A stretch of DNA of 64,000 bases from a bacterium HR11. GTDB taxonomy: Bacteria > Acidobacteriota > HRBIN11. A program made the position numbers and the translations under genes. The DNA is taken from contig BEHN01000011.1 in the NCBI GenBank assembly GCA_002898535.1, positions 1 through 64,000 of the forward strand, read 5' to 3'. Each line of letters starts with the position of its first letter. Positions within the stretch are counted from its first letter, which is position 1. Below the pieces are notes generated by a model. The model saw only the letters and a program-made list of their open reading frames with translations. It was not told the DNA's origin and did not search any database. This document shows, piece after piece, positions 1-64,000 of this stretch.

Positions 1-1
1 C

Positions 2-313
2 TGCCCGGTATGCGGGGCGGGCCTAAGGGGGCGGGAAGAGCTCGTGTGTCCCCGGTGTGGCCTGGAGGGGAACCGCCACATCCTGGCGGCCTGGAACATC
101 GCCCTGCGGGGTCGGGCGAGACTCCCCCTCGGGGGGACGGGCCGGTCCGAGGAGGGCCGAGGGCTCTTCGGGCGGCTCCAGTCGCCCCGATGGGGGCAGG
201 GGGTCATGGGCGCTCCCGGTCGCCCCCTTCCTGTCCGGGTCGGGCCGGACGGCCGACGCCCGGGTCGGCGGCCGGCCGCCCGGACACAGGGGGAAGCGCA
301 GGCAACTGCGTAA
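2..313 (+). CDS. TnpB-like protein, C-terminal fragment cut by the window edge
   Basis: Only the last 103 codons are visible; the reading frame is already open at position 2 and ends at TAA 311-313. Two CPxCG knuckles (CPVCG near the start, CPRCG at about 47-61) followed by GNRHILAAWNIALRG match the zinc-ribbon end of IS200/IS605 TnpB proteins. In that family the ribbon is normally followed by D-R-D-x-N-A-A-x-N-I, where the second Asp is the last RuvC catalytic residue. Here the corresponding codon at 77-79 is His (NRH), so the nuclease may be dead or the copy may be decaying. The tail after AWNIAL is unusually long and Gly/Arg rich. No TnpA gene or clear right end can be seen. The family call is fairly firm; activity cannot be judged without the missing 5' part. 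Confidence 0.65.
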   Translation, partial: CPVCGAGLRGREELVCPRCGLEGNRHILAAWNIALRGRARLPLGGTGRSEEGRGLFGRLQSPRWGQGVMGAPGRPLPVRVGPDGRRPGRRPAARTQGEAQATA

Positions 314-394
314 GTCCTAAGCCTTCTGCCATACTTCCAGGTTCTCATATCCGAACCGACTATCCTCCATCCCACTCCCCTTCTTAACTCTGCC

Positions 395-478
395 CCATGA
401 CCCACGACCCATGACCCACCACCCATGACCCACGACCCACGAGCCATCACCCATGACCCATCAGCCATGAGCCATGAT
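395..478. repeat. Short-period repeat, family A (ATGACCCATGA type)
   Basis: About 84 bp of imperfect tandem copies of catgacccacga / catgacccatga variants fill the gap between the TnpB-like fragment and the wzc stop codon. Related tracts lie at 25470-25497, 39938-39990 and 57752-57800, where ATGAGCTATGA variants make the tract locally self-complementary. Confidence 0.8.
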
Positions 479-2599
479 CTACTTCTTGGGTGACTCCTCC
501 GGCCGAAGGTAGTAGCTGTAGTAGTAGCGGTAGGGGTAGTAGTACGTGTAGTAGGAATACTTGCTCGTGAGGTCGACCCGATTGAGGACGACGCCCAGGA
601 CAGGTGCCTCGATGCGGGCCAACTGCTCGGCGGCCATCTGGAGGGCCGGACGGGTCGTATGGCCGCTCTGGACGACGAGGATGATAGACTGCACGTCCCG
701 GACCAACCGCAGGGCTTCGGGAACGGCCAGGATCGGCGGCGTATCCAGGATGACGTAGTCGAAGGTCTCCAGCGCTTGCTGGATGAGCCGCCGTATGTCG
801 AGGCCCTCCAGGGTCGGGGACGCTTCACCCCGACGGTGACCCGTCGCCCCGCTGGGGATGACGATGAGATATTCGTTCACGGCGGGGAAGAGGTCCCAGG
901 CAGGCGGCGTCTCTTGACCCCGCAGGTCCAGCAGGCCCGGCCGACGGGACACGTTGAATATCTGATGGAACTTAGGGACATGGATGTCGGTCTCGACGAG
1001 CAAGACTCGCTTTTTGGCCTGGGCCAGTGTCCGGGCCAGATTGACGGCGACGAACGTCTTGCCCTCGCCCGGCTGGGGACTCGTGACCATCAAGACCCGT
1101 ACGGGCGGCCCGCTGTTCTGCGTCATCCATACATAGCCCTGCAGGAAGCGAAAGGCATTCTGGACCATCCGGGTATCCTTTTCCTTCTCCATGTCCGGGA
1201 TGAACGTCAGGAACGGATAGTCAACGACCTGCCGGATGTCCTCGTGACTATGGATTTTGTCGTCCAAATGGTGAAGTACGAAGGCCAGGCCGACACCGCC
1301 CATCAGCCCCAGGACCAAAGCCAGCGTCAGGGACAGGAGCCGCCGGGGCCGAATATGCTGTTTCGGCGGTTGCGCTTGCTCGATGAGCCGCATGAGGGCA
1401 CTCATCTGGATGTTGCCTGCGCCGGCAATTTGGGCCTGCTGACGGCGCTCCGTCATCATATCCAAGAGACGCCGTTGATTCTCCAGCTCGGCCTTGAGCG
1501 TCTGGTAGTCGGCGGCCGCCTTATTGAGCTTGTCGATCTCGGCCCGGATCGAATCGAACTCTTCCCGCAAGCGCCGTTCCTTATCCCGGACCGCATTGAC
1601 CTCGGCCTCGGCGCTTTGAATCAGCCTCTGGTGCAGGGCGCGGGCCTGTTGACGGTATCCGGAGCAGGCTTCGTCCCGTTGGATGGCCAACTGCTTGAGG
1701 CCGGGCCAGTCCGGCTTAAAAATCCGAGCCTTTTCGGCATACTCCTGCTCGGCCTTGGCGCAGGTCTCCTGAAGCTTCTGCAAGGCCGGATTGTTTCGAA
1801 TTTCCGGGAGGGCCTCGGGGGCGGAGGTCTGAACGCGCCGGAGGTCGGCCAGCTTCTCGACCAGCTCGTTCTGGGCTTCCAGGATGCGCTGGTTGATCGT
1901 CTCCATCCGCTGTTTCGCCACGTTGATTTGCTGGTCTAAAACCTGGACCTGGGCCGTCTGCGCCAGTCGGGCCAATTGAGCTTCCTTTTCGGCGATGGAC
2001 CGTTGAAGCTGCTGGATTTGCTCGGCGAGGGCCTCCCCGGTCGTTTGGCTCATCTGAATTTCCATCTGACGGTTGAACTCGATGAGGCTTTCGGCCCACG
2101 CATTCGTCAGGACGGCCGACGCCTCCGGCGAGGGGGCCTCGACGCCGATCTCCATCAGGAAGGTCTGACGCTTCGACCGGGCATAGACCCGCTCCTGAAG
2201 GAGCTTGATAAGCGCTTCTTCCGTCCAAGTATCTCCCTTCGGGGGACGGCCCAATTGAAGGAGGGAAACGATACGCTTCGGGTCCAACCGACTCAGGACC
2301 ATCCGGGCGACGGCCCGACTCTGGGCGATGTTCATCTGCGTATTCATGAAGGTCTCGACCGTAAAGGGCATCATGGGCTGGAAGATGGGACTCCCGATGT
2401 CGAACCGTTCAGGCCGGACCTCGATAACGGCCAAGGCTCGATAGACGGGCTTTTGGACGAGGACCCAGATGCCCGTCAGGAAGACGGCCCCGAGCGTGAC
2501 GGCGACGACCACGCCCCGATGGCGCATGACGATGAACCAGTAGTCCCGCAAATGAAGCTCTACAAATTCACCTTCCGACGGGCCGACCGGTCGTTCCAT
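479..2599 (-). CDS. wzc: Wzc/GumC-like polysaccharide co-polymerase with tyrosine-kinase domain
   Basis: A 706-residue inner-membrane protein expected to control chain length and export of the exopolysaccharide. It has an N-terminal Wzz domain with a first membrane segment at about 30-48, a long periplasmic coiled-coil region at about 180-390 and a second membrane segment at about 420-441. The cytoplasmic BY-kinase domain carries Walker A (SPQPGEGKT, 507-515), Walker A' (LLVETD, 533-538) and Walker B (FDYVILDTPP, 613-622). The C-terminus is a tyrosine cluster (KYSYYTYYYPYRYYYSYY, about 680-697), the usual autophosphorylation tail of Wzc-type kinases. The ATG at 2599 follows AAGGAGCGACC, a good ribosome binding site. 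It is the last gene of the leftward exopolysaccharide locus, directly after wza. The assignment is strong. Confidence 0.93.
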   Translation of the reverse strand: MERPVGPSEGEFVELHLRDYWFIVMRHRGVVVAVTLGAVFLTGIWVLVQKPVYRALAVIEVRPERFDIGSPIFQPMMPFTVETFMNTQMNIAQSRAVARMVLSRLDPKRIVSLLQLGRPPKGDTWTEEALIKLLQERVYARSKRQTFLMEIGVEAPSPEASAVLTNAWAESLIEFNRQMEIQMSQTTGEALAEQIQQLQRSIAEKEAQLARLAQTAQVQVLDQQINVAKQRMETINQRILEAQNELVEKLADLRRVQTSAPEALPEIRNNPALQKLQETCAKAEQEYAEKARIFKPDWPGLKQLAIQRDEACSGYRQQARALHQRLIQSAEAEVNAVRDKERRLREEFDSIRAEIDKLNKAAADYQTLKAELENQRRLLDMMTERRQQAQIAGAGNIQMSALMRLIEQAQPPKQHIRPRRLLSLTLALVLGLMGGVGLAFVLHHLDDKIHSHEDIRQVVDYPFLTFIPDMEKEKDTRMVQNAFRFLQGYVWMTQNSGPPVRVLMVTSPQPGEGKTFVAVNLARTLAQAKKRVLLVETDIHVPKFHQIFNVSRRPGLLDLRGQETPPAWDLFPAVNEYLIVIPSGATGHRRGEASPTLEGLDIRRLIQQALETFDYVILDTPPILAVPEALRLVRDVQSIILVVQSGHTTRPALQMAAEQLARIEAPVLGVVLNRVDLTSKYSYYTYYYPYRYYYSYYLRPEESPKK

Positions 2600-2687
2600 G
2601 GTCGCTCCTTATAAATCGTGAATAAATCGTGACGGCGTGACGGCGTTTTGAGGGATCCCCAGACCACCCCCCAGAGCCTGTTTCAAA

Positions 2688-2768
2688 ACTCACCGCGGAG
2701 GCGCAGAGGACGAGGATTTTTATCCGACTTTTCTCTGCGTCCTCGGCGTCTCAACAGTGAATCAGTGA
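2688..2768. repeat. Palindromic repeat, family B (CTCTGCG / CACCGCGGAGGC type)
   Basis: An imperfect inverted repeat of roughly 80 bp between wza and wzc. The left arm begins tttcaaaactcaccgcggag and the right arm reads ctctgcgtcctcggcgtctc. The same family occurs at 6351-6446, 6916-6961, 8130-8200, 28803-28840 and 28944-29041. Confidence 0.75.
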
Positions 2769-2801
2769 ACCCAGCCGGTAGCTTATCCCCTCCGTGTCAC
2801 G

Positions 2802-4079
2802 TCAGAATAGCGATTCCGGTACGAATACGATGTCCCCGTCGTTGAGTTCCACGTCCTTCTGCTTGCCCCGCAGGATGTCCCCCACGTCGATTTTCTCGAC
2901 CTTCCCGTCAGACCGAATGACCCGCACGCCCCCCAGGGACGCTCGGTCCGAGGGCCCTCCGGCCGCCGCGATGGCCCGTAAGAGGGTAAAGGGCCGAGAA
3001 CCCCGGACCATCCCGGGCCGCTGGACGGCGCCGTAGACGTATACCCGAATCTCTCCCAGCGGCACGAGGAGGACATCCCCCGGCGCCAGAGGTACGTCTT
3101 CCGTGATGTCGCCCTCATTGATCAACCGCTGAAGGTCGATGGCATACCGCTGGTACGTGCCCTTTTCGTCCATCCGATACAAGTAGGCCGTAATACTGGC
3201 CCCCTCTAAGAGGCCTCCGGCCTCGGCCAAGGCCGTGATGACCGTCTTGCCCCGATAGAGGGGAAAGGAGCCGGGATTCTTGACGGCCCCCATGACCGTG
3301 TACCGCTGGCTTTCAAACTGCCGGATGTTGACGGACACGTGGGGGTCCTGAATATACCGTTCCTGCAGGTACTTCCGAAGCATCTCCTCGACCTGCCGAA
3401 CGGTCATGCCGGCTACCTGAATGCGACCCATAGGAGCTACCGAGATCGTCCCATCCGGGGCCACCCGAAGCGTCATGTTGAAGTCCGGCAGTTCGAAAAT
3501 CCGGATATCCAGCTCGTCGCCCGGCCCCAGGTAGTACTCAGGCGCCGGAAGCGAGACCGAGCCGTCGCTCGATGCCCGGGTCGATGGCGTCGTCGGCGGA
3601 GGCGGCGGGCGGAGCCGGACGCGCTGGACCTGCAGGATGAATTGGTCCTTCTCCTGACGGGCCTCATACCGCCATTGGGTGATGGGCTCCTCCAGCTCCA
3701 GGACCAGGCGGGTCGTGCACGTGTCCCGGCAGGGTTCCTGCGTGGACAGGCGAAGGTCCCGTAAGCCCGTGCTCTTGTCCCACTCGGGGAGTTTGCGGAC
3801 CCGTTGACGGGTACGGGAGAAGTCTACGACGATGCGGGCCGGGTTCTGGAGGGTGAACGCGTTGTAGGGAAGGGGTGGGAACTCTTGAGACCGGGGCCGG
3901 ACGTCCAGCCGTAAGACGACCCCGATGGACGGTTCCTGCAAGGCCAGCGTCAGGGTCCGGATTTCAAACTGCGGGGGCTTCGCCGTCTCCTGAGGGGCCT
4001 GCGCCCCGGCCGTCGCGAGGGCGATCAGACAGGACAGGCCAAGAAGCCTCAGCCTGGAATACAGCAGGTCGTAGGTCAT
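2802..4079 (-). CDS. wza: Polysaccharide export channel, Wza family, with AMIN and SLBB domains
   Basis: A 425-residue exported protein forming the outer-membrane end of the exopolysaccharide machine. It has a signal sequence at about 1-26 (hydrophobic LGLSCLIALATA then AGAQA), an AMIN-like domain at about 38-155, a proline-rich linker (RPPPPPTTP), a Poly_export domain at about 180-258 starting at YYLGPGDELDIRIFEL, and two SLBB domains at about 260-345 and 348-425. No convincing lipobox is present, unlike enterobacterial Wza. The ATG at 4079 lies inside an ATGAGCCATGACC tract resembling repeat family A and has no clear ribosome binding site; no other in-frame ATG fits, so the start is accepted with caution. 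It lies upstream of wzc in the same transcriptional direction. Confidence 0.9.
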   Translation of the reverse strand: MTYDLLYSRLRLLGLSCLIALATAGAQAPQETAKPPQFEIRTLTLALQEPSIGVVLRLDVRPRSQEFPPLPYNAFTLQNPARIVVDFSRTRQRVRKLPEWDKSTGLRDLRLSTQEPCRDTCTTRLVLELEEPITQWRYEARQEKDQFILQVQRVRLRPPPPPTTPSTRASSDGSVSLPAPEYYLGPGDELDIRIFELPDFNMTLRVAPDGTISVAPMGRIQVAGMTVRQVEEMLRKYLQERYIQDPHVSVNIRQFESQRYTVMGAVKNPGSFPLYRGKTVITALAEAGGLLEGASITAYLYRMDEKGTYQRYAIDLQRLINEGDITEDVPLAPGDVLLVPLGEIRVYVYGAVQRPGMVRGSRPFTLLRAIAAAGGPSDRASLGGVRVIRSDGKVEKIDVGDILRGKQKDVELNDGDIVFVPESLF

Positions 4080-4132
4080 GGCTCATACTCGTGAGTCGAA
4101 TCGAGTCCCCCGTCCCGGCTTTTAATAAGGCG

Positions 4133-4222
4133 AATGGCGAGTGGCGAGTAGCGAGTAGCGAACGGCGAATGGCGAACAGCGAATGGTCTAAGGTCGGCGG
4201 TCTATGGTCTGTGGTCTATCTC
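4133..4222. repeat. Short-period repeats, families C (GCGAATGGCGAGTA) and D (CTATGGTCTGTGG)
   Basis: The intergenic tract upstream of wza begins with six or more 7-bp-period units such as gcgagtagcgaacggcgaat and runs straight into tctatggtctgtggtctat. The same two families sit side by side again at 31785-31900, 32351-32465 and 43505-43740. Confidence 0.8.
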
Positions 4223-4290
4223 GATTCAGCTGTCCTGCATCTTGCATCCCGCTTCGGTCTTTCCGGACCCCGTCCCGCCGTCACATCTTC

Positions 4291-4797
4291 TTACGGTCGC
4301 GGCGGGGTCACCTCCTCCTTCGTGACGGCGATGATAATCCCCGTCGTCGCCGCGGCGGCCGCCACGCCGCCGATGATCACGTACTTGCCGTATTTCGGCC
4401 AGAAGATGGGCTTCGTCTCGCAGGTCACTTCCAGGAGCTTCAGGGCCTGCTGGGGCGGCACCTCCGCCAGGCAGATGCGCGTCAGCGCCTTTGGACTGAC
4501 CCGAACGGTCGCCGTGTACGTGTACGTGACCCCCTCCGCCGTCGCTCGGATTTCGTAATCCCCGACCGGGGCGTTGCGGATCAGGAAGCGTCCCCGGTCG
4601 TCGGTCGTGTCCTGAAACACGGCCCCCGTCACCGTATGCCGGGCCGTCATGGCGGCGTTCGCCACGGGCGTCCGCCCGTCCTCCCGAAAGAGCTGGCCCC
4701 CGAGGTCGCCCCGCTGTTGCTCCTGGGCCGGCACGGAGACGGCCGTCAGGAGGCCGACCAGGACAAGCCCCATCCCGACGATCCACAAACTACGCAT
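4291..4797 (-). CDS. Exported carboxypeptidase-regulatory-like domain protein with C-terminal membrane anchor
   Basis: A 168-residue protein with a signal peptide (hydrophobic 5-22, likely cleavage after VPAQ). A carboxypeptidase regulatory-like beta-sandwich spans about 33-115 (GGQLFREDGRTPVANAAM, then DDRGRFLIRNAPVGDYEI). Two cysteines follow (ICLAEV and VTCETK), and a hydrophobic segment near the C-terminus (YVIIGGVAAAAATTGIIIAV) probably anchors it. Such domains are common in acidobacterial cell-surface proteins, and the gene lies between the outer-membrane barrel gene and wza, so a surface or periplasmic role in polysaccharide export is likely. No enzymatic residues are recognisable. The start at 4797 has GGGAGGTAGCCC upstream, a plausible ribosome binding site. 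Confidence 0.75.
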   Translation of the reverse strand: MRSLWIVGMGLVLVGLLTAVSVPAQEQQRGDLGGQLFREDGRTPVANAAMTARHTVTGAVFQDTTDDRGRFLIRNAPVGDYEIRATAEGVTYTYTATVRVSPKALTRICLAEVPPQQALKLLEVTCETKPIFWPKYGKYVIIGGVAAAAATTGIIIAVTKEEVTPPRP

Positions 4798-5063
4798 GGG
4801 CTACCTCCCGTAGGGTGTAGTGCAAATGCAACCGAGCTGAGTTTAATTGAAACGGTTTACTAAGTCAAGACATCTTCATCGCGACCCTCGGTCGGGTGAG
4901 GCCACCCACCGTTCGGATCCGTCTCAAAACTTCTTTCTCGTGGAATGGGTCTCGAATTCTCGGCATTCCGGTCTCCCGGACCCCGGGTGCGGGTCCCGGG
5001 GTCCAGGACCGGGTTTTGAAATAGACTCTCGTCGCTCCATTACTTTCCGCAGGGCCTGCGCGA

Positions 5064-6302
5064 TCACCTCACGCCTATCGTAACCGTCCACCGCCGGTCG
5101 GCCGTCAGGGGCAGATTCCGGTCCCGTACCCAGTAGCCCACCGTCAGGCCCACGACCTGATTGCGGACCCGCACGTCGAACCCGCCCTGCCACGAACGAC
5201 CTCGGTCCAGGACGCCCCCTTCGCCGGGATACTCAAGCCAGTAGCGCTCATACGTCGCCCGGCTCCGTACGCCCCGAAACAGCGTGAATCCGAGGCCCCC
5301 GCCGGCGTGCGTATATACGAAATAGGGTCGCCCGCCCCGGGAGAAATAGACGGACCACTCGGGCCGCCGTTCTCCCGACGCCAGAAGCCACCACCGCCGC
5401 CCCAGGGCCAGGTCCGCTTGAAGCGACCCGACCCATCCCCGAAAGCGGGGGACCCGGGGGTCTTCCGGGACCCAAAGCCGGTACCCGGCCCGGACGGAAG
5501 CCCCCGCAAAGGAGGTCACGCGATACCGCCATGCCAGGACGACTTCATAGGCCTTCGTGTTCCGCCAGGGGTCTGCCTCGAAGTCGATGAAGCCCCGCCG
5601 GGCTTCCAGAAGGAGGGTCGTCCGAGAGGACCGCTCCCACGCAAGGTACGCCGCCAGGGACCGCTCCCGCCGGTCCAGCAGGTCCTGTAAGTACCCGGCG
5701 ACCGTCGCTTCCGAGGCCCGGATGCGGACCGTGCTCCAGGCGGCCGTCGCCCCCAGGGCCATCCGTCGGAACAGGGGCATTTCCCACAGGACGGTCAGGG
5801 TTCGGTCCCGCACCTGGACGGGCACGTCCGCCTCCGGCGTGTAGGGATAAATCCCTTGGCCCCACTGCAGGCGCCCTTCGAGTTTCGATGGACCCAAGCG
5901 GATGGCCCCCCGGGCTGAGACCATATAGACCAGACCCCGTAGGGCCGGATACCGAAATGAGTATCGATACCCCACGGTTCCCTGAATGGCAAGGAGCAGG
6001 AAGCGCCCGAGGCCCATCGCCAGGCCGAGGCCGGGCACACCGGACACGTACGTATCCCACGCCCGCTCGACCCCGATGCCGGGGAATGGGTTCGAGTCGG
6101 CACCTATCAGGAGCCCCAGCGTCGGCCGCCAGGCCAGGGGCCCCAACCGCCGGTACTGCTCCCGAACGGCCGCCAGGTCCCGGTCCAGGGGATGCCGGGG
6201 CACCGTCTGGGCCCACCCGCCCCCGACCATTCCGAGGCTCCCGACCAACCCGAAGATCAGGCAACGTCCGAGGGGACAACCCTGCAGTGGCCGACGACGC
6301 AT
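5064..6302 (-). CDS. Outer-membrane beta-barrel protein of the exopolysaccharide locus
   Basis: I chose the ATG at 6302 rather than the longer frame from 6359 because GGGAGGGACGG lies just upstream and a signal peptide follows at once (MRRRPLQGCP then a hydrophobic run ending GGGWAQT). The 412-residue product has many short alternating hydrophobic/aromatic segments (YRYSFRYPALRGLVYMVS, EVVLAWRYRV, WWLLASGERR) and ends in a strand, VTIGVR, typical of outer-membrane barrels. Proteins of this kind occur in Wzx/Wzy loci of several phyla beside Wza and Wzc and are thought to help export or anchor the polymer. Family membership beyond 'beta-barrel' is not clear. Confidence 0.7.
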   Translation of the reverse strand: MRRRPLQGCPLGRCLIFGLVGSLGMVGGGWAQTVPRHPLDRDLAAVREQYRRLGPLAWRPTLGLLIGADSNPFPGIGVERAWDTYVSGVPGLGLAMGLGRFLLLAIQGTVGYRYSFRYPALRGLVYMVSARGAIRLGPSKLEGRLQWGQGIYPYTPEADVPVQVRDRTLTVLWEMPLFRRMALGATAAWSTVRIRASEATVAGYLQDLLDRRERSLAAYLAWERSSRTTLLLEARRGFIDFEADPWRNTKAYEVVLAWRYRVTSFAGASVRAGYRLWVPEDPRVPRFRGWVGSLQADLALGRRWWLLASGERRPEWSVYFSRGGRPYFVYTHAGGGLGFTLFRGVRSRATYERYWLEYPGEGGVLDRGRSWQGGFDVRVRNQVVGLTVGYWVRDRNLPLTADRRWTVTIGVR

Positions 6303-6350
6303 AGGACCGTCCCTCCCAGTGGACGGCTCATCTCTATGTTTCTGCGGTAC

Positions 6351-6446
6351 GTCTTTCACTTCACCGCCGAGGCGCCGAGGACACAGAGAACGAGGGTCTT
6401 TCTCTGCGTTCTCAGTGCCTCTGCGGTGAAATGGAGGTTTTGAATA
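6351..6446. repeat. Family B palindrome; its right arm is one of two direct repeats around the GxxExxY gene
   Basis: The left arm starts ttcaccgccgaggcgccgag; the right arm, 6401-6446, starts tctctgcgttctcagtgcct and ends ggaggttttgaata. The right arm recurs as a direct copy at 6916-6961. Confidence 0.8.
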
Positions 6447-6463
6447 CGTTCTATGACTTAGAC

Positions 6464-6916
6464 TTACTCCGGGCCGTATCTGGCTTTTCGGCCTCCCCCG
6501 ACCCTCCCCCGAGTCCCGGGACCGATGTATCGTCCTTCTTCCAATCCCAGGACGAAACGGCGAATGCCCTGTCTCAATACAGGGACGTTGAAGTTGATGA
6601 GCAAACCCACCTTCCAGCCACCTAATCTCATGTAAGTCAGAAGCTGAGCCTCATGGATCGGCAAGAGCTCCTCGACGGCTTTGACCTCTATGACCACGCA
6701 ACCGGCGACCAGTAAGTCCAGGCGATACCCGCAATCGAGCCGAATACCTTTGTACTCCAATGGTAGGGCCTTCTGCCGTTCGAAGGGAATCCGCCGGAGG
6801 GTCAGTTCGTGGCATAAGCACTCTTCGTAAGCCGACTCCAGGAGGCCCGGTCCGAGGGTACGATGGACCTCTAAGGCCGCCCCGATGATCTCGTGCGTCA
6901 GTGCATTAATGTTCAT
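6464..6916 (-). CDS. GxxExxY family protein (PD-(D/E)XK nuclease fold)
   Basis: The 150-residue product carries the signature G-L-L-E-S-A-Y at about 24-30 and a PD-(D/E)XK-like core ([21 protein letters not shown], with Asp at about 67, Glu at 77 and Lys at 79), as in the GxxExxY family. The ATG at 6916 abuts, and shares one base with, repeat family B, whose sequence supplies the 5' flank; there is no separate ribosome binding site. A longer frame back to 7660 is only wecA read in the wrong frame. The gene interrupts an otherwise exopolysaccharide-only region, so it is probably an inserted accessory gene. The biochemical role of the family is not established; the fold suggests DNA binding or cleavage. 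Confidence 0.8.
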
Positions 6917-6961
6917 CTCTGCGTTCTCGGCGTCTCTGCGGTGAAATGGAGGTTTTGAAAT
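6916..6961. repeat. Family B right arm, second direct copy
   Basis: A 46-bp tract starting tctctgcgttctcggcgtct and ending ggaggttttgaaat. It matches 6401-6446 with about six mismatches by eye and directly abuts the start codon of the GxxExxY gene. Confidence 0.8.
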
Positions 6962-6966
6962 CCGCT

Positions 6967-8040
6967 CTACTGAACTCCATCCCTCGTCATTATCTGCTTG
7001 ACCGCCCGCCACGGCACGCCCGCCTGCCGCTCGAAAGGAACACGCTCCAGCGCGATAATGGCGGCGATGGCCGCCGTCGCCAGGATGATTGCCCCGAGGC
7101 CCCATCCCCACACGGGGACTCGCAGGAGCTCGAGCCCCAAGGCGGTCGCTCCCAGGAGCCCGCTCAGCCCATAGTGAATCAGCGCTACCTGCCGGGGATG
7201 TCTTCCCAGCCGATGCAGACGGTGGGACAAATGGTCCTTCCCAGGCGACATAAAGGGGATAAGTCCACGGCGGAGGCGAGACACAGTCACCAGCGTCGTA
7301 TCGAAGATCGGCACGCCCAAGATGAGCACGGGGACCATCCAGGATACCTCGGGCGGGGTCTGGGGTAGCCGTATCTTTAATCCCAGGGTCGCCATCAGGA
7401 ATCCCAGGAACATCGCCCCGCCGTCGCCCATAAAGATACGGGCCGGGTGAAAATTGTAGACTAGGAAACCCACCGAGACGCCCAGGGTGGCAGCTCCTAA
7501 GAGGCTTACCAGGCGCTGACCGCTCAGGAGGGCTAAGGTGGTAAAAAAGACGGCCGCGATCGCTGAAACACCAGCCGTCAGGCCGTCCATATTGTCCAAG
7601 AGGTTGAACGCACAGGTGATGCCGACGACCCAGAGCAGGGTGATCGCGACGTTCAGCCATTCCTGCGGGAAAACCTGGGCCCGAATCCCCGCCGCTATGA
7701 GGAGTAGGGCCGACAGGGGCATCGCAAAAAACAGCTTCACCTGAGAATGGAGACGGCCCATGTCATCCAGAAATCCAACGATAGCAATAAGGCTTCCGGC
7801 TCCCAGGATGGCCCATCCTTCCCGAACGACTCGGCTGTCTATGAAAAAGCCAAGTGTTACGATAACCGCCCCGAAGATGGCGAGACCGCCGAGCCGGGGA
7901 ATAGGCTTTGTATGGAATTTCCGGGGTCCTGGCAGGTCGATGGCATTCCACCGCCGGGCCAGCCAAGCCGCCAGGGGGACGCCTGCCAGCGTCAGGCCAA
8001 AGGCGGTGACCGCCGCTAACGGCCAGGTCCAGGCATACAT
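6967..8040 (-). CDS. wecA: Undecaprenyl-phosphate sugar-1-phosphate transferase, WecA/TagO/MraY family
   Basis: A 357-residue polytopic membrane protein of normal length for the family. It should transfer a sugar-1-phosphate (N-acetylglucosamine-1-phosphate or a relative) from a UDP-sugar to undecaprenyl phosphate, starting each polysaccharide repeat unit at the cytoplasmic face of the inner membrane. Visible family motifs are GFLDDMG (89-95), NLLDNMDGL (146-154), [12 protein letters not shown] (202-213) and the cytoplasmic histidine motif HLSHR (270-274). The N-terminal RLGG loop (49-52) is also typical. Its position in a Wzx/Wzy locus makes a priming role more likely than peptidoglycan synthesis, where MraY would be expected in an mra/mur cluster. 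The exact sugar cannot be told. Confidence 0.92.
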
Positions 8041-8129
8041 GGAGTGATGAAAGTAATGGAGGGCTGGGGATACAGGGCGACCTCAGATCGGGATGAATGC
8101 TTCAGGTCGGTGGGCCTACCTTAGAACCC

Positions 8130-8200
8130 TCTACGTTCTCTGCGCCTCGGCGGTGGCATCAAGGATGCACCGCATGGACGCCGAGGGTACCGGGTCTCTC
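8130..8200. repeat. Degenerate family B arm
   Basis: The tract ctctgcgcctcggcggtggc and a following partial inverse copy (caccgcatggacgccgag) lie between the GT4 gene and wecA; more decayed than the other family B copies. Confidence 0.5.
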
Positions 8201-8213
8201 GCCGAACGGCGCA

Positions 8214-9398
8214 TTAGGATGTTCCTACCTCTGTGCGAATCTGCTGATAGAGGGTCAGCCATTGGGCCAGAATCTTTTGTTCGTCAAACTCTTGTATAGC
8301 GATGGCCCGGCTCGCCCGCCCCATCTGTTCCCGCAAGGCGGGGTCTTGGGCCAAGCGCTCGATGGCCTCGGCCAGGGCCTGTGCATCCCGCACAGGCACG
8401 AGGAATCCGTTCTCCCCGGGCCGCACGACGGCCCGACATCCCTCGATGTCGGTCGCCACAAGGGGCAGGCCCGTCGCCGCCGCCTCCAACAGAAATCGCG
8501 GAACGCCTTCGTGATAACTCGGTAGGACGGCCACATGAGCTTCCCGCAGGAGTTCCGGCATGTCCTCCCGGTGCCCCAACCATTCGATGAGCCCCTCCCG
8601 CGCCCAGGCCCGGACCTGCGCCTCAGGTACGCAGGCCGGATTGCCGGGGTCTGGACTCCCGATGAGGCGGAGCCGCACCCGGAGCCCCTTCTGCCGGAGG
8701 ATTCGGGCGGCCTGGACAAACTCCCCCACGCCCTTGTCCCACAAGAGCCGGCCGGCCATGAGAACCGTCAGCGGCCCCTCCGACCCCTTTCCGACCGGTC
8801 CACCCCCCGCAGGCCGAAACCGCTGAATGTCCACACCGGTGCTAACGATCACCGTGCTTCGATGGGCCGGGACCCACCCCCTGCGAAGGAAGAACGCTCG
8901 GTCTTGCTCGTTCAGGAACACGGTCCACGTGTTCGGCCTATGCAGGGCATACCGCAGGAAGGGGATAAGCCCCCACCGCAGCAGCCTGGCTTTGAGATGG
9001 TCCGAAAACATGAACCCCAGCCCCTCAAAGGTATTGATCGCGGTCGGTCGAATGCTCCCCCGATGGTTGAGACTTCCCCACCGTGCCGCCAAGGAACCAT
9101 ACAGATTCGGCTTGATGGTAAAGTGGTGGACGATATGGGGACGTTCCTCCTGATAAATCCGCACCAATTGCCAGAGGGCCCGCCCGTCCTGCAAAGGATT
9201 CAGGCTCCCTCGATCCAAAGACCACGGGATACACCGGAACCCCTCTGCCCGAATCCGTTCGAGAAACTTCCCGAAGGGGAAGACCAAAACGACCTCGTAA
9301 CCGTGCGCCCGCAGGGCCCGCGCTAAGGGTAGGCGGAAGTTATAGATGACCCAATCCCAATTGGCGACCAGCAGGACTTTGGGGGCACAAGATGGCAT
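8214..9398 (-). CDS. GT4-family glycosyltransferase, CapM/PglA-like
   Basis: I place the start at the ATG at 9398 (MPSCAPKVLLVANWDW); the longer frame to 9470 adds a tail encoded by repeat-like DNA. The 394-residue protein has two Rossmann-like halves: an acceptor domain beginning VLLVANWDWVIYNFRLPLA and a donor domain with VLMAGRLLWDKGV and the E-x7-E motif (YHEGVPRFLLEAAATG). The opening 'W-x-x-YNFRLPL' pattern is typical of CapM/PglA-like GT4 enzymes, which add HexNAc residues to a lipid-linked acceptor in the cytoplasm. It lies next to wecA and may add the second sugar. Donor and linkage are not predictable. Confidence 0.85.
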   Translation of the reverse strand: MPSCAPKVLLVANWDWVIYNFRLPLARALRAHGYEVVLVFPFGKFLERIRAEGFRCIPWSLDRGSLNPLQDGRALWQLVRIYQEERPHIVHHFTIKPNLYGSLAARWGSLNHRGSIRPTAINTFEGLGFMFSDHLKARLLRWGLIPFLRYALHRPNTWTVFLNEQDRAFFLRRGWVPAHRSTVIVSTGVDIQRFRPAGGGPVGKGSEGPLTVLMAGRLLWDKGVGEFVQAARILRQKGLRVRLRLIGSPDPGNPACVPEAQVRAWAREGLIEWLGHREDMPELLREAHVAVLPSYHEGVPRFLLEAAATGLPLVATDIEGCRAVVRPGENGFLVPVRDAQALAEAIERLAQDPALREQMGRASRAIAIQEFDEQKILAQWLTLYQQIRTEVGTS

Positions 9399-9458
9399 GG
9401 TCACGTACAAGATGCGGGATAGGAATGAGAAATGCCGAATGCGGAATGGAAATCCAAG

Positions 9459-9530
9459 TCCCGCTCGCAAGAGCGGGGTCCGGCACCATGGGGTCCAGCA
9501 CCATAAAGAGCAAAGAGCATAGGGATCTTG
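9459..9530. repeat. Family G palindrome (CCCGCTCGCnnGAGCGGGGTC) followed by family J
   Basis: Hairpin tcccgctcgcaagagcgggg, then ccataaagagcaaagagcat. Family G recurs at 23622, 24275, 28851, 31909, 32478, 44640 and 55405; family J recurs at 45715-45755. Confidence 0.7.
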
Positions 9531-9639
9531 GCCTTGGCTCTATGGCCTTTGCCTTAACGGAGGAGGCTGGGATTCGGGAGTAGTCCCCTCACCTGACCTC
9601 GAGGACCTGAAATCAACTTAATGCTAAGTTTATCATATT

Positions 9640-10761
9640 TCACTGCAATCTATTCAATAACTCACTGTATAGTGCGGTAATCTTATTGGCCATCTTCTCG
9701 GCAGAGAAGTCAGATGCTACGACTTCCTGCCCCCTTTTGCCCATTTGCCGAGCTTGATCAGGATTCTTTAAGATCCACGCAACCCCCTCAGCAAATTCAT
9801 TAGGATCACCTGGCTTCACCAGTAACCCGGTTTCACCGTGACGTATGATTTCGGTGAGCGGCGCAATCTTGCTTGCTACAACAGGCTTGCCGGCGGCCAT
9901 GGCTTCGATGATCACCTGCCCGAAGCCCTCTGAGCGAGAGGCAAGAGCGAAGACATCAATACTGTGAAGGAACGAAGGGATGTCACTTTGGAATCCAAGA
10001 AAGCGCACATGTCTGTCCATGCCCAGTTGTATCACCAACCTTTCCAATACACGCCCATAGCTCCACGGATCGTGCCCTGCAATGAGTAGTGTTGTTTGTG
10101 GGAATTCACGAACAACGGCGGGCATCGCTCGGATCAGGAGGTCGTGCCCTTTTACGGGCTCCAAGCGCCCGACGCTTCCGATGAGCAATCTTCCCTCAAG
10201 CCCCCAGGCAGAGCGCAGGTCTTGGGCAGGGGATACCCACCGCTCGAGCTCGATGCCGTAGTAGACCACTTGGACCTTTTCGGGAGGAAGCCCAAAGCCC
10301 TGTACCAGCCACTCCCTCACTGCCTTGGAGATGGCAATGATACGGTCGGCCCGACGCCAAACCGGTCCAAACAGGGGAAGCGCCCTGCGCCCGCGCCAAT
10401 GGTTAGCATAGATACCGTGCACCGAGCAGACCCACGAACCCGAGAACCCACTCCGGCAAGCCAGGAAGCCCAGCAGGTCCGCACGGGGGAGGTGAGTATG
10501 GAGGATATCTGGCTTCTCTTGCTTGAGCAGGCGGCGCAACCGGAGCCAGGGCCGCACGAACCTCACGCCGTCGCCCCTGAGATTGAACACCGGAATCCCC
10601 GCCGCCTCAAAGTCGCACTGAAGAGGACGGCTACCGCGGCCCTCCTTCAGGTAAGCGACCACGACCTCCACGCCCGCCTGCTTCAGGTAACGACAGAGCG
10701 TCAGCAGGTGGAGTTCAGCGCCGCCAGCGGAAAGGGTATTTATGACATGAAGAACGTTCAT
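9640..10761 (-). CDS. GT4-family glycosyltransferase
   Basis: The 373-residue protein begins MNVLHVINTLSAGGAELHLL, the classic GT4 N-terminal nucleotide-fold pattern with the GGAE loop. It has a donor domain with IGSVGRLEPVKGHDLLI (about 195-211) and the catalytic E-x7-E region SEGFGQVIIEAMAAGKPVVAS (about 278-298). It should add one sugar to the lipid-linked repeat unit at the cytoplasmic face of the membrane. The gene is more AT rich than its left neighbours, as is common for the variable core of polysaccharide loci. Donor sugar unknown. Confidence 0.85.
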   Translation of the reverse strand: MNVLHVINTLSAGGAELHLLTLCRYLKQAGVEVVVAYLKEGRGSRPLQCDFEAAGIPVFNLRGDGVRFVRPWLRLRRLLKQEKPDILHTHLPRADLLGFLACRSGFSGSWVCSVHGIYANHWRGRRALPLFGPVWRRADRIIAISKAVREWLVQGFGLPPEKVQVVYYGIELERWVSPAQDLRSAWGLEGRLLIGSVGRLEPVKGHDLLIRAMPAVVREFPQTTLLIAGHDPWSYGRVLERLVIQLGMDRHVRFLGFQSDIPSFLHSIDVFALASRSEGFGQVIIEAMAAGKPVVASKIAPLTEIIRHGETGLLVKPGDPNEFAEGVAWILKNPDQARQMGKRGQEVVASDFSAEKMANKITALYSELLNRLQ

Positions 10762-10814
10762 CCCAACTCGTTCTCTGAGCGAAAGCAGCCTGTGGCAAGA
10801 AACCAGTCATAATC

Positions 10815-12200
10815 TCAGTGGTCGGGATTTACATTTCTCGGGTTGCGCTTTGCCCTGTCCAATGCAGCGCCAGCTACTGCTTCAGTGAGCGCCATCCGCC
10901 CGCTCAATTGGCGATTTTGGTTGACAGCGACAGCCAGTCCCAAAAGGACCCACAGGAGATACGATATTAGGGATCCAGGTAGTATCCACGCAGCTGTTTG
11001 ATTGCCAACGGCCAAGGACAACAGCCATAGGTATCCAGCCGCGAAACTAGTCCCTTGTTCACCCGAGGCGCGCACCTCTGCCCGTTGCAGGGTTCGGCCG
11101 GAAGCAACGACCATCCAGATGAAAATTGCCAGCGCGATGATGCCCCCGTCCGTTAGAACCTGGAGAAATTGGTTGCCTGTCGTCACAACAAAGTTAGGCG
11201 CGAAGCCGCCTAACTCCTTAATCGCTAGCTCTACAGCCCCATAGTCCAAAGCTACATAGCGGAAGCCCGTAAATCCAACCCCCGTAAGAACATTGTCTGC
11301 AAATACCCGCAGCGCTATACTCGCCGTAAGCCACCGCTGCATAACGCCGCCCTTAAGGACTTCCCCCTCCAGAAGCCGCGACAGCATGCCGCCTAAGTCA
11401 AACCAGACTGCGACTGAAAGAGCCGCAAAAAACCCGAGCACCACCAATATTAACCGAGCGGGCCCTCTTCCAAAGTAATGGCGCCTGTGCCATGCAAGAA
11501 CTAGCAGCCCAATGACTAAGGAGATCAAAGCCCCTCGGGTACCCGTCAAGATGATGGCCGTCCCGAAGAGCCAAGCTCTTAAGAAATTCCGTAGCAATAG
11601 CTGCTTATAGACGAAATAAATCAATAGGAAACCGACTTGGTCACCAAGTGGCCCGAAGTACCGTATCACGCTCTCCTGAACCTGAACCTCGCCGAGCGGC
11701 TTTCCAATCTGGATCAACCAGATGTTCAAATAAATAGTAGCGAGCACCAAGTAACCGGCATAGTCGAGATACCGTTCAGCGCGAGCTACATGGACCTGTG
11801 TTCTCACAGCCTGAGCCGTCAAAAACACAACAGACGCTTGCGCTACTAACCTTAAGAATGCTACGATTTCCCCGACAAACACCTCACTTCCAAAACGAAA
11901 GTAAGCCGCCAAGGTAGCTGCCAGCAGTGTGCTGAGAAAAGCTACGATGGTCCGATACACAGGCTCAACGTGCAACTGCGAGCGCGCCAACATGATGCGA
12001 ACCGCGGTCTTTAATGCAACGCCAAGAAGCACAAAATCAAACACCTGGATATCCGCTTCGCCAATGGAAGGAACCGGACCCAGGACACCAGCAGCTGACA
12101 GCACCATGAGGGCTGGAATTCCCCAGACAAGCAGAACCCGGCTTGGGAGCAGAAACGCCCCCGCCCCGCCCACTAGAAGAGCGACCCAGGAGGCCTCCAT
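10815..12200 (-). CDS. wzy: Polysaccharide polymerase or O-antigen ligase-like membrane protein (Wzy)
   Basis: A 461-residue protein with about eleven hydrophobic segments and a large periplasmic loop, the usual Wzy/WaaL layout. Family-like signatures are TGTRGALISLVIGLLVLA (short cytoplasmic loop then helix) and NVLTGVGFTGFR followed, after the loop, by GNQFLQVLTDGGIIALAIF, matching the NxxLxxLxxxG pattern near the end of the Wzy_C domain. With Wzx, Wzc and Wza in the same locus, a role in polymerising repeat units at the periplasmic face is most likely. It ends 53 bp before the next GT4 start and begins one base after the methyltransferase stop at 12202, so the three are probably co-transcribed. 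Confidence 0.82.
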   Translation of the reverse strand: MEASWVALLVGGAGAFLLPSRVLLVWGIPALMVLSAAGVLGPVPSIGEADIQVFDFVLLGVALKTAVRIMLARSQLHVEPVYRTIVAFLSTLLAATLAAYFRFGSEVFVGEIVAFLRLVAQASVVFLTAQAVRTQVHVARAERYLDYAGYLVLATIYLNIWLIQIGKPLGEVQVQESVIRYFGPLGDQVGFLLIYFVYKQLLLRNFLRAWLFGTAIILTGTRGALISLVIGLLVLAWHRRHYFGRGPARLILVVLGFFAALSVAVWFDLGGMLSRLLEGEVLKGGVMQRWLTASIALRVFADNVLTGVGFTGFRYVALDYGAVELAIKELGGFAPNFVVTTGNQFLQVLTDGGIIALAIFIWMVVASGRTLQRAEVRASGEQGTSFAAGYLWLLSLAVGNQTAAWILPGSLISYLLWVLLGLAVAVNQNRQLSGRMALTEAVAGAALDRAKRNPRNVNPDH

Positions 12201-12201
12201 G

Positions 12202-12915
12202 TCACTCCGTCTTCTTCCGTGCGCAAATCAGATAGCTCAATGGGTACGACCCTATGAGCGGCGTGCCCTTCCCAAAAACTCGAATCAGACTGAAGAGGAT
12301 GACATCCCCAAGAAAGCCCAGCAAGACTAAAAAAGCGCCGACGATAGGTATTTTGATCAAGGGCCACAGCAACGCAATGGTCGCCAGAAACGGGCCTCCG
12401 CCGACAGGGATCGTCTTGACTCGCACGAACCCCGCTCCCTCACAAAGCATCGCCAGCGCTGTGTCGGTCATGCGCCAGTAGTCCAACGGCGACCCATGCA
12501 CACGGTGAAGGAATGGCACGACAACTATCACCACACCGCCGTCACGGAGGATCCGGTGAGCCTCACAGAAATACAGCCAAGGATCCTTTAAGTGCTCCAC
12601 TAGCCACGTGGAGATACACAGGTCAAATGTTCCATCACGAAATGGCCAAGGTGAGGATAGATCCGCTACAACTGTTGGATGGACACTTGGATCAAGATTC
12701 GCGAAGATGACAGTGCTGACTGTTCCAATGCTGGAGAGGAGCACATGTTCCGATCCCGCGTTCGGTCCACCCCCGGCTACGAGAACCCGTGCGTCTCCCT
12801 GCAAACCTCGTGCGAAAGCGGCCAGTGTCAGTTCAGTCAGTACTCGGGTAGGAGTGGCCCTACCCAACACGAGGGGCCACAGCAGGTAAAGTCTTCCAAG
12901 AATACTCCGTCGCAA
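12202..12915 (-). CDS. SAM-dependent methyltransferase, class I
   Basis: The 237-residue protein has a Rossmann-type methyltransferase core: VLVAGGGPNAG (a motif I variant, about 43-53), FDLCISTWLVEHLKDPWLYFCEAHRILRDGGVVIVVVPF (motifs typical of the Methyltransf_11 family, about 97-136) and a hydrophobic C-terminal part (LLWPLIKIPIVGAFLVLLGFLGDVILF), which may attach it to the membrane. Substrate is probably a sugar or lipid-linked intermediate, by context. It abuts wzy (one base) and lies three bases from the upstream GT4 gene. Confidence 0.78.
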   Translation of the reverse strand: MRRSILGRLYLLWPLVLGRATPTRVLTELTLAAFARGLQGDARVLVAGGGPNAGSEHVLLSSIGTVSTVIFANLDPSVHPTVVADLSSPWPFRDGTFDLCISTWLVEHLKDPWLYFCEAHRILRDGGVVIVVVPFLHRVHGSPLDYWRMTDTALAMLCEGAGFVRVKTIPVGGGPFLATIALLWPLIKIPIVGAFLVLLGFLGDVILFSLIRVFGKGTPLIGSYPLSYLICARKKTE

Positions 12916-12918
12916 TCG

Positions 12919-14019
12919 CTATCGCCTCGCTTCAGAATGCGTTGAACGCTTTGCCTCAGAGGCACTGCCTAGAATCTCAATCATCTTCTGCGCTAGGCCA
13001 TTAAGGCTATGGCGTTCCAAAACTCGCTCACGGAGGTAGGCGCCGATGAGATCCCTCTCACAGGCATCCAGATCAAGCACCCACAGAAGACGCGCCGCCA
13101 GCGCCTCCGCATTCCCATATGGGAAGAGCAACATCCTGGCGTACTCCCCCATCGTCTCCCGAAAGCCTTCGTTCGCCGCCACACATGGTCGCCCGCAGGC
13201 CATGGCTTCCCAGGCCACCTTGTCCCCAAAGCCGGTGGGGGTCAGGTTGACATGGACGGTGCACCGCCGATACCAGCCCGGCAAAGCACTCTGGGGGACA
13301 GGCGGATGGAAGCAGACGATATTCTGAAGGTCAAGTTCCTCCACCATCCGTTGGAGGGAACGGATGTAAAGCTCGTCTTGCGGCCCTGCCGGCCCACCCA
13401 GAATGACCACCCGAAAGGGCTTTCCCCAGCGCTCCCGTAGCAAGGCCGCAGCCCGGACCAGGGTCGGGTGGTCCTTTACAGGGGAAAGACGCCCTACGCA
13501 CAGGATCAGGGGCGGCTCCTCCAGGGGCGTGCCGTCAGGGCTGAAGAGGTCGGTATCAATGCCTTGGCCCACGACCACCAGTTTGTCCTTGCGGTAAGGA
13601 TACGCCGTCTCCACGCTGGCGACCATTCGGTCGGAGAGGCGATGGGCGAGTTTCAGGGTCCAGGTGAGGCTGGGGTGGGCATACCAGGTCACGATGGGAA
13701 TACGGCGGGCTTTGAGCACCGGCGCCGCCAGAACACTGAAGATGGGGATCATGTGGGAGAAGCAGGCGTCAATACGGTCCTCGCGGAGGATGCGGAACAG
13801 ATGCCGGTAGAACTCCACGGCCCGGCGAGGCTCGCTGTAGCCCTTCTCCTTGCCCACCGAGTAGACGCGGACATTTTCAGGCACATCAATCCGTCCCGCC
13901 CGCATGGTGATGACATGGATGAATTCCACCCGTTTGGCTAATGCTTGAATCCAGCGGGTGGTGAAACCCAGAATGGGGTCGTCGGCGTCCGTCGCCAAGT
14001 TGAACAGAAGCAGCCTCAT
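12919..14019 (-). CDS. GT4-family glycosyltransferase
   Basis: The 366-residue protein has the GT4 two-domain layout: N-terminal LLLFNLATDADDPILGFTTRW, donor domain LILCVGRLSPVKDHPTLVRA and a C-terminal nucleotide-sugar loop in which the usual E-x7-E is replaced by LTPTGFGDKVAWEAMACGRP (only the second Glu is present). That change is seen in part of the GT4 family, so activity cannot be ruled out. The start overlaps the stop of the next upstream GT gene by one base (14019), which points to translational coupling. A cytoplasmic role in repeat-unit assembly is inferred from context. Confidence 0.8.
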   Translation of the reverse strand: MRLLLFNLATDADDPILGFTTRWIQALAKRVEFIHVITMRAGRIDVPENVRVYSVGKEKGYSEPRRAVEFYRHLFRILREDRIDACFSHMIPIFSVLAAPVLKARRIPIVTWYAHPSLTWTLKLAHRLSDRMVASVETAYPYRKDKLVVVGQGIDTDLFSPDGTPLEEPPLILCVGRLSPVKDHPTLVRAAALLRERWGKPFRVVILGGPAGPQDELYIRSLQRMVEELDLQNIVCFHPPVPQSALPGWYRRCTVHVNLTPTGFGDKVAWEAMACGRPCVAANEGFRETMGEYARMLLFPYGNAEALAARLLWVLDLDACERDLIGAYLRERVLERHSLNGLAQKMIEILGSASEAKRSTHSEARR

Positions 14020-15182
14020 CAGGAGTTCAAAACCTCCTGTGCCATTTCAAACAGCCGCCGGTAGCCCGCAAGGTACGCTTCGGGAGAAAAGAACTTACAC
14101 GCAAACTCCCGCGCACGATGGCCCATGGCCTCCGCCTCCTGGGGGTGCTCCAGCACCCAGCGCAGGCGCTCCGCAAGCACTTCTTCATCGCCCGGAGGCA
14201 CCAGGAAGCCTGTGATGCCGTCCTGAATGACTTCCGGAATGCCACTAACAGCCGAAGCAATCACTGGGATGCCTACGGCCATCGCTTCAAACACCACCCG
14301 AGGCAACCCTTCTGAGTATGTAGGCAAAACGAAGACACAGGCCCGGCGCATCCGCTCTGCCAGTTCTGCCTGCGGGATCTCCCCCACAAAAGACACCCGG
14401 CCATCTAACCCAAGCCGGGCGACCTCGCCGCGGAGTTCCTCCGCATACTCCCGGTTTTCCTCCCGTCCCACAATTTCCAGTCGGGCTTCAGGGAACCCCA
14501 AAGCAACTTTCGCGAAAGCCCGTACCAGATGGTGCAGGCCCTTTCTGGGAATTAACACCCCTGCATAAAGGACAATGGGCTCCCGCAGGCCATTCCGACA
14601 GCCGGCCTCCAGGAAGGCCTCAATGTCCGTCCAGGTGGGGAACTGGACTACCGGCTTTCCGGGCGCCCAGGCCTCCAGTTGCTGGCGGGTGGCGCCGGAA
14701 ACAGCACGCAGGAGGTCGGCGTGCCGGAGGGCGAAGCGGGCCGTTCTCCGCATAAGCCAGCGGTAGACACCGGGCAAGCGCACCCGTCGCTGAAGGAACA
14801 GGGAGACCTCAAAGTCCCCATGGTTCTCCACGATAAGCACCGTCCGACGCCCGAACAGTCGGGCCAGCACCTTCGCCACCGCCGCTGCAAAGCCCTCGTA
14901 AGGGCTCTGAGCAACCAGGACCTGCACCCCGTGCCGGAGGATCAGCCAGAGGGCGAGGATCGGCCCGGCAGTGAACATGGACAGGTAGCGGAGAACGGGC
15001 CACGGGAACTTGGGCAAGAGGTAAAGGCGGGCATACTGGGTAAACCGCCGTGGCCGAAGGTCCTGGGAAAAGCCGATGACGAACATCTCCCCCGAGGACG
15101 CCAGTGCTTTGAACTTCTTGGCACTGGTGGCATCCAAGGGCTGGTTGTAGCGGGCACCGCCGAGGAAGGCGACCTTCATCAT
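14019..15182 (-). CDS. GT4-family glycosyltransferase
   Basis: I place the start at ATG 15182 (MMKVAFLGGARYNQP): GGAGAG lies six bases upstream and the codon overlaps the upstream stop in an ATGA junction at 15179-15182. The frame back to 15281 is a spurious extension. The 387-residue protein has an N-terminal half with VLVAQSPYEGFAAAVAKVLARL, a donor domain starting LYAGVLIPRKGLHHLVRAFA and the catalytic pattern YSEGLPRVVFEAMAVGIPVIAS with both Glu residues of E-x7-E. It should transfer a sugar in repeat-unit assembly. Confidence 0.85.
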   Translation of the reverse strand: MMKVAFLGGARYNQPLDATSAKKFKALASSGEMFVIGFSQDLRPRRFTQYARLYLLPKFPWPVLRYLSMFTAGPILALWLILRHGVQVLVAQSPYEGFAAAVAKVLARLFGRRTVLIVENHGDFEVSLFLQRRVRLPGVYRWLMRRTARFALRHADLLRAVSGATRQQLEAWAPGKPVVQFPTWTDIEAFLEAGCRNGLREPIVLYAGVLIPRKGLHHLVRAFAKVALGFPEARLEIVGREENREYAEELRGEVARLGLDGRVSFVGEIPQAELAERMRRACVFVLPTYSEGLPRVVFEAMAVGIPVIASAVSGIPEVIQDGITGFLVPPGDEEVLAERLRWVLEHPQEAEAMGHRAREFACKFFSPEAYLAGYRRLFEMAQEVLNS

Positions 15183-15802
15183 AGTCTCTCCAGCAACACA
15201 AGGTAGGTTGGACAAAATAGATTGGGCAGGCGGCCAACTAAAGCGGAGCCCAAAAAGAATCGTCTCGGCCCAATCAAGCAACCTTCATCTCTAACCACAA
15301 AGCCGCGTTTCTCTGCTCGCCTCCTCACAAATTCTCTGGCTTCGTTCAGACTGAAGATCCACCTGTGCCTATCTTTAGGTGGTTCTATTGGGAGACCATA
15401 CTTACCCGATAAACGCATCCCCAATAGGAATTTCAGCCTGCCTCTTATCTCATAAGCATTAGGGAGGGAGATCACTACGAACCTCCTTGCACATCTGCAC
15501 AACTCGTCAAAACTTTTGTATATGTCGTTTGTGTGTTCAAGCACATCTAAAGCGACAACTATATCAAACGCTGCATCGGGAAAGGGAAGCCCCTTTTCTA
15601 AGTCTCCAATGACATCAGCGGGAGGATATAAATCCAACCCAACATAGTCAATATTTGAACTAACTTGCTCGTGAGCCTCTCGGAGCCTACCGGAGCGACA
15701 TCCAACATCCAAAACCGACCCGGTCCATATATGCCGGAAGATGGCGACAACCCCTCTGAACTTGCCCATTTCGTCAGGTGTAGGACAACGGAATACCTGC
15801 AT
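15179..15802 (-). CDS. SAM-dependent methyltransferase, class I
   Basis: The 207-residue protein contains SAM-binding motif I (VLDVGCRSGRL, about 30-40), an acidic residue at the end of strand 2 (YVGLDLYPP) and the post-motif region AFDIVVALDVLEHTNDIYKSFDELCR. The N-terminus (MQVFRCPTPDEMGKF) resembles other small methyltransferases in polysaccharide loci. Base composition is markedly AT richer than the chromosome-like genes around the locus, suggesting recent acquisition. The stop overlaps the next GT4 start. Confidence 0.8.
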   Translation of the reverse strand: MQVFRCPTPDEMGKFRGVVAIFRHIWTGSVLDVGCRSGRLREAHEQVSSNIDYVGLDLYPPADVIGDLEKGLPFPDAAFDIVVALDVLEHTNDIYKSFDELCRCARRFVVISLPNAYEIRGRLKFLLGMRLSGKYGLPIEPPKDRHRWIFSLNEAREFVRRRAEKRGFVVRDEGCLIGPRRFFLGSALVGRLPNLFCPTYLVLLERL

Positions 15803-15829
15803 GGATTCTTTTCCCCGACGCGACTGTAA

Positions 15830-16541
15830 TCAAAGACCCAGGCAATTGGGTTGCCGATAAAGGACGGCAAAGTCCCACTCCCGCCACCCCAGGGGTCCAA
15901 ACCCTCGGAAGACCAGACGTTTAAAGCCAGCAGGAGCGAGATAGTCTACAAACGCCCGCTGAAAGTCCGGCCAGTCCGCGTTATCCCATAGGATCACTCC
16001 GTCGGGCGTAAGGCAGTCAAGCGCCGCATGTCCGCATCGGTAGCGCAAACTTTTCAGCCCGTCCACGACAACCACTTCGAACTGCCCCCCCCGCATGGGT
16101 GATACTTTGGACGTAAGAATTCTCGTCCGTGGCCACGATGATCGTGACATTCTGCGGACTCCGCCTTTGCAAGTATGCCGCCCACCCGGGATCCGACTCT
16201 ACCGAGGTAACGGTCGCGACCCGCTGGGCAAACCAAAGGGTTGAATGGCCAGCGCCCCACTCGAAGACGTGAGCATGGTGAGGAAGCCGGTCAGCCAAGA
16301 AGTGGATCGCCGGATACGGAAACCAGGGGATGGGCCGCCCATCGGCGGAGACAGGAGCATTTTGGGCTGCGCTTGCCAACCACCCAACACTACGAAGACC
16401 GTGGCGAACCAACCGGGGGAGACGTACAGTCAAACGGGCTAGGCCGAGAAGACCAAGCCGTTCGAGGGCAAAGGATAACAACGCCCGCGGGCTACCTTCC
16501 TTGTAGGGGGATGGCGGGACCACGGGTCCAGAAGATTTCAC
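15830..16541 (-). pseudogene. SAM-dependent methyltransferase interrupted by a frameshift in a G8 tract
   Basis: Two overlapping frames make one protein. The first part (GTG at 16541 preceded by AGGAGGCAGGTCCC) encodes residues up to FEWGAGHSTLWFAQRVATVTSVESDP..QSITHAGG, including the SAM-binding region. The second part continues in another frame as QFEVVVVDGLKSLRYRCG..PDGVILWDNADW and ends at 15830. The break is at eight consecutive C on the plus strand (16085-16092; G8 in the coding strand). Removing one G restores a continuous 236-residue reading frame. The cause may be real loss of function, slipped-strand phase variation or a sequencing error. The intact protein would be a methyltransferase acting with the FkbM-type enzyme upstream. 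Confidence 0.78.
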
Positions 16542-16584
16542 GGGACCTGCCTCCTTTTCTCTTCAATGACCCGTCCGGCACACT

Positions 16585-17448
16585 TCATGGCTCGCTCCAA
16601 TGGCCCCGATGGGCCAAGATATTGACGTACTTGACCCGTGACCAATCTTCTGGGATCTGATACAATTGCATAGTGTTTTCGTCGATGACCCGCGCTGTAA
16701 ATCCAAACTCCGATAATAACCCCAATAGTTCCGCTGGGCTGGTGCCTCCCGCCGCCAGAGCGCTCGGGTTCACCTCGCATATGAGCCACAAGTCCGGGCT
16801 CCGGCGAATCAGCCCCTCCGCTCCCTGTAGAACCTTTATCTCCGCGCCCTCCACATCCACTTTCATGAGGTGAACAGCACCAATGTCAGCAAGGGCCTCG
16901 TCCAGCCGAACACATGGGACTTGCACTTCACGGGCATGCGGATATGGCCGAACCAGACTGCTCGCCGAGGCGTCGCCCTCGTTTATAAAGAACTTCGCCA
17001 GACCGTTACGGTCCGAAGCCGCTGCCTCAAAACAGACAACGATATCTTGGAGATGGTTGAGCATGACATTACGCCGCAAGACGGCAAAATTTCGGGGGTC
17101 CGGCTCGAAGGCATACACCTTGCCTTCGGAACCCACGATCTTAGCGGCCAACAAGGCGTAAACGCCGATGTAGGCACCCACGTCCACTACGGTGACTCCC
17201 TCGGGCACAAGACGGCGCACGAGGGCAACGGTCCCCGGCTCACGGCGCCCTTCACGGAGCGACCTGAGATAGCCGCGATGCTCTATAGCCCCTGTGAGGG
17301 TCAATCCCTCCCAGTCGATGCGGAGCGAATCACCCAGGACGCGTCGGACCATCTCCCGGCCCCAGCGGGTTACCTGGCGGAGTCCCGCCCAGCGTAACAG
17401 CCTTGCGACTGCGTCCATGGTGTTCAGCACATCCAGCCGATCAGGCAT
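16585..17448 (-). CDS. FkbM-family methyltransferase
   Basis: The 287-residue protein shows the FkbM order of motifs: VTVVDVGAYIGVYALLAAKIVGSEGKVYAFEPDP (about 84-117), NHLQDIVVCFEAAASDRNG and the diagnostic LMKVDVEGAEIKVLQGAEGLI (about 194-214). Members methylate hydroxyl groups of sugars or other small molecules, so O-methylation of a polysaccharide sugar is likely. The ATG at 17448 follows AAGGAGGCAGG and overlaps the wzx stop by eight bases. Confidence 0.88.
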   Translation of the reverse strand: MPDRLDVLNTMDAVARLLRWAGLRQVTRWGREMVRRVLGDSLRIDWEGLTLTGAIEHRGYLRSLREGRREPGTVALVRRLVPEGVTVVDVGAYIGVYALLAAKIVGSEGKVYAFEPDPRNFAVLRRNVMLNHLQDIVVCFEAAASDRNGLAKFFINEGDASASSLVRPYPHAREVQVPCVRLDEALADIGAVHLMKVDVEGAEIKVLQGAEGLIRRSPDLWLICEVNPSALAAGGTSPAELLGLLSEFGFTARVIDENTMQLYQIPEDWSRVKYVNILAHRGHWSEP

Positions 17449-18793
17449 CGCGTGAACCTGCCTCCTTCCAGGCCCGGCGGCGTAACGCTAAGGCCAGCAT
17501 GCCAAGCAAGAACAAAGCCTCCGTCGACGCAATTAAGGCGGCCAGCCCCAGGACGCCCCATTTCGGAACCACATACCACCCTCCGACGACCACGACCGTT
17601 GCATATAAGAAATAACCCTTGACCCACGTGCCGACCTTGCCCCAAGCGTAGTAGAGTGACTGCAACCAGAACACGATGACCGATACGATTTTCCCCAACA
17701 TTAGGACTTGAGTCGCTAAAATCGCAGGAGCATAAGGCCGACCAAATACGGCAGGGATAAGAATGGGAAACAGCAGGATCGAAGCACCCAGAAAGAGGCC
17801 CAGAGGTAAGCCACCTCGCACGGTCCAGCGTGGGATCGACGCCAGCGCCTTCTCTTGGCCTCCAGAGGCGAAACGAGCGGAAAGGGCAGGGTAGACGACG
17901 TACCCAAGGGAAGAGTTTATGTAAGAACCGACAGTGACGATGCTCAGCGCCAGCCGGTAAAATCCTACTTCCTCAGCCCCCCGAAAGCGCCCCAAGAGCA
18001 TTAAAGGCACCTGTCCCACCAACCCACTTAAGGTCACAAGCAGGTAATTCCAGCCAAAGAATTGCCCGATTTCTCGCTGTATATCCGCCACAGGTTTTAA
18101 CGAGACGCCCAACCAGCGGCCTACACCGTCCTTTTCCATGACTTGAACGGCCGCTACCATCATCCCAACTCCCACGACCGCCTGCGCGACCGCCATCCCG
18201 AGCACCGCACCGGCAACACCCCGACCCGCAAGGATCAATCCTATGATTAAGAGCAACTTGACGAAAGGGCTCAATACCTCAAACACTGCCAGTATACGAA
18301 AGCGCTCCCATGAGGAGAGGACGGCCCAACTGCTGCCCGCCAGAGCAACTAAAGGGAATGACCCAGCGTAAACGACCATCAGCCTGGCCAGATCGGACCG
18401 GCCGTAGAAGTGCCCAGCAACCCACCAGGCGCTTGCGCTGACCAAAAGGAAAGCCAGCAAGGAAACCAGAACGTCTATCCCATAGCCGAGTTTCACGACG
18501 GCTCGGAGTTTATCCCGCTCACCGGTCGCCCGGAATCCGGCCACATAACGCGTGATGACGGAAACAGACTTCACCCCGACGAAGGACCCGAGTAGCGTAG
18601 GATAGGCCACGGTCAAAGCGACAAGGCCATAGTCCGCTGGCCCCAGCAGACGGGCCATAACGACATTGGTGAGGAAGTTCAGCGCCGCCGCCGTGTATTG
18701 CCCAGCGGCCAGATAACCGGCACCAAGGGCTAAACGGTGGCGCAGAATTGCCCGGGCTTCCGCTGTGAATCGCTCGGCAAGTTCCGCAATCAT
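17441..18793 (-). CDS. wzx: Lipid-linked repeat-unit flippase, Wzx/MOP superfamily
   Basis: I place the start at ATG 18793 (MIAELAERFTAEARAIL), which overlaps the upstream GT4 stop in an ATGA junction; the frame open back to 19111 has no support. The 450-residue product has about twelve to fourteen hydrophobic helices. The N-terminal pattern QYTAAALNFLTNVVMARLLGPADYGLVAL is the standard opening of polysaccharide flippases of the MOP superfamily, and the C-terminal half fits Polysacc_synt_C. It should move undecaprenyl-linked repeat units across the inner membrane for Wzy. Confidence 0.9.
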   Translation of the reverse strand: MIAELAERFTAEARAILRHRLALGAGYLAAGQYTAAALNFLTNVVMARLLGPADYGLVALTVAYPTLLGSFVGVKSVSVITRYVAGFRATGERDKLRAVVKLGYGIDVLVSLLAFLLVSASAWWVAGHFYGRSDLARLMVVYAGSFPLVALAGSSWAVLSSWERFRILAVFEVLSPFVKLLLIIGLILAGRGVAGAVLGMAVAQAVVGVGMMVAAVQVMEKDGVGRWLGVSLKPVADIQREIGQFFGWNYLLVTLSGLVGQVPLMLLGRFRGAEEVGFYRLALSIVTVGSYINSSLGYVVYPALSARFASGGQEKALASIPRWTVRGGLPLGLFLGASILLFPILIPAVFGRPYAPAILATQVLMLGKIVSVIVFWLQSLYYAWGKVGTWVKGYFLYATVVVVGGWYVVPKWGVLGLAALIASTEALFLLGMLALALRRRAWKEAGSRDA

Positions 18794-19965
18794 TGGCCTT
18801 GAACCCAGGAGAGAATCGCCCGACGAACTCGTTCCAGCGCCTCGTCCCTCGTGCTGAGGTATGACCAAGCCACCTGACGGTTCGCCTGCCCCATTTGCCA
18901 AGCCCAACCCGGATTCGTCAGGACCGTAACAATCGCATCTGCAAGCCTTTCGGCATCCCCCGGCGGAACCAAAAGACCGTTGTGTCCGTGTTGAATGATG
19001 TCTCGTATGCCGCCCAGGTCCGAACCGATCACGGGCCGCCCCATTAGGCCTGCCTCTACGAGCACCATGCCCAACCCTTCTTCCCAAATAGAGGGCAGAA
19101 CCAAAACCCAACTTTCCGCATAGGCACGCTGAAGTCTCTCAGGCTTGAGCCACCCAAGAAAGGAAACACGACTGCATAAGCCTAATTGCTTGACCTTCGC
19201 CTCCAGAACGGGACGGTAGGGTCCATCCCCGGCCACCATAAGCCGGGCCTGTGGAAGCCTCTTGACCGCTATAGCCATGGCGTCCAGAAGTATGTGTACA
19301 CCCTTCTCCTTTTCCAACCGACCGGCAAAAAGCACGGCGGGTTCAGGCGGAAGAGGCGTTACATGAGCCCGGTCCGCCCATCGCACAGGGAACGGCAAAG
19401 GGATGATCTTTGAAAGGTCTGCTCCTCTTTTCAGAGCCAGCTCTTTTGTGAACTTGCCCATAGGCAGAACTAAATCGGCCCTCTTCAGCACAAAGGACTC
19501 TACAAATTCCAGCATCTTTCCGCGCCAACGGCGCTGGTGCACGAGTAAAGGCTTGCTGGAAGTATTGCCCTGAACCCTGACGACCAAACGCATTTTCTTT
19601 GGATAGATCGCACGGGCTAGCGCAAGCCCGAGGCCCGATTCCGGAGTTGCCGCAATTCCGATGACCAGACCATTGTGTGCAACCCTCAAGCCCTCGGTGA
19701 AATGGGCACGATATGCCATCACCGCATCCAGCAGGAGGTTTTCCGTTGCCTTTGCGCCGGCCCGAGCGCAGATACGACCGTTGCAACGGGTCCCGGACCA
19801 TCCCTGTCCCACCCCGCACATCATCACCGGGTACTCATCCGTAAGCAACCACGGGAAGTCCCGTTCAAACTTTCGTCGCACAAAGTCCCAATCTTCGGGC
19901 CTGGAAATATCCCGAGTATACGGGAAGCTGGCGACCAGAAAGACAGGCTTGGCCATGTTAGCCAT
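18790..19965 (-). CDS. GT4-family glycosyltransferase
   Basis: I place the start at ATG 19965 ([19 protein letters not shown]), seven bases after AAAGGAC; it overlaps the upstream gene's stop by eight bases. The 391-residue protein has an N-terminal half rich in charged and aromatic residues (SRPEDWDFVRRKFERDFPWLL), a donor domain VLFAGRLEKEKGVHILLDAM and the pattern IWEEGLGMVLVEAGLMGRPVIGSDLGG with the E-x7-E spacing. It belongs to the repeat-unit assembly enzymes and directly precedes wzx in the transcript. Confidence 0.84.
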   Translation of the reverse strand: MANMAKPVFLVASFPYTRDISRPEDWDFVRRKFERDFPWLLTDEYPVMMCGVGQGWSGTRCNGRICARAGAKATENLLLDAVMAYRAHFTEGLRVAHNGLVIGIAATPESGLGLALARAIYPKKMRLVVRVQGNTSSKPLLVHQRRWRGKMLEFVESFVLKRADLVLPMGKFTKELALKRGADLSKIIPLPFPVRWADRAHVTPLPPEPAVLFAGRLEKEKGVHILLDAMAIAVKRLPQARLMVAGDGPYRPVLEAKVKQLGLCSRVSFLGWLKPERLQRAYAESWVLVLPSIWEEGLGMVLVEAGLMGRPVIGSDLGGIRDIIQHGHNGLLVPPGDAERLADAIVTVLTNPGWAWQMGQANRQVAWSYLSTRDEALERVRRAILSWVQGQ

Positions 19966-21103
19966 CGGTCGTCCTTTTTTCTGCACAGCCTAATAGGATG
20001 GTTTCTGTGCCTTGAACCATATGCTGCAGACTGAGGTTCTGGGACACCCAGTTCTTTGCCGCCTCTCCCATGTTCCTGCACAAACCTAAATCTGTCACGA
20101 GCCGGCGTAACAGCTGAGCATCAATTCCTCTCTCTTTGTTCACCAATACCCCCGTCTCCCCATCGCGCACTACTTCCGGCGTCCCGCCCACCGCGGTGGC
20201 CACCACGGGCAAGCCCAAGGCCATGGCTTCCAGCACCACGTGGGGCAGGCCCTCGTGGGTGGAGTTGAGGACGAAGAGGTCGCAAGCGGCCATAAGGCCC
20301 AAAGTCTCCTCTCGACTCCGCCGGCCCGCGAAGTAGACCCGGTCCGATACGCCCAGGGACCCGGCCAAACGCTCCAGGCGGGGGCGCTCCGGCCCGTCCC
20401 CCACGACCACCAGTCCCAGGTCGGGTACTTTTGCCACCGCCTCCAGCAGTTGGTCTATCCGTTTCAAGGGAATCAGCCGGCCCACGGTCACCGCCTTCAC
20501 CGGCGTGGAAAGGGGCACGACCAAGGGCTGGACGCCGTCCAAGGGCTCCAGGGTGTTGTAGACCACGACGACCCGCTCTTCAGGCACCCCCCAGCGGACT
20601 ACCCACCCCGCCAGGTACCGGCTGGGCACGATCACCCTGTGGGCCCGCCTCGTCCACCAGGACCGCAGGGCCTTCAAAAGCTCGATTTTCCACCCGTAGC
20701 GCTTCTGCTGAAAGGTCTCGAAGTCGTCCCCCGTCCAGCCCAGGGTGGTGGCCCGCTCCCACGCCAGGTCCCCCACCACCTTCATCACCAGGGGCTTGCG
20801 CATGAGAAAGTTGGCCAGAACGCTCTCCAGGGCCAGCCCGTTTACGAAGAGCACGTCTGCCCGTCGACCGAGTCGGAGAATCGTGACCACCGTGAGGGCC
20901 CACCGCCAGGGCTTCGGAAGCCTGCGGGGGAGGCGCACGACCTCGAACGGATAGCTGTCGTCATCGTGATCCACCTGGTCGCTCAGGGTCAGGACCGTGA
21001 TCGCGTGGCCCCTCGCTGCCAGGGCCCTGGCGATCTGAGGAACATACGTAGCGGGGCCACCGATGTCCGGGGGGAAGATGCCCGTGACGACCAGGATTTT
21101 CAT
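19958..21103 (-). CDS. GT4-family glycosyltransferase
   Basis: The 381-residue protein starts [21 protein letters not shown], a textbook GT4 N-terminus, and has a donor domain [20 protein letters not shown] followed by [27 protein letters not shown] with an intact E-x7-E. The start at 21103 overlaps the upstream stop at 21100 by four bases, so translation is probably coupled. Cytoplasmic sugar transfer onto the lipid-linked intermediate is expected. Confidence 0.86.
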
Positions 21104-22281
21104 CTTCCGCCCTGCCGCGCTGTTGCGATGGCGTCAAGGTACGCAGGGGCGATCTCCGACAGCGGAAAGAAGCCGACTCGTTGGGTATAGAGCCAGACGT
21201 AGCCGTCGCTGACTTCCAGCGCGGAAGCCACTGCCTGCCGGAACTCGTCCGGGGTGAAGAAGTCCGGCCTATTGCCGTAGTCCAGCCAGAGCCCGAACCC
21301 CGCCTTCACCTTCTTGCGGTACTCCTCGGGCACCGCGCTCAGGGTCACGGCCTCGTCATGGATCTCGCGATAGGCTTTGATGAACTGACCCCGCCGTTTG
21401 AAGGGATAGGCGAATTCGTAGCCGTCGACCAAGGTAGCCCCAGCCGGCATCGCCTCCAGGAGGCCGTCGTAGAAGGCGGGGAGAAGGCCGTAGTTAGCCT
21501 CCTCAATGCTTCGACCCCGGTGGACCTCGCGCAGGGGCAGGGTGTAGCCGAAGAGGGAGAGGAGCACGGCCCGGGGGAGGTGGGCCGCGATCGCGGTCAT
21601 CACCTGTCGGCCCCGCATGCGAGCCGCGTCCCGGTACGCCGCGAAGGGCTTATCAACCTTCTGCCGCTGGCTCGGGTAACTGAACAGGGCATAGTTGTAA
21701 TGCTCGGGGTCGAGGATGAGTCCCCGAAGCCCAGCCTCCCTGGCGATCCGGGCCACGACGCCAAAGTTGTTGACGATCGTCCGCCAGCGCTCGTCGTCGA
21801 ACCAGGTAAGGCCCTCGGCGGATACTGAGGAAGAGAGGGCCACGGGGAGGAAGTTTTCCGTGAACCGCCGCCATCGGGCGGTCCTGAGGTCCTCGATGGC
21901 CTCCCGGAACTCTTCTATCTGGAAGGCCCTTGGCCCCATCACCTGCCACCCGAGCTGGTTGCCCGTACCACCGGTCTCCAACTTAGAGCGATCGATCGCG
22001 ACCACGATGCCCGTCCCATCGAAGGGCATCTCCTCCATCTCACGCCAGTGGTCTCGGACGTACTGGGTGTCGCGGACGCCCCAGCCATAGTAAATGAGCC
22101 TCTTGACTCCTGCCTCCGAGGCCCCGCCCGGAGCAAGCGTGGGCCCACCGGCAACCAGGAGGACGAAAACGCATGAAGTCCATAGTTGAGGTCTCCGAGG
22201 GAAAGTCACGCGCGGCTCAGGAGCGGAGGAATGAGGCCCGACCGGGCACTCTTCTTGCGCTGGGCTAATCCCTGCACTCAT
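21100..22281 (-). CDS. Secreted protein of unknown function in the exopolysaccharide locus
   Basis: The frame is open back to 22404, but its first 27 codons are a remnant of gmd, so the true start is probably ATG 22281 or GTG 22209; neither has a strong ribosome binding site. A signal-like segment ([21 protein letters not shown]) is followed by a mature domain of about 330 residues. It contains [34 protein letters not shown] and [11 protein letters not shown], with regularly spaced Asp/Glu-rich strand ends that would fit a TIM-barrel glycoside-hydrolase-like fold. I do not recognise a named family. Secreted polysaccharide-cleaving enzymes are common in such loci, which is the only hint of function. 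Confidence 0.6.
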
Positions 22282-22326
22282 ACGCGATGATCTACCCCAG
22301 GATTTCAGCCAGGTCCTGCTCTCGCT

Positions 22327-22452
22327 CCGCCGAATCGCCTCCAAGAGGTGCATGACCCCCAGGCCGGTGATGTCGTCGGTGTCCTCAGGCATCTCGAAGC
22401 TCACCTTGACGTGACTCTGGGTGCCCAGGTGGTAGGTCTCGTCGGGCCGGAG
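22327..22452 (-). pseudogene. gmd: Remnant of GDP-mannose 4,6-dehydratase
   Basis: About 42 codons read [20 protein letters not shown] and then [20 protein letters not shown], matching the well-known Gmd segment PDEIYNLAAQSHV..SFEQPEYTADVxxLGxxxLLEAIR. The catalytic Tyr/Lys region and the N-terminal GxxGxxG region are absent on either side, so only an internal piece survives. It is fused in frame to the downstream secreted-protein ORF. This implies the locus once made a GDP-6-deoxy-sugar and lost the gene by deletion. Confidence 0.75.
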
Positions 22453-22500
22453 GTTGTAGACGAAAAACCACCCTGGCCGGTGATGACGGAAGGCGGTTCG

Positions 22501-23514
22501 TCATTCGGTGGTAGCGACGTGTCGGGCCCAGGCGCGGTTTTCCCGGTACCAGGCCACGAGGCGGGCCAGGCCTTCTTCCAGGGGTGTCTGGGGGGACCAG
22601 CCGAGGAGCCTCCGGGCCTTCGTGATGTCCGCCCACGTGGCCGGGACGTCGGCCCGATGACGGGGACGGTACTCGACCCGGGCCTTTTCCCCGACCAGAG
22701 ACTCCACGATGCCCAGGGCGTCCCGCAGGACCACCGGGCGGTCCGAACCCAGGTTGATGATTTCGAATTTCGGACTCGAGGGGTCGGATTCTAAGAAAGC
22801 AAGGGCGGCAAGGGTACCCCGGGCGATGTCGTCCACGTAAGTGAAGTCCCGGGCCTGGGTGCCGTCCCCGTAGATCACGACGGGCCGGTCTTCGCTGACC
22901 CACTGGACGAAGCGGAACAGGCTCATGTCGGGCCGGCCCGCCGGGCCGTAAACGGTGAAGTAGCGCAGGATGGCTATATCGAAGCCATAGAGGTGATGAT
23001 ACGTGTGACACAGGACTTCGGCCGCCTTCTTGGAAGCCGCGTAGGGCGAAAGGGGGCCGTCCGTGTCCGCGTCCTCCCGGAAGGGCAGGGGATTACGGGC
23101 CCCGTAGAGGCTGGACGTCGAGGCCAGGATGAATCGCCGGACGCCGTGCGTCCGACAGAGCTCCAAGAGGTTTAGGGTCCCGGTCACGTTCGTCTCGAAG
23201 TAGACCCACGGATTTTCGACACTCGGGCGGACGCCTGCCCGAGCGGCCAGGTTGATGACGGCGTCAAAGGGTGGGTCGGAGTTCAACGGCGAGAGGAAGA
23301 GCCGGGTGAGCGCCGCATGGTCGGTGATGTCCAGGGGATGGAACGTAAAGCCGGGTCGCTCCCTCAGCCGGGCCAGGCGCCACTGTTTGAGGCGGACGTC
23401 GTAGGCGTGGTTGAGGTTGTCGAGGCCGACGACGGCATGGCCGGCGTCGAGGAGCTGTTCACAGACCCGCCAGCCGATGAAGCCGGCGGCACCGGTCACG
23501 AGGTAACAGGCCAT
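22501..23514 (-). CDS. NAD-dependent nucleotide-sugar epimerase, UDP-glucuronate 4-epimerase-like
   Basis: The 337-residue short-chain dehydrogenase/reductase has the NAD-binding GAAGFIG (8-14), the DNLNHAYDVRLKQWRLARL stretch typical of UDP-glucuronate 4-epimerases, the serine region STSSLYG (about 132-138) and the catalytic YAASK (about 158-162). It should interconvert C4 epimers of a UDP-sugar (glucuronate/galacturonate or glucose/galactose) in the cytoplasm, supplying a donor for the GT4 enzymes. It is the first recognised gene of the leftward exopolysaccharide locus. Exact substrate is inferred only from motif resemblance. Confidence 0.85.
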   Translation of the reverse strand: MACYLVTGAAGFIGWRVCEQLLDAGHAVVGLDNLNHAYDVRLKQWRLARLRERPGFTFHPLDITDHAALTRLFLSPLNSDPPFDAVINLAARAGVRPSVENPWVYFETNVTGTLNLLELCRTHGVRRFILASTSSLYGARNPLPFREDADTDGPLSPYAASKKAAEVLCHTYHHLYGFDIAILRYFTVYGPAGRPDMSLFRFVQWVSEDRPVVIYGDGTQARDFTYVDDIARGTLAALAFLESDPSSPKFEIINLGSDRPVVLRDALGIVESLVGEKARVEYRPRHRADVPATWADITKARRLLGWSPQTPLEEGLARLVAWYRENRAWARHVATTE

Positions 23515-23591
23515 CGGAATGGGACGGCGGATAAGGCCGTGTGGGGAATTCGGGAATCCGGCAGTTCGGGAGTTCGGGGAATTCGGGCATT

Positions 23592-23670
23592 CGGGAGGTG
23601 GGTCCTTTTTATCCCCGCCCCGCTCGCCTGAGAGCGGGGTCCAAAGCCATCCGGCAATTCGGGAGTTCGG
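23592..23670. repeat. 79-bp direct repeat, copy 1, containing a family G palindrome
   Basis: Begins cgggaggtgggtccttttta, includes the family G hairpin cccgctcgcctgagagcggg and ends cgggagttcgg. It matches 24245-24323 with about four mismatches; the hicBA genes lie between. Family F units (ggaattcgggcattcgg) precede it from 23535. Confidence 0.85.
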
Positions 23671-23738
23671 AAATCGTACAGGCTCGATGAGTCGGGAAAG
23701 CTGAGCTGACCGGGGTTCTCACGGGCTGAAGGGCTATG

Positions 23739-23960
23739 TCAACCGGCTTTAAGCCAATCCTCCCGGCTGATGCCGGCCCTTTTCAAGATGCGGCGGAGGA
23801 GGTCTACACTGATTTGACTTCTATGAGGGTTCGGCAAAATGAGCCGCATATCCTGACGTACCATGAACTCGTGCCGACCCCCCGCATAAGGTCCCGTGAA
23901 CCCTAATCGCCGGAGGCGCCGGATGAGCTCCTGCCGAGAGACAGGCGTCAGGCGTGTCAT
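23739..23960 (-). CDS. hicA: HicA-type mRNA interferase toxin
   Basis: The 73-residue protein has the HicA fold pattern: N-terminal helix QELIRRLRRLGF, then the GGRHEFM segment with the expected catalytic histidine (His30), a strand MRLILPNPHR and a C-terminal helix DLLRRILKRAGISREDWLK. HicA toxins cleave mRNA when not bound by HicB. The start at 23960 shares one base with the hicB stop (TAATG), so the two are translationally coupled with antitoxin first. Confidence 0.88.
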   Translation of the reverse strand: MTRLTPVSRQELIRRLRRLGFTGPYAGGRHEFMVRQDMRLILPNPHRSQISVDLLRRILKRAGISREDWLKAG

Positions 23961-24208
23961 TACGCTGTCGCTTTTTCCGGCCCATGGAGGGTGATGCCCC
24001 CGATCGGAGGTATCGGAAATCCATTGGCGATACTAAAAAGTAGCCAATCCTCGACCGCTTGGAGTAGATTCTCCCGACATTCCTCTAATGTCTTCCCGGT
24101 TGCCCATACGCCGGGCAATTCCGGAATTTCGCCATAATAGGGTTCTTCATCCTCGATAAGTTCGTATCGTGCCCTCTTCAGGGCCTCCTGAATGTATGCC
24201 AACAGCAC
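23960..24208 (-). CDS. hicB: HicB-type antitoxin
   Basis: I choose the GTG at 24208, which follows GGAGGTCACGA, giving 82 residues (start VLLAYIQEALKRARYELIE). The body YYGEIPELPGVWATGKTLEECRENLLQAVEDWLL is the typical HicB partial-RNase-H-like domain. No DNA-binding domain is attached, so autoregulation may need another factor. A much longer open frame upstream runs through repeat DNA and is rejected. Confidence 0.85.
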   Translation of the reverse strand: MLLAYIQEALKRARYELIEDEEPYYGEIPELPGVWATGKTLEECRENLLQAVEDWLLFSIANGFPIPPIGGITLHGPEKATA

Positions 24209-24244
24209 TCGTGACCTCCAGGGGGATTCGGCAGTTCGGGAATC

Positions 24245-24323
24245 CGGGAGGTGGGTCCTTTTTATCCCCGCCCCGCTCGCCCGAGAGCGGGGTCCAGAGC
24301 CATCCGGCCATTCGGGAATTCGG
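24245..24323. repeat. 79-bp direct repeat, copy 2
   Basis: Same unit as 23592-23670, ending cgggaattcgg; followed by family I (gcagatgcaagatgcagg, about 24322-24340). It lies just upstream of hicB. Confidence 0.85.
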
Positions 24324-24435
24324 CAGATGCAAGATGCAGGGTAGAAATGGGGAGTCAGGGGATAAGTACACCTCCGGCCTGTCAGTCCCAGAAAGGGGTC
24401 CGAAAAAACCCCCAGCTTGTATTTATAGGACAAGA

Positions 24436-24664
24436 AGGGGGAGTATGTCAAGTAGGTAGGTCGGCAGATAGGCAGGTGGGCAGATGGGCAGGTGGGCAGG
24501 TCGGCAGATAGGGCCACGGGACGGGAAAAGCCGTCACCGAGGCCCCAAGCCCCTCGGGATCCCGTATCTCGCATCTCGTATCCCGTATCCTTGAAAAATC
24601 GTGCTTCCCGGGCGACGGGAAAAGTCGATCGGACACCATTCTCCCGAACCGAACGGCTCTGTTA
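24436..24664. repeat. Composite hairpin-array element E1, partial (microsatellite and right module only)
   Basis: A GGCAGGTCGGCAGAT-type microsatellite at about 24448-24512 is followed by cgtatctcgcatctcgtatc-type sequence and then the right module (cttgaaaaatcgtgcttccc to the terminal ccgaacggctctgtta, ending at 24664). The terminal TTA is shared with the left end of E2, so the two abut. I see no left module or hairpins. Confidence 0.6.
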
Positions 24665-25210
24665 TCAGAGCGGTTCGGTTGGGAGAAATGCGGCTCCCAT
24701 CAGGGGAAAACGGTGGCCCGGCGATCTCGATTGTTCAAGCTTGTTAAGGCTGACACCGCCATGACTGGCGGTGTTCGGAGGGGCTGACACCGCCATGACT
24801 GGCGGTGTTGGGAGGGGATATGACACCGCCATGACTGGCGGTGTTCGGAGGGGATGACGCCGCCATCACTGGCGGTGTTTGGAGGGGATTGACACCGCCA
24901 TGACGGGCGGTGTTCAGAGGGGATCGACCCGGCCAGGACGGGCGGTGCATGAGGAGGACACCCGCAGGACGGCGGGCTCTCTACGGAAGGCACCGGCATG
25001 ACGGCCGGTGTCCCGAGGATAGGCACCAGTCGCCCGACCTGTCGACTGCCCATCTGCCGACCTGCCGACCTGCCCATCTGCCCATCTGCCAAATGCCTAT
25101 CTGCCGACTGCCGACCTGCCCATCGGCCGAATGCTTGAAAAATCGTCTTTCCCGGAGGGTCGGAAAAGTTGAATTTATGAGGCTTTTCACGGACCGAACC
25201 GCTCTGATAA
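24662..25210 (+). mobile_element. Composite hairpin-array element E2 (MITE-like, 549 bp)
   Basis: The ends are perfect 17-bp inverted repeats: ttatcagagcggttcgg at 24662-24678 and its complement at 25194-25210. Inside are a left module ending ttcaagcttgttaagg (to about 24749), then five hairpins of one type (acaccgcc, 6-nt loop, ggcggtgt; period about 33-36 nt), then three divergent hairpins (ccggcc, cccgc and ccggc types), the line agtcgcccgacc, a CCTGCCCATCTG-type microsatellite (about 25036-25130) and a right module starting gcttgaaaaatcgtctttcc. No open reading frame of substance is present, so if mobile it depends on a transposase elsewhere. Confidence 0.7.
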
Positions 25211-25482
25211 GTGAGGGATGGCCCCCCATAGGCGATAGACGCCAGCATGACGGCTGGCGTTGGGATCGATGGACAGAGGGGGTCAGGGGCAGGCCCGGTG
25301 CTTGCTCATCCGGGGGCAACCCGGGGGTTGTCCTTACTTGCATCCAGCATCCTGCGTTTTGTATCCTGCATGCCCGATGGGCGGGTTTGGAGACGCCCGC
25401 ATCACGGCGGGCGCTCGGGGTATTCTTTGGACGCCGCCATGACGGGCGGCGTTCCGAGAGATGCGACTACGAGCCATGACCC
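25211..25482. repeat. Isolated hairpin units and family A/I repeats upstream of the wzy-TPR gene
   Basis: Three hairpins of the same design as in the array elements: gacgccagc-atgacg-gctggcgt (about 25234), acgcccgc-atcacg-gcgggcg (about 25398) and gacgccgcc-atgacg-ggcggcgt (about 25430). A family I tract (catccagcatcctgcg, about 25340-25372) lies between, and family A (gagccatgacccatgagc) starts at about 25470. No gene is visible here. Confidence 0.65.
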
Positions 25483-28400
25483 ATGAGCTATGACCTCTTC
25501 ATGCGGTGGGGCCTCGTCGTCGGGCTCCTGGGGTTCACGATGTTCCGGTGGGGCGGGACGCTCCCGCCGGAGCGGCTCGTCTTGCACGTGGGGGCGGGCC
25601 TCCTCTTTCTGATGACGGTCCTCCTGCGGCCCTGGGGGCGCTTGCCGGAGACTCGCCTGCCGCTTCGGGCGTGGACCGGCTTGGTCGGATTCTTCGGACT
25701 CGTGCTTTTTACCCTTGCCCCCCTGCCGGCGGGCGTCCTCCGGGTCGTGGCTCCCGAGACGGCCCGGGTCTGGGACCGGGCCCGACCCGAGGATTTCTCA
25801 CGCCTCCTTGACGACATTCCCCAGGGCGGAGCGGTTCGCGCGCTCCTCCCTTTGATGGGGTCTGACCGGCCCTGCCGTCCGATCTCGATCTGGCCCGAGG
25901 GGACGTGGCACGACCTGATGGACTGGACCGCCTGCGGGGCCGTCGCCTTCGCCGTCGCCTACGGCTGGCGGCGACGGACCCTCATCGGCTGGACCTTCGG
26001 GGCCGTCATCGTCCTGGCCGTATTTCAGGCCCTGTACGGGCTTTTTGGCTACTGGACGGGCCATCTGCCGTGGCCGGCCGCCGAGCGGGCGACCGTCGAC
26101 CGGGCGTCGGGGTCGTTTTACAACGCAAACCACTACGTGGACTTCCTGGGGTTGAGCCTGCCGGTCGCCATCGCCGTATGGCTCGGCTGGTGGGGGGAGC
26201 TTCGGCGTCGGCTTCCCCGGAACTTCTGGGGGCGTGTGCGGGTGGTCCTGAACACGGCGGGCGGTCTCTTTCCCGTCCTGACGCTGGGGATTCTGGCCAT
26301 CCTGTTGGGGATCGGCTTTTCCCGGTCCCGGGGCGGCATCAGTGCGACGCTTCTCGTCCTGGCGGGGATGCTCCTGGGAGGGTCGCTCCGGCGGTCGAAC
26401 CGTCGGGAAGCGGTGGCCCCCGGGTCTCGGCCGGGTGGTCGTCGTCGGTGGGTCCGGCCCCTCGTCGTCCTGCTCCTTCTCGGTCTGGTCCTCTTCCTGT
26501 GGGTCGGGCCCCGACCGATCCTCGAGCGGCTCGCCCTGATCCCGCAGGAGCTGGAACTCGAGCCGGGCCGTCGTCTAAGCGCATGGCGGGACACGCTCCG
26601 GCTCATCGGGCGGTTTCCGGTCTGGGGGACGGGCCTGGGGACCTTCGGTGAGGCCTTCTATACGGTCCAGTCGTTTTACTCCGGCGGCCGGTGGAACGCC
26701 GCCCACAACGAGCTTCTCCAGTGGGTCAGCGACACCGGCCTCCTCGGCCTGGCGGCCCTGGGCGTGTGGCTCGGGGCCCTCGTGCGGTGGTTCCGGCGGA
26801 CGCCCCTCGAGAGCGGCACGCTGGGCCTCTGGTCGTGGGGCTGTCGGATGGGCCTGACGTACTTTGGCCTCGACAGTCTCGTCGACCTCAACCTGCGGAT
26901 TCCGACGAACGTCCTGCTGGCGATGGTCCTCCTGGGTCTGATGGTCGCCATGCGGCATGTGGACATGAGCCGGGGCTTGGCGACCCGGCGGTTCGAGAGT
27001 TCGGCGCTTTGGCCGGAAGAAGGGGAGGGAGGGGCCTCACGCCCGGCTCCTCTCCGGCGAGGCGAGGGGGGCGGGGTCCTCTCCCCTGACATCTCTCCCC
27101 CGGAGCGAGGATGGGCCTGGCTTCGGGCGGTCCTGGCCGGCGGGGTCGGGGTCGTCCTGGCCGGGGCCTTCATCGTGCAGTCGGTCCGGCTGTACGCCGT
27201 CGAGCGGGTCGAGGAGGACCTCTACCGGGCCGTGCGGCAGGGGACGGCGGCCTCGGCGGCGGCCCTCGGACAAGCCCGGGCGCTTCTCGCCGCCGGGCGG
27301 GGGACGTCCCGGCTGTACCAGTATCTGGGCATATTGGAGACGCCGACGGACCCGTCCGTCGAGAACACGGCCCCGGCGGTCGCCGCCTACGTGATGGCGG
27401 CCGTGGCGAATCCTCAGGACTACGTGAGTCGTCGGAACCTGGCCGATCTCCTGTGGCGGACGGGCGCGCCGTCCCGGTGGCCCGAGCGGTTCTGGCGGGA
27501 CGCCCTGGCCATCATTCCTTCAGAGGCGCCCCTCTGGTACGAACTGGGCCTCTTCTACTGGGTCTGGGGCCGCATCGACGAGGCCCTCGAAGCCTTCCAG
27601 ACGGCCGTCCGCTGGGACCCGGGCCTGGCCCGGCGGGTGTACGGCCACCTCATCCGTCTGGGTCGGCCCGAACTTCTCGAGAGGGTCACGCCGCCGGACC
27701 TCCGGCCGGAGCTGGCGGAATTCCTGGTCGGCCGGGGCTTTCCGGAGGCGGCCCGGTCGGTCCTGCAGGCCGTCCTGGACGAGGGCCATGGGGACGTCAT
27801 CCGACGGGCCCTGCCGCTGGCGGCGACCCATCCCGAGATGGGCCTCCTGGAGGCATTCCTCGAGCGTTTGCGGGACCGCCGGGACCGGGACCCCGACCTG
27901 ATTTACTGGGACCTCGTCGGGCGCATCCGGGCCGGCCGGTGGGAGGACCTGGAGGCCGTCATCCAGGAGGCCCTCCGGGTCGCCGACCGGACATACGGCC
28001 GGAGCGACCGGGCCGGACTCGACTACCGGGGTCGGCTGGCCCAACTTTTGGCCGGGGCCGGTCTCCGGGGGACGGCCCAGACGATCTACATGGAGGCCCT
28101 GGCCCAGGACTCGGCGTACGGCCCGGCCTATCAAGGCCTGGGTCGACTGGCCCTTCAGGACGGACGTCTGGAGGAGGCCTTCAGGTGGCTCCGACAGGCG
28201 CCCGAGGACGACGCCACCCGGACGGCCCTCTTCCAAGTCGGCATGCGGGCCTTCGAGGCCGGACAGGTGAGCTTGGCCGAGCAGGTCTTCGAATTCATGC
28301 GGGACCGGTGGGCCTACCGGGTAGACGGCTATCGGGGGCTGGCGGCCTTATATGAAAGGGGTGGGCGTTGGGCGGAGGCGCTCGAGGCGGCCCGGCGGGC

Positions 28401-28644
28401 GTGGGAAGCCCGGCCGGACGACACGACCCTGGCCCTTCAGGTCGCCCGCCTGGAGTATCGGGTCGGCGACCGTCTGCGGGCCGTGCAGGCGTGGGAGCAA
28501 GTCCTCGAGCGGGACCCCCGTTCGGCCGAAGCGTACGGGGGCCTCGTCGAGTACTACCGTTCGCAGGGCCTGGCGACTGTGGCCGACGACCTGTGCCGTC
28601 GAGCGCGGGCCCACGGCGTGCAGGTTCAGGCGTGTGGGGCGTGA
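25483..28644 (+). CDS. Large Wzy/O-antigen-ligase-like membrane protein fused to a TPR region
   Basis: A 1053-residue protein. Residues 1 to about 490 are a polytopic membrane domain of Wzy_C type, with RASGSFYNANHYVDFLGLSLP, SRSRGGISATLLVLAG and GTGLGTFGEAFYT..WNAAHNELLQWVSDTGLLGL, the last being the family's H/NxxLxxxxxxG signature. A Pro/Gly-rich insert at about 510-545 looks like translated repeat DNA. Another membrane helix follows (about 550-568), then about 480 residues of TPR-like helices (LWYELGLFYWVWGRIDEALEAFQTAVRWDP). It may polymerise or ligate a glycan with TPR-mediated partner binding. The ATG lies in repeat family A; ATG 25501 (MRWGLVVGLLGF) is an alternative start. Confidence 0.85.
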   Translation: MSYDLFMRWGLVVGLLGFTMFRWGGTLPPERLVLHVGAGLLFLMTVLLRPWGRLPETRLPLRAWTGLVGFFGLVLFTLAPLPAGVLRVVAPETARVWDRARPEDFSRLLDDIPQGGAVRALLPLMGSDRPCRPISIWPEGTWHDLMDWTACGAVAFAVAYGWRRRTLIGWTFGAVIVLAVFQALYGLFGYWTGHLPWPAAERATVDRASGSFYNANHYVDFLGLSLPVAIAVWLGWWGELRRRLPRNFWGRVRVVLNTAGGLFPVLTLGILAILLGIGFSRSRGGISATLLVLAGMLLGGSLRRSNRREAVAPGSRPGGRRRWVRPLVVLLLLGLVLFLWVGPRPILERLALIPQELELEPGRRLSAWRDTLRLIGRFPVWGTGLGTFGEAFYTVQSFYSGGRWNAAHNELLQWVSDTGLLGLAALGVWLGALVRWFRRTPLESGTLGLWSWGCRMGLTYFGLDSLVDLNLRIPTNVLLAMVLLGLMVAMRHVDMSRGLATRRFESSALWPEEGEGGASRPAPLRRGEGGGVLSPDISPPERGWAWLRAVLAGGVGVVLAGAFIVQSVRLYAVERVEEDLYRAVRQGTAASAAALGQARALLAAGRGTSRLYQYLGILETPTDPSVENTAPAVAAYVMAAVANPQDYVSRRNLADLLWRTGAPSRWPERFWRDALAIIPSEAPLWYELGLFYWVWGRIDEALEAFQTAVRWDPGLARRVYGHLIRLGRPELLERVTPPDLRPELAEFLVGRGFPEAARSVLQAVLDEGHGDVIRRALPLAATHPEMGLLEAFLERLRDRRDRDPDLIYWDLVGRIRAGRWEDLEAVIQEALRVADRTYGRSDRAGLDYRGRLAQLLAGAGLRGTAQTIYMEALAQDSAYGPAYQGLGRLALQDGRLEEAFRWLRQAPEDDATRTALFQVGMRAFEAGQVSLAEQVFEFMRDRWAYRVDGYRGLAALYERGGRWAEALEAARRAWEARPDDTTLALQVARLEYRVGDRLRAVQAWEQVLERDPRSAEAYGGLVEYYRSQGLATVADDLCRRARAHGVQVQACGA

Positions 28645-29061
28645 CGGTCTCATGTGGCATCGCTGGGAGCGTCGGCATCCTTGCCGGCGGATGGGCAGTC
28701 GGCATGTGGGCAGGTCGGTCGATGGGTAGGTCGGTAGGTAGGATACGTGGGAGATTGGGTGTCGGGAGCAGGATGCAAGATGCAAACCTGACGTGTGTTT
28801 TCAGGCATTCACCGCCGAGACGCAGAGGACGCCGAGGGATGGAATCCCAGCCCCGCTCGCCTGAGAGCGGGGTCACGAGAGAGACCACCGATCACGGACC
28901 ATTCGCCATTCCAAAGGGCGGAACACCAGGACGTATTTCAAAATCCCCATTTTACCGCTGAAACGCCGGGAACGCAGAGAAAAATCGAAGGAAACCCTTC
29001 GTCCTCTGCGTCCTCGGTGCCTCGGCGGTGAGTTTTGAAACCGGCTTTAGGAGGGTGAAGT
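28645..29061. repeat. Repeat-filled gap upstream of the Uma2 gene
   Basis: Contains a GGCAG-type microsatellite (about 28684-28745), family I (gcaagatgcaaac), a family B arm (28803-28840), a family G palindrome (28851-28873) and a complete family B palindrome at 28944-29041, with arms starting tttcaaaatccccattttac and ending ggcggtgagttttgaaa. No gene is seen. Confidence 0.75.
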
Positions 29062-29661
29062 ATGAAGGGGAGTTTGCGCAAGGGCCGAGCCAAGATGGCA
29101 CCGGTGGCGGAGCTGTTCCCGTCTCAGGGGGAGTGGGGCGAGGAGGACTACTTCTCCCTGCCCGACACCCATCGCTATGTGGAGCTCTCCGAGGGGAGGT
29201 TGATCGTGCCGCCCCATCCGACGTATAGCCATCAAAACGCTTTGAAGCGTTTGTTCGTACGATTGAATGCCTTCGTCGAGGAGCATCAGCTCGGAGTCGT
29301 CCAATTGGCCCCCTTGCCGGTGCGGCTGTGGCCTGGCAAGATCCGGGAGCCGGACATCTTCTTCATCGCGAAGGAACACGTCGACCGCATCGGCGAGCAA
29401 GTCTGCGGTGTGCCCGACCTCGTCGTGGAGGTCACCTCGCCCTCGACGCTGAAGGCGGACCGGATGGAGAAGTTTCACGAGTACGCTCGGGCCGGGGTGC
29501 GCGAGTACTGGCTGGTCGACCCCCAAGCGCATACGATCGAGGTCTACACGTTGCAACAAGGGGCCTACCTGCTACGGGGGAAGTGGGGGGCGGGCGAGAG
29601 GGCCTCTTCCGAGTTATTGTCAGGCTTCACAGTCCGGGTGGACGAGATTGTGGGCGGGTAG
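29062..29661 (+). CDS. Uma2-family protein (DUF820, PD-(D/E)XK fold)
   Basis: A 199-residue protein with the standard Uma2 layout: ELSEGRLIVPPHPTYSHQNALKRLF, then KIREPDIFFIAKE with the active-site Asp (about 98), then PDLVVEVTSPSTLKADRMEKFHEYARAGVREYWLVDP with Glu (about 123) and Lys. The family is annotated as putative restriction-endonuclease-like and is widespread in cyanobacteria, Chloroflexota and others; its cellular role is unknown. The ATG at 29062 has AGGAGGGTGAAGT upstream. It directly follows a family B palindrome, like the GxxExxY gene. Confidence 0.88.
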   Translation: MKGSLRKGRAKMAPVAELFPSQGEWGEEDYFSLPDTHRYVELSEGRLIVPPHPTYSHQNALKRLFVRLNAFVEEHQLGVVQLAPLPVRLWPGKIREPDIFFIAKEHVDRIGEQVCGVPDLVVEVTSPSTLKADRMEKFHEYARAGVREYWLVDPQAHTIEVYTLQQGAYLLRGKWGAGERASSELLSGFTVRVDEIVGG

Positions 29662-29689
29662 GATGGGGGCGGGGAATGGAGTCCGTACC

Positions 29690-29964
29690 TAACATAGCCG
29701 TTCGGCCTGAGAGAATGGCATCGGGACGGTTTTGGGATGACGGACGCCGGTGCCAAGAGGTGAAAGTTGGCCTTTTCCATTGCCCGAGGAGCACGATTTT
29801 TCAGAGGGACGGAGCGACGAAGTGACGGGGTGACAAAGTCGGAATGATTCCGAGCTGTCCACCTGTCCATCTGCCCATCTGCCGAATGCTTCAAAAGTCG
29901 TCTTTCTCGAAGAATCGGAAAAGTCGGGTCCATCCGGATTTTCCCGAACTGAACGGCTCTGCCA
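29690..29964 (+). mobile_element. Composite element E3, short or decayed copy
   Basis: The left end taacatagccgttcgg (29690-29705) and right end gaacggctctgcca (to about 29964) match the ends of E2, E4 and E8. Between are one degenerate hairpin (atgacggacgccggtgcc), a partial second right module (gcacgatttttcagaggg), family H units (gacgaagtgacggggtgac), a short GTCCACCTGTCC microsatellite and a right module gcttcaaaagtcgtctttct. No ORF. It ends about 20 bp before the tRNA. Confidence 0.55.
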
Positions 29965-29984
29965 ATCAACGTTCCGTCGACACG

Positions 29985-30069
29985 GCCGGGGTGGTGGAAC
30001 GGTAGACACTGGGGACTTAAAATCCCCTGGGCGGCGACGCCCGTGCGGGTTCGAGTCCCGCCCCCGGCA
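29985..30069 (+). tRNA. tRNA-Leu (anticodon TAA)
   Basis: An 85-nt cloverleaf: acceptor stem GCCGGGG/CCCCGGC, D-stem GTG/CAC, anticodon stem GGGGA/TCCCC with loop CTTAAAA (anticodon TAA), a long variable arm GGGCG-GCGA-CGCCC as expected for class II tRNA-Leu, and T-arm GCGGG-TTCGAGT-CCCGC. The discriminator is A and the CCA end is not encoded. It lies between composite elements E3 and E4. Confidence 0.95.
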
Positions 30070-30076
30070 CCCCTAT

Positions 30077-30534
30077 GATAGCAGAGCCGTTCGGTTGGGA
30101 GAAATGCTGTTCCCATCCGGGAAAACGGTGGCCCGGCGATCTCGATTTTTCAAGCTTGTTAAGGCTGACACCGCCATGACGGGCGGTGTTCAGAGGGGAT
30201 TGACACCGCCATGACTGGCGGTGTTGGGAGGGGATTGACACCGCCATCACTGGCGGTGTTCAGAGGGGATCGACCCGGCCAGGACGGGCGGTGCATGAGG
30301 AGGACGCCCGCAGGACGGCGGGCTCTCTACGGAAGCCACCGGTATGACGGCCGGTGTCCCGAGGATAGACGCCCGTCGCCCGACCGGCCCATCGGCCGAC
30401 CTGCCGACTACCCATCTGCCCATCTGCCAACTGCCCATCTGCCCATCTGCCAAATGCTTGAAACATCGCGCTTCCATGGAGGTGCCCTTTCCGCTCTCCA
30501 TCTCACTTCTCACCGCCCGAACGGCTTTGTTATC
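30077..30534 (+). mobile_element. Composite hairpin-array element E4 (458 bp)
   Basis: Terminal inverted repeats gatagcagagccgttcgg (30077-30094) and its near-complement (30517-30534) match at 16 of 18 positions. The left module runs to about 30163 (caagcttgttaagg), followed by three acaccgcc/ggcggtgt hairpins, then the same three divergent hairpins and gtcgcccgacc line as in E2, a microsatellite (about 30386-30455) and the right module (gcttgaaacatcgcgcttcc). The left end begins eight bases after the tRNA-Leu 3' end. Confidence 0.7.
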
Positions 30535-30572
30535 GTAAATACTGACGCCAGCATGACCGAGGAGGCCCGACC

Positions 30573-31739
30573 ATGAAGGACTACTACGCCATCCTGGGTG
30601 TGCCGCGAAACGCCACGGAAGAGGAAATCAAGAAGGCCTACCGCCGACTGGCCCTCCAGTACCACCCGGACCGGAATCCCGGCGATAAGGAAGCCGAGGA
30701 GAAATTCAAGGAGATCACCGAGGCCTACTCTGTCCTGATCGACAAGGAGAAGCGGGCCATCTACGACCGTTACGGCGTCGAGGGCCTTCGTCAGCACGTC
30801 GGCGGCGACCCCGGTCGGTACTGGAATCCCGAGATCTTCCGGGACTTCGAGGACATCTTCCGCTGGTTCATGAACGGCGGATGGGAGCGCATCTTCCACT
30901 TCGGCTGGCCCTGGGCCTGGGAATCTACCTGGGCCGGCCGCCCGAGCGACGCCGTCCCCGGCGAAGACCTGCAGTATACGCTGGAAATCAGTTTGGAAGA
31001 CGCTTATCGCGGCAAGACGGTCTCCCTGAAAGTCCCGAAGCGGGTCGTCTGTTTGCACTGTCGGGGCACGGGGACCGAGGGCCGCTATCGGGACCAGGCG
31101 TGTCCCGTCTGCCAGGGCACGGGTATGATTCAGTCCCAACGGGGCTTTCTCTTCATCCGTCAGACCTGCTCTCGGTGTGGGGGCCGCGGTCGGGTCCTCG
31201 CCAATCCGTGTCCCCACTGCCACGGTGAGGGTCGCGTGGCCGACACTCAGACCGTCGAGGTCCACATCCCGCCGGGCGTGGACACCGGCATGCAGGTCCG
31301 CTTGCGGGGCGAGGGCGATGCGGGCATCCGCGGGGGTCCGCCCGGGGACTTATACATCCTCATCAAGGTCCAGGAGCACCCCGTTTTCCGACGCCAGGGC
31401 GACGACCTGTACGTCGAACAGCCGATCAGCGTCTTTCAGGCTCTCGTCGGGGACGAGGTCGAGATCCCGACCCTGGACGGTTCGAAGGAGACGCTCCGTA
31501 TCGAGCCCGGCACCCAGCCCGGTACGATCATCAAGGTACCCGGCCGGGGCATGCCCCGGGTCCAGGGGAGCGGCCACGGGGACCTGTACGTCCAGGTGAA
31601 GGTCGTCGTCCCCGCCCAGATCGATGAGGAAGACCGGGCCGTCCTGGAGAAGATGGCCCGCAAGTACCACCCCGACATTGCGCCCCAGCAGAGACGGATG
31701 TTCCGCCGGATGCGGGACTTCTTCGGGGGGAGCCACTGA
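30573..31739 (+). CDS. dnaJ: Chaperone DnaJ
   Basis: The 388-residue co-chaperone of DnaK stimulates its ATPase and delivers unfolded proteins. It has a J domain at 1-66 with HPD at 31-33, a linker rich in Trp/Phe instead of the usual Gly/Phe, a zinc-finger domain with all four CxxCxGxG-type motifs (Cys 160/163, 177/180, 199/202, 213/216) and C-terminal peptide-binding domains from about 225. The start follows GAGGAGGCCCGACC. No dnaK or grpE is adjacent. The C-terminal extension ([21 protein letters not shown]) is a little unusual, echoing an HPD-like motif. Confidence 0.95.
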
Positions 31740-31784
31740 AGACGGGTGTTGGGTAGTGGGTGGGGGAGGTCGGATACAGGCGAA

Positions 31785-31945
31785 CGGCGAGTGGCGAGTG
31801 GCGAGTAGCGAATGGCGAATAGCGAGTAGCGAGTGGCGAATGGCGAAGGGCGAAGGGTGAATGGTCTGCGGTCTGCGGTCTGTGGTCGGCGGTCGATTGT
31901 CCCGCGACCCCGCTCGGGCGAGCGGGACTAGAATTCCATCCCGTG
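31785..31945. repeat. Composite repeat C-D-G, copy 1 (upstream of the short coiled-coil gene)
   Basis: Family C units (gcgagtagcgaatggcgaat) at 31785-31860 run into family D (tggtctgcggtctgtggtc) and then a 33-bp block ggtcggcggtcgattgtccc... ending in a family G palindrome and gaattccatcc. The 33-bp block is repeated exactly at about 32456-32488. Confidence 0.8.
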
Positions 31946-31967
31946 ATTCGATGCGAAGGAGGAGGTC

Positions 31968-32264
31968 ATGGCCGTCACGCTGGAGGAACGGGTCGCCTAC
32001 CTGGAGGGCCGGGTCGAGGAGCAGTCCCGCCTGGGGACGGAACTCCGGGAGATGGTCGCCCACCTGGACCAGAAGGTGGACCGATTCCGGGAGGAATTGA
32101 TGGCTCAAATCCGGGCCGTCGACCAGAAGGTCGACCGGTTTCGGGAGGAGCTGTCGGCTCAGGTCCAGGCCCTGGACCAGAAGATGACCCGCTACTTCAC
32201 CTGGCTGATAGGCCTGTACATCGCCGGCCTGCTGGCCATCATGGCGGCCCTGCTGGGACGGTGA
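31968..32264 (+). CDS. Short coiled-coil protein with C-terminal membrane anchor
   Basis: The 98-residue protein starts after a strong AAGGAGGAGG site. Residues 1-35 (LEERVAYLEGRVEEQSRLG) are coiled coil, followed by two 18-residue repeats (xxDQKVDRFREELxAQxx), a partial third (ALDQKMTRYF) and a membrane helix (WLIGLYIAGLLAIMAALL). It is the short paralogue of the gene at 47725-48411, with identical N-terminal and anchor segments but far fewer repeats. The layout recalls Bdr/DUF1640-type proteins, but I cannot assign a family with certainty. The gene is bracketed by direct copies of a composite repeat. Confidence 0.75.
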   Translation: MAVTLEERVAYLEGRVEEQSRLGTELREMVAHLDQKVDRFREELMAQIRAVDQKVDRFREELSAQVQALDQKMTRYFTWLIGLYIAGLLAIMAALLGR

Positions 32265-32350
32265 AACCCTTCGTGACGGCGTTCGATCTGGGCCCTTCCG
32301 ACCGGGCGACGGCTTCTCTTCGACCCCTGTCACGCTATTATGCCGCCGTG

Positions 32351-32520
32351 TTAGAACGGCGAATGGCGAACAGCGAATGGCGGAGGGCGAATAGCGAGTG
32401 GCGAATAGCGAATGGCGAGTGGCGAGTAGCGAATGGCGAATGGTCTGCGGTTGATGGTCGGCGGTCGATTGTCCCGCGACCCCGCTCGCCCAAGCGGGGC
32501 CGGAATTCCCATCCTGCATC
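32351..32520. repeat. Composite repeat C-D-G, copy 2 (downstream of the short coiled-coil gene)
   Basis: Family C units at 32351-32440, family D, then the same 33-bp block (ggtcggcggtcgattgtccc...) and family G palindrome (cccgctcgcccaagcgggg), ending gaattcccatcctgcatc (family I). The rest of the gap 32265-32626 holds nothing recognisable. Confidence 0.8.
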
Positions 32521-32626
32521 TTGATGTCTCGGTCTGACAGGACAGGGCCAACCCAAAGTCTGCGATGACCGACCGACGTGGGCAGGAGTTCGATGAGACC
32601 GAGCCCCTACTTCCGGCGGTAAACCC

Positions 32627-34627
32627 ATGGAAGGTCTTGCTCCCAACCCGATGCCCCGCACCCAACACTTGACATCCGAGCCCCCATACCCATTCTCCAT
32701 CTTATCTACCCGACGCACCCATTTCGTAGTGACCCACCCTGTTACAGCGTATCTCACGACGCCGGCCGTCACGCCGGCGGCTTCCATCCGAACGCCGCCG
32801 GTCACGGCGGTGCCCCAAGGCGATACCGAGTGCCCGCAGTCATGCGGGCGTCTGAAAATACGCATATCGGGTTTGCATCTCTTGCCCCTCCTTCTCCTCC
32901 TGGCCTGTGCCGTCCGACCGGGCCCGGCGCAGGTGACCCTCGAGCCGGTCGTCGAATGGACGGCACCCGGCGATGTGGCCGAACTCCGATGGACCGGCAA
33001 CGGCTGGGCCGCCTGGCTTCCTGCCGAGGGCGCCGTCGTCTACTGGCCGGCCGGCGCCCCGAAGGACGCCTCACCGGTCCGATGGTCGGACGAACGCTGG
33101 CAAAGCCCCCGCGCTTGGGCCGTCACGGACGGGACGGTCTGGCTGGCCACGCCGACCGAGCTTCTCGCATTTTCGGAGGGATCGTCGTCCCCTTCGACCC
33201 GAATGGCGTGGCCTGAGGGCGCGACCGTATGGGACGACGGCCGCCGTCTGTGGGTCGGCCATACGTCGGACGACGTCCGCATTTGCTCGCCGGTCGCGGC
33301 GTCCGCGACCCCTGCATGTTGGTCATTCCCCGTAACGGCGGTCCGACCCGATTTCAGCCTGCCCGCCTGGGACTGGTCGCCGCCGTGGTGGTGTGGTCTA
33401 CGGGTAGGGGAGAGCGACGCCGAAAAGGCTCGGCCGGCCGAGATCTTTTGCCAGCGGGGGCTACGGATGCACCTACCTGCGGTGGCGACAGACCCGGGAG
33501 GAGCCCGGATCTCGAGGCCCGGGTCCCGGCCAGAGGCTCAGGGTCCACAGGACCTCACTCCAGGCCCTCAGTTGGCCTCCGCCAGGCGCGAGGTGCGCTG
33601 GGTCACCCCGACCGTCTCTCTTGGGGAAACTCTGGAGGCGATGCCCCCGTCTCCCGTGTTCAGCCGGATGAACACAGTGTCGAATCCCGTAAACACCCCG
33701 AGGGGGCGGGCCTACCCCTGGGAGGTGGTCCAAAACGGGATGGGAAGCCGTTGGGTCCCGCAGTGGCATGAAGTTTGTAGAAGGGGCTCGGACGTTCTGC
33801 CGACGGACGGCAGGTGCGCGCGTCGTGACGTCCGATGGGGCAGATGGCCGTACGCCGAGAACCCCTGCGAGGGTGGGTGGGCGGCGTCTACCCTGCGGTG
33901 GTGGGCCAGCGTCTCGGCGGTGGCGGCGGGGGAGGGCCCGCGTGCGAAAGGGCCCCCTCCGTCGATGCGGATGTTCCCCTCCGAGCGCCTGGGAGCGGGG
34001 CCGAGCAGGGCGGGACCCCTTCAGGAATCCCGGCGGCGTCCGAGCGAAGCGGGAACGTCCGAGCCTCCGTCGTGGCGTCGGTCTTTTCGGATCCCGGCCG
34101 GGGCGGACGTCACGGTCCGGCGCATGTGGATCGCCGCGACCGGAGTCTTTGTCTCGACGGGCCGGTGGGCGTGGCTGTGGGACCTTGAAGGGGGCCGTCC
34201 CCGGTGGCGGCTGGACCTGGGGGCCAGCGTGACCGTGCCTCCGGTCCAGACGGCGTGGGGCGTCCTGATCGTCGCCACACGGGGCCTTCTGCTGTATGCC
34301 CTGGATGCTCGCAATGGCAACCGGCTGTGGGTCTTGCCGCTTCGGGCACCGGTCACCCGAATGCGCCTCCTGCAGGATACGGGATGCGAGGGTAGGGGAG
34401 GGACGTCGGCAGGGGTATCGGCGTGGGTCGTCCTCACGTTGATGGATGCGCCGCCGATGATCGTCGACGTCGCGACCGGCAAGACCCTCTGGCAGGCGAC
34501 GGGCTGGACGGCCTGGGACGCCGCCGTGAACGACGACGCAACGGTCGCTTGGGCCGGTGCGGACCGAAAGATTCGAGTCTTCCAGATTCGCCCCCAGCCG
34601 ACCGTCCGTGGGCCCATCCGCCCTTAA
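32627..34627 (+). CDS. Secreted or lipoprotein beta-propeller-like protein; start uncertain
   Basis: The open frame gives 666 residues, but about the first 75 codons run through hairpin repeat DNA (32755-32858) and look non-coding. A signal or lipobox-like segment (LHLLPLLLLLACAV, lipobox LLAC) suggests a start near TTG 32873 or CTG 32852. The mature part has propeller-like strands: TGNGWAAWLPAEGAVVYW, DGRRLWVGHTSDDVRI and, near the end, PQQ-like repeats GLLLYALDARNGNRLWVLPL and IVDVATGKTLWQATGW. The middle (about 270-480) is low-complexity and poorly folded-looking. Function unknown; an envelope location is likely. Confidence 0.6.
   Translation: MEGLAPNPMPRTQHLTSEPPYPFSILSTRRTHFVVTHPVTAYLTTPAVTPAASIRTPPVTAVPQGDTECPQSCGRLKIRISGLHLLPLLLLLACAVRPGPAQVTLEPVVEWTAPGDVAELRWTGNGWAAWLPAEGAVVYWPAGAPKDASPVRWSDERWQSPRAWAVTDGTVWLATPTELLAFSEGSSSPSTRMAWPEGATVWDDGRRLWVGHTSDDVRICSPVAASATPACWSFPVTAVRPDFSLPAWDWSPPWWCGLRVGESDAEKARPAEIFCQRGLRMHLPAVATDPGGARISRPGSRPEAQGPQDLTPGPQLASARREVRWVTPTVSLGETLEAMPPSPVFSRMNTVSNPVNTPRGRAYPWEVVQNGMGSRWVPQWHEVCRRGSDVLPTDGRCARRDVRWGRWPYAENPCEGGWAASTLRWWASVSAVAAGEGPRAKGPPPSMRMFPSERLGAGPSRAGPLQESRRRPSEAGTSEPPSWRRSFRIPAGADVTVRRMWIAATGVFVSTGRWAWLWDLEGGRPRWRLDLGASVTVPPVQTAWGVLIVATRGLLLYALDARNGNRLWVLPLRAPVTRMRLLQDTGCEGRGGTSAGVSAWVVLTLMDAPPMIVDVATGKTLWQATGWTAWDAAVNDDATVAWAGADRKIRVFQIRPQPTVRGPIRP
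32755..32858. repeat. Three hairpin units in reverse orientation
   Basis: gacgccggc-cgtcac-gccggcg, acgccgcc-ggtcac-ggcggtg and tgcccgc-agtcat-gcgggcg follow each other with 10-25-nt linkers, immediately before the signal sequence of the propeller-like protein. Stems differ yet all pair; loops are complements of the ATGAC type. Confidence 0.7.
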
Positions 34628-34670
34628 GCGGGGCGGCTTCCCCCCGCCAGCGGTCCACTGGTGAGCCGGC

Positions 34671-34943
34671 TCATCCCCGATAGGCCGATCCCCTGGGAAC
34701 CAGATTCACCACCGCTATGGTGCGGGACTCTCGGATGACGGCAAAAATGAGTCGGTACTTGCCGACCCTTAGCCTGTAAAAACCCTTCAGAGCGCCGACC
34801 AGCGGCGCAACGTTTCGATGAACCATGGGTTCTTCCGACTGGGCCAGTTCCTCCAGGGCTTTCCGAACCCGCTCCCGCGTGGGTCGGTCCAACCGCTGGT
34901 AATACCGGTAGACCACATCGGATATTTTAACCGTCCAGATCAT
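34671..34943 (-). CDS. RelE/ParE-family toxin
   Basis: I prefer ATG 34943 (MIWTVKISDVVYRYYQRL, 90 residues) over GTG 34958. The order is a first strand, a helical hairpin (RPTRERVRKALEELAQSEEP) and then the strands RLRVGKYRLIFAVIRESRTIAVVNLVPRG, which is the RelE/ParE fold with the conserved 'R-x-GKYRLIF' core. RelE members cut mRNA on the ribosome, while ParE members poison gyrase; this cannot be told apart here. The start overlaps the antitoxin end by 17 bases, antitoxin first. Confidence 0.85.
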   Translation of the reverse strand: MIWTVKISDVVYRYYQRLDRPTRERVRKALEELAQSEEPMVHRNVAPLVGALKGFYRLRVGKYRLIFAVIRESRTIAVVNLVPRGSAYRG

Positions 34944-35217
34944 CCAGCGTCTTTCCACCGCCGGCCCGAATCTCCCTCAGACCTTCCTGACACTCCTGAA
35001 CAAAGCCGGGGATATTCAGAAACTCCAGGGTCTCTCTATGTCGTTCGATGTACTCGCTAACTAGTTCATTCAGAATTTCCGTGATGGTCCGTCCCTCAAA
35101 GTTGGCGATAGACTTCAGGAGACGGAGTTTTCCCTCCGGCATACGAATAGTCGCCGTTCGGAGTTTCCCCGAGCTATCTCTGGCCGTCTGCGAAGCTCTG
35201 GTTCGCACGCGTGCCAT
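34927..35217 (-). CDS. Antitoxin, ribbon-helix-helix-like
   Basis: The 96-residue protein has an N-terminal Arg/Ser-rich stretch, then RTATIRMPEGKLRLLKSIANFEGRTITEILNELVSEYIERH, which fits a ribbon-helix-helix DNA-binding domain (strand, helix, turn, helix). The acidic C-terminal tail (ETLEFLNIPGFVQECQEGLREI) probably neutralises the RelE-like toxin encoded next. Autoregulation of the pair is expected for such modules; no operator could be defined by eye. Confidence 0.8.
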   Translation of the reverse strand: MARVRTRASQTARDSSGKLRTATIRMPEGKLRLLKSIANFEGRTITEILNELVSEYIERHRETLEFLNIPGFVQECQEGLREIRAGGGKTLDDLDG

Positions 35218-35275
35218 GATGACCTCCGACGTCCGTGTGAACGTGCGACATAAAGATATAAAGCCATCTTCCTAC

Positions 35276-35410
35276 TGTCCAGTTCGCGAACGGCGAATCG
35301 CGAGTAGATCCCCCCTCTCCCTATCTACCCACCTCCTCGATTTGGATAGGGCCCTCACCCTGTCCCTCTCCCCCAGGGGCAAGGGGACGGTCCATGGTCC
35401 GTGGTCTGAG
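35276..35410. repeat. Short mixed repeat tract upstream of the antitoxin
   Basis: Contains a degenerate family C stretch (gcgaacggcgaatcgcgagt), a ccctcaccctgtccctctcc / caggggcaagggg inverted-repeat type also seen at 45830-45870, and family D (gtccatggtccgtggtc). No gene seen between 35218 and 35444. Confidence 0.6.
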
Positions 35411-35444
35411 GTATCCCGTAGATGAGACCCTGACCGATGAACCT

Positions 35445-36839
35445 TTAGGATTTCGTTCCTGGACCCCCCACTTGGCGCGGCGCATCCTGCATCGATCCCG
35501 CAAAGCACCGGTCGTGGATCGTCCGGACGAGGTCCGCCAGCCGTTCGGTCGGGACCAACACGGGAATCGCCACGTCGGTGGCCCACTCGTGCAAGACCCG
35601 GGCGGGCGGGGGGACAACGTCGTCTGTCGAGAGGTAGGACCGCAGGTTTTGACCGACGATCATGATGAGGCCGGCCGTCGTGACGTGAACGCGTGTGGCG
35701 CCGAACCGACTCGGCTTTTCCCGGAGGGATTCCGGGACCTGCGTCCCGGCGATCAGGAGCGTGATCGTCGGCGGCCACTGCTGGGCCATGACGGCCAGGG
35801 GACGGAATTCCCGGTAGAGGGCCCGAAGGACCCGGATCAGCGGCCGCCGGAGGGGGAGGGCGAACTCCAGGCGGACGAGGGTCACGTGGGGCAGGTGGGC
35901 GATGACGTGAGGCCCGTCCGGGAGGCGGGCGTCCATGTGGATGGTCGTGCCGGGGGCTTGCAGGTCTCTCAAGCTTCGAATGACGACGGGGATGCCCCGA
36001 CGGTAGACGAACTCCAGCATTTCAGGGTGAAAGCGCTTGACGCCTAACTTCGCCAGCAGGACGGCTTCTTCGTATGGGACGGCCGGGATCGTGAAGGCCG
36101 TCGGGACCAGCCGGGGGTCGGCCGACATGATGGCGGCCACGTCGGTCCAGAGGATGACCCGGGTCGCCTTCAGGACGACGGCGATGAGGGTCGCCGTCAG
36201 GTCCGAACCGCCGCGGCCCAGGGTCGTCGTGCGTCCGGCGACGGACCGACCGATGAAGCCGGGGACGACGGGGACGATGTCTTCCCGGAGGAGGGCCGTC
36301 AGGACTTCCCGAGTCCGCAGACGCGTCTCGGGGAACAAGGGCTGGGCATGGCCGTGCTGGTTGTTGGTCTGAATCAACCGGCGGGCATCCGCCCAGGCCG
36401 AGGCGAAGCCCTGCTGACGCAAAAATAGCGTCAGCATGTACGACGAGCTGAGCTCGCCCAAACTCAGGAGGCGGTCCATGGCCGCCGGGGGGGTCTCCCG
36501 GAGGCGGGCCATGCTGGAGAGAATCGACTGGGCGTTTCGATGGAGCCGGTCATAGAAGCGCAGGAACTGCGTGAGGGCCGGGGGTTGCAGGAGCCGCCGG
36601 GCCCAGTCCGCATGACGGTCCTGCAAGAACCGGAGGGCCTCCAGGGCCGCCGGTCGACCGCCGTCGGCCGCCCGCCGGGCGGCCCGCAAGAGCTCGTCCG
36701 TCACGCCGTGAAGGGCCGACACGACGATCACGTTCGCACCTGGCGACTGGCGGAGCACTTCGGCGACCTGTCCGAAATCCTCGGGCGCACGAAGGGCGCC
36801 GCCCCCGACCTTATGAACGGTCAACGGACGTTCGCTCAT
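35445..36839 (-). CDS. lysC: Aspartokinase
   Basis: The 464-residue enzyme phosphorylates L-aspartate as the first step to lysine, threonine and methionine. The N-terminal motif is VHKVGGGAL instead of the usual KFGGTS, but the downstream kinase motifs are clear: GFIGRSVAGRTTTLGRGGSDLTATLIA and LWTDVAAIMSADPRLV, then the ACT-domain region at about 325-464. It is monofunctional, without a homoserine dehydrogenase domain. It is third in the leftward thrC-asd-lysC cluster, 43 bp after asd. The GAGG upstream at -12 is a weak ribosome binding site. Confidence 0.92.
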   Translation of the reverse strand: MSERPLTVHKVGGGALRAPEDFGQVAEVLRQSPGANVIVVSALHGVTDELLRAARRAADGGRPAALEALRFLQDRHADWARRLLQPPALTQFLRFYDRLHRNAQSILSSMARLRETPPAAMDRLLSLGELSSSYMLTLFLRQQGFASAWADARRLIQTNNQHGHAQPLFPETRLRTREVLTALLREDIVPVVPGFIGRSVAGRTTTLGRGGSDLTATLIAVVLKATRVILWTDVAAIMSADPRLVPTAFTIPAVPYEEAVLLAKLGVKRFHPEMLEFVYRRGIPVVIRSLRDLQAPGTTIHMDARLPDGPHVIAHLPHVTLVRLEFALPLRRPLIRVLRALYREFRPLAVMAQQWPPTITLLIAGTQVPESLREKPSRFGATRVHVTTAGLIMIVGQNLRSYLSTDDVVPPPARVLHEWATDVAIPVLVPTERLADLVRTIHDRCFAGSMQDAPRQVGGPGTKS

Positions 36840-36882
36840 GGAAAGCCATCCTCGATGCCGAATTGCCGGACTGCCGGACCAT

Positions 36883-37920
36883 CTACACCGGGTTCAGCGA
36901 CACCGACAGCTCGGCGTTCAGGAGGACCGCCCCGGCCGCCCCCCGGATGAGGTTGTGGACCAGGACCGTGCACAGCACGCGGCCGGCTTGGCCCCGGATG
37001 CGACCGACGTGGACGACCATCCCCTGGCCCTCGTCCCGGTCCAGGGCCGGCTGGGGCCGGTCGACCTCGGTCCAGACCCGAATCGGTCGGCCTACGCCGG
37101 AGGGAAGCTGGCGGACCCAGTCCGGCGGTCGGAAGTCCTGCCAGGCCTCGGCGGCCCGCTCCGGCGTCAGGTCGGCGTCGCCCTCGATGACGAGGGCCAG
37201 CGTGTGGCCGTGGCGGACCGGCACGCGATAGCAACTGGGGATGATCTCGACGGGATACTCGACGATGCGAGCCCCCTGGAGCCAGCCCAGGATCTTGGGC
37301 GGTTCTTTCTGGAGTTTCTCTTCCTCCCCGGCGATCCAGGGGATGACGTTGTCGGCGATGGGCAGGGCCGCCAGGCCCTGGAGGCCCGCCCCGGACACGG
37401 CCTGAAAGGTCGTCACGTAGACCCGCTCGAGGGACCACCGCTTCGTCAACGGACCCAGGGCCATCGCCAGGCCAGCGACGCAACAGTTGGGATTCGTCAC
37501 GATGAAGCCCTTCCACGTCGATTCCCGGTACTGCACGAGGGCGTAGTGGTCGGCGTTGACCTCCGGAATGAGAAGCGGAACGGTCGGATGAAGCCGAAAG
37601 GCGCTGGCGTTGCTGAAGACCCGGTGTCCCCGCTGGGCCCACTGGGGCTCCAGCTCTCGGGCCAGGCTGGCATCGATGCACGACAGGATGATGGGCGTCT
37701 GCAGGTCGGCCGTCACGTCCAGGACCGTCCGGTCGGCCACGTCCGGCGGGACCGAGCCCGGCAGGACCCACCGGACGGCGTCCCGGTACTTCAGGCCGGC
37801 GCTCCGTTCGGAGGCCACGAGGGCCTCGACGGTAAACCAGGGATGTCCGTGCAGGGCGGCGACCAGCGCCTGGCCGACGGCACCGGTCGCCCCGACGACG
37901 GCGACGGGAATCCGCGACAT
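36883..37920 (-). CDS. asd: Aspartate-semialdehyde dehydrogenase
   Basis: I place the start at ATG 37920 (MSRIPVAVVGATGAVG), preceded by GAAGGAGA; the frame to 37947 adds nine unsupported residues. The 345-residue enzyme reduces aspartyl phosphate to the semialdehyde with NADPH. The NADP-binding GATGAVGQ is at 10-17 and the catalytic Cys146 lies in NPNCC (conserved NPNC). The region RVPVRHGHTLALV contains the active-site His. The form resembles the archaeal/fungal-type branch by its 'VxxGHT' pattern. It lies between thrC and lysC and is probably co-transcribed. Confidence 0.93.
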   Translation of the reverse strand: MSRIPVAVVGATGAVGQALVAALHGHPWFTVEALVASERSAGLKYRDAVRWVLPGSVPPDVADRTVLDVTADLQTPIILSCIDASLARELEPQWAQRGHRVFSNASAFRLHPTVPLLIPEVNADHYALVQYRESTWKGFIVTNPNCCVAGLAMALGPLTKRWSLERVYVTTFQAVSGAGLQGLAALPIADNVIPWIAGEEEKLQKEPPKILGWLQGARIVEYPVEIIPSCYRVPVRHGHTLALVIEGDADLTPERAAEAWQDFRPPDWVRQLPSGVGRPIRVWTEVDRPQPALDRDEGQGMVVHVGRIRGQAGRVLCTVLVHNLIRGAAGAVLLNAELSVSLNPV

Positions 37921-38080
37921 CGCTGTCTCCTTCAGGAGTAGGACCACAGCGGCGACTGCGCCCTACCGGGATGGCGTGACGACGGGACGGCGTAAAAGGG
38001 AACGTCATGATGAGGGCTGGATGAGGATGTAGCTGCCGAGGCCCGACGGGCGAGGTCGGCCGCGTCCCGTCGTCACGCCA

Positions 38081-39331
38081 TCACGGCGTCCCGAGGCTGG
38101 CGATGCGGTCCCACAGGACCCGGAAGGCGTCCAGGTTCGGCCGAATGGGACCGTACACCTGGGGCCTCACGTCCGTCACGGCCTCCAGGGTCTTCAGGCC
38201 GTGGCCCGTGATGGCCAGGACGACCGACTCGTCGGGCGGGATGTGGCCTTCCCGGATGAGGCGAGCCGCCGCCGCGACGACGACGCCGCCGGCCGGCTCC
38301 GTGAAGATGCCCTCCGTCTCGGCCAGGAGACGGATGCCCTCCCGGACCTCGTCGTCGGAGACGGCCACGCCCCGGCCGCCCGTCTGACGGATGGTCCGCA
38401 GGGCATAGCGACCGTCGGCCGGATTTCCGATGGCCAGCGAGCGGACGATCGTGTGGGGGCGCTCGGGGGTGATGACGTCGGCGTCCTGCTGGAAGGCATG
38501 GACGATGGGACCACAGCCTTCCGCCTGGGCCCCGTGCATGCGATAGGGCTTGTCCTCGACGAGGCCCAGCCGGATGAACTCCTGGAAGGCCCGATGAATC
38601 TTCGTGATCAACGAGCCGCCCGCCATGGGGACGACGACGTGGTCGGGGACCTGCCAGCCCATCTGCTCGGCGATTTCATATCCGACCGTCTTGGAGCCCT
38701 CGCCGTAGTAAGCCCGCAGGTTGATGTTGACCATGCCCCACCCGTAGGCCTCGGCCAGCTCGTAGCACAGACGGTTGACGTGGTCGTAGTGACCGTCCAC
38801 CGTAATGAGGATCGGATTGTGGACGGCCGTCGCCACGACCTTGCCGACCTCCAGGTCGGCGGGAACGAGGATCACGGCCCGAAAGCCGTGCCGGGCCGCC
38901 TGCGCCGCGACGGCATGCGCCAGATTGCCCGTCGACGCACAGCCGACGACGGCGATCCCCCGCCGACGGGCCCACGCCAGGGCCGTCGCCACGACGCGGT
39001 CCTTGAACGACAGGGTCGGATGATTCGCCCCGTCGTTTTTGACGAAGACCCGGGGGTGGCCCAGGGCTTCCCCGAGCCGACGGGCATGCCACAGGGGCGT
39101 CCATCCCGTGCGGTCCCCGATGGAGTCCGTCGGGTCCACGGGCAGGAGGGCTCGATAGCGCCACATGCTGGGCGGGCCCTGCTCGATGGCCGACCGGCTC
39201 AGGTGCCGCCGGACGGCGTCCCAGTCGTAGGCCACGTCCAGCGGACCCAAACAGCGGTCGCACGTCGCCGCCGGGATTTCATCGAACGAAGCGCCGCACT
39301 CTCGACACACGAGCCCTCGGACAAACGCCAT
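38081..39331 (-). CDS. thrC: Threonine synthase
   Basis: I place the start at ATG 39331 (MAFVRGLVCRECG), preceded by GGAGGTGGG; the frame to 39427 reads microsatellite DNA. The 416-residue PLP enzyme converts O-phosphohomoserine to threonine. It has an N-terminal zinc ribbon (Cys 9, 12, 24, 27), the PLP lysine Lys110 in NHPTLSFKDR and the glycine-rich phosphate loop GCASTGNLAHAVAA. It is the first gene of the cluster and the nearest gene downstream of the SAM-I riboswitch, 373 bases away. Confidence 0.93.
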   Translation of the reverse strand: MAFVRGLVCRECGASFDEIPAATCDRCLGPLDVAYDWDAVRRHLSRSAIEQGPPSMWRYRALLPVDPTDSIGDRTGWTPLWHARRLGEALGHPRVFVKNDGANHPTLSFKDRVVATALAWARRRGIAVVGCASTGNLAHAVAAQAARHGFRAVILVPADLEVGKVVATAVHNPILITVDGHYDHVNRLCYELAEAYGWGMVNINLRAYYGEGSKTVGYEIAEQMGWQVPDHVVVPMAGGSLITKIHRAFQEFIRLGLVEDKPYRMHGAQAEGCGPIVHAFQQDADVITPERPHTIVRSLAIGNPADGRYALRTIRQTGGRGVAVSDDEVREGIRLLAETEGIFTEPAGGVVVAAAARLIREGHIPPDESVVLAITGHGLKTLEAVTDVRPQVYGPIRPNLDAFRVLWDRIASLGTP

Positions 39332-39530
39332 GGTCCCACCTCCAGGCCCAAGTTGAATGAATCGGCAGGTCGGCAGATGGGCAGATAGGCAGTCGGCAGG
39401 TCGGGCAGGAAGCATCCCGGCATCCATCTTCCAAACACCGGCAGTGATGCCGGTGTCATCCTGTCCCGGCGCCGCCCGTCATGGCGGTGGCCACCTCAGG
39501 GAATCGATCGGCAATCGGCAGTCGGCAGGT
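39332..39530. repeat. Microsatellite and hairpin units between thrC and its riboswitch
   Basis: GGCAGGTCGGCAGATGGG units at 39360-39412, hairpins acaccggc-agtgat-gccggtgt (about 39436) and cgccgccc-gtcat-ggcggtg (about 39470), then another short GGCAG tract (about 39510). Neither the left nor the right module of the composite element is present. Confidence 0.7.
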
Positions 39531-39704
39531 CGGGGTCTATCCTCCTGCTCTATGCTCTTTGCCAATAGAAAGCTTCCCCTGAATGACCAAGACTCGACAC
39601 CGATGCCGGGATATCCCAGGACGCGACGTCGGGGGCCGAACGTCGCTCAGGTTCGGGTTTGGCTGTCGTCGACCCGAGGAGGTGTTGCGCGAGGCAACGC
39701 CTGC

Positions 39705-39820
39705 CTCATCTGCCAGGCCGGGTCTCACCCCGGCCTGCGGGAGTTGGCACCGGACGCCCGCGGGCGCGAGCCGGTTGCCGCGGCTTCACAGGGCCCGTTC
39801 CCTCCGCCGCTCTGGATAAG
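39705..39820 (-). promoter_or_regulatory. SAM-I (S-box) riboswitch
   Basis: Read on the minus strand, the 116 nt contain every core block of the class in order: CTTATCCAGAG, GGCGGAGGGA, GGGCCC, TGAAGCC, CGGCAACC, CCGGTGCCAA, CTCCCGCAGG, a GC-rich P4-type stem (GGCCGGG..CCCGGCC) and the closing GATGAG that pairs with CTTATC. SAM-I aptamers switch off methionine and SAM pathway genes when SAM is abundant. A hairpin just downstream (GAGGCA..TGCCTC) could be part of the expression platform by competing for the GATGAGG strand. The nearest gene on this strand is thrC; asd and lysC follow. Confidence 0.92.
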
Positions 39821-39929
39821 ACAGGCCATCCCATGAACCCGACAGGGGGTTATTGTACTGATCGGTAGCGAGAAGTCAAAAACGCCGGGCATCGGAGGCC
39901 TGACGGCGTGACGGGGGTAAGGATTGGCT

Positions 39930-40056
39930 CATAGCTGATAGCTCATGGCCTATGAGCCATGAGCCGATGTCAGCCATGAGTCAGTAAGAGCGCTACCGGG
40001 CTTATTGGCCCATCTGCCGACCCTTGCATCCTTCATCTTGCATCCTGTATCCTACT
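39930..40056. repeat. Family A and family I repeats upstream of the M28 peptidase
   Basis: Family A (tgatagctcatggcctatga...) at about 39930-39990 and family I (ttgcatccttcatcttgcat) at about 40022-40056. Between 39821 and 39930 I see only a short family H piece (cctgacggcgtgacggg). Confidence 0.7.
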
Positions 40057-40102
40057 TCGCCCTTCCCGATTGGCCCTGCGATGTTCCCCGCGGAGGTCCC
40101 CG

Positions 40103-41755
40103 ATGCGGCCAACTCTCTGGCTTGGACTGATCGGCTTCAGTGTCGTCACCTCGATGTTCACGGCGGCGGCCTCGCCCTGGCCGACCGGATTTGAGACGGC
40201 CATCCGCATCGAACAGCTCCGGGCCGACTTGCAGTTCCTGGCCGATGACCTCTTAGAGGGCCGGGCCCCCGGCACACGGGGCGACCGACTGGCGGCCCGG
40301 TACATCGCCACACGCCTGGCCATGATGGGCCTGGAGCCCCTCGAGGGCGCCCCGGACTACCTTCAGCCCGTCCCGATGGTCGGCGTGACGGCTCGGCCGG
40401 AACCCCTGCGGGTCGAGGTCCGGGGCCAGACCCTGGAGTTCCAAGCCGTGCAGGACTTCGTCGTGTGGAGCGGCGTTTACGAACCGGCCGTCTCCATCGC
40501 CGACGCCCCCCTCGTATTCGTCGGCTACGGCATCGAGGCGCCCGAATACCGATGGGACGACTACAAGGGCCAGGACATGCGGGGCAAGGTCCTGGTCATG
40601 CTCGTGAACGACCCGCCGGCCCCGCCGTCGGAGCCGAACCTCTTCGAAGGTAAGGCGATGACCTACTACGGGCGCTGGACGTATAAGTTCGAGGAGGCCT
40701 ACCGGAAGGGCGCCCTGGGCGCCTTCGTCATCCACGTCCCGGATATGGCGGGTTATCCGTGGCAAGTCGTTCAAAGCTCCTGGACCGGCGAGCAGGTCCA
40801 CCTGGACGTCCCCGGCGTGGAGCCGGCCCTACCCGTCAAGGGCTGGATTCAGGAGGCGGCCGCCCGGCGGATCCTCCAGGCCGCCGGTTACAGTTTGGAT
40901 GACTTGCTCCGACGGGCCGCCCGGCGGGACTTCCGGCCCATCGACCTCGGCGTTCGGGTCACCGTCGAATTTCACCAGGAGGCCCGAAGGTTCACGTCGC
41001 AAAATGTAGCGGCGGTCCTCCGGGGGGCGGACCCCGACCTCCAGTCAGAGGCGGTCCTCTACACGGCCCACTTCGACCACCTGGGCATCGGGCCGACCGT
41101 GCAGGGCGATAGCATCTACAACGGGGCCTATGACAACGCCTCCGGCGTGGCGGCCGTCCTCGGCGTGGCCGAAGTCTATGCCCATCTGGCCCGGCAGGGC
41201 ATCCGACCCCGGCGTTCCGTCCTGTTCTTGATGGTCACGGCCGAGGAGGCCGGCCTCCTCGGGTCGCTCTATTATGCCAGCCGGCCCCTCTGGCCCCTCG
41301 ATAAGACGGTCGCCAACATCAATCTGGACGGTGTCAACGTGTGGGGCCCGACAGAGGACTTCGTGCCCCTCGGGATGGACCGGACGACGATGGACGAAGT
41401 CCTCCAGGAAGTCGCCCGGGCGATGGGGGTGACCCTCCGGCCGGACCCGTTCCCCGAAAAGGGCTACTTCTTCCGGTCCGACCACTTCAGCCTGGCCCGG
41501 AAGGGTGTCCCGGCCGTCTCCGTAGAGGCCGGGACTCATTACGTCGGGAAGCCCCCGGATTGGGGCGAAAAACTCCATGAAGAATACATCGCCCGGCACT
41601 ATCATCAGCCCAGCGACCAGTACGACCCGGCGTGGCCGTTGACCGGCATGGCCCAGACGGTAGAATGGGCCTTCCGGGCCGGTTGGCTCCTGGCGACCCG
41701 AGACGCTCGGCCTGTCTGGAAGCCGGGTCGGGCCGTTCGGGTCCCGGGCCTTTAA
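40103..41755 (+). CDS. Exported M28-family aminopeptidase with PA-like insert
   Basis: I place the start at ATG 40103 (MRPTLWLGLIGFSVV) after GGAGGTCCCCG. The 550-residue protein has a signal peptide (cleavage near TAAASPW), a protease-associated-type insert in the first half (VFVGYGIEAPEYRWDDYKGQDMRGKVLVMLV) and an M28 zinc-peptidase core. Zinc ligands are visible in TAHFDHLG, YDNASGVAA, TAEEAGLLGS and, near the end, HQPSDQY, giving His/Asp/Glu/Asp/His. The SDHFSLARKGVPAV segment is typical. It should release N-terminal amino acids from peptides in the periplasm or outside the cell. Confidence 0.9.
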   Translation: MRPTLWLGLIGFSVVTSMFTAAASPWPTGFETAIRIEQLRADLQFLADDLLEGRAPGTRGDRLAARYIATRLAMMGLEPLEGAPDYLQPVPMVGVTARPEPLRVEVRGQTLEFQAVQDFVVWSGVYEPAVSIADAPLVFVGYGIEAPEYRWDDYKGQDMRGKVLVMLVNDPPAPPSEPNLFEGKAMTYYGRWTYKFEEAYRKGALGAFVIHVPDMAGYPWQVVQSSWTGEQVHLDVPGVEPALPVKGWIQEAAARRILQAAGYSLDDLLRRAARRDFRPIDLGVRVTVEFHQEARRFTSQNVAAVLRGADPDLQSEAVLYTAHFDHLGIGPTVQGDSIYNGAYDNASGVAAVLGVAEVYAHLARQGIRPRRSVLFLMVTAEEAGLLGSLYYASRPLWPLDKTVANINLDGVNVWGPTEDFVPLGMDRTTMDEVLQEVARAMGVTLRPDPFPEKGYFFRSDHFSLARKGVPAVSVEAGTHYVGKPPDWGEKLHEEYIARHYHQPSDQYDPAWPLTGMAQTVEWAFRAGWLLATRDARPVWKPGRAVRVPGL

Positions 41756-41804
41756 CGGGACGGCGGGATGGGGTCCGATAGCGACCGCCACCCCGGCCTC
41801 CTGA

Positions 41805-41962
41805 CCATTCGCCATTTCGCTACTCGCCACTCGCCCTTTTAACATGACGACGTGATGGCGGGACGAGGTTGAATAGGGACCCCGGACGACAGACCATTCG
41901 CTGTTCGCCATTCGCCACTCGCCATTCGCTACTCGCTACTCGCCACTCGCCATTCGCTGACT
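41805..41962. repeat. Family C repeat, reverse orientation
   Basis: Two tracts, 41808-41842 and 41895-41962, of cattcgccactcgccattcg units, separated by family H (acatgacgacgtgatggcgg). They fill the gap before thiD. Confidence 0.8.
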
Positions 41963-42008
41963 CGTCGGATGGACGCCGTCCCGTCGTCACGGATTTTGCA
42001 GGTCACCG

Positions 42009-42809
42009 ATGCGGCAGACCGTCCTGACCATCGGCACGTTCGACCCGACGGGTTATGAGGGCCTGACCGTCGACCTGCGGGTTTTCCATACCTATCGCAC
42101 TTACGGGCTCGGCGTGGCGACGGCCATCCTGGCCCACAATACTCAGGCCGTCCTGGGCGTCTACCCCGTCCCCCTGGAACACGTGGGGGCCCAGTTGGAG
42201 GCCGTCTTCAACGACGTGAAGGTCCTGGGCGTCAAGGTCGGGGCCGTCCCGGACCTGAAGACGGCCGAGCTCGTCGCCGGCGTCCTGCAGGACGTGAAGG
42301 TCCCTATCGTCGTCGTGGACCCCGTCTGGCGTTCGGCGACCGGTTATGCCTTCCATACGGCCGAGAACCTGCGGTCGTGGACCCGTATCCTGGGGCCCGT
42401 CGCCACCGTCCTGACGCCGAACGTCGAGGAGGCGGCCGCTCTCAGTGATATGGACTCGATCGCCGACATCACGGCCATGAGGGCGGCCTGCGAGATCATC
42501 CATCACCGGTATCGACCGGCGCACGTCGTCGTCAAGGGCGGCCGGCTTTCCGGCCTGGTTCGGGCCACCGACGTCCTCTACGACGGTCGGCGCCACCACG
42601 TCTTGGAACACCCCTGGACCCGAAGCCCGAACCGGCTCGGGGCCGGTGATGCCTTCGCCGCCGTCGTCGCCGCCCTGCTCGTGCAAGGGAATTCAGTCCA
42701 GCAGGCCGTGACGACGGCCAAGCAGTTCATCGCCCGGGCGATGCAGCATACTTTCCAAATCGCCCAGGGTCCCGTCCAGCCCTTGAACCTCACCATCCCG
42801 CGGGTGTAG
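42009..42809 (+). CDS. thiD: Hydroxymethylpyrimidine/phosphomethylpyrimidine kinase
   Basis: A 266-residue ribokinase-fold enzyme of normal length. N-terminal TIGTFDPTGYEGLTVDLRVF is the ThiD opening (usually GsDpSGGAGIqADl; here partly changed: TGYEG for SGGAG), LTPNVEEAAAL is the conserved LTPN motif, VVVKGG the conserved strand and RLGAGDAFAAVVAALL the anion hole with catalytic Asp. It phosphorylates HMP and HMP-P in thiamine synthesis. The modified substrate loop leaves room for a related kinase such as pyridoxal kinase, so the name is probable rather than certain. No other thi genes are adjacent. Confidence 0.78.
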   Translation: MRQTVLTIGTFDPTGYEGLTVDLRVFHTYRTYGLGVATAILAHNTQAVLGVYPVPLEHVGAQLEAVFNDVKVLGVKVGAVPDLKTAELVAGVLQDVKVPIVVVDPVWRSATGYAFHTAENLRSWTRILGPVATVLTPNVEEAAALSDMDSIADITAMRAACEIIHHRYRPAHVVVKGGRLSGLVRATDVLYDGRRHHVLEHPWTRSPNRLGAGDAFAAVVAALLVQGNSVQQAVTTAKQFIARAMQHTFQIAQGPVQPLNLTIPRV

Positions 42810-42917
42810 GAATGGGGTCTCGGGTCCCAGAGACCCGGTCCCAATGTAAAGGACTACCGAAGTCCCTGGCCCTGAGACCCGGGGCCTGACACCCGGCACC
42901 CTTGAAGGTCGACCCCG

Positions 42918-43451
42918 ATGTCCCCGGACGGCGCCTCCAAGTCGGCACGGTCCCTCTGGGCCGTAGGCGGTCTTATGATCGCTTACATCGGACTCTTGAA
43001 TCTGCTGGGTTCGCAGATGCCGGTAGTCCGTCCGTCCCGGCCGATCCCGGTGCCCCGACCGGAGAACGTCCCCGGGATGACGTGTACCGACACGGGAGGC
43101 TCCAACGCCGAGACCTGGACGTCGCCCCGACGGGACATCTTTCAGTGGGAAGAGAATCTCTCCGCCGGACGTCCCCCGGCCGGGGGGATTCCGTCGGATA
43201 CGGCCCGACCGCCCGTCGTATCCGTACCCGAAGTGACCCCTCCGACGGCTTGGGTCCTGCTGGGTATCCTCCAGACGGAGGGCCCCCCGGTCAGCGTCTG
43301 GCAGTTCGGGTCGGACACGTTAATCCTTAAGGAAGGCGACCGCCTCGGGGCTGGCGTTCGTATCCAGGCAATCCGCCCCGACGGCGTCGTCCTGGCCCTC
43401 CCCAAAGGCGGGTCCCGCTACGTGCCGGTGGGAGAAACTTTCCATCCGTAG
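42918..43451 (+). CDS. PilP/GspC-like inner-membrane protein
   Basis: A 177-residue protein with one N-terminal membrane helix (LWAVGGLMIAYIGLLNLLG), a Pro-rich periplasmic linker, then RRDIFQW (like the 'R-D-P-F' box that starts the GspC/PilP core) and a small beta domain ILQTEGPPVSVWQFGSDTLILKEGDRLGAGVRIQAIRPDGVVLALPKGGSRYVPVGE, matching the GspC HR / PilP fold pattern (G-D-x-L, then I-x-x-I-x-x-D-G-V). It would link the inner-membrane platform to the secretin of a type IV pilus or type II secretion system. Two prepilin genes follow within 2.5 kb, supporting this. Confidence 0.65.
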   Translation: MSPDGASKSARSLWAVGGLMIAYIGLLNLLGSQMPVVRPSRPIPVPRPENVPGMTCTDTGGSNAETWTSPRRDIFQWEENLSAGRPPAGGIPSDTARPPVVSVPEVTPPTAWVLLGILQTEGPPVSVWQFGSDTLILKEGDRLGAGVRIQAIRPDGVVLALPKGGSRYVPVGETFHP

Positions 43452-43504
43452 GACTTCGATGGCGACGCCCCGATGGGATGTCCTCTGGCCGGCCGACCCA
43501 TCGA

Positions 43505-43740
43505 GAAGAGCGAGTGGCGAATGGCGAATAGCGAGTGGCGAGTGGCGAATGGCGAGTAGCGAGTAGCGAGTGGCGAATGGCGAGTAGCGAATGGCGAATG
43601 GCGAACAGCGAATGGCTTCCGACCGGCCCATCGGCCCAAGGCCGTGGCTCCAAGCGGTCTCATAAATCCGACCATAGACCATAGACCATGGACCCCTGGG
43701 CCCCAGCAGGTCTATGGTCTGTGGTCTATGGTCGGAGCAC
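43505..43740. repeat. Family C and family D repeats before tadA
   Basis: About fifteen 7-bp-period units (gcgagtggcgaatggcgagt) at 43507-43615, then a short unique spacer and a family D palindrome-like tract (accatagaccatagaccatg then gtctatggtctgtggtctat) at 43668-43735. No gene seen. Confidence 0.85.
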
Positions 43741-43759
43741 CTGACACCGGACGCATCCG

Positions 43760-44281
43760 ATGAATCCCCTAACAGCCTTCTTTGAGGAACACGAGACCTG
43801 GATGGAGGTCGCCCTCGAGGCGGCTCGGCAGGCGATGGCCCGGGGCGAGGTCCCCGTCGGGGCGGTTTTGGTCTATCCAGACGGCCGTTACTACGTGGAC
43901 GCCAACGCCATGGAGGCCCACCGGTCGGCGTTGGAACACGCCGAGATCCGCGTTCTCCGGCAGGCCCTTCGCTCCGCCCGGAGCCGATGGCTGTCGGAGG
44001 CGACCCTCTACGTCACCGTAGAGCCCTGCCCGATGTGCGCCGGCGCCATCCTGCTGACCCGCATCCCCCTGGTCGTGATCGGTACGCCGGACCCCCGGGC
44101 CGGCGCCTGCGGGACCGTCGTGTCCGTCCTGGGCAACGTCGCCTTCAATCACCGGCCCGTCCTCGTATGGGGCGTCCGGGCGGCCGAGGCCCGTCAGCTC
44201 CTGCAGGATTTTTTCCGGCAGGTCGGCAGGTCGGCAGATGGGCAGATGGGCAGGTGGGCAGGTCGGCAGGTCGGCAGATAG
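43760..44281 (+). CDS. tadA: tRNA-specific adenosine deaminase
   Basis: The enzyme deaminates A34 to inosine in tRNA-Arg. Zinc and catalytic residues are His60 and Glu62 (EHAEI) and Cys90/Cys93 (EPCPMCAGAI). The family core ends at about residue 152 (LLQDFF); the last 20 residues are encoded by GGCAG-type microsatellite DNA, giving an Arg/Gly-rich tail not expected in the family. The repeat has apparently replaced or displaced the original stop codon. The core is complete, so the enzyme is probably active. Confidence 0.9.
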   Translation: MNPLTAFFEEHETWMEVALEAARQAMARGEVPVGAVLVYPDGRYYVDANAMEAHRSALEHAEIRVLRQALRSARSRWLSEATLYVTVEPCPMCAGAILLTRIPLVVIGTPDPRAGACGTVVSVLGNVAFNHRPVLVWGVRAAEARQLLQDFFRQVGRSADGQMGRWAGRQVGR

Positions 44282-44430
44282 GCAGGTCGACCGATGGGCC
44301 GGTCGGGAGCCCCTCGCCATTCGCTACTCGCCATTCGCTACTCGCCATTCGCCCCTCGCCCCTCGCCATTCGCTACTCGCTATTCGCCACTCGCCATTCG
44401 CCATTCGCCATTCGCTACTCGCCCTTCGCG
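44217..44430. repeat. GGCAG microsatellite (overlapping the tadA 3' end) and family C
   Basis: ggcaggtcggcaggtcggca units from 44217 to 44298, the first 65 bases being coding for the TadA tail, followed by reverse family C units (ccattcgctactcgccattc) at 44316-44428. From 44431 to 44628 I see no repeat or gene. Confidence 0.85.
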
Positions 44431-44628
44431 GCCGACGCCGGTCCGGGGCCACTCCGTGGCCGCCCGGGAGGTCCAATTTTTGGACCCCTGGAGGCGGCCC
44501 CGACCGTGCGGGCCTTTCGGGCGCGGGGGATGATTCTTCGTAAAATCAACGATTCCGCGCCCGGCGGGCCTGGGTCCGATTCCATCCGGCACGAAGGTTG
44601 CTACCATCATGAGGGCGGGATTCCATGT

Positions 44629-44699
44629 ATATCCCGGTCCGGCTCGCCTGAGAGCGGGGTCATGCCCTCATTTCTCAAGCGAGCGGGGCCGGGATATAC
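44629..44699. promoter_or_regulatory. Long palindrome upstream of the first prepilin gene
   Basis: Arms tatatcccggtccggctcgc and, inverted, gcgagcggggccgggatata pair over about 26 bp with few mismatches, around a 15-20-nt centre that itself holds a family G half-site. It lies about 120 bp before the prepilin start. It may be a family G repeat that has grown, or a terminator/regulatory hairpin. Confidence 0.5.
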
Positions 44700-44819
44700 G
44701 GTGTCGGGGGCCGGATGTCCGGTCGCAACGCCCGATACCGCATCCCCCACCTGCCCACCTGCCCATCTGCCCACCTGCCTATCTGCAAATTCTCCCACAT
44801 CACCTCTGGAGGTGCTTCC

Positions 44820-45461
44820 ATGCTGAAACGTAAAAAGGGTCAGGGGTTCTCCCTCATCGAACTCCTCATCGTCGTGGCGATCATCGGCATCATCGCCGCG
44901 ATCGCCATCCCGAACCTCCTGTCGGCCCTCCAGAAGGGCCGCCAGAAGAAAACGATGGGCGATATGAAATCGCTCGGCACGGCCGTCGAAACGGTGAATA
45001 CCGATTGTGCCTATTATCCGACTTTGGCAGACGCGGACGTGGGCAGCACAGACTGCGCGACACCGTCAGGTTTAACGTTGATCCTCACAAAGGGCGGAGC
45101 GTGGCTTCAGAACCCGATCATCTGTGATGGGTGGCGTCGTCCGATGAAATATGTGTCCCCTGCACCTGGTGATCCGGGCACGCCGGTTACCGTCGCGGAC
45201 CCCAATTGTAGTAAGGCATTCTCGGAAGGTGGCGCTACGACCGGCTCGGTTACCTACAGCATCGTGAGCGGCGGCCGAGATGGAAACCCAGCCGACTGCG
45301 GCCATGCTACGTGGGATCCTGCTAATAATGCGTATCAGCCGACCGGTACTTCGTGCGGGTCATCTACAACATGTGTAGGTTTTACCGATTTTATCTGTGA
45401 TATTTCTTTCGCGGGCGGCCAGTTTATCTCCTTCCCCGAGGGCATGCAGAAGGGTACGTAA
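44820..45461 (+). CDS. Type IV prepilin / GspG-like pseudopilin
   Basis: I place the start at ATG 44820 after GGAGGTGCTTCC; the frame to 44715 reads microsatellite. The 213-residue prepilin has a short leader MLKRKKGQG, a prepilin-peptidase site G9/F10 and the N-methylated segment FSLIELLIVVAIIGIIAAIAIPNLL with Glu5 of the mature form. The C-terminal part has paired cysteines and ICDGWRRPMKYVSP, like the 'DPWGxPYxY' loop of GspG, and a GGRDGNPADCG segment. It is related to the gene at 45916 (shared C-terminal FAGGQF[IL]SFPEGMQK), so the two probably form one filament. Confidence 0.88.
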   Translation: MLKRKKGQGFSLIELLIVVAIIGIIAAIAIPNLLSALQKGRQKKTMGDMKSLGTAVETVNTDCAYYPTLADADVGSTDCATPSGLTLILTKGGAWLQNPIICDGWRRPMKYVSPAPGDPGTPVTVADPNCSKAFSEGGATTGSVTYSIVSGGRDGNPADCGHATWDPANNAYQPTGTSCGSSTTCVGFTDFICDISFAGGQFISFPEGMQKGT

Positions 45462-45486
45462 CCTGAATTTGGCTTCACCTTCGATG

Positions 45487-45516
45487 CCTCACCGGGGGAT
45501 GTCCTCTCCGGTGAGG
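45487..45516 (+). terminator. Possible stem-loop terminator after the first prepilin
   Basis: cctcaccgg and ccggtgagg form a 9-bp stem with a 12-nt loop 26 bp after the stop codon. There is no T-run downstream, so intrinsic termination is doubtful. Confidence 0.35.
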
Positions 45517-45915
45517 CCGCCTCCATCTCCAGCCAGCGATGGCATAGCACCCGATCAAGCCTTTTTCCTGAGGCTCGGCAGGCACAGGGCCGATTTCGTT
45601 AGCGGGGTCTCTGGCCTCCGGACGCCTCGAAGGCGCGGGGCACGCCTTCTCCAGACGCTCAGTCACTCGAAGCGGTCTCATCAATCCCACGGCCTCCTCT
45701 TCTCGGATCAAAGGGCAACGAGCAAAGCGCAAAGAGCATAGAGCAAAGAGCGAAGGGCAGAGGGCTTGGGATGGAGGGAGTGGTTTGGCGTGGCCGTTTG
45801 GTTCGTGAAATCCGCGGGGTTGGGGGTGAAGGCCCTCATGCGGCCCTCTCCCACAGGGAGAGGGGTTTATGAGATAGGTTACTTGTCACTCGTCACTCTC
45901 TGTATAGGTGCGGTG
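45517..45915. other. Gap between the prepilin genes
   Basis: Holds family J units (gcaaagcgcaaagagcatag) at about 45712-45760 and a small inverted repeat (ccctctcccacagggagagg, about 45843-45862). The segment aagcggtctcat at about 45673 recurs at about 43651. The open frame from 45766 across this gap lacks coding character. Confidence 0.5.
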
Positions 45916-46563
45916 ATGTTTGCCAGACTTCGCGGGTTCGGAAGGGAGGACGCTCCAAGAGGCTTCTCACTGATAGAACTCCTGATCGTAGTCGCTATCA
46001 TCGGGATTATTGCCGCCGTTGCCATCCCGAACTTGCTGTCGGCGATGCATAAAGCCCGTCAGAAACGGACGATGAATGACATGCGGGCGTTAGGTAGCGC
46101 GATCGAGTCCGTCAGTACGGATTGCGTGGCCTATCCGCCGACGGATGGGGACCTGGGGACAAATTGTGCCACGCCGGCCGGCATCATGCCCGGTCTTCAA
46201 AAGGGCGGCTGGTGGTTCCAATCGCCTCTCATCTGCGACGGCTGGCGGCGTGTCCTTAACTATAAGGGGAACGGCGTGACGGGTGGGGGGACCGTCGATA
46301 TCGGGGATCCCGTCTGTTTGACGATTTGGAGTAATCCCTGGGCCAGTCATTACAGCTTACTGAGTAAGGGGCGGGATGGCGTCGAAGATTGCAAGCACGC
46401 CAAGTGGGATGCAAGCATCGGCGGTTACCAGCTCGAGGGTTCGCCCACCGGGGCCTGTGCGGCGGCCGGGTCTACGACCTGCGCGGGATTTACCGGCCTG
46501 GACTGCGACATCACCTTTGCGGGCGGTCAGTTCCTCAGCTTCCCGGAGGGCATGCAGAAGTAA
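45916..46563 (+). CDS. Type IV prepilin / GspG-like pseudopilin
   Basis: I place the start at ATG 45916 (MFARLRGFGREDAPRG), giving a 16-residue leader and the cleavage site G16/F17 before FSLIELLIVVAIIGIIAAVAIPNLLSA. The 215-residue protein shares with its neighbour the ICDGWRR loop, GRDGVEDCKHAKWD and the C-terminal GLDCDITFAGGQFLSFPEGMQK, so it arose by tandem duplication. Assembly machinery genes (pilB, pilC, pilQ) are not in the window. Filament role (twitching, secretion or adhesion) is not determined. Confidence 0.88.
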   Translation: MFARLRGFGREDAPRGFSLIELLIVVAIIGIIAAVAIPNLLSAMHKARQKRTMNDMRALGSAIESVSTDCVAYPPTDGDLGTNCATPAGIMPGLQKGGWWFQSPLICDGWRRVLNYKGNGVTGGGTVDIGDPVCLTIWSNPWASHYSLLSKGRDGVEDCKHAKWDASIGGYQLEGSPTGACAAAGSTTCAGFTGLDCDITFAGGQFLSFPEGMQK

Positions 46564-46579
46564 TCGGCAGGTCGGCCCG

Positions 46580-47482
46580 TTACCAGGGTCGTTGCCGCAG
46601 TAAGTGGGTCTTGAAGATCAGGGAATCCGGATGGGGTTCGACGCGGGCCATCTGGGGGTTGTACCGGAAGGGCCGGCCCTCGGGGTCCGTCAGGGGGCCC
46701 CGGTAGCCGATGGAGCGAAGCGCCCGGAGGTCCTGGGGGACGTAGCCCCGGAGGGCGACGAAGCGCTCGACCCACTGCTGGATTTCCCGGGCCTGGATCC
46801 ACAACTGCAGGTCGTGGATGTGGGACTTGGCGACCCGGCCCGTGAAGCTGTCGGGGGCCGTCTCGGCCACGTAGCGCCAGAGGGCGAGGGCGTCCTCCAG
46901 GCGCCCGACCTCACCCTTCAGGCGGGCCTTCCAGGAGATCGTCCAGGGCGGGGCGCCGGGGATGCGGGAGGCTTTGTCGAAGTATTCGTAGGCCTTCTTG
47001 TAGTCCCGGCCCTGGTACCAGCTGTAGTAACCGGCGTCAACGGCGATTTCCCAGGCGTCGGGGTTGTTTTTTAGGCCGAGGTCGAGGATCGGCAGGGCGC
47101 AGTCGTAGAGGCGGTGCTCCTCGAAGACGCAGATGAGGCCCGCCAGGCGGTAGGGGTCCCGGTAGAGGGGGTCGAGTTCGGCGATGAGCGTGTAGATCTT
47201 GTGAATGTACTGGTAGCGGAGGGGGTTTTCGTAGCTCCCGTAAAACTGGATGGACCACAGGTAGATGACGTCGGCCAGGGCCTGGCGGAAGCCCAGCGAG
47301 ATGAGGTCCAACAGCGTGCCCCGGGGGAGGTACAGGACCGCGTAGACGGTCGGGAAGGCCGCCCCGAAGCGCCGCTCCGTATGATAGTTCCAGGCGACCT
47401 GAAGCGCGAAAGTCAGGCCCAGGACGAGCAGGAGGATGCGGGCCTTGACCCGGGCCGTGCGGGTCTGGCTCTTCGGGCGCAT
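46580..47482 (-). CDS. TPR-like membrane-anchored protein beside the prepilins
   Basis: I place the start at ATG 47482 (MRPKSQTRTARVKAR), preceded by GGAGGCTCCC. The 300-residue protein has one membrane helix (ILLLVLGLTFALQVAW), then helical repeats with aromatic residues: YLWSIQFYGSYENPLRYQYIHKIYTLIAELDP, WEIAVDAGYYSWYQGRDYKKAYEYFDKAS and VGRLEDALALWRYVAETAPDS. Convergent to the prepilin gene, 16 bp apart. Proteins of this shape accompany pilin genes in some Acidobacteriota-like genomes; the function is unknown, perhaps assembly or filament scaffold. Confidence 0.72.
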   Translation of the reverse strand: MRPKSQTRTARVKARILLLVLGLTFALQVAWNYHTERRFGAAFPTVYAVLYLPRGTLLDLISLGFRQALADVIYLWSIQFYGSYENPLRYQYIHKIYTLIAELDPLYRDPYRLAGLICVFEEHRLYDCALPILDLGLKNNPDAWEIAVDAGYYSWYQGRDYKKAYEYFDKASRIPGAPPWTISWKARLKGEVGRLEDALALWRYVAETAPDSFTGRVAKSHIHDLQLWIQAREIQQWVERFVALRGYVPQDLRALRSIGYRGPLTDPEGRPFRYNPQMARVEPHPDSLIFKTHLLRQRPW

Positions 47483-47499
47483 GGGAGCCTCCGGAGTAA

Positions 47500-47715
47500 G
47501 GCAGTTGGGCGATTCGGGCATTCGGCGGTCCGGCAGGCCGGCCGTTCGGGAAGGCCGCTCGGCGGCCGACGTAGAAGGCAAGGGAGCATGGAGCGTTCCC
47601 AGTCTCCGCGTCTCCCTGAAGTTTTCTCCTGCCGCCGACCGCCGGTGCCGGCCGAAAGGACCCATCCCTTCCCCCGCCGCCCGAGTCCCCGAACCGCCGA
47701 ACTCCCGAATGGCCG
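47500..47715. repeat. Family F repeats around a GC-rich block also found at 54170-54320
   Basis: Family F (gggcgattcgggcattcggc) at 47500-47560, then gccgctcggcggccgacgta, tctccctgaagttttctcct and, at 47685-47705, family F in the opposite sense. The central block is present as an inverted, diverged copy at about 54200-54310. Confidence 0.65.
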
Positions 47716-47724
47716 GCTCCCCGC

Positions 47725-48411
47725 TCATCGGCCCAGGAGGGCCGCCATGATGGCCAGCAGGCCGGCGATGTACAGGCCTATCAGCCAGGTGAAGTAGCGG
47801 GTCATCTTCTGGTCCAGGGCCTGGACCTGGGCCGACAGCCGCTGGTCGACATCTCGAATCTGGGCCGACAGCTCTTCCCGGAATCGGTCCACCTTTTGGT
47901 CGATGGCCCGGATTTGAGCCATCAATTCCTCCCGGAATCGGTCGACCTTCTGGTCGACGGCCCGAATCTGGGCCGACAGCTCTTCCCGGACCCGGTCAAT
48001 TTTCTGGTCCAGGGCCTGAATCTGGGCCGACAGCTCTTCCCGAAATCGGTCCACCTTTTGGTCGACGGCTTGGATTTGAGCCATCAACTCTTCCCGGAAT
48101 CGGTCCACCTTCTGGTCGACGGCCCGAATCTGGGCCGACAGCTCTTCCCGGACCCGGTCAATTTTCTGGTCCAGGGCCTGAATCTGGGCCGACAGCCGTT
48201 GGTCGACGGCCCGGATTTGAGCCGTCAGCTCCTCCCGGAGTCGGTCGACCTTCCGATCGACAGCTTGGATTTGAGCCGACAGCTCCTCCCGAAACCGGTC
48301 CACCTTCTGGTCCAAGTGGGCGACCATCTCCCGGAGTTCCGTCCCCAGGCGGGACTGCTCCTCGACCCGGCCCTCCAGGTAGGCGACCCGTTCCTCCAGC
48401 GTGGCGGCCAT
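47725..48411 (-). CDS. Long coiled-coil repeat protein with C-terminal membrane anchor
   Basis: I place the start at ATG 48411 after GGGAGGTCTCCG. The 228-residue protein has the same head (LEERVAYLEGRVEEQSRLGTELREMVAHLD) and the same anchor (YFTWLIGLYIAGLLAIMAALLGR) as the gene at 31968, but carries eight 18-residue repeats of the form xxDQKVDRFREELxAQIx and two 11-residue units (VDQRLSAQ), encoded by 54-bp tandem repeats. Eighteen residues is one heptad plus one hendecad, fitting a continuous coiled coil of about 25-30 nm. Role unknown; repeat number probably sets length. Confidence 0.78.
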   Translation of the reverse strand: MAATLEERVAYLEGRVEEQSRLGTELREMVAHLDQKVDRFREELSAQIQAVDRKVDRLREELTAQIRAVDQRLSAQIQALDQKIDRVREELSAQIRAVDQKVDRFREELMAQIQAVDQKVDRFREELSAQIQALDQKIDRVREELSAQIRAVDQKVDRFREELMAQIRAIDQKVDRFREELSAQIRDVDQRLSAQVQALDQKMTRYFTWLIGLYIAGLLAIMAALLGR

Positions 48412-48419
48412 CGGAGACC

Positions 48420-48610
48420 TCCCATCCGGCAGTTCAGGGGGTTCAGCGGTCGGGCGATTCGGCCATTGGTCGGGAGTTTGGCGTGACGAAATTATGAAGA
48501 TAAGGAGATAAGAAGACAAGGCGTCGGACGGCGGCAGACTCCCGGGCGGCCTCCCGTACCGAGCCGCCGAACTGCCGGATCCCCGGACGCTTCTCAGGCG
48601 AGGACGCCTG
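48420..48610. repeat. Family F repeats between the coiled-coil gene and the spermidine-synthase-like gene
   Basis: catccggcagttcagggggt-type units at 48423-48480, a short AT-richer stretch (gaagataaggagataagaag) and a second family F tract at about 48555-48590. No gene. Confidence 0.6.
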
Positions 48611-48616
48611 CACTCC

Positions 48617-51600
48617 CTATTCCTCCACCCCCCATCGCCCGACCTCCCCGAGGCGCTCCAGGACGGGGTGCGGGCCCCGCCGTAAAGCGGCGTCTCGGAC
48701 CGTCCGACAGAGGTCGGTCCGGTCGATCTGGCAGGCCCGCAAGACGGCCCACTCGGCCGGGGGCGGCGACGGACTTTGGACCCACCCGAGGAGTTCCCGG
48801 GCGGCTTCTTCGGTCCGGCCCGTCGCCATGAGCCATTCGATATACGTCCGGCGAAGCTCCGGTTCCGCCGCCCAGGCCTGCAGGTGAGGCCCCCAAAACG
48901 TGGCCTGCTCGGGGGACAGGACCGAGACGGTCAGGACGACGGGCGCGTACTCCTGCATGAGCCGGACGGCCTGAGGTCGGAGTCCCTGCTGGAGCCAGGT
49001 CCGGACCTGCTCGGTGAGGGCCTCACCTGCAAGTGGGGCCTGGAGCCAGAACGTCGGGGGAAACCACCGGGCCGCCTCGGGGGAACTCCTCAGGGCCGGC
49101 CCGTGAAGGTGATACACGGCCATCTGGAAGATGCGCAAGATGCCGGGATACCCGATACGGCCGTCGGCCAGGACGGGCAGGGTCGCTAAGGGTCGGACTT
49201 CCTGCGGATGGCGTCGGACGTACTCATTCCAGAACAGGGTCGGGGCGGCCGTCGGGCGCTCGTCGAAACGTTCGGGCAGGACGACGCCGAGGCGCTGAAA
49301 GAGGTCCCGCGGGGCCCGGTACTCAAGGAGGTGATTGTCGTCCGTATTCTCCAGGTCGTCCAGGGCGGCGATATAGTCGACCGTAGCCGGGGAGAACCGC
49401 TGGAAGTAGAGCAGGGTCGCGAGGTCCTCGATCTGCAGGGTCTTCAGGTGGTCCCGAATTCGTTCAAAGCGGGCCTGCAGGACGTCCCACCGGGGCCGCA
49501 GGGGCGACCGGCTTCCGATGAGGAGGACGTCCTTGGAGTTTCCCTGGAAGCCGTAGACCCAGGGGAAGACCTGCCGGAAGCTCCGGACGACGGCGACGAA
49601 GGCCGGGTCCCCCATCTCGTAGGCCTGAAGCCACTGGAGATAGAGCCCGTCCGGCCGCAGGGCCCGGGTCGCCCGCCGGTAGAAGTCGACCGAGAACAGG
49701 GCCCCCGTCCCGGCCATCCAGGGGTTGGAAGGCTCCGAGATGATGACGTCATACGAGTGACGGGTATACGACAGGTAGCTCCGGGCGTCGTCGACGATGA
49801 GGCGGAACCGGGGGTCGGCGAAGGGGTTGCCGTTCCACGGCAGGAAGAATCGGGTCGCCTGGGGCATCGCCCCGACGATATCGACGACGTCGACCCGGCG
49901 GACCGGGTGCTTCAGGGCCGAGCCGGCCGTCGTGCCGCTGGCGAGGCCGATGATCAGGACGTCCCGGGGGTCGGGGTGCAGGAGCAACGGGATGTGGGCC
50001 GACAGGACCTGCGTCGGCATGTCGCCGAACGAAGAGGCGTCCGGCTTGCCGTTCACGAACAGGGTATAGCTCCCGGATTCGTTCGGATTCGTGGCCTTCA
50101 CGTCCTTGCCCGACGTCTGGGGGGGAGGTCGAAACCGCACGACCATCAGGTGGGCCGCCGGGTCGTCCCGAAAGAGGACGACCGCCTGGGATTGGAAGCC
50201 CTGCCGGGTCTCGGCCAGAGACAGGGCGGCGCCCCGCCGGAACGGCTGGAGTGTAAACCACCGGGCGTCCCAGGGCCCTGTCAGGAACGGGTAGGCGGCC
50301 ATCAGGCCGACGACCAGGACGGCCGACAGGGCCGAAGCCCATCGCCGGCGCACCGTCGGTGCCGGTCCGGAGAAGAGGGCCACGGCCGCCAGGCCCAGGA
50401 GGCCGTTTCCGACGGCGCTCCACCGGATCAGCCGCTCCATCCCCAGGGCCGGCAAGAGGACCGTGCCGGCGACGAGGGCGCCCAGGACGTTGCCCCACGT
50501 GTTCCAGGCATACACGCGGCCCGTGTCCTGCCCGAGCGAAGCCAGGCGCCGGCTCAGGCCCTTGACCAGTAAAGGCAGGGCCATCCCGATGAACACCGTC
50601 GGCGGAAGCATGATCAGGTAGCAGAGCAGGAGCTTGCCGAACTCGTAGAGGTAAAAGGCCCCGAGCCGGTTCGAGAACAGACTGGCGTACTGCTTAAACA
50701 GCCACGGAATGTACGGATAAAGGGGCAGGGGGAGCAAGACGAGCAGGCCCGCCAGGACCTGGGTCCATCCAAAGAAGGCCAGGGGATTCCCGATGGCCCG
50801 TTCGATGCGGGCCAGGACGGCCGAGCCGACGGCGATGCCCGTGATGAAGGCGGCCAGCATGACGGCAAAGGAGTACGTGCTCGAACCCAGGACGACCCCG
50901 AAGAAGCGGGTCCACGCGATTTCGTAAGCAAAGGCGATAAAGCCCTCGAGAAAGATCAGGATGAGGCCGGCGCGGACATACCAAGGCCGGTGTTCGGTGT
51001 CGAGACTCGGAAGAGCCCCGGGGTCGGGGACTGAAACGGGCGATTCCGTTTCGGATGGACCGACCGTCTCCGTCTCGACGGCCGCCGGGCCTCTACGGGT
51101 CAGCAGGAGGGCCGTCAGGGCGACCCACCCGTTGAGTAAGGCCAGGACCATCAGGCTCGCCCGCATACCCAGGGTCGGCATCAGCAGGAAGGCCATCAGC
51201 AGGGTCCCGGCGACGGCCCCAAAGGCGTTCACGGCATAGAGCTGAGACGCCCGTCGGCCGACCCGCTGAAGGCTCTCCGTCGCATGACGGACGAGGGCCG
51301 GAAAGGTCCCGCCCATCAGGATCGTCGGCGGAAGCAAGAGCAGGCCCGAGACGATGACCTTCGCCCACAGGCCGACGGCCGCCCCGGCCTGTTCGGGCGT
51401 GAACCGGACCCAGTGAGCATACAGGCGGGCGACCCACTCCCGCAGGGGCAGGTAAACGATGGCGTAAAGTCCGACGCCCAGCTCCAGGTAGGCATATAGC
51501 TTCAGCGGGACGGTCCACCGGTCGGCCCATCGGCCCAACAGCCAGCTTCCCAGGGCGAGGCCCCCCATGAAGGAAGCCAGGACGGTCGCATAGGAGTAAG

Positions 51601-51706
51601 CGCTGACCCCGATGAAGTCCAGGAGGTACTTGCTCCAGAGGACCTGATAACCGAGCCCCAGGGCCCCGGACAGGAAGAAAATCCCTAAGATGATGGGATA
51701 CACCAC
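48617..51706 (-). CDS. Multi-pass membrane protein fused to a spermidine-synthase-like domain
   Basis: The start is GTG 51706 (VVYPIILGIFFLSGALGLG), six bases after GGAGG; the open frame continues to 52828 only because it lies antisense to cheR. The 1029-residue product has two six-helix-like membrane halves (about 1-210 and 230-440), each opening with a GLGYQVLWSKYLLDFIG / AFAYEIAWTRFFGVVLG repeat, then a Rossmann domain with DVLIIGLASGTTAGSAL, VDVVDI, VDDARSYL and DVIISEPSNPWMAGTGALFS, as in fused MFS/spermidine-synthase proteins, and a helical C-terminal tail. Substrate unknown; aminopropyl transfer is not proven for such fusions. Confidence 0.85.
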   Translation of the reverse strand: MVYPIILGIFFLSGALGLGYQVLWSKYLLDFIGVSAYSYATVLASFMGGLALGSWLLGRWADRWTVPLKLYAYLELGVGLYAIVYLPLREWVARLYAHWVRFTPEQAGAAVGLWAKVIVSGLLLLPPTILMGGTFPALVRHATESLQRVGRRASQLYAVNAFGAVAGTLLMAFLLMPTLGMRASLMVLALLNGWVALTALLLTRRGPAAVETETVGPSETESPVSVPDPGALPSLDTEHRPWYVRAGLILIFLEGFIAFAYEIAWTRFFGVVLGSSTYSFAVMLAAFITGIAVGSAVLARIERAIGNPLAFFGWTQVLAGLLVLLPLPLYPYIPWLFKQYASLFSNRLGAFYLYEFGKLLLCYLIMLPPTVFIGMALPLLVKGLSRRLASLGQDTGRVYAWNTWGNVLGALVAGTVLLPALGMERLIRWSAVGNGLLGLAAVALFSGPAPTVRRRWASALSAVLVVGLMAAYPFLTGPWDARWFTLQPFRRGAALSLAETRQGFQSQAVVLFRDDPAAHLMVVRFRPPPQTSGKDVKATNPNESGSYTLFVNGKPDASSFGDMPTQVLSAHIPLLLHPDPRDVLIIGLASGTTAGSALKHPVRRVDVVDIVGAMPQATRFFLPWNGNPFADPRFRLIVDDARSYLSYTRHSYDVIISEPSNPWMAGTGALFSVDFYRRATRALRPDGLYLQWLQAYEMGDPAFVAVVRSFRQVFPWVYGFQGNSKDVLLIGSRSPLRPRWDVLQARFERIRDHLKTLQIEDLATLLYFQRFSPATVDYIAALDDLENTDDNHLLEYRAPRDLFQRLGVVLPERFDERPTAAPTLFWNEYVRRHPQEVRPLATLPVLADGRIGYPGILRIFQMAVYHLHGPALRSSPEAARWFPPTFWLQAPLAGEALTEQVRTWLQQGLRPQAVRLMQEYAPVVLTVSVLSPEQATFWGPHLQAWAAEPELRRTYIEWLMATGRTEEAARELLGWVQSPSPPPAEWAVLRACQIDRTDLCRTVRDAALRRGPHPVLERLGEVGRWGVEE

Positions 51707-51714
51707 GTCTCGCC

Positions 51715-51915
51715 TCCGTGGGGGAAGCAGGATACATGATGCAGGATGCGGGACGCAAGATGGGCGTTCGAAGCGGCGGATCCTTGAGGGTCTTGGACCA
51801 TAGACCCTGGACCATGGACCCTGGCCCGTAGACGCCAGAAGGGCCTCGAAAGGTCCGTTCGCCCTGCGGTCAGCTATCTTGCATCCCGCATCTCGCATCC
51901 TGTATCCTGCCTTTC
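51715..51915. repeat. Family I and family D repeats between divergent genes
   Basis: Family I tracts (aggatacatgatgcaggatg, 51725-51760; cttgcatcccgcatctcgca, 51880-51912) flank a family D tract (ccatagaccctggaccatgg, 51795-51830). The gap separates the divergent spermidine-synthase-like gene and cheR, so promoters for both should lie here; none was recognised. Confidence 0.7.
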
Positions 51916-51928
51916 GGGAGGCTCCCCC

Positions 51929-52765
51929 GTGGCGACCGACGGTCCCATGCATGTTCCGGCGGAGGCGGATGCCGAAGCCTGGGCCGACCTCTGGGCCCGC
52001 ATCCGGCAGGTCAGCGGCGTCGCCCTCGACTGGTACCGACCCAACGTGCTCCGGCGGCGTCTGGAGACCTGGATGGCCCGCCAGGGCCTCCGGGGACCGG
52101 CCGAGCTCTTGGCATCCCTCACGGCCCATCCCGAAAGGGTCCCGGACCTCATCGCCTACCTCACGGTGGACTTCTCGGAGTTTTTCCGCCAGCGGGGCGT
52201 GTTCGAGTACCTGCGGGCGCACGTGCTCCAGACGTGGCCCCCGGGTCGGCCCTTCCGGGCCTTGAGCCTGGGGTGCAGTCGCGGGCAGGAGGCATACAGC
52301 CTGGCCATCACGTGTCACCGGACCTGGCGGTCGGCCGTCGACTGGTACGTCGTGGGCCTGGACATCGACGGCCTGGACCTGCGGCAGGCCGTGCAGGCCG
52401 TTTACGGGGTCCGGGAACTGCGGCACGTGACGGACGACGAACGGGCCGAGTTCCTGGAACCGGCTGACCCCTCGGGGGCGCGCTACCGGATTCGGCCCGT
52501 CGCCGCCCGACGGGTCGGCTTCGTCCAAGGCGACGTCTTCCGACTCCCCATCGCTTCCGAAGTCGCCGACCTGGTCCTGCTCCGGCATCTCCTGATCTTC
52601 ATTCAATCTCACCACCATGATAAAATCCTGGCCGAGGTCCACCGGGTCCTGCGGCCCGGGGGCCGGCTGGTTTTGGGAAGTGTGGAACGGATCCCACCGG
52701 CATGGGAGGCGGCCTGGGTCCCGGAAGCCCCGACGTGGCATGTCTTTCGGAAAGTGACGGAGTGA
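51929..52765 (+). CDS. cheR: CheR-like chemotaxis methyltransferase (divergent)
   Basis: The 278-residue protein starts with GTG 51929 after GGGAGGCTCCCCC. N-terminal helices (LWARIRQVSGVALDWYRPNVLRRRLETWM) match the CheR N-domain, followed by VDFSEFFRQ (usually VNxTxFFRD), SLGCSRGQEAYSLAI (usually SAGCSTGEEPYSIA) and LLRHLLIFIQ (usually CRNVLIYF). Several normally invariant residues are changed, including the T-G-E-E-P loop, so substrate range or activity may differ. It should methylate receptor glutamates with SAM. It is first in the chemotaxis locus, 98 bp before the receptor gene. Confidence 0.82.
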   Translation: MATDGPMHVPAEADAEAWADLWARIRQVSGVALDWYRPNVLRRRLETWMARQGLRGPAELLASLTAHPERVPDLIAYLTVDFSEFFRQRGVFEYLRAHVLQTWPPGRPFRALSLGCSRGQEAYSLAITCHRTWRSAVDWYVVGLDIDGLDLRQAVQAVYGVRELRHVTDDERAEFLEPADPSGARYRIRPVAARRVGFVQGDVFRLPIASEVADLVLLRHLLIFIQSHHHDKILAEVHRVLRPGGRLVLGSVERIPPAWEAAWVPEAPTWHVFRKVTE

Positions 52766-52863
52766 CGAAGTGACGAAATGGGGGAAAACGATTTCCGAAG
52801 CTGGACCCGTGAGATCGGCTCCTGTCACTCCGTCCCGCCGTCACGTCCCGAGGGAGGTCAGGA

Positions 52864-54141
52864 ATGGAAAAGAAGTTTACGTTGGCGTTTCTCTTGGTCG
52901 CCGGTATCAGCTACCTGGTATTCGACCTGTTCGTATCCCGCTTTCTCAGGAACACGTTACCGCAGGTCGAAGGCGCCGGTCCCCTGTATGTGACCCTGGC
53001 GTCCCTGTTTCCGGCCTTTGTCATCGTCTTCCTGGCGGCCGGCCTGGGATGGCTGTCGGCCCGTTTCTGGCTCCTGCCCCCGATCCAGGACCTGGCCCGG
53101 GCGACCCTGCAGGTCCGGAGCGGCGACCTGCGGGTGCAAATCGACCCCCGGACCCGTGACGAGGTCGGCCAGGTCGTGGATTCCTTTAATCAGATGGTCG
53201 TGGAGCTCCGTCGGCTGATTCAGGAAATCCACCATACCAGTGACCAGCTCCACGGGATGGCCGTCCACCTCCGGGCGGCCTCCCAGGAAGTCAGCACCAG
53301 CGCTCAGGAGATCGCCAACACGATGCAGGACGTCGCCCGGGGGGCAGAAGTCCAGGCCCAGCGAATTCAGCAGGTCCAAGGCCTCCTTCAGCAGTTAGAG
53401 CACCAGACCCGACAGATCGCCGACCTGTCCCAGATGACGTGCGCCACGGCCGAGGCTTCCGTCCAGGCCGCCCGGGACGGGATCGACCTCATCGGCCAGC
53501 TCCTCCAGCGCGTATCGGCGACCCGGGAGAGCATCCACGCGGCGTCCCGCCACGTCCACGGATTCGGTCAACGGGCGCTGTCCATCACGGACGCCGTCAA
53601 GCGGATTCAGTACATCGCCCAGCAGACAAACCTCTTGGCCCTCAACGCCACCATCGAGGCGGCCCGGGCCGGCGAGCAGGGGCGGGGCTTCGCCGTCGTC
53701 GCCGAAGAAATCCGAAAATTGGCCGACTCGACCCGCCAGCTGGCTGACGAGGTCAGCGTCTTGGCCGATGAGATTCAGCATCAGAGCCAGTCGGTGTATC
53801 AGGTCATGGAAGAGAGCGTACGGCATTCCGACGAGAGCCAGACCGGTCTCCAGTCCAGCCTGAGCCGCTTCGAACAGATCGTCCAGGCCTCCCAGCAGAC
53901 GTACCGACAGGCGACGCAGGTCGTCGATATGACGAACCAGCAGTTGAGGAGCGTTCAGGATATCCTGCATCATATCGGCGAAATTAATCACGTGGCCGAG
54001 AACAATGCGGCGGCCGCCGAGGAGGTGTCGGCGGCGACGGAAGAACAGTCGGCGGCGACCGAAGAGCACCTGCGGTCGGCCGAGGACATGGCCGCCATCG
54101 CCCAGCGCCTGAAGGAGGCCGTCCAGAAGTTTGCCGTGTGA
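52864..54141 (+). CDS. mcp: Methyl-accepting chemotaxis protein
   Basis: The 425-residue receptor has two membrane helices (about 6-27 and 42-67) with only a very short periplasmic loop, so it probably senses an internal or membrane signal. A HAMP region follows (about 68-122), then a cytoplasmic signalling domain whose tip (about 251-276) contains [36 protein letters not shown], the binding site of CheA and CheW. The end ([22 protein letters not shown]) has possible methylation sites for CheR. The ATG follows GGGAGGTCAGGA. Confidence 0.94.
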
Positions 54142-54382
54142 GATGCGGGAATTCGGCGGTTCGGGGACTCGGGCATGGGGGAGCCAGCCGTCGGCGACAA
54201 GAGAAGGCGAAGAGCCAAGAAAACTTCAGGGGCGACGCGGGGGCGGGGAACGCTATACGCCCCTCTGCCTTCTACGTCGGCCGCCGAGCGGCCCTCCCGA
54301 ACGGCCCCTCTGCCGAACTGCCGAATTCCCGAGCTCCCGAATGGCCGGATTCCCGAATTCCCGAGCTCCCGGACGGCCCGTC
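54142..54382. repeat. Family F repeats around the block shared with 47530-47640
   Basis: Family F (gcgggaattcggcggttcgg) at 54143-54175, a GC-rich block containing tctacgtcggccgccgagcg (inverted relative to 47530-47640), then family F in reverse (gccgaattcccgagctcccg) at 54312-54378. The latter runs right up to the cheW start and leaves no ribosome binding site. Confidence 0.7.
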
Positions 54383-54862
54383 ATGGACGTGTACCTCGTG
54401 TTTGCCGCCGGCATCGGAGAGGGCGGTGCGCCCCAGTACTGGGCCGTCCCGGCCGCCCAGGTGCGGGAGGTCCTCCAGACGCCACCCGTCTACCCGATCC
54501 CTCGGGTCCCGCCCTTCATCGCCGGGAGCCTGTGGCACCGGGGGCGGGTCCTGACGGTCGTCGATATGGCCCAGGTCTTGGGCGGCCGGCGATGGCAACC
54601 GAATGAGAATCTGATATACTATGTCATCGTCCTGGAGGACGTCCGCATGCCGGTCGCCCTCTGGGTCGGGCCGTGGGTCCAGGCCGTCCGGGAAAGCGAG
54701 ATGACCCCCGTCGGGACTGGCCACGTGGCGATCCCTCTGATGGAACGGGCCACCCAGTGGGTGGAGGGCCGGGTCGTCTTCCATCTGGACGTGCCGGCCT
54801 TCCTGAACTGGCTGGACCGGGCCGTCGTCGCCTTCAGTCGGACCCTGGCCGACTACCGGTGA
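54383..54862 (+). CDS. cheW: CheW-like coupling protein
   Basis: I place the start at ATG 54383 (MDVYLVFAAGIGEG). The 159-residue protein matches the CheW beta-barrel order: YWAVPAAQVREVLQTPPVYPIPRVPPFIAGSLWHRGRVLTVVDMAQVLGG, with the conserved 'R-G-x-x-xP-V/T-V-D' strand, then YYVIVLEDVRMPVALWVGPWVQAVR and a C-terminal helix. It would bridge receptor and CheA. It lacks a recognisable ribosome binding site because family F DNA precedes it, so translation may be weak or coupled. Confidence 0.88.
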   Translation: MDVYLVFAAGIGEGGAPQYWAVPAAQVREVLQTPPVYPIPRVPPFIAGSLWHRGRVLTVVDMAQVLGGRRWQPNENLIYYVIVLEDVRMPVALWVGPWVQAVRESEMTPVGTGHVAIPLMERATQWVEGRVVFHLDVPAFLNWLDRAVVAFSRTLADYR

Positions 54863-54902
54863 GCCCGTCGGGGACCTCGGACGCCTTTGGAGCGAGGGGC
54901 TT

Positions 54903-55292
54903 ATGAAAGTACGGGTCATGGTCGTCGATGATGCGATGTTTATGCGGAATATGCTCAAGGAAATCCTGAACAACACGGGCCGCTACGAGGTCGTCGCCGA
55001 GGCCGCCAACGGCCAGGAGGCCCTCGAACTCTACAAACAGGTCCGACCCGACCTGGTCACGATGGACATCGTCATGCCCGTCATGGACGGCATCGAGGCG
55101 ACCCGGGAGATCCTCCGCTTCGACCCCCAGGCCCGGATCGTCATGTGTAGCGCGCTCGGTCAAGAACCCCTCGTCATCGAGTCCATCGCCGCCGGCGCCC
55201 GGGACTTCATCGTCAAGCCCTTCGCCCCCGAGAAGGTCATCCGCGTGTTAGACCAGGTCATGCAGACGGCCCCGGCCGGGCAGACGACGTAG
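54903..55292 (+). CDS. cheY: CheY response regulator
   Basis: A 129-residue stand-alone receiver domain. Acidic pocket Asp9/Asp10, phosphorylation site Asp55 (LVTMDIVMPVMDG), switch Ser83 (MCSALGQ) and Lys105 (FIVKPF) are all present. In B. subtilis-type systems CheY-P is dephosphorylated by CheC, and a CheC-like gene follows. Its target in this organism could be a pilus motor rather than a flagellar switch, since no flagellar gene is in the window. The start follows GGAGCGAGGGGCTT. Confidence 0.95.
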   Translation: MKVRVMVVDDAMFMRNMLKEILNNTGRYEVVAEAANGQEALELYKQVRPDLVTMDIVMPVMDGIEATREILRFDPQARIVMCSALGQEPLVIESIAAGARDFIVKPFAPEKVIRVLDQVMQTAPAGQTT

Positions 55293-55509
55293 GGCCGATC
55301 CCGACCCGACGGGTCGATGAATCGGCGTAGGACCGAGGCCTGCGTCCTACCCTCGAACATGCCCATCGGGTCTGCATCCTGCATCTGGCATCCCGTATCG
55401 CATGGGACCCTGCTCCGACGAGCGGGGCTGGGATGAAGAGGGCCTATCGGCCCATCGGCCGACCGGCCGAACTCCCGGACTGCCGAACTCCCGAATGGCC
55501 GAGATACCC
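55293..55509. repeat. Family I, G and F repeats before cheA
   Basis: ctgcatcctgcatctggcat (55370-55400), gctccgacgagcggggctgg (about 55410-55432) and aactcccggactgccgaact (55470-55505). The last tract abuts the cheA start, which again lacks a ribosome binding site. Confidence 0.65.
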
Positions 55510-57444
55510 ATGAGCCTCGACTTTGAAAAGTACTTCCGCATGTTCCTGGAGGAGACGGGGGAGTACTTGCGGGAGATGTATGAGACGGTCCGACGGCTGG
55601 CCGAAGCGCCGACGGCCGAGGCCTGGTCCGAACTCTTCCGACGGGCCCATTCCATTAAGGGCATGGCGGCTTCCTTAGGTCTCGGGGCCGTCCAGCAGTT
55701 GGCCCATGCGATGGAGGACTTCCTGACGTGGGTCCAGCGCCGGCCGGACGCTCCGGCGCGGCTCGGCCTTCTGGCCGAGGGCCTGGAGTGCCTGGAGGGT
55801 CTCCTGCGGAAGCCGCCGTCAGAGCTTCAGGCGCCGGACGCCGCCGTCCAGGCCGTCGTCGAACGCCTGCGGGCTGGCCCGACGGGAGCTCCAGGCGTCG
55901 GTTCGGGCGACGGGTCCGCCGGCGCGCCGGCGACGCTGTCTGGACCGAGTCCAGCCCTATCTGTTTCGACGGACGCGGCGGCGGTCGACCGGGTCCGATG
56001 GGAAGGTCACGTCACGCTGGTGGAAGGGGCCCTCTTGCCGGCCGCCCGGTGGGCCGTCGTCCTGCGGGCGCTCCAGCGGCTGGGCTCGCTGGTCGAGAGC
56101 CGACCGGCGGCGGACGAAATCGCCCAGGGGAAGGTCGGCCGGCATCTGAGCTTCGTCATAGAGTCCGACGCCGATGCGACAGCCATCGAGGCGGCCTTGC
56201 GGCAGGTTCCGGACGTCGAGACGGTCGAGGTCCGACGCCGGGCGTCGGAGGTTCCCGTCGAGACGACGTCGTCCGACGTCCTGCCGGCGACGATCCGGGT
56301 TCGTCTTTCAGAGGTCGACCGGCTGTTCGACCTGGCGCGGGCGGTCTTCATGCAGGTCCAGCGCCTGCGGGGTTCGCTCTCGGTCGTGTCTCTCGAAGAC
56401 GAGGCCCTCCTGCGGGATACCGAGACCCTGGCCCGTCAGCTTTATTTAGGCCTCTTGGACCTGCGGATGCTCCCCCTGGAGGTCCTCATCGAGCCCCTCC
56501 GTCGGATGGCCGAGGCTCTGGCCCGTCAGATGGGCAAGCGGGTCCGTCTGGTCACCCGGGGCGAGGACCTGACGCTCGACAAGGCCGTCCTTGAGCATTT
56601 GATGGACCCCTTCATCCACATGGTCCGCAACAGCGTCGATCACGGGATCGAGCCGCCGGCCGAACGCCGGGCGAAGGGCAAGCCCGAGGAGGGCTACATC
56701 AGCATCCATGCCCAACAGCGGGGCGAGTGGATGCAGGTCGTCGTCCTGGACGACGGCCGGGGGATGGACGTCGAGCGCATCGCCCAGACGGCCCTGGAGC
56801 GGGGGATCGTCACGCCGGACCAGCTCCGTCGGATGAGTGTCGAGGAGGTCTGCATGCTGGTGACGATCCCGGGCTTCAGCACGGCCGAGGCCGTCACGGA
56901 AGTGTCGGGCCGGGGCGTCGGCATGGACGTCGTGCGCCATCGGGTCGAGGCCCTCGGCGGGACGCTCCGCATCGAGACCCGCCGGGACCGGGGCACGCGG
57001 ATCACCCTGCGGATTCCGGCCCGGCTCTCGATCCTGGACACCCTCATCGTCGGCCACGGTCGATACCGGCTGGCCATCCCGATGGACCGGGTCCGCCGGG
57101 CGACGCCCTATCTGCGGGAGGCCATCCACTACCGCCAGGAGGTGCCCGTCTTGTACCAGGACGGCTTCATCGCACCCGTCCTGTTCATGGACCAGGTCCT
57201 CGGCGAGGGGACGGGCCAGCCGCGGCATCGGTACTACATGCTGACGATTCAGTACGAGAAGGGCCTCTACGTCCTGGCCGTCGCCGACATTCAGGGCGAG
57301 CACCGGAGCGTCGTGCAACGGCTCGAGCCGCCCCTCAGCCGGATTCCCCTCTTTTCGGGGATCACCGTGAGCCCGGCCCTGGAGGTCATCCCCCTCCTGG
57401 ACGTCGAATTCATCGGTCAGCATCTGACGCCCCAGGTGACGTAA
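55510..57444 (+). CDS. cheA: Chemotaxis histidine kinase CheA
   Basis: I choose ATG 55510 (MSLDFEKYFRMFLEETG); the frame back to 55402 reads repeats. The 644-residue kinase has an HPt domain with His47 in RRAHSIKGMAASLG, a Pro/Gly/Ala linker (about 125-160), a P2-like ferredoxin-fold region (about 165-245) and a dimerisation helix pair. The ATPase has N box HMVRNSVDHGIEPP (about 371-384), G1 DDGRGMD (about 413) and G2 GRGVGMDVV (about 467), and a CheW-like domain (about 510-640) ends the protein. It autophosphorylates in response to the receptor and passes the phosphate to CheY. Expected family length and all key residues are present. Confidence 0.95.
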   Translation: MSLDFEKYFRMFLEETGEYLREMYETVRRLAEAPTAEAWSELFRRAHSIKGMAASLGLGAVQQLAHAMEDFLTWVQRRPDAPARLGLLAEGLECLEGLLRKPPSELQAPDAAVQAVVERLRAGPTGAPGVGSGDGSAGAPATLSGPSPALSVSTDAAAVDRVRWEGHVTLVEGALLPAARWAVVLRALQRLGSLVESRPAADEIAQGKVGRHLSFVIESDADATAIEAALRQVPDVETVEVRRRASEVPVETTSSDVLPATIRVRLSEVDRLFDLARAVFMQVQRLRGSLSVVSLEDEALLRDTETLARQLYLGLLDLRMLPLEVLIEPLRRMAEALARQMGKRVRLVTRGEDLTLDKAVLEHLMDPFIHMVRNSVDHGIEPPAERRAKGKPEEGYISIHAQQRGEWMQVVVLDDGRGMDVERIAQTALERGIVTPDQLRRMSVEEVCMLVTIPGFSTAEAVTEVSGRGVGMDVVRHRVEALGGTLRIETRRDRGTRITLRIPARLSILDTLIVGHGRYRLAIPMDRVRRATPYLREAIHYRQEVPVLYQDGFIAPVLFMDQVLGEGTGQPRHRYYMLTIQYEKGLYVLAVADIQGEHRSVVQRLEPPLSRIPLFSGITVSPALEVIPLLDVEFIGQHLTPQVT

Positions 57445-57454
57445 CGGGTCGGGC

Positions 57455-57734
57455 CGGTCGGCAGATGGGCAGGTGGGCAGGTGGGCAGTCGGCAGGTCGG
57501 CAGGTGGGCATTTGGCAGGTGGGCAGGTGGGCAGTCGGCAGGTCGGCAGGTGGGCATTTGGCAGGTGGGCAGGTGGGATCCCATCTGAACACCGCCAGTC
57601 ATGGCGGTGTCATCCCCTTTGAACACCGCCAGGGATGGCGGTGTCATCCTTAACAAGCTTGAACAATCGAGGTCGCCGGGCCATCGCTTTCCCGGATGGG
57701 AACCGCATTTCTCCCAACCGAACAGCTCTGATAA
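57455..57734 (-). mobile_element. Composite hairpin-array element E5, reverse orientation
   Basis: Read on the minus strand: left end ttatcagagctgttcgg (57718-57734), left module to caagcttgttaagg (about 57652), two acaccgcc/ggcggtgt hairpins (loops atccct and atgact), then directly a long CCTGCCAAATGCCC-type microsatellite reaching to about 57456. The divergent distal hairpins and the right module are absent. It begins within about ten bases of the cheA stop. From 57735 to 57841 there is a family A tract (57752-57800) and nothing else recognised. Confidence 0.65.
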
Positions 57735-57841
57735 GGAAGGAGGCCCAGCCGTCGTGGCTCATGACCTATGACCTATGAGCTATGAGCCATGACCCATGAG
57801 CTAATTCGCCGACCTGTCTGACGGATTGTCGGACGACCGTC

Positions 57842-58435
57842 ATGGATCGGGGGTATTCGCCGGACGTACTCCAGGACCTCGTTCCCTTTTGGCTCCAGCA
57901 GTCGGTCGGAGCCCTGGCTCAGCTCGTCGGTCGGCCCCTGCGGTGGCAAGTCGATCATAGCCGTCGGGTAGCCGTCCCGACCGACTTCGCCGGAAGCGCT
58001 GAGCAGGTCGTCGTATACGTGCAGGAACACGAGTCCGACTTCCGCCTCTGGGCGGTCGGATGGCCGGTGCCGACGGCCGTTCAGCTCCTCCGATGGCTTC
58101 GGGTGTCGGACGACGGGCCCCCGTCCGCATCGGCGGCCGGTTCCCTTGCGTGGGTCCTGGACCGGCCGGCGCGGGTCTCGGCCCTCCTGGAGGCCGGCAA
58201 CGTCATGGCCGGTACGTTCTTCACGGCCGTGGCCGGCTTCATGAACCGGGTCCTGATCCCGTCGCCGCCGGACCTGTTCGTCGGTGACGCGGCCACTTGT
58301 CAGACCTATCTGCGGGACCTCGTCGTCCCGGGGGCGGGGACATGGTTCACGATGACGGGGCGACTCGTCGGCGAGGGCCTGGAGCTCCCCCAGTGGATGG
58401 CCGTCTTCATCACAGGTAGGGAGGTAGGGAGATAG
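57842..58435 (+). CDS. cheC: CheC-like CheY-P phosphatase
   Basis: A 197-residue protein. The segment SALLEAGNVMAGTFFTAVAGFMNRVLIPSPPDL matches the CheC signature (E-x-G-N-I..A..N-A-L..P-S-x-P). Only one such E-x2-N motif is clear; an N-terminal partner motif (DLVPFWLQQSVGALAQLVG) is weak, so it may resemble the single-site CheX/CheC class III form. CheC dephosphorylates CheY-P and is stimulated by CheD, which is encoded next. The last residues (REVGR) come from the microsatellite of element E6. Confidence 0.78.
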   Translation: MDRGYSPDVLQDLVPFWLQQSVGALAQLVGRPLRWQVDHSRRVAVPTDFAGSAEQVVVYVQEHESDFRLWAVGWPVPTAVQLLRWLRVSDDGPPSASAAGSLAWVLDRPARVSALLEAGNVMAGTFFTAVAGFMNRVLIPSPPDLFVGDAATCQTYLRDLVVPGAGTWFTMTGRLVGEGLELPQWMAVFITGREVGR

Positions 58436-58757
58436 GGAGATGGGCAGGTCGGCAGATAGGCAGTCGGCAGATGGATAGATAGGCGGGTCGGCGTCTATCC
58501 TCGAAACACTGGCAGTCATGCCGGTGTCCCCCTGTCCTGGCGCCGCCCGTCATGGCGGCGTCCATCCATCCCAACACCGCCCGTCATGGCGGTGTCATCC
58601 TCATGGAACTGGGAGTTATCCCGGTGTCAACCTCAGGGGCAGGTCGGCAGATGGGCAGGTGGCTGAGAATCCCGTATCTTTGAAAAATCGTGCTTCTCGG
58701 ACGTTGGGAAAGGTCGTCCTGATGCCATCCCCACGAACCGAAGGGCTCCACTCAGAC
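58436..58757. mobile_element. Composite element E6, rearranged copy between cheC and cheD
   Basis: GGCAG-type microsatellite (58415-58495), then reverse hairpins acactggc-agtcat-gccggtgt, cgccgccc-gtcat-ggcggcg, acaccgccc-gtcat-ggcggtg and ctggg-agttat-cccggtg (58503-58630), a second short microsatellite, then the right module in forward sense (tttgaaaaatcgtgcttctc) with a degenerate end cgaaccgaagggctc at about 58733-58748. There is no left module. The right end lies about ten bases from the cheD start codon. Confidence 0.6.
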
Positions 58758-59243
58758 ATGGCCGTCGGACGTCACGTCGGCATCGGTCAGTTTGCCGTCG
58801 CCCGGGCGCCGGACTACCTGACGGTCCTGGGCCTCGGTTCCTGCATCGGCCTGTTTGTATGGTCCGACCGCTGGCAGGTCGGGGGCCTCGCCCACATCCT
58901 GTTGCCCTCGGGGCCCTACAGTCAGGACCACATGCCGTGCCGGTATGCCGATACAGCCGTGGACGTCTTGCTGGAGGCGCTTCGACAGGCCGTCGGCTCG
59001 GCCCCCGGCGTTCGCTGGCAGGCCAAGCTCATCGGCGGGGCGACGATGTTCCACCACATCACCCACCCGGCCCTGCGCTCGATCAGCCAGCGCACGGCCG
59101 AAGCCGTCCGGGCGGGTCTCCGACGATACCACGTCCGGGTCGTCGCCGAGGACCTGGGCGGGTTCCACGGGCGTTCCGTCTGGGCCTATCCGGCGACGGG
59201 TGCCGTCCGGGTCCGGACCCATCGGGGGGAGTACTGGCTGTGA
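58758..59243 (+). CDS. cheD: Chemoreceptor glutamine deamidase CheD
   Basis: I place the start at ATG 58758 (MAVGRHVGIGQFAVAR); the open frame upstream is element E6. The 161-residue protein has YLTVLGLGSCIGLFVW with catalytic Cys29, GGLAHILLP with His46, RYADTAVDVLLEAL and AKLIGGATMF, all typical of CheD. It deamidates receptor glutamines and activates CheC. Length is normal. The element's right end takes the place of the expected ribosome binding site. Confidence 0.93.
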   Translation: MAVGRHVGIGQFAVARAPDYLTVLGLGSCIGLFVWSDRWQVGGLAHILLPSGPYSQDHMPCRYADTAVDVLLEALRQAVGSAPGVRWQAKLIGGATMFHHITHPALRSISQRTAEAVRAGLRRYHVRVVAEDLGGFHGRSVWAYPATGAVRVRTHRGEYWL

Positions 59244-59663
59244 GGGTTCGGGCATTCGGCAGGTTGGCAGATAGGCAGTTCGGCAGATAGGCAGGTGGGC
59301 AGTCGGCAGATAGGCAGATGGGCAGTCGGCAGTTCGGCAGGTGGGCCGATGGGCCGGTCGGGCGACGGGCGTCGATCCCCGGCACGCCGGCCTTCATGCC
59401 GGTGCCTTCCTTAGAGAGCCAGCCGTCCTGCGGGCATCATCCTCATGAACCGTCCGTCATGGCCGGGTCAATCCCCTCCGAACACCGCCAGCCATGGCGG
59501 TGTCCATCCCATCTGAACACCGCCCGTCATGGCGGTGTCCATCCCATCTGAACACCGCCAGGGATGGCGGTGTCATCCTTAACAAAGCTTGAACAATCGA
59601 GATCGCTGGACCACCGTTTTCCCTGATGGGAGCACCGTTTCTCCCAATCGAACGGCTCTGTTA
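59244..59663 (-). mobile_element. Composite hairpin-array element E7, reverse orientation
   Basis: Read on the minus strand: end taacagagccgttcgattgg (about 59644-59663), left module to caagctttgttaagg (about 59578), three acaccgcc/ggcggtgt hairpins (loops atccct, atgacg, atggct), the divergent ccggcc, cccgc and ccggc hairpins, the gtcgcccgacc line and a long microsatellite (about 59255-59355). The right module is missing; the element ends at the cheD stop codon. Family F (aattcccggattcccgaact) fills 59715-59750. Confidence 0.65.
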
Positions 59664-59757
59664 CCTTACTACTTCCCGACCTGCCGACCTGCCCATCTGC
59701 CTATCTGCCGACTGCCCATCTGCCGAATTCCCGGATTCCCGAACTGCCGGATCTCTT

Positions 59758-61074
59758 TTACGCGTGGGCCAGGCCCCGGGTCGAGAGGTACAGGTACAGG
59801 GCCGACAGGAGGCCGATGAGGACCAACGTCGGCGACAGGCGCTCCCACCGCCGGAGGAGCAGGACGAGGGCCAGGTACGACAGGATCCCGAAGCACAACC
59901 CCGTGGCGATGCTGTACGTCAGGGGCATCAAGATGATCGTCAGAAACGCCGGGGCCCCCTCGTCCCACCGGGTAAAGTCGATCTCCCGGATATGCTGGAT
60001 CATGTAAATCCCCACGACGACCAGGGCGACGGCCGTCGCATAGGACGGAATGACGGCGATGAGGCCCGAAAAGAAGGGCGCCGTCAGGAAGAACAGGCCC
60101 GTAAACAGGGCCGTCCAACCCGTCCGGCCGCCCGCCGCCACGCCGGCGCCCGACTCGATGTAGGCCGTCACCGTCGAAGTCCCCAGGACGGCCCCCGCCG
60201 TGGCGCCGACCGCATCGGCCATCAGCATCCGGCCCAGGCGGGGAATCTCGCCGTCCCGGGCCAATCCGGCCTGGTAGGCGATCCCCGTCAGCGTCCCGAG
60301 GCCGTCAAAGAGTGCGACATACATGAAGGCAAAGATGGGGAGCCAGTGGACCGGCTGGAGGGCGTCCCGGACGTTCAGCTTCAAGAATACCGGCTCGACG
60401 GAAGGCGGCCGCGTGACCCAGGCCGCCGGCCGTTCGACCCAACCGGCGGCGATGGCGACGAATGTGATGGCCAAAATGACGATCAGAAGGCTTCCCCGGA
60501 CCCGCAGGGCCTCCAGTGCAAAGGCCACGACGAGGCCCGCCAGGGCCAAACCCAGTTCCTTCCGCAAAGGCCCGAACGTTACGAGCGTCGCCGGATGGTC
60601 GACGATGAGCTTCATGTGCTGAAGACCGATGAAGGCGATGAAGAGGCCGATGCCGGCCGGAATCGCCAGCCGCAGGGACAGGGGAATCGCCCGCAGGATC
60701 GCCTCCCGCAGGCCGCCGACCGTGAGGCCGATAAACAGAACGCCGGCCAGAAATACGATCCCCAGGGCCGTCGGCCAGGGGACCTTGTGAATGCCGCAGA
60801 TGGTAAAGGCAAAGAAAGCGTTCAAGCCCATCCCGGGCGCCATCATGATGGGGACTTTCGGCCAGAGAGCCATCAGGAAGCACCCCAGGGCGCTGGCGTA
60901 GCAGGTCACGGCGATGAGGGCATGGCGGTCCATGCCCGTCGTGCTGAGGATGTCGGGGTTGACGGCGATGATGTAGCCGGCCGTCAGGAAGTTCGCCAAG
61001 CCGGCGATGAATTCCCGCCCCATCGACCAGTCCCGGACTTCCGGGGGGACCAACCACTGTCGCCACCGGGCCAT
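59758..61074 (-). CDS. Purine permease, AzgA/PbuG-like (NCS2 superfamily)
   Basis: I place the start at ATG 61074 (MARWRQWLVPPEVRDW), preceded by AAGGAGGTGGGTC; the frame to 61395 is element E8 in reverse. The 438-residue protein has twelve to fourteen membrane spans and the AzgA signatures GREFIAGLANFLTAGYIIAVNPDIL, APGMGLNAFFAFTICG, ALFDGLGTLTGIAYQAGL and GTSTVTAYIESGAGVAAGGRTG. Members import guanine, hypoxanthine or adenine with protons. The substrate is not resolved by eye. Confidence 0.9.
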   Translation of the reverse strand: MARWRQWLVPPEVRDWSMGREFIAGLANFLTAGYIIAVNPDILSTTGMDRHALIAVTCYASALGCFLMALWPKVPIMMAPGMGLNAFFAFTICGIHKVPWPTALGIVFLAGVLFIGLTVGGLREAILRAIPLSLRLAIPAGIGLFIAFIGLQHMKLIVDHPATLVTFGPLRKELGLALAGLVVAFALEALRVRGSLLIVILAITFVAIAAGWVERPAAWVTRPPSVEPVFLKLNVRDALQPVHWLPIFAFMYVALFDGLGTLTGIAYQAGLARDGEIPRLGRMLMADAVGATAGAVLGTSTVTAYIESGAGVAAGGRTGWTALFTGLFFLTAPFFSGLIAVIPSYATAVALVVVGIYMIQHIREIDFTRWDEGAPAFLTIILMPLTYSIATGLCFGILSYLALVLLLRRWERLSPTLVLIGLLSALYLYLSTRGLAHA

Positions 61075-61086
61075 GACCCACCTCCT

Positions 61087-61421
61087 TAACAGAGCCGTTC
61101 GGTTGGGAGAAATGCGGCTCCCATCCGGGAAAACGATGGCCCGGCCATCTCGATTTTTCAAGCTTCCTCCGGATGACCCGGCCATGACGGACGGTTCATG
61201 AGGATGATGCCCGCAGGACGGCGGGCTCTTTACGGAAGCCACCGGCATGACGGCCGGTGTTCCGGGGATAGACGCCCGTCGCCCGACCGGCCCATCTGCC
61301 CACCTGCCGACCTGCCCATCTGCCCACCTGCCCATCTGCCGACTGCCTGAAACATCGTGCTTTCGTAGAGGTGCCCTTTCCACTCTCCATCGCACTTCTC
61401 ACCTCCCGAGTGGCTCTGTTA
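61087..61421 (+). mobile_element. Composite hairpin-array element E8 (335 bp)
   Basis: Ends taacagagccgttcgg (61087-61102) and ccgagtggctctgtta (61406-61421) are inverted repeats matching at 14 of 16 positions, the outer ten perfectly. Order inside: left module to about 61170, no acaccgcc hairpin, the divergent series (ccggcc-atgacg, gcccgc-aggacg-gcgggc, caccggc-atgacg-gccggtg), the gtcgcccgacc line, a microsatellite (about 61290-61345) and the right module tgcctgaaacatcgtgcttt. It lies between the ribosome binding site of the permease and the stop codon of the next gene. Confidence 0.75.
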
Positions 61422-62267
61422 GATTTCTCCTCCCATCGGCTGGCCCGTCGCCGCCAGATAGAGGGCCTGGGCCAGGGCGACCAGCTGTTCATAAAGGGGG
61501 ACCGCCTCGGGGTAAAGCCCTTGGAGGGCGTCCCGGTGCTGGCGGACGGTCGTCCGGTCCCGCCGGGCCCAAGGCCCCGTCAGGTAGAGGATGGGCTCCG
61601 GGTCAGTCGCATGAGACAGGGCCGATTGCAGGAGCACGGCATAGTATTCCCATCGCACATCGGGCTCCAGGCCCGACCGCCGGAGGAGTTCCCGCCCTAA
61701 GGATATCAGGACCAACGGGGCGTTCGCCACCAGGACGGCGACGAGGTGGTAGACGGACCGGAGGTCCGGCGGGATCGCAAACGGCCGGCCGCCCAACTTT
61801 TCGGCTAACTCGAAGAGGTCCGACCGCAGGTCCTCGTCGGCGATGATCCCGAAGGGCGTCCCGGCGACCGTCGTGGGATGCCGGAGCGGGTCCGGAAAGG
61901 CGTTGAGGGGGTGGAAGACGCCCGTCCGGGCCCCGCGCTGATGAAGAGCTTCTAAGAGCTCTCGACCGTGGGCGCCGCTGGAGTGGACGAACGTGTAGCC
62001 GGTCCAGTCCGTCCGCAGGCTGGCCAGCCGCCGGGCCGTCGGCTCGATGGCGTCGTCGCGGACCGTCAAGAAGATCCACCGGGCCCGTTCGACCAATCGC
62101 TGGGTGTCGCCTGTCCAGAGGGGCCAGAGGGGGTCGGGCAATTCTTGCTTCACGCGGGGTCGTTGACTGGAGACGGCGACCAGCGGGAGGCCGGCGTCCA
62201 GGAGGGTTCGAGCCAGTGTGAGGCCCCACCGGCCCAATCCGAATACGGCCATCGGTTCGGTGATCAT
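61419..62267 (-). CDS. Rossmann-fold protein with DUF2520 domain
   Basis: I place the start at ATG 62267 (MITEPMAVFGLGRWGL) after GGGGTGAAGCG. The 282-residue protein has an N-terminal dinucleotide-binding GLGRWG motif, strands WIFLTVRDDAIEPTARRL and FVHSSGAHGRELLEAL, GVFHPLNAFPDP (the H-P-L/M-Q/N motif of the family) and a C-terminal helical domain (SVYHLVAVLVANAPLVLISLGRELL), like Rossmann-like/DUF2520 proteins. Such proteins often neighbour pantothenate or folate genes, but not here. The TAA stop is the terminal triplet of element E8. Confidence 0.85.
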   Translation of the reverse strand: MITEPMAVFGLGRWGLTLARTLLDAGLPLVAVSSQRPRVKQELPDPLWPLWTGDTQRLVERARWIFLTVRDDAIEPTARRLASLRTDWTGYTFVHSSGAHGRELLEALHQRGARTGVFHPLNAFPDPLRHPTTVAGTPFGIIADEDLRSDLFELAEKLGGRPFAIPPDLRSVYHLVAVLVANAPLVLISLGRELLRRSGLEPDVRWEYYAVLLQSALSHATDPEPILYLTGPWARRDRTTVRQHRDALQGLYPEAVPLYEQLVALAQALYLAATGQPMGGEI

Positions 62268-62384
62268 CGCTTCACCCCGAGCGATCTGGCAGGTGGGCAG
62301 TAAGGCCCTAAGGCAGATGGAGAGGTGGGGGCAACCACGGGGGTTGGCCCCACCAAGGGCCGACGCTCCGTCTCTCAGGACGCC

Positions 62385-62440
62385 TGGAGTCATCCCGGCG
62401 TCCGAATGCCGAGCGCCCGCAGTCATGCGGGTGTCCCCCG
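62385..62440. repeat. Two hairpin units upstream of the M16 peptidase
   Basis: gacgcctggagtcatcccgg-cgtc and gcgcccgc-agtcat-gcgggtgt, in reverse orientation, without the left or right module. Otherwise 62268-62564 shows only a trace of GGCAG microsatellite at about 62287. Confidence 0.6.
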
Positions 62441-62564
62441 AGCCCGCGAGCGTCGTCTTTTGAGGGTTGCTCCATTCTCCGGTAGAGACGCGGCCTGTCG
62501 CGTATTAAAATACATCCTCCGAAGTGGAGACGGCACTTCAGGCCTTCCCGACGAGCGTGCCGGT

Positions 62565-63821
62565 ATGCAGCTCCATTGGCTGGAACCCTTACGTGTCGAA
62601 CGGCTGGCCAACGGACTTCAGGTCCTCCTGCTCCCGGACCGGAGGCATCCCGTCGTGGCCGTCGTCGTCTACTACGGCGTCGGGGCCCGGGACGAGCGGC
62701 CCGGTGAGACGGGCTTCGCCCACCTGTTCGAGCACATGATGTTTCAGGCCTCCACGCACGTCGGCAAGAACGAATTCTTCCGCTACATCGAGAGCCACGG
62801 CGGGACCTTCAACGGCAACACGACCCACGACCGGACCGTCTACTATGAGGTCCTCCCGGCGTCCCAGCTTCCCCTGGCCCTGTGGCTCGAGTCGGACCGC
62901 ATGCGGGGCCTGGCCGTGACCCAAGAACACCTGGACAACCAGCGGGACACGGTCAAGGAAGAACGCCGCTTCCGGTATGATAACCAACCTTACATGAAGG
63001 CCTGGATCCGCTTCGGCGAGTTAGCCTATCGGAACTTCGCGAACGCCCATCCCGTCATCGGCTACTATGAGGACCTGGACCGGGCCCGCCTGGAGGCCGT
63101 CTACGACTTCTTTCGACGGCACTACCGTCCGAATCGGGCCGTCCTGGTCGTGGCCGGCGATTTCGAACCCGAGACGGCCCTGGCCTGGATCCGCTATTAT
63201 TTTGAAGACATCGAACCCGGCCCGGAGGTCCCGCCCCCGGACCTGACGGAGCCGGAGCCGCCCGTCGGGGTGCGGGACCGGTGGACCGACCCGAATGCCC
63301 GCCTGCCGGCGCTTTGGGTCGGGTGCCGCATTCCGCCGTGGGGCCATCCGGACTTCTATGCCCTGTGGCTCCTGTACTATGTCCTGTTCGAGGGCCGGGC
63401 CAGCCGCCTGTACCGGATCTGGGTCCAGGAGAAGGCCCGGTGTCTGGAATTTTACGGCGTGTGGGACGGTCGCCGGGGGCCGGGGACGATGAGCAGTCTG
63501 ATCATCGTCCCGCCGGACGCGGACCCCGGGACTTGGCCCGACCGTTTCCGGTCGGAAGTCTTGGAACCTCCAATCTCGGACGAAGAACTCGAGCGGGCCC
63601 GAGCCCTGTGGGTCCGGCACCAGTGGACCCGCTGGCAGGAAGTCCTGGAACGGGCCCTCGACGTCGGGGAGGCGGCCCTCCTGGACGGGGACCCGCGGGC
63701 CGTCGGACGGGACATGGCGGCGGTGTCTGCCGTCCGACGGTCCGACGTCGAGCGGGTCCGGGAGACTTACCTGGCCCCGGACCGAGAGGTCGTCCTGTGG
63801 GTCGAACCAGGAGGCGGATGA
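62565..63821 (+). CDS. M16-family zinc metallopeptidase
   Basis: I place the start at ATG 62565 (MQLHWLEPLRVERLANGLQVLL); the frame to 62325 is repeat DNA. The 418-residue protein has the inverted zinc motif HLFEH at 53-57 (HxxEH) with a downstream Glu region (DTVKEERR, about 130-137), then two homologous alpha/beta halves including NRAVLVVAGDFEPETALAWIRYYFEDIEPG. No signal peptide is evident. M16 enzymes of this size often pair with a second, inactive M16 protein; such a gene would lie beyond the window edge. Confidence 0.9.
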   Translation: MQLHWLEPLRVERLANGLQVLLLPDRRHPVVAVVVYYGVGARDERPGETGFAHLFEHMMFQASTHVGKNEFFRYIESHGGTFNGNTTHDRTVYYEVLPASQLPLALWLESDRMRGLAVTQEHLDNQRDTVKEERRFRYDNQPYMKAWIRFGELAYRNFANAHPVIGYYEDLDRARLEAVYDFFRRHYRPNRAVLVVAGDFEPETALAWIRYYFEDIEPGPEVPPPDLTEPEPPVGVRDRWTDPNARLPALWVGCRIPPWGHPDFYALWLLYYVLFEGRASRLYRIWVQEKARCLEFYGVWDGRRGPGTMSSLIIVPPDADPGTWPDRFRSEVLEPPISDEELERARALWVRHQWTRWQEVLERALDVGEAALLDGDPRAVGRDMAAVSAVRRSDVERVRETYLAPDREVVLWVEPGGG

Positions 63822-63825
63822 CGAG

Positions 63826-64000
63826 TCAGAAAGACCATAGACCCCAGACTACAGGCCATAGACCACGGACAACCAGGGTTACCGGAATGCCGCGTCTCGA
63901 GACAAAGCCAACCAGGCCCTTGCCCACTTCCTCATTTGCCAAACTGGCGAATTGTCGAATGCCTGAGACGGGTCTATGGTCCATGGTCTGTGGTCTGTGG
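63826..64000. repeat. Family D repeats at the right edge
   Basis: accatagaccccagactaca and ccatagaccacggac at 63832-63870, and, in the opposite sense, ggtctatggtccatggtctg at 63972-64000. The stretch between them (63871-63971) contains no recognisable gene. Confidence 0.75.

Follow-up and report, generated by a model that had tools for sequence, protein, structure and literature searches.

The question raised by this locus is what kind of element lies behind several composite repeats found in a 64,000-nucleotide stretch of the bacterium HR11 genome (contig BEHN01000011.1, positions 1 to 64,000; hereafter the window), in which inverted termini enclose a variable array of hairpins, and whether this array grows directionally, as an array with a leader does. 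Here we present evidence that the dispersed composite is very probably a family of non-autonomous DNA transposons (MITEs), the explanation that best accounts for it as a whole. The observation on which the original prediction was based holds and its CRISPR-like reading does not; the earlier interpretation as a whole is partly supported.

Results

Ends, target site and copy number

The terminal 13-mer CAGAGCNGTTCGG, with one mismatch allowed, has 568 matches in the 2.99-Mb genome versus 27 for the reversed pattern, that is, about 540 element ends above background, and a strict gapped pattern combining the terminus with the inner box has 128 matches versus 0 in the control, which bears out the dispersed composite with inverted termini first described from the window. 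Moreover, the 549-bp window copy has at least 41 blast-level relatives across the genome. A profile of the 76-bp end, derived from 77 seeds, located 255 end modules in 804 kb, a density biased upwards because the sequence stretches were picked around known copies, and these formed 94 convergent pairs with an inverted terminal repeat of 13-14 bp (CAGAGCNGTTCGG) at both ends. In 46 of the 94 pairs the two flanking 4-mers match exactly (mean 8.9 and maximum 19 in 2000 shuffles), indicating a target duplication with the consensus NTAN, the central TA being present at approximately 88-93% per base; in the sister species G001, the duplications GTAA/GTAA, ATAG/ATAG and CTAA/CTAA were recognized by eye. 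Given this flank consensus, intact elements run from CAGAGC to GCTCTG. The terminal inverted repeats of 16-18 bp proposed originally are therefore real as inverted ends but take in the target: in the copy at 24662, 14 bp of the 17-18-bp repeat belong to the element, the rest being the flanking TTAT/ATAA.

The elements are mostly 196-542 bp long and have no transposase gene inside, and their ends number in the hundreds. Pairwise full-length identity reaches 97.7%, and the median distance to consensus is 3.5% for b-c copies and 7% for a-d copies (end types are described below).

All copies listed in the original prediction are real, with positions right to within a few bases (Table 1); the true limits, which exclude the NTAN target, are 24666-25206, 30082-30529 and 61090-61418 for the three intact hairpin copies, and the copies given as 57455-57734 and 59244-59663 are indeed reversed and lack the right end. 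Among those called partial or rearranged, the copies at 24436 (a lone end) and 58436 (a decayed end) fit that description, and the one at 29690 turned out to be a complete b-c element. It counts against the MITE explanation that the flanking repeats of the three intact hairpin copies are all imperfect (TTAT/ATAA, ATAG/TTAT and TTAA/TTAG). The copy at 24666, an a-c hybrid that has no matching duplication and abuts another end, may be a recombinant or nested product. An Rfam search of the window returned one tRNA and one SAM riboswitch (RF00162, 39703-39822, minus strand) and nothing else, and intergenic repeats of a degenerate, word-like kind (for example CTATGAGCCATGACC and CATCCTGCATCTTG) were seen at window positions 57750-57800 and 39941-39964 and elsewhere.

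Table 1. Elements and element parts in the window, and members of a second inverted-repeat family elsewhere in the genome
Feature	Position	Strand	Remarks
Microsatellite and lone b-type end	24436-24661		originally listed as a partial copy
Lone b-type end module	24583-24661	-	matches right module; abuts MITE at 24666, TTAT shared
MITE, ends a and c, 541 bp, five variable hairpin units	24666-25206	+	
Left a-type end module, terminal CAGAGCGGTTCGG, inner box CGATTGTTCAAGC	24666-24750	+	part of MITE 24666-25206
Variable hairpin minisatellite, five units of 34-36 bp	24753-24925	+	part of MITE 24666-25206
Fixed distal core, three more hairpins, one decayed	24926-25030	+	part of MITE 24666-25206
Microsatellite, CTGCCCAT/GGCAG-type	25034-25128	+	part of MITE 24666-25206
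Right c-type end module	25131-25206	-	part of MITE 24666-25206
Complete b and c element, hairpin-free, other main subtype	29693-29961	+	flanks CTAA/CCAA; absent in G001
MITE, ends a and d, three variable units	30082-30529	+	between tRNA-Leu and dnaJ; absent in sister species
a-type end, two variable units and microsatellite, no right end	57455-57730	-	between cheA- and cheC-like genes; absent in sister species
Hairpin cluster, then decayed b-type end	58484-58749	-	between cheC- and cheD-like genes
a-type end, three variable units, core and microsatellite, no right end	59244-59659	-	absent in sister species
MITE, ends a and d, zero variable units	61090-61418	+	flanks TTAA/TTAG; absent in sister species
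Second inverted-repeat element with internal hairpins	L066:13780-14200; L037:10700-11120; L065:4700-5090; L078:7650-8100		apparent 7-bp flanking repeats

End types and distribution

There are four interchangeable end types of about 76 bp (a-d), whose main combinations are b-c, which is hairpin-free, and a-d, which bears hairpins. A somewhat larger set of 108 typed pairs comprises 50 b-c, 33 a-d, 10 a-b, 4 b-d, 3 a-c, 3 c-c, 2 b-b and 1 d-d pairs, with 2 unclear. Core hairpins are present in all 46 sampled a-ended pairs and in 0 of the others. Thus, of the two modules whose co-occurrence had been predicted, the left one goes together with the hairpins genome-wide, in all the elements sampled, but the right one is not exclusive and may be of type d, b or c. 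The right halves would have been exchanged between subtypes, with the inner box that they share or the GGCAG microsatellite as a plausible place of exchange.

A search of the genome and its relatives, as the original prediction had proposed, found the hundreds of ends described above and showed that, within the phylum sample, the family is restricted to its own genus: strict ends number 128 and 21 in two species of the genus and 0 in the other 394 genomes. The family was found neither in viral contigs nor in phage records, and the left module followed by the hairpin pattern had no match across the named genome collection. For DnaJ, a match of 49% to an Acidobacteriota MAG gave a tentative pointer to the phylum. 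Contigs from two sister species (G001 and G002) are syntenic with the window, and in G001 and/or G002 the orthologous gaps (tRNA-Leu/dnaJ and the chemotaxis genes) are without the copies at 29693, 30082, 57455, 59244 and 61090. Empty sites and target duplications, both of which the original prediction had proposed to look for, were thus found. At the 57455 site, both relatives carry a GGCAG microsatellite without the element, which indicates that part of the microsatellite there is not the element's own.

Structure and variation of the hairpin array

Only one hairpin unit of 34-35 bp varies in number, and it is placed between the left end and a fixed core, giving the plan end module-(hairpin unit)n-end module with n from 0 to 5. 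Variable-unit counts, which take in copies beyond the convergent pairs, are 0 in 21 copies, 1 in 13, 2 in 12, 3 in 2, 4 in 4 and 5 in 3. The counts first read from the window (0, 3, 3, 5 and 2) were correct, as was the description of a distal part that stays constant and of near-identical hairpins that vary in number next to the left module. It is this variation solely on the left-module side that favours a directional array, one that would gain new units at the left module, as at a leader, and preserve old ones distally. We regard such an array as extremely improbable. The constant distal hairpins are present with or without variable units, and their occurrence in 21 copies having zero variable units identifies them as a fixed core and not as old units. 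Across the 21 arrays with at least two units, first units are no more alike than under shuffled order (p 0.33), and last units are more alike only with the boundary spacer counted (p 0.025; 0.76 for the hairpin alone), so the hairpins show no polarity and growth at the left-module edge is not borne out. Furthermore, clustering of unit number on a tree of the shared parts, which is poorly resolved, is not significant (14 changes versus 16.7 when shuffled; 46-50 of 500 as low), and the unique spacers of a CRISPR-like directional array were not found between the units. Units are about as similar within a copy (0.909) as between copies (0.913), and this, together with the lack of polarity, suggests that copies exchange units rather than gain them on the leader side.

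It has also to be considered that the array is a BOX-like regulatory repeat, co-transcribed with neighbouring genes and tuning mRNA stability or termination, with its stems under selection. Within the variable unit, variation amounts to 0.6-0.9% at stem positions, 9% in spacers and 21% in loops, a contrast of uncertain size because the pattern used to find units is biased towards conserved stems and the parsing of six copies was imperfect. As the stem bases are about tenfold less variable than the spacers, and far less than the loops, a pure passenger role for the array is not proven. In the fixed core, stems vary by 3.6-4.2% versus 7.5% in the linker. One full copy folds far better than shuffled sequence (z -9.1), and there are elements between same-strand chemotaxis genes. 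However, we consider a regulatory repeat unlikely: the elements are intergenic with no enrichment at gene ends or terminator-like placement and no orientation bias with respect to genes (13 opposite, 11 same), half of the family (b-c) lacks such hairpins, the first core hairpin is decayed, and among 676 stem pairs of two core hairpins 50 one-sided changes (31 of them pair-breaking) stand against one compensating two-sided change. A mobilization of the hairpins as REP-type palindromes by a RAYT (Y1) transposase is very unlikely. It would agree with the occurrence of hairpin units outside the MITEs, since 15 of 16 hairpin clusters in the G001 stretches examined have no family end within 450 bp, a rough count because these stretches are short. 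However, it would apply to the free hairpins alone, a Y1 transposase was absent from the HR11 genome and represented by one weak match in G001, and a RAYT would not be expected to give rise to MITE ends with 4-bp duplications.

Hairpins similar to those of the MITE family also occur in the HR11 genome inside a second inverted-repeat family, TGGCTCTGTTGATATCC...GATGTCAACAGAGCCA, of which eight members were found, with 7-bp flanking repeats that are exact in two and near-exact in several. It is conceivable, though doubtful, that the array is an independent genus-specific repeat that two or more unrelated MITE families (with 4-bp and probably 7-bp duplications) have captured and that is advantageous to its carrier, for example by insulating neighbouring transcription, whence stems would be kept while loops drift.

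Other repeats and insertions were encountered in these searches. Another type of tandem hairpin, GTAGGCGTCCCCGCCTGCGGGA, lies beside a hairpin cluster in G001 (L114:600-1000), and a CRISPR array of 16 repeats (GTTTCCATCCCCTTTGGGCGGGTCTCGGTTTTCAAAG) lies near an a-type element (L080, minus strand, 10815-12115). In G001, tRNA-Leu on one side and a second copy of its 3' half on the other flank a hicB-hicA-like pair (L104:5157-5851), which suggests a small tRNA-targeting integrative element that is absent from the window genome.

Search for a transposase

Transposases of families PF01609 and PF13701 were absent from the three genomes of the genus, and PF13546 from the HR11 genome, which has a single PF00665 (integrase-core) transposase (L227, G000:C2:215921-216211) whose own ends, TTGCCTCAYGAAAAGATCTTGCC, are unrelated to the MITE family. 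With four DDE family models and about a third of the genome read directly, no autonomous partner with matching ends was found, and the transposase gene carrying the same termini that the original prediction had proposed to look for did not come to light; nor was an autonomous element present on the shortest contigs. Candidate autonomous elements, delimited by end pairs 1.2-1.5 kb apart, were rejected as they enclose host genes.

Discussion

A DDE-type transposase acting in trans is the standard route to MITE-like elements. In the family described here, such a transposase would bind the ends of about 76 bp, which share the terminal CAGAGCCGTTCGG and the inner box CGATKTTTCAAGC, and would insert the element at NTAN through 4-bp staggered cuts that produce the observed duplication. 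The interior would be passenger DNA, in a-ended elements the fixed hairpin core plus a minisatellite of 0-5 copies of the 34-35-bp unit. The number and order of units may change by exchange between dispersed copies or by slippage, as would be expected where units of one copy are not homogeneous and arrays show no polarity, and the window copies probably inserted in the present lineage after its split from the sister species. The target duplication is YTAR, 4 bp, in IS5 (PMC10359306) and four bp in IS701 (PMC2266710), and the 4-bp NTAN duplication resembles either, though the HR11 genome has no PF01609 or PF13546 transposase.

The original prediction knew of no described family with this architecture, yet analogous ones exist, the closest precedents being the pneumococcal BOX elements and the Porphyromonas gingivalis MITE BrickBuilt. 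In BOX of Streptococcus pneumoniae and S. suis, boxA and boxC ends flank a variable tandem boxB, with MITE features and predicted stem-loops, and S. suis BOX has two kinds of end module with the same boxB (PMC3049150). In both BOX and BrickBuilt two end modules enclose a variable number of tandem units. Unlike in BOX, every variable unit here is a short hairpin by itself, the array is followed by a fixed hairpin core, and the ends of about 76 bp are of four interchangeable types with a 4-bp NTAN duplication; the comparison is one of architecture, and homology is not expected. BrickBuilt has a minisatellite between 'leader' and 'tail' subunits, inverted-repeat ends, an intergenic location and a limited host range (PMC4596501). 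However, its copies number 19 and its 23-bp units follow one another with no spacers, in contrast to the hundreds of ends, the 34-35-bp hairpin unit and the array-free sister subtype found here. Correia elements, BIMEs and other composite repeats are likewise dispersed, small and intergenic, with inverted ends or palindromic units; compared here from the literature, they differ in ends, target and interior (PMC3049150). What distinguishes the present family is the interchange of ends, the hairpin-free sister subtype, the fixed hairpin core, its scale, and the hairpins it has in common with a second element family.

The family thus represents a large burst of mini-transposons whose ends are exchangeable and whose hairpin cassette can be counted, confined to a single little-known genus, and it is a natural record of how mobile elements without a gene of their own capture, swap and lose cassettes. 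Should selection underlie the conservation of the stems, these transposons would exemplify the carriage of a structured insulator; if not, the family is a MITE expansion of the ordinary kind, well delimited.

What the first reader, a model, noticed from the sequence alone, without database searches (positions are those of the whole stretch)
24750..25460. Hairpins with compensating stem changes and a conserved ATGAC loop
Units follow 5'-AC(A/G)CC-NNC-ATGAC(T/G)-GNN-GG(C/T)GT-3'. Inner stem variants GCC/GGC, GGC/GCC, AGC/GCT and CGC/GCG all keep pairing, while the six-base loop stays close to ATGACT or ATGACG. Examples: about 24752, 24990, 25234, 25398, 25430, and in reverse 32758, 39436, 58503 and 62410. 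Paired change with a fixed loop suggests selection for a folded RNA, a cruciform, or a protein recognising the loop while reading the stem as a two-base code.
Basis: partly seen in the sequence, partly recalled or inferred. Interest (0 to 1): 0.75.

Follow-up and report, generated by a model that had tools for sequence, protein, structure and literature searches.

The report
Genus-specific tandem DNA hairpin repeats
Short hairpin-forming repeats with a fixed loop and changeable but still matching stems are scattered, often in tandem, between the genes of one genus of Acidobacteriota; they look like a REP-like family of spreading DNA repeats rather than a functional RNA or a code.

Summary
The unit CC-NN-C-ATGAC(G/T)-G-NN-GG occurs 17 times in the window (0.09 expected), and a 14-base version 258 times in the 2.99-Mb genome against 8 for the reversed pattern. 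Units lie between genes, always head to tail, about 34 bp apart, often inside a larger mosaic repeat. The strict motif is confined to the genus: 78, 61 and 5 copies in three species, and one stray match in 393 other genomes of the phylum.

Stem pair 2 covaries above a tree-based null; pairs 3 and 6 are borderline.

An RNA role is not supported. G-T and A-C mismatches are equally common (48 vs 55), orientation to genes is not clearly biased, and arrays sit at different syntenic sites in two species.

Best reading: a REP-like, non-autonomous DNA repeat family whose hairpins matter while copies are made and then decay neutrally. It lacks the GTAG/CGTC tags, the head-to-head dimers and a linked RAYT transposase. 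The mobiliser is unknown.

The parts
24753..24774 (+). A unit, ACACCGCC-ATGACT-GGCGGTGT
   Evidence: folds as a 9-bp DNA hairpin, z -6.0
24787..24808 (+). A unit, same sequence
24823..24844 (+). A unit, same sequence
24857..24878 (+). A unit with loop ATCACT
24892..24913 (+). A unit with loop ATGACG
24919..24950 (+). B block, degenerate hairpin CCGGCCAGGACGGGCGG
   Evidence: repeated block, 33 copies in 1.65 Mb of G000, none in the G001 pieces
24958..24979 (+). C unit, CCCGC-AGGACG-GCGGG
   Evidence: 29 copies in G000 pieces
24990..25011 (+). D unit, GCACCGGC-ATGACG-GCCGGTGT
24640..25045 (+). mosaic repeat element P2-S-A(n)-B-C-D-E carrying the hairpins
   Evidence: block order repeated across 1.65 Mb of G000; RNA fold z -6.3
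25239..25260 (+). unit with AGC/GCT stem, loop ATGACG
   Evidence: DNA fold z -4.4
25393..25414 (+). unit with CGC/GCG stem, loop ATCACG
25431..25452 (+). unit with GCC/GGC stem, loop ATGACG
30168..30357 (+). second copy of the array (A, A, A, B, C, D) downstream of a tRNA gene
32759..32851 (-). three-hairpin array, loops GTGACG, GTGACC, ATGACT
39435..39490 (-). two-hairpin array
57589..57644 (-). two-hairpin array
58506..58595 (-). three-hairpin array
59517..59573 (-). A units of an element copy with B, C, D and S blocks
61207..61260 (+). C and D units of an element copy
62380..62434 (-). two-hairpin array, stems GGG/CCA (one mismatch) and CGC/GCG

Best explanation
These are REP-like dispersed DNA repeats: 22-base hairpins (8-9 bp stem, loop T-G-A-C closed by A and T/G) in head-to-tail arrays of about 34 bp period. 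They spread between genes as one- to several-hairpin blocks and expand or shrink by slippage between units. SHOWN: hairpin potential, enrichment, intergenic location, single orientation, period, restriction to the genus, and different array positions at syntenic sites. INFERRED: pairing and loop are selected, or copied preferentially, at the DNA level during spread. The likeliest reason is that an enzyme acting on folded single-stranded DNA reads the loop and needs an intact stem, as group-3 REP transposases do. Finished copies then decay neutrally. That enzyme has not been found.
For: 17 strict units in the window vs 0.09 expected; 258 vs 8 reversed genome-wide. 96 of 103 placed units are intergenic by a simple gene caller, although about 16% of the sequence is intergenic. 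30 of 30 neighbouring unit pairs share orientation, modal spacing 34. 18 of 23 syntenic gaps have hairpins in only one of G000 and G001; the sample is biased because most G001 pieces were chosen for carrying units. In two of these (G001 contigs C324 and C113) G000 is nearly seamless where G001 carries 245-317 bp with hairpins. Covariation at pair 2 above a tree-based null. G-T and A-C mismatches equal, as expected if copies decay without strand-specific selection. Genus-restricted. Chimeric stems such as CCCGC...GCCGG fit recombination between adjacent units. Published precedent: group-3 TnpAREP enzymes strongly select loop bases and lose cleavage when the stem carries a mismatch (PMC8266576).
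Against: No mobilising enzyme is linked. G000 has no Y1 transposase. G001's intact RAYT is flanked by different REPs, and their number follows the RAYT (45 copies in G001, 2 in G000, 1 in G002) while the ATGAC units do not. No target-site duplication or clean element boundary was found; intergenic regions here turn over so fast that differences could be losses or rearrangements. The larger mosaic block in G000 could spread by recombination rather than transposition.
Confidence: 0.62

Rival explanations
1. Functional RNA: the units are transcribed as hairpins whose ATGAC loop binds a protein or another RNA, like a multi-hairpin sponge or a stabilising 3' end.
For: Covariation; strong RNA fold of the element, z -6.3; unit C's CAGGACGG resembles the CsrA-type GGA loop (from memory); weak excess in gene direction, 30 vs 17 arrays.
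Against: G-T is not favoured over A-C in stems (48:55, p=0.55; 43:38). Arrays occur in divergent, convergent and codirectional gaps near expectation. Sites are not conserved between species. Nothing in the element region reaches an Rfam gathering score. No T run after the hairpin arrays themselves.
Confidence: 0.13
2. Neutral DNA process only: quasi-palindrome correction (template switching between arms) and spread of a few old unit types produce matching stems without any selection for hairpins.
For: G-T and A-C equal; two types make up 68% of distinct units; chimeric units show recombination.
Against: Arm correction does not explain the fixed, non-palindromic loop. One linker slot holds four complementary stem types, although that table was filtered on pairing.
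Confidence: 0.18
3. Double-stranded protein-binding sites, an operator or nucleoid-protein array read by a dimer.
For: Regular about 34-bp period and palindromic half sites.
Against: An operator would hold half-site letters fixed; here letters change while complementarity is kept, and the centre ATGAC is not symmetric.
Confidence: 0.05

Closest known systems
REP / BIME sequences (enterobacterial and Pseudomonas REPs, GTAG superfamily)
   Same: Short palindromic, intergenic, tens to hundreds of copies, varied but complementary stems, clustered, restricted to related species (PMC3733652).
   Different: No GTAG tag at the hairpin foot in any consensus seen; strictly head-to-tail arrays instead of mainly head-to-head dimers; conserved six-base loop; no linked RAYT.
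CGTC-tagged REPs
   Same: Stems of 8-9 bp, alternative complementary stems, no dedicated transposase (PMC3733652). The loop ATGACG read in reverse is CGTCAT, which contains CGTC.
   Different: There CGTC is an unpaired terminal tag and loops are 4-5 bases; here the letters lie in the loop. HH dimers predominate there, none here.
Group-3 TnpAREP/REP systems (Stenotrophomonas, Marinomonas)
   Same: Mechanistic model: the enzyme selects specific loop bases and needs a stem without mismatches on single-stranded DNA (PMC8266576).
   Different: No such enzyme is linked to the ATGAC units.
RAYT and its GCAGACG..CGTCTGC REPs in the sister species G001
   Same: Same genus and same kind of intergenic palindromes.
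   Different: Different sequence; copy number follows the RAYT (45/2/1) while ATGAC units do not.

Membership tests
REP in the broad sense (short, palindromic, extragenic, repeated) | Palindromic and able to form a stem-loop | tested here: met
REP in the broad sense (short, palindromic, extragenic, repeated) | Extragenic | tested here: met
   96 of 103 placed units
REP in the broad sense (short, palindromic, extragenic, repeated) | Many similar copies per genome | tested here: met
   78 strict, 258 loose matches
REP in the broad sense (short, palindromic, extragenic, repeated) | Usually transcribed | not testable with these tools
   no transcript data
GTAG REP superfamily | GTAG-like unpaired tetranucleotide at the hairpin foot | tested here: not met
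   unit flanks read GGATG, GGAAG, CAGGG before and TCGGAGG, TCCGA after
GTAG REP superfamily | RAYT gene flanked by the units | tested here: not met
   none in G000; the RAYT locus of G001 and the broken copy in G002 have no ATGAC unit
CGTC REP superfamily | Terminal unpaired CGTC, 4-5 base loop, HH dimers | tested here: not met
   six-base loop; 30 of 30 neighbours head to tail
Rfam structured RNA | Match at gathering score | tested here: not met
   only SAM riboswitch and tRNA in the window, elsewhere; ar14 below gathering on the opposite strand
CRISPR array | Constant repeats with unique long spacers | tested here: not met
   linkers of about 12 bases, repeated
Intrinsic terminator | Hairpin followed by a T run | tested here: not met
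   no T run after the ATGAC hairpins

The most novel reading that the evidence does not exclude
The hairpins are substrates of an unrecognised enzyme that acts on folded single-stranded DNA, reads the TGAC loop and ignores stem letters, and that drives a head-to-tail hairpin repeat family without GTAG or Y1 chemistry.
Probability: 0.15. Interest if true: 0.7.

Novelty: new variant of a known kind. Interest (0 to 1): 0.4.

Why it matters
Whether tagless REP-like families have their own mobiliser is an open question; the same is stated for CGTC REPs (PMC3733652). Here three sister species differ in array content, one has an intact RAYT with its own REPs as an internal control, and the loop is fixed while stems vary, so loop-reading can be tested directly. 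It also gives a simple test (G-T vs A-C mismatch balance) that separates covariation of DNA repeats from covariation of RNA, a possible source of false RNA predictions.

Tried and rejected
RAYT as mobiliser: absent in G000, different REPs in G001. Rfam: no match in the element region at gathering score; ar14 at 32.6 bits (gathering 58.8), antisense, taken as chance. Phages and plasmids: no match to the element. Replication-strand bias by GC skew: 31 vs 39, none. A first permissive unit scan gave mostly noise and was replaced by stricter definitions. Pair 6 in the outer-stem-supported set is inflated because that set was chosen on outer pairs; in the unfiltered set its E is 0.31.

Full report
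WHAT IS THERE. The window is on contig C11 of a 2.99-Mb genome. Among hairpins with at least 7 of 8 pairs around a six-base loop in 1.65 Mb, ATGACG and ATGACT are the two commonest loops. Related loops ATCACT, ATCCCT, AGGACG and GTCACC occur in the same arrays. The hairpin folds as single-stranded DNA on either strand, usually as 8-9 bp.

ARCHITECTURE. Neighbouring units are always in the same orientation (30 of 30) with a modal spacing of 34 bp. In G000 many lie in a mosaic repeat whose blocks keep one order, P2-S-A(0-5)-B-C-D-E plus a CTGCC-rich tract. The window holds several copies: 24640-25045, 30073-30451, 59266-59701 and 61086-61340. Blocks S, B and C are nearly specific to G000 (42, 33 and 29 hits vs 1, 0 and 0 in the G001 pieces), while a module of two hairpins joined by AGGACAGGG is shared with G001 (234 kb of G001 chosen for carrying units). 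Chimeric stems such as CCCGC...GCCGG look like recombination between adjacent units.

WHERE IT LIES. 96 of 103 placed units are intergenic by a simple home-made gene caller. Counted by array, codirectional, divergent and convergent gaps are near the length expectation (47/17/6 vs 41.7/20.4/7.9), with a non-significant excess in the gene direction (30 vs 17, p=0.08) and no link to GC skew. With a stricter pattern the copies number 78, 61 and 5 in the three species of the genus, 0 in the two other class members and 1 in the other 391 genomes of the phylum. In 23 syntenic gaps with hairpins, 18 have them in one species only (the sample is biased because most G001 pieces were picked for carrying units). 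Some G000 gaps are nearly seamless where G001 carries an array.

COVARIATION. In 184 distinct units collected without any demand on pairs 2 and 3, both pairs are Watson-Crick in 146. On a FastTree of the units, with substitutions re-scattered over branches as the null, the top three column pairs are stem pairs 2, 6 and 3 (E=0, 0.02, 0.06). Using linkers alone for the tree gives E=0, 0.07, 0.10. In the unfiltered set of 218, pairs 2, 3 and 6 give 0, 0.15 and 0.31. Pair 2 is therefore firm; 3 and 6 are borderline, and pair 6 in the filtered set is biased by how the set was chosen. The unit tree rests on 38 columns at most, so this is a home-made approximation of R-scape. Two stem types make up 125 of 184 distinct units; stems go largely with the slot in the array. 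But one slot (preceded by AGGACAGGG) carries CCGGC, CCGGG, CCAGC and CCGCC, each with its complement (units filtered on pairing).

RNA OR DNA. If one strand were selected as RNA, C-to-T changes in a G-C pair (leaving G-T) should survive better than G-to-A changes (leaving A-C), while in duplex DNA the two are equivalent. They are equal: 43 vs 38 and 48 vs 55, p=0.55. With no positional conservation, no T run after the hairpins and no Rfam match at gathering score in the element, an RNA role is unlikely. The equality also says that finished copies are not under strong strand-specific selection of any kind.

MOBILISER. G000 has no Y1 transposase; the same search rings in E. coli. G001 has an intact RAYT (NF047646, 108 bits, cut-off 80) flanked by its own REPs and by no ATGAC unit. 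G002 has a copy broken by stop codons, also without ATGAC units. The RAYT's own REP has 45, 2 and 1 copies in G001, G000 and G002, so it follows the enzyme; the ATGAC family does not. The ATGAC family is therefore probably not the RAYT's.

MECHANISM. Fixed loop plus free but paired stem is what a loop-reading enzyme acting on folded single-stranded DNA would leave; group-3 TnpAREP enzymes behave so in vitro (PMC8266576). This step is inferred. Slippage and recombination between units would explain the tandem arrays and chimeras. Whether spread is by transposition or by recombination of larger blocks is not settled.

MEMBERSHIP. It meets the broad REP definition except transcription, which is untested. 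It fails the GTAG and CGTC tests. It is best called a REP-like, untagged, head-to-tail family: a new variant of a known kind.

Noticed in passing
window 24590-24640 and 25134-25222; many loci in G000: A second intergenic repeat of about 240 bp with inverted ends (blocks P1 and Q1/Q2 around a CTGCC tract), about 100 end-blocks in 1.65 Mb; looks like a MITE-type element.
   Followed up: partly
window 24463-24520, 25045-25125, 57460-57540 and elsewhere: Low-complexity tracts of CTGCCGACCTGCCCATCTGCC type, about 270 places in 1.65 Mb, at ends of the repeats and alone.
   Followed up: no
L245 1285-1812 (G001 contig C103): Intact RAYT (NF047646) flanked by inverted clusters of GCAGACGTCCCCGTCTGC-type REPs; that REP is 45-fold in G001 but 2-fold and 1-fold in the two sister species without an intact RAYT.
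   Followed up: yes
L248 (G002 contig C115): RAYT copy broken by in-frame stops, without ATGAC units.
   Followed up: partly
window 39703-39822 (-): SAM riboswitch, 74.4 bits.
   Followed up: no
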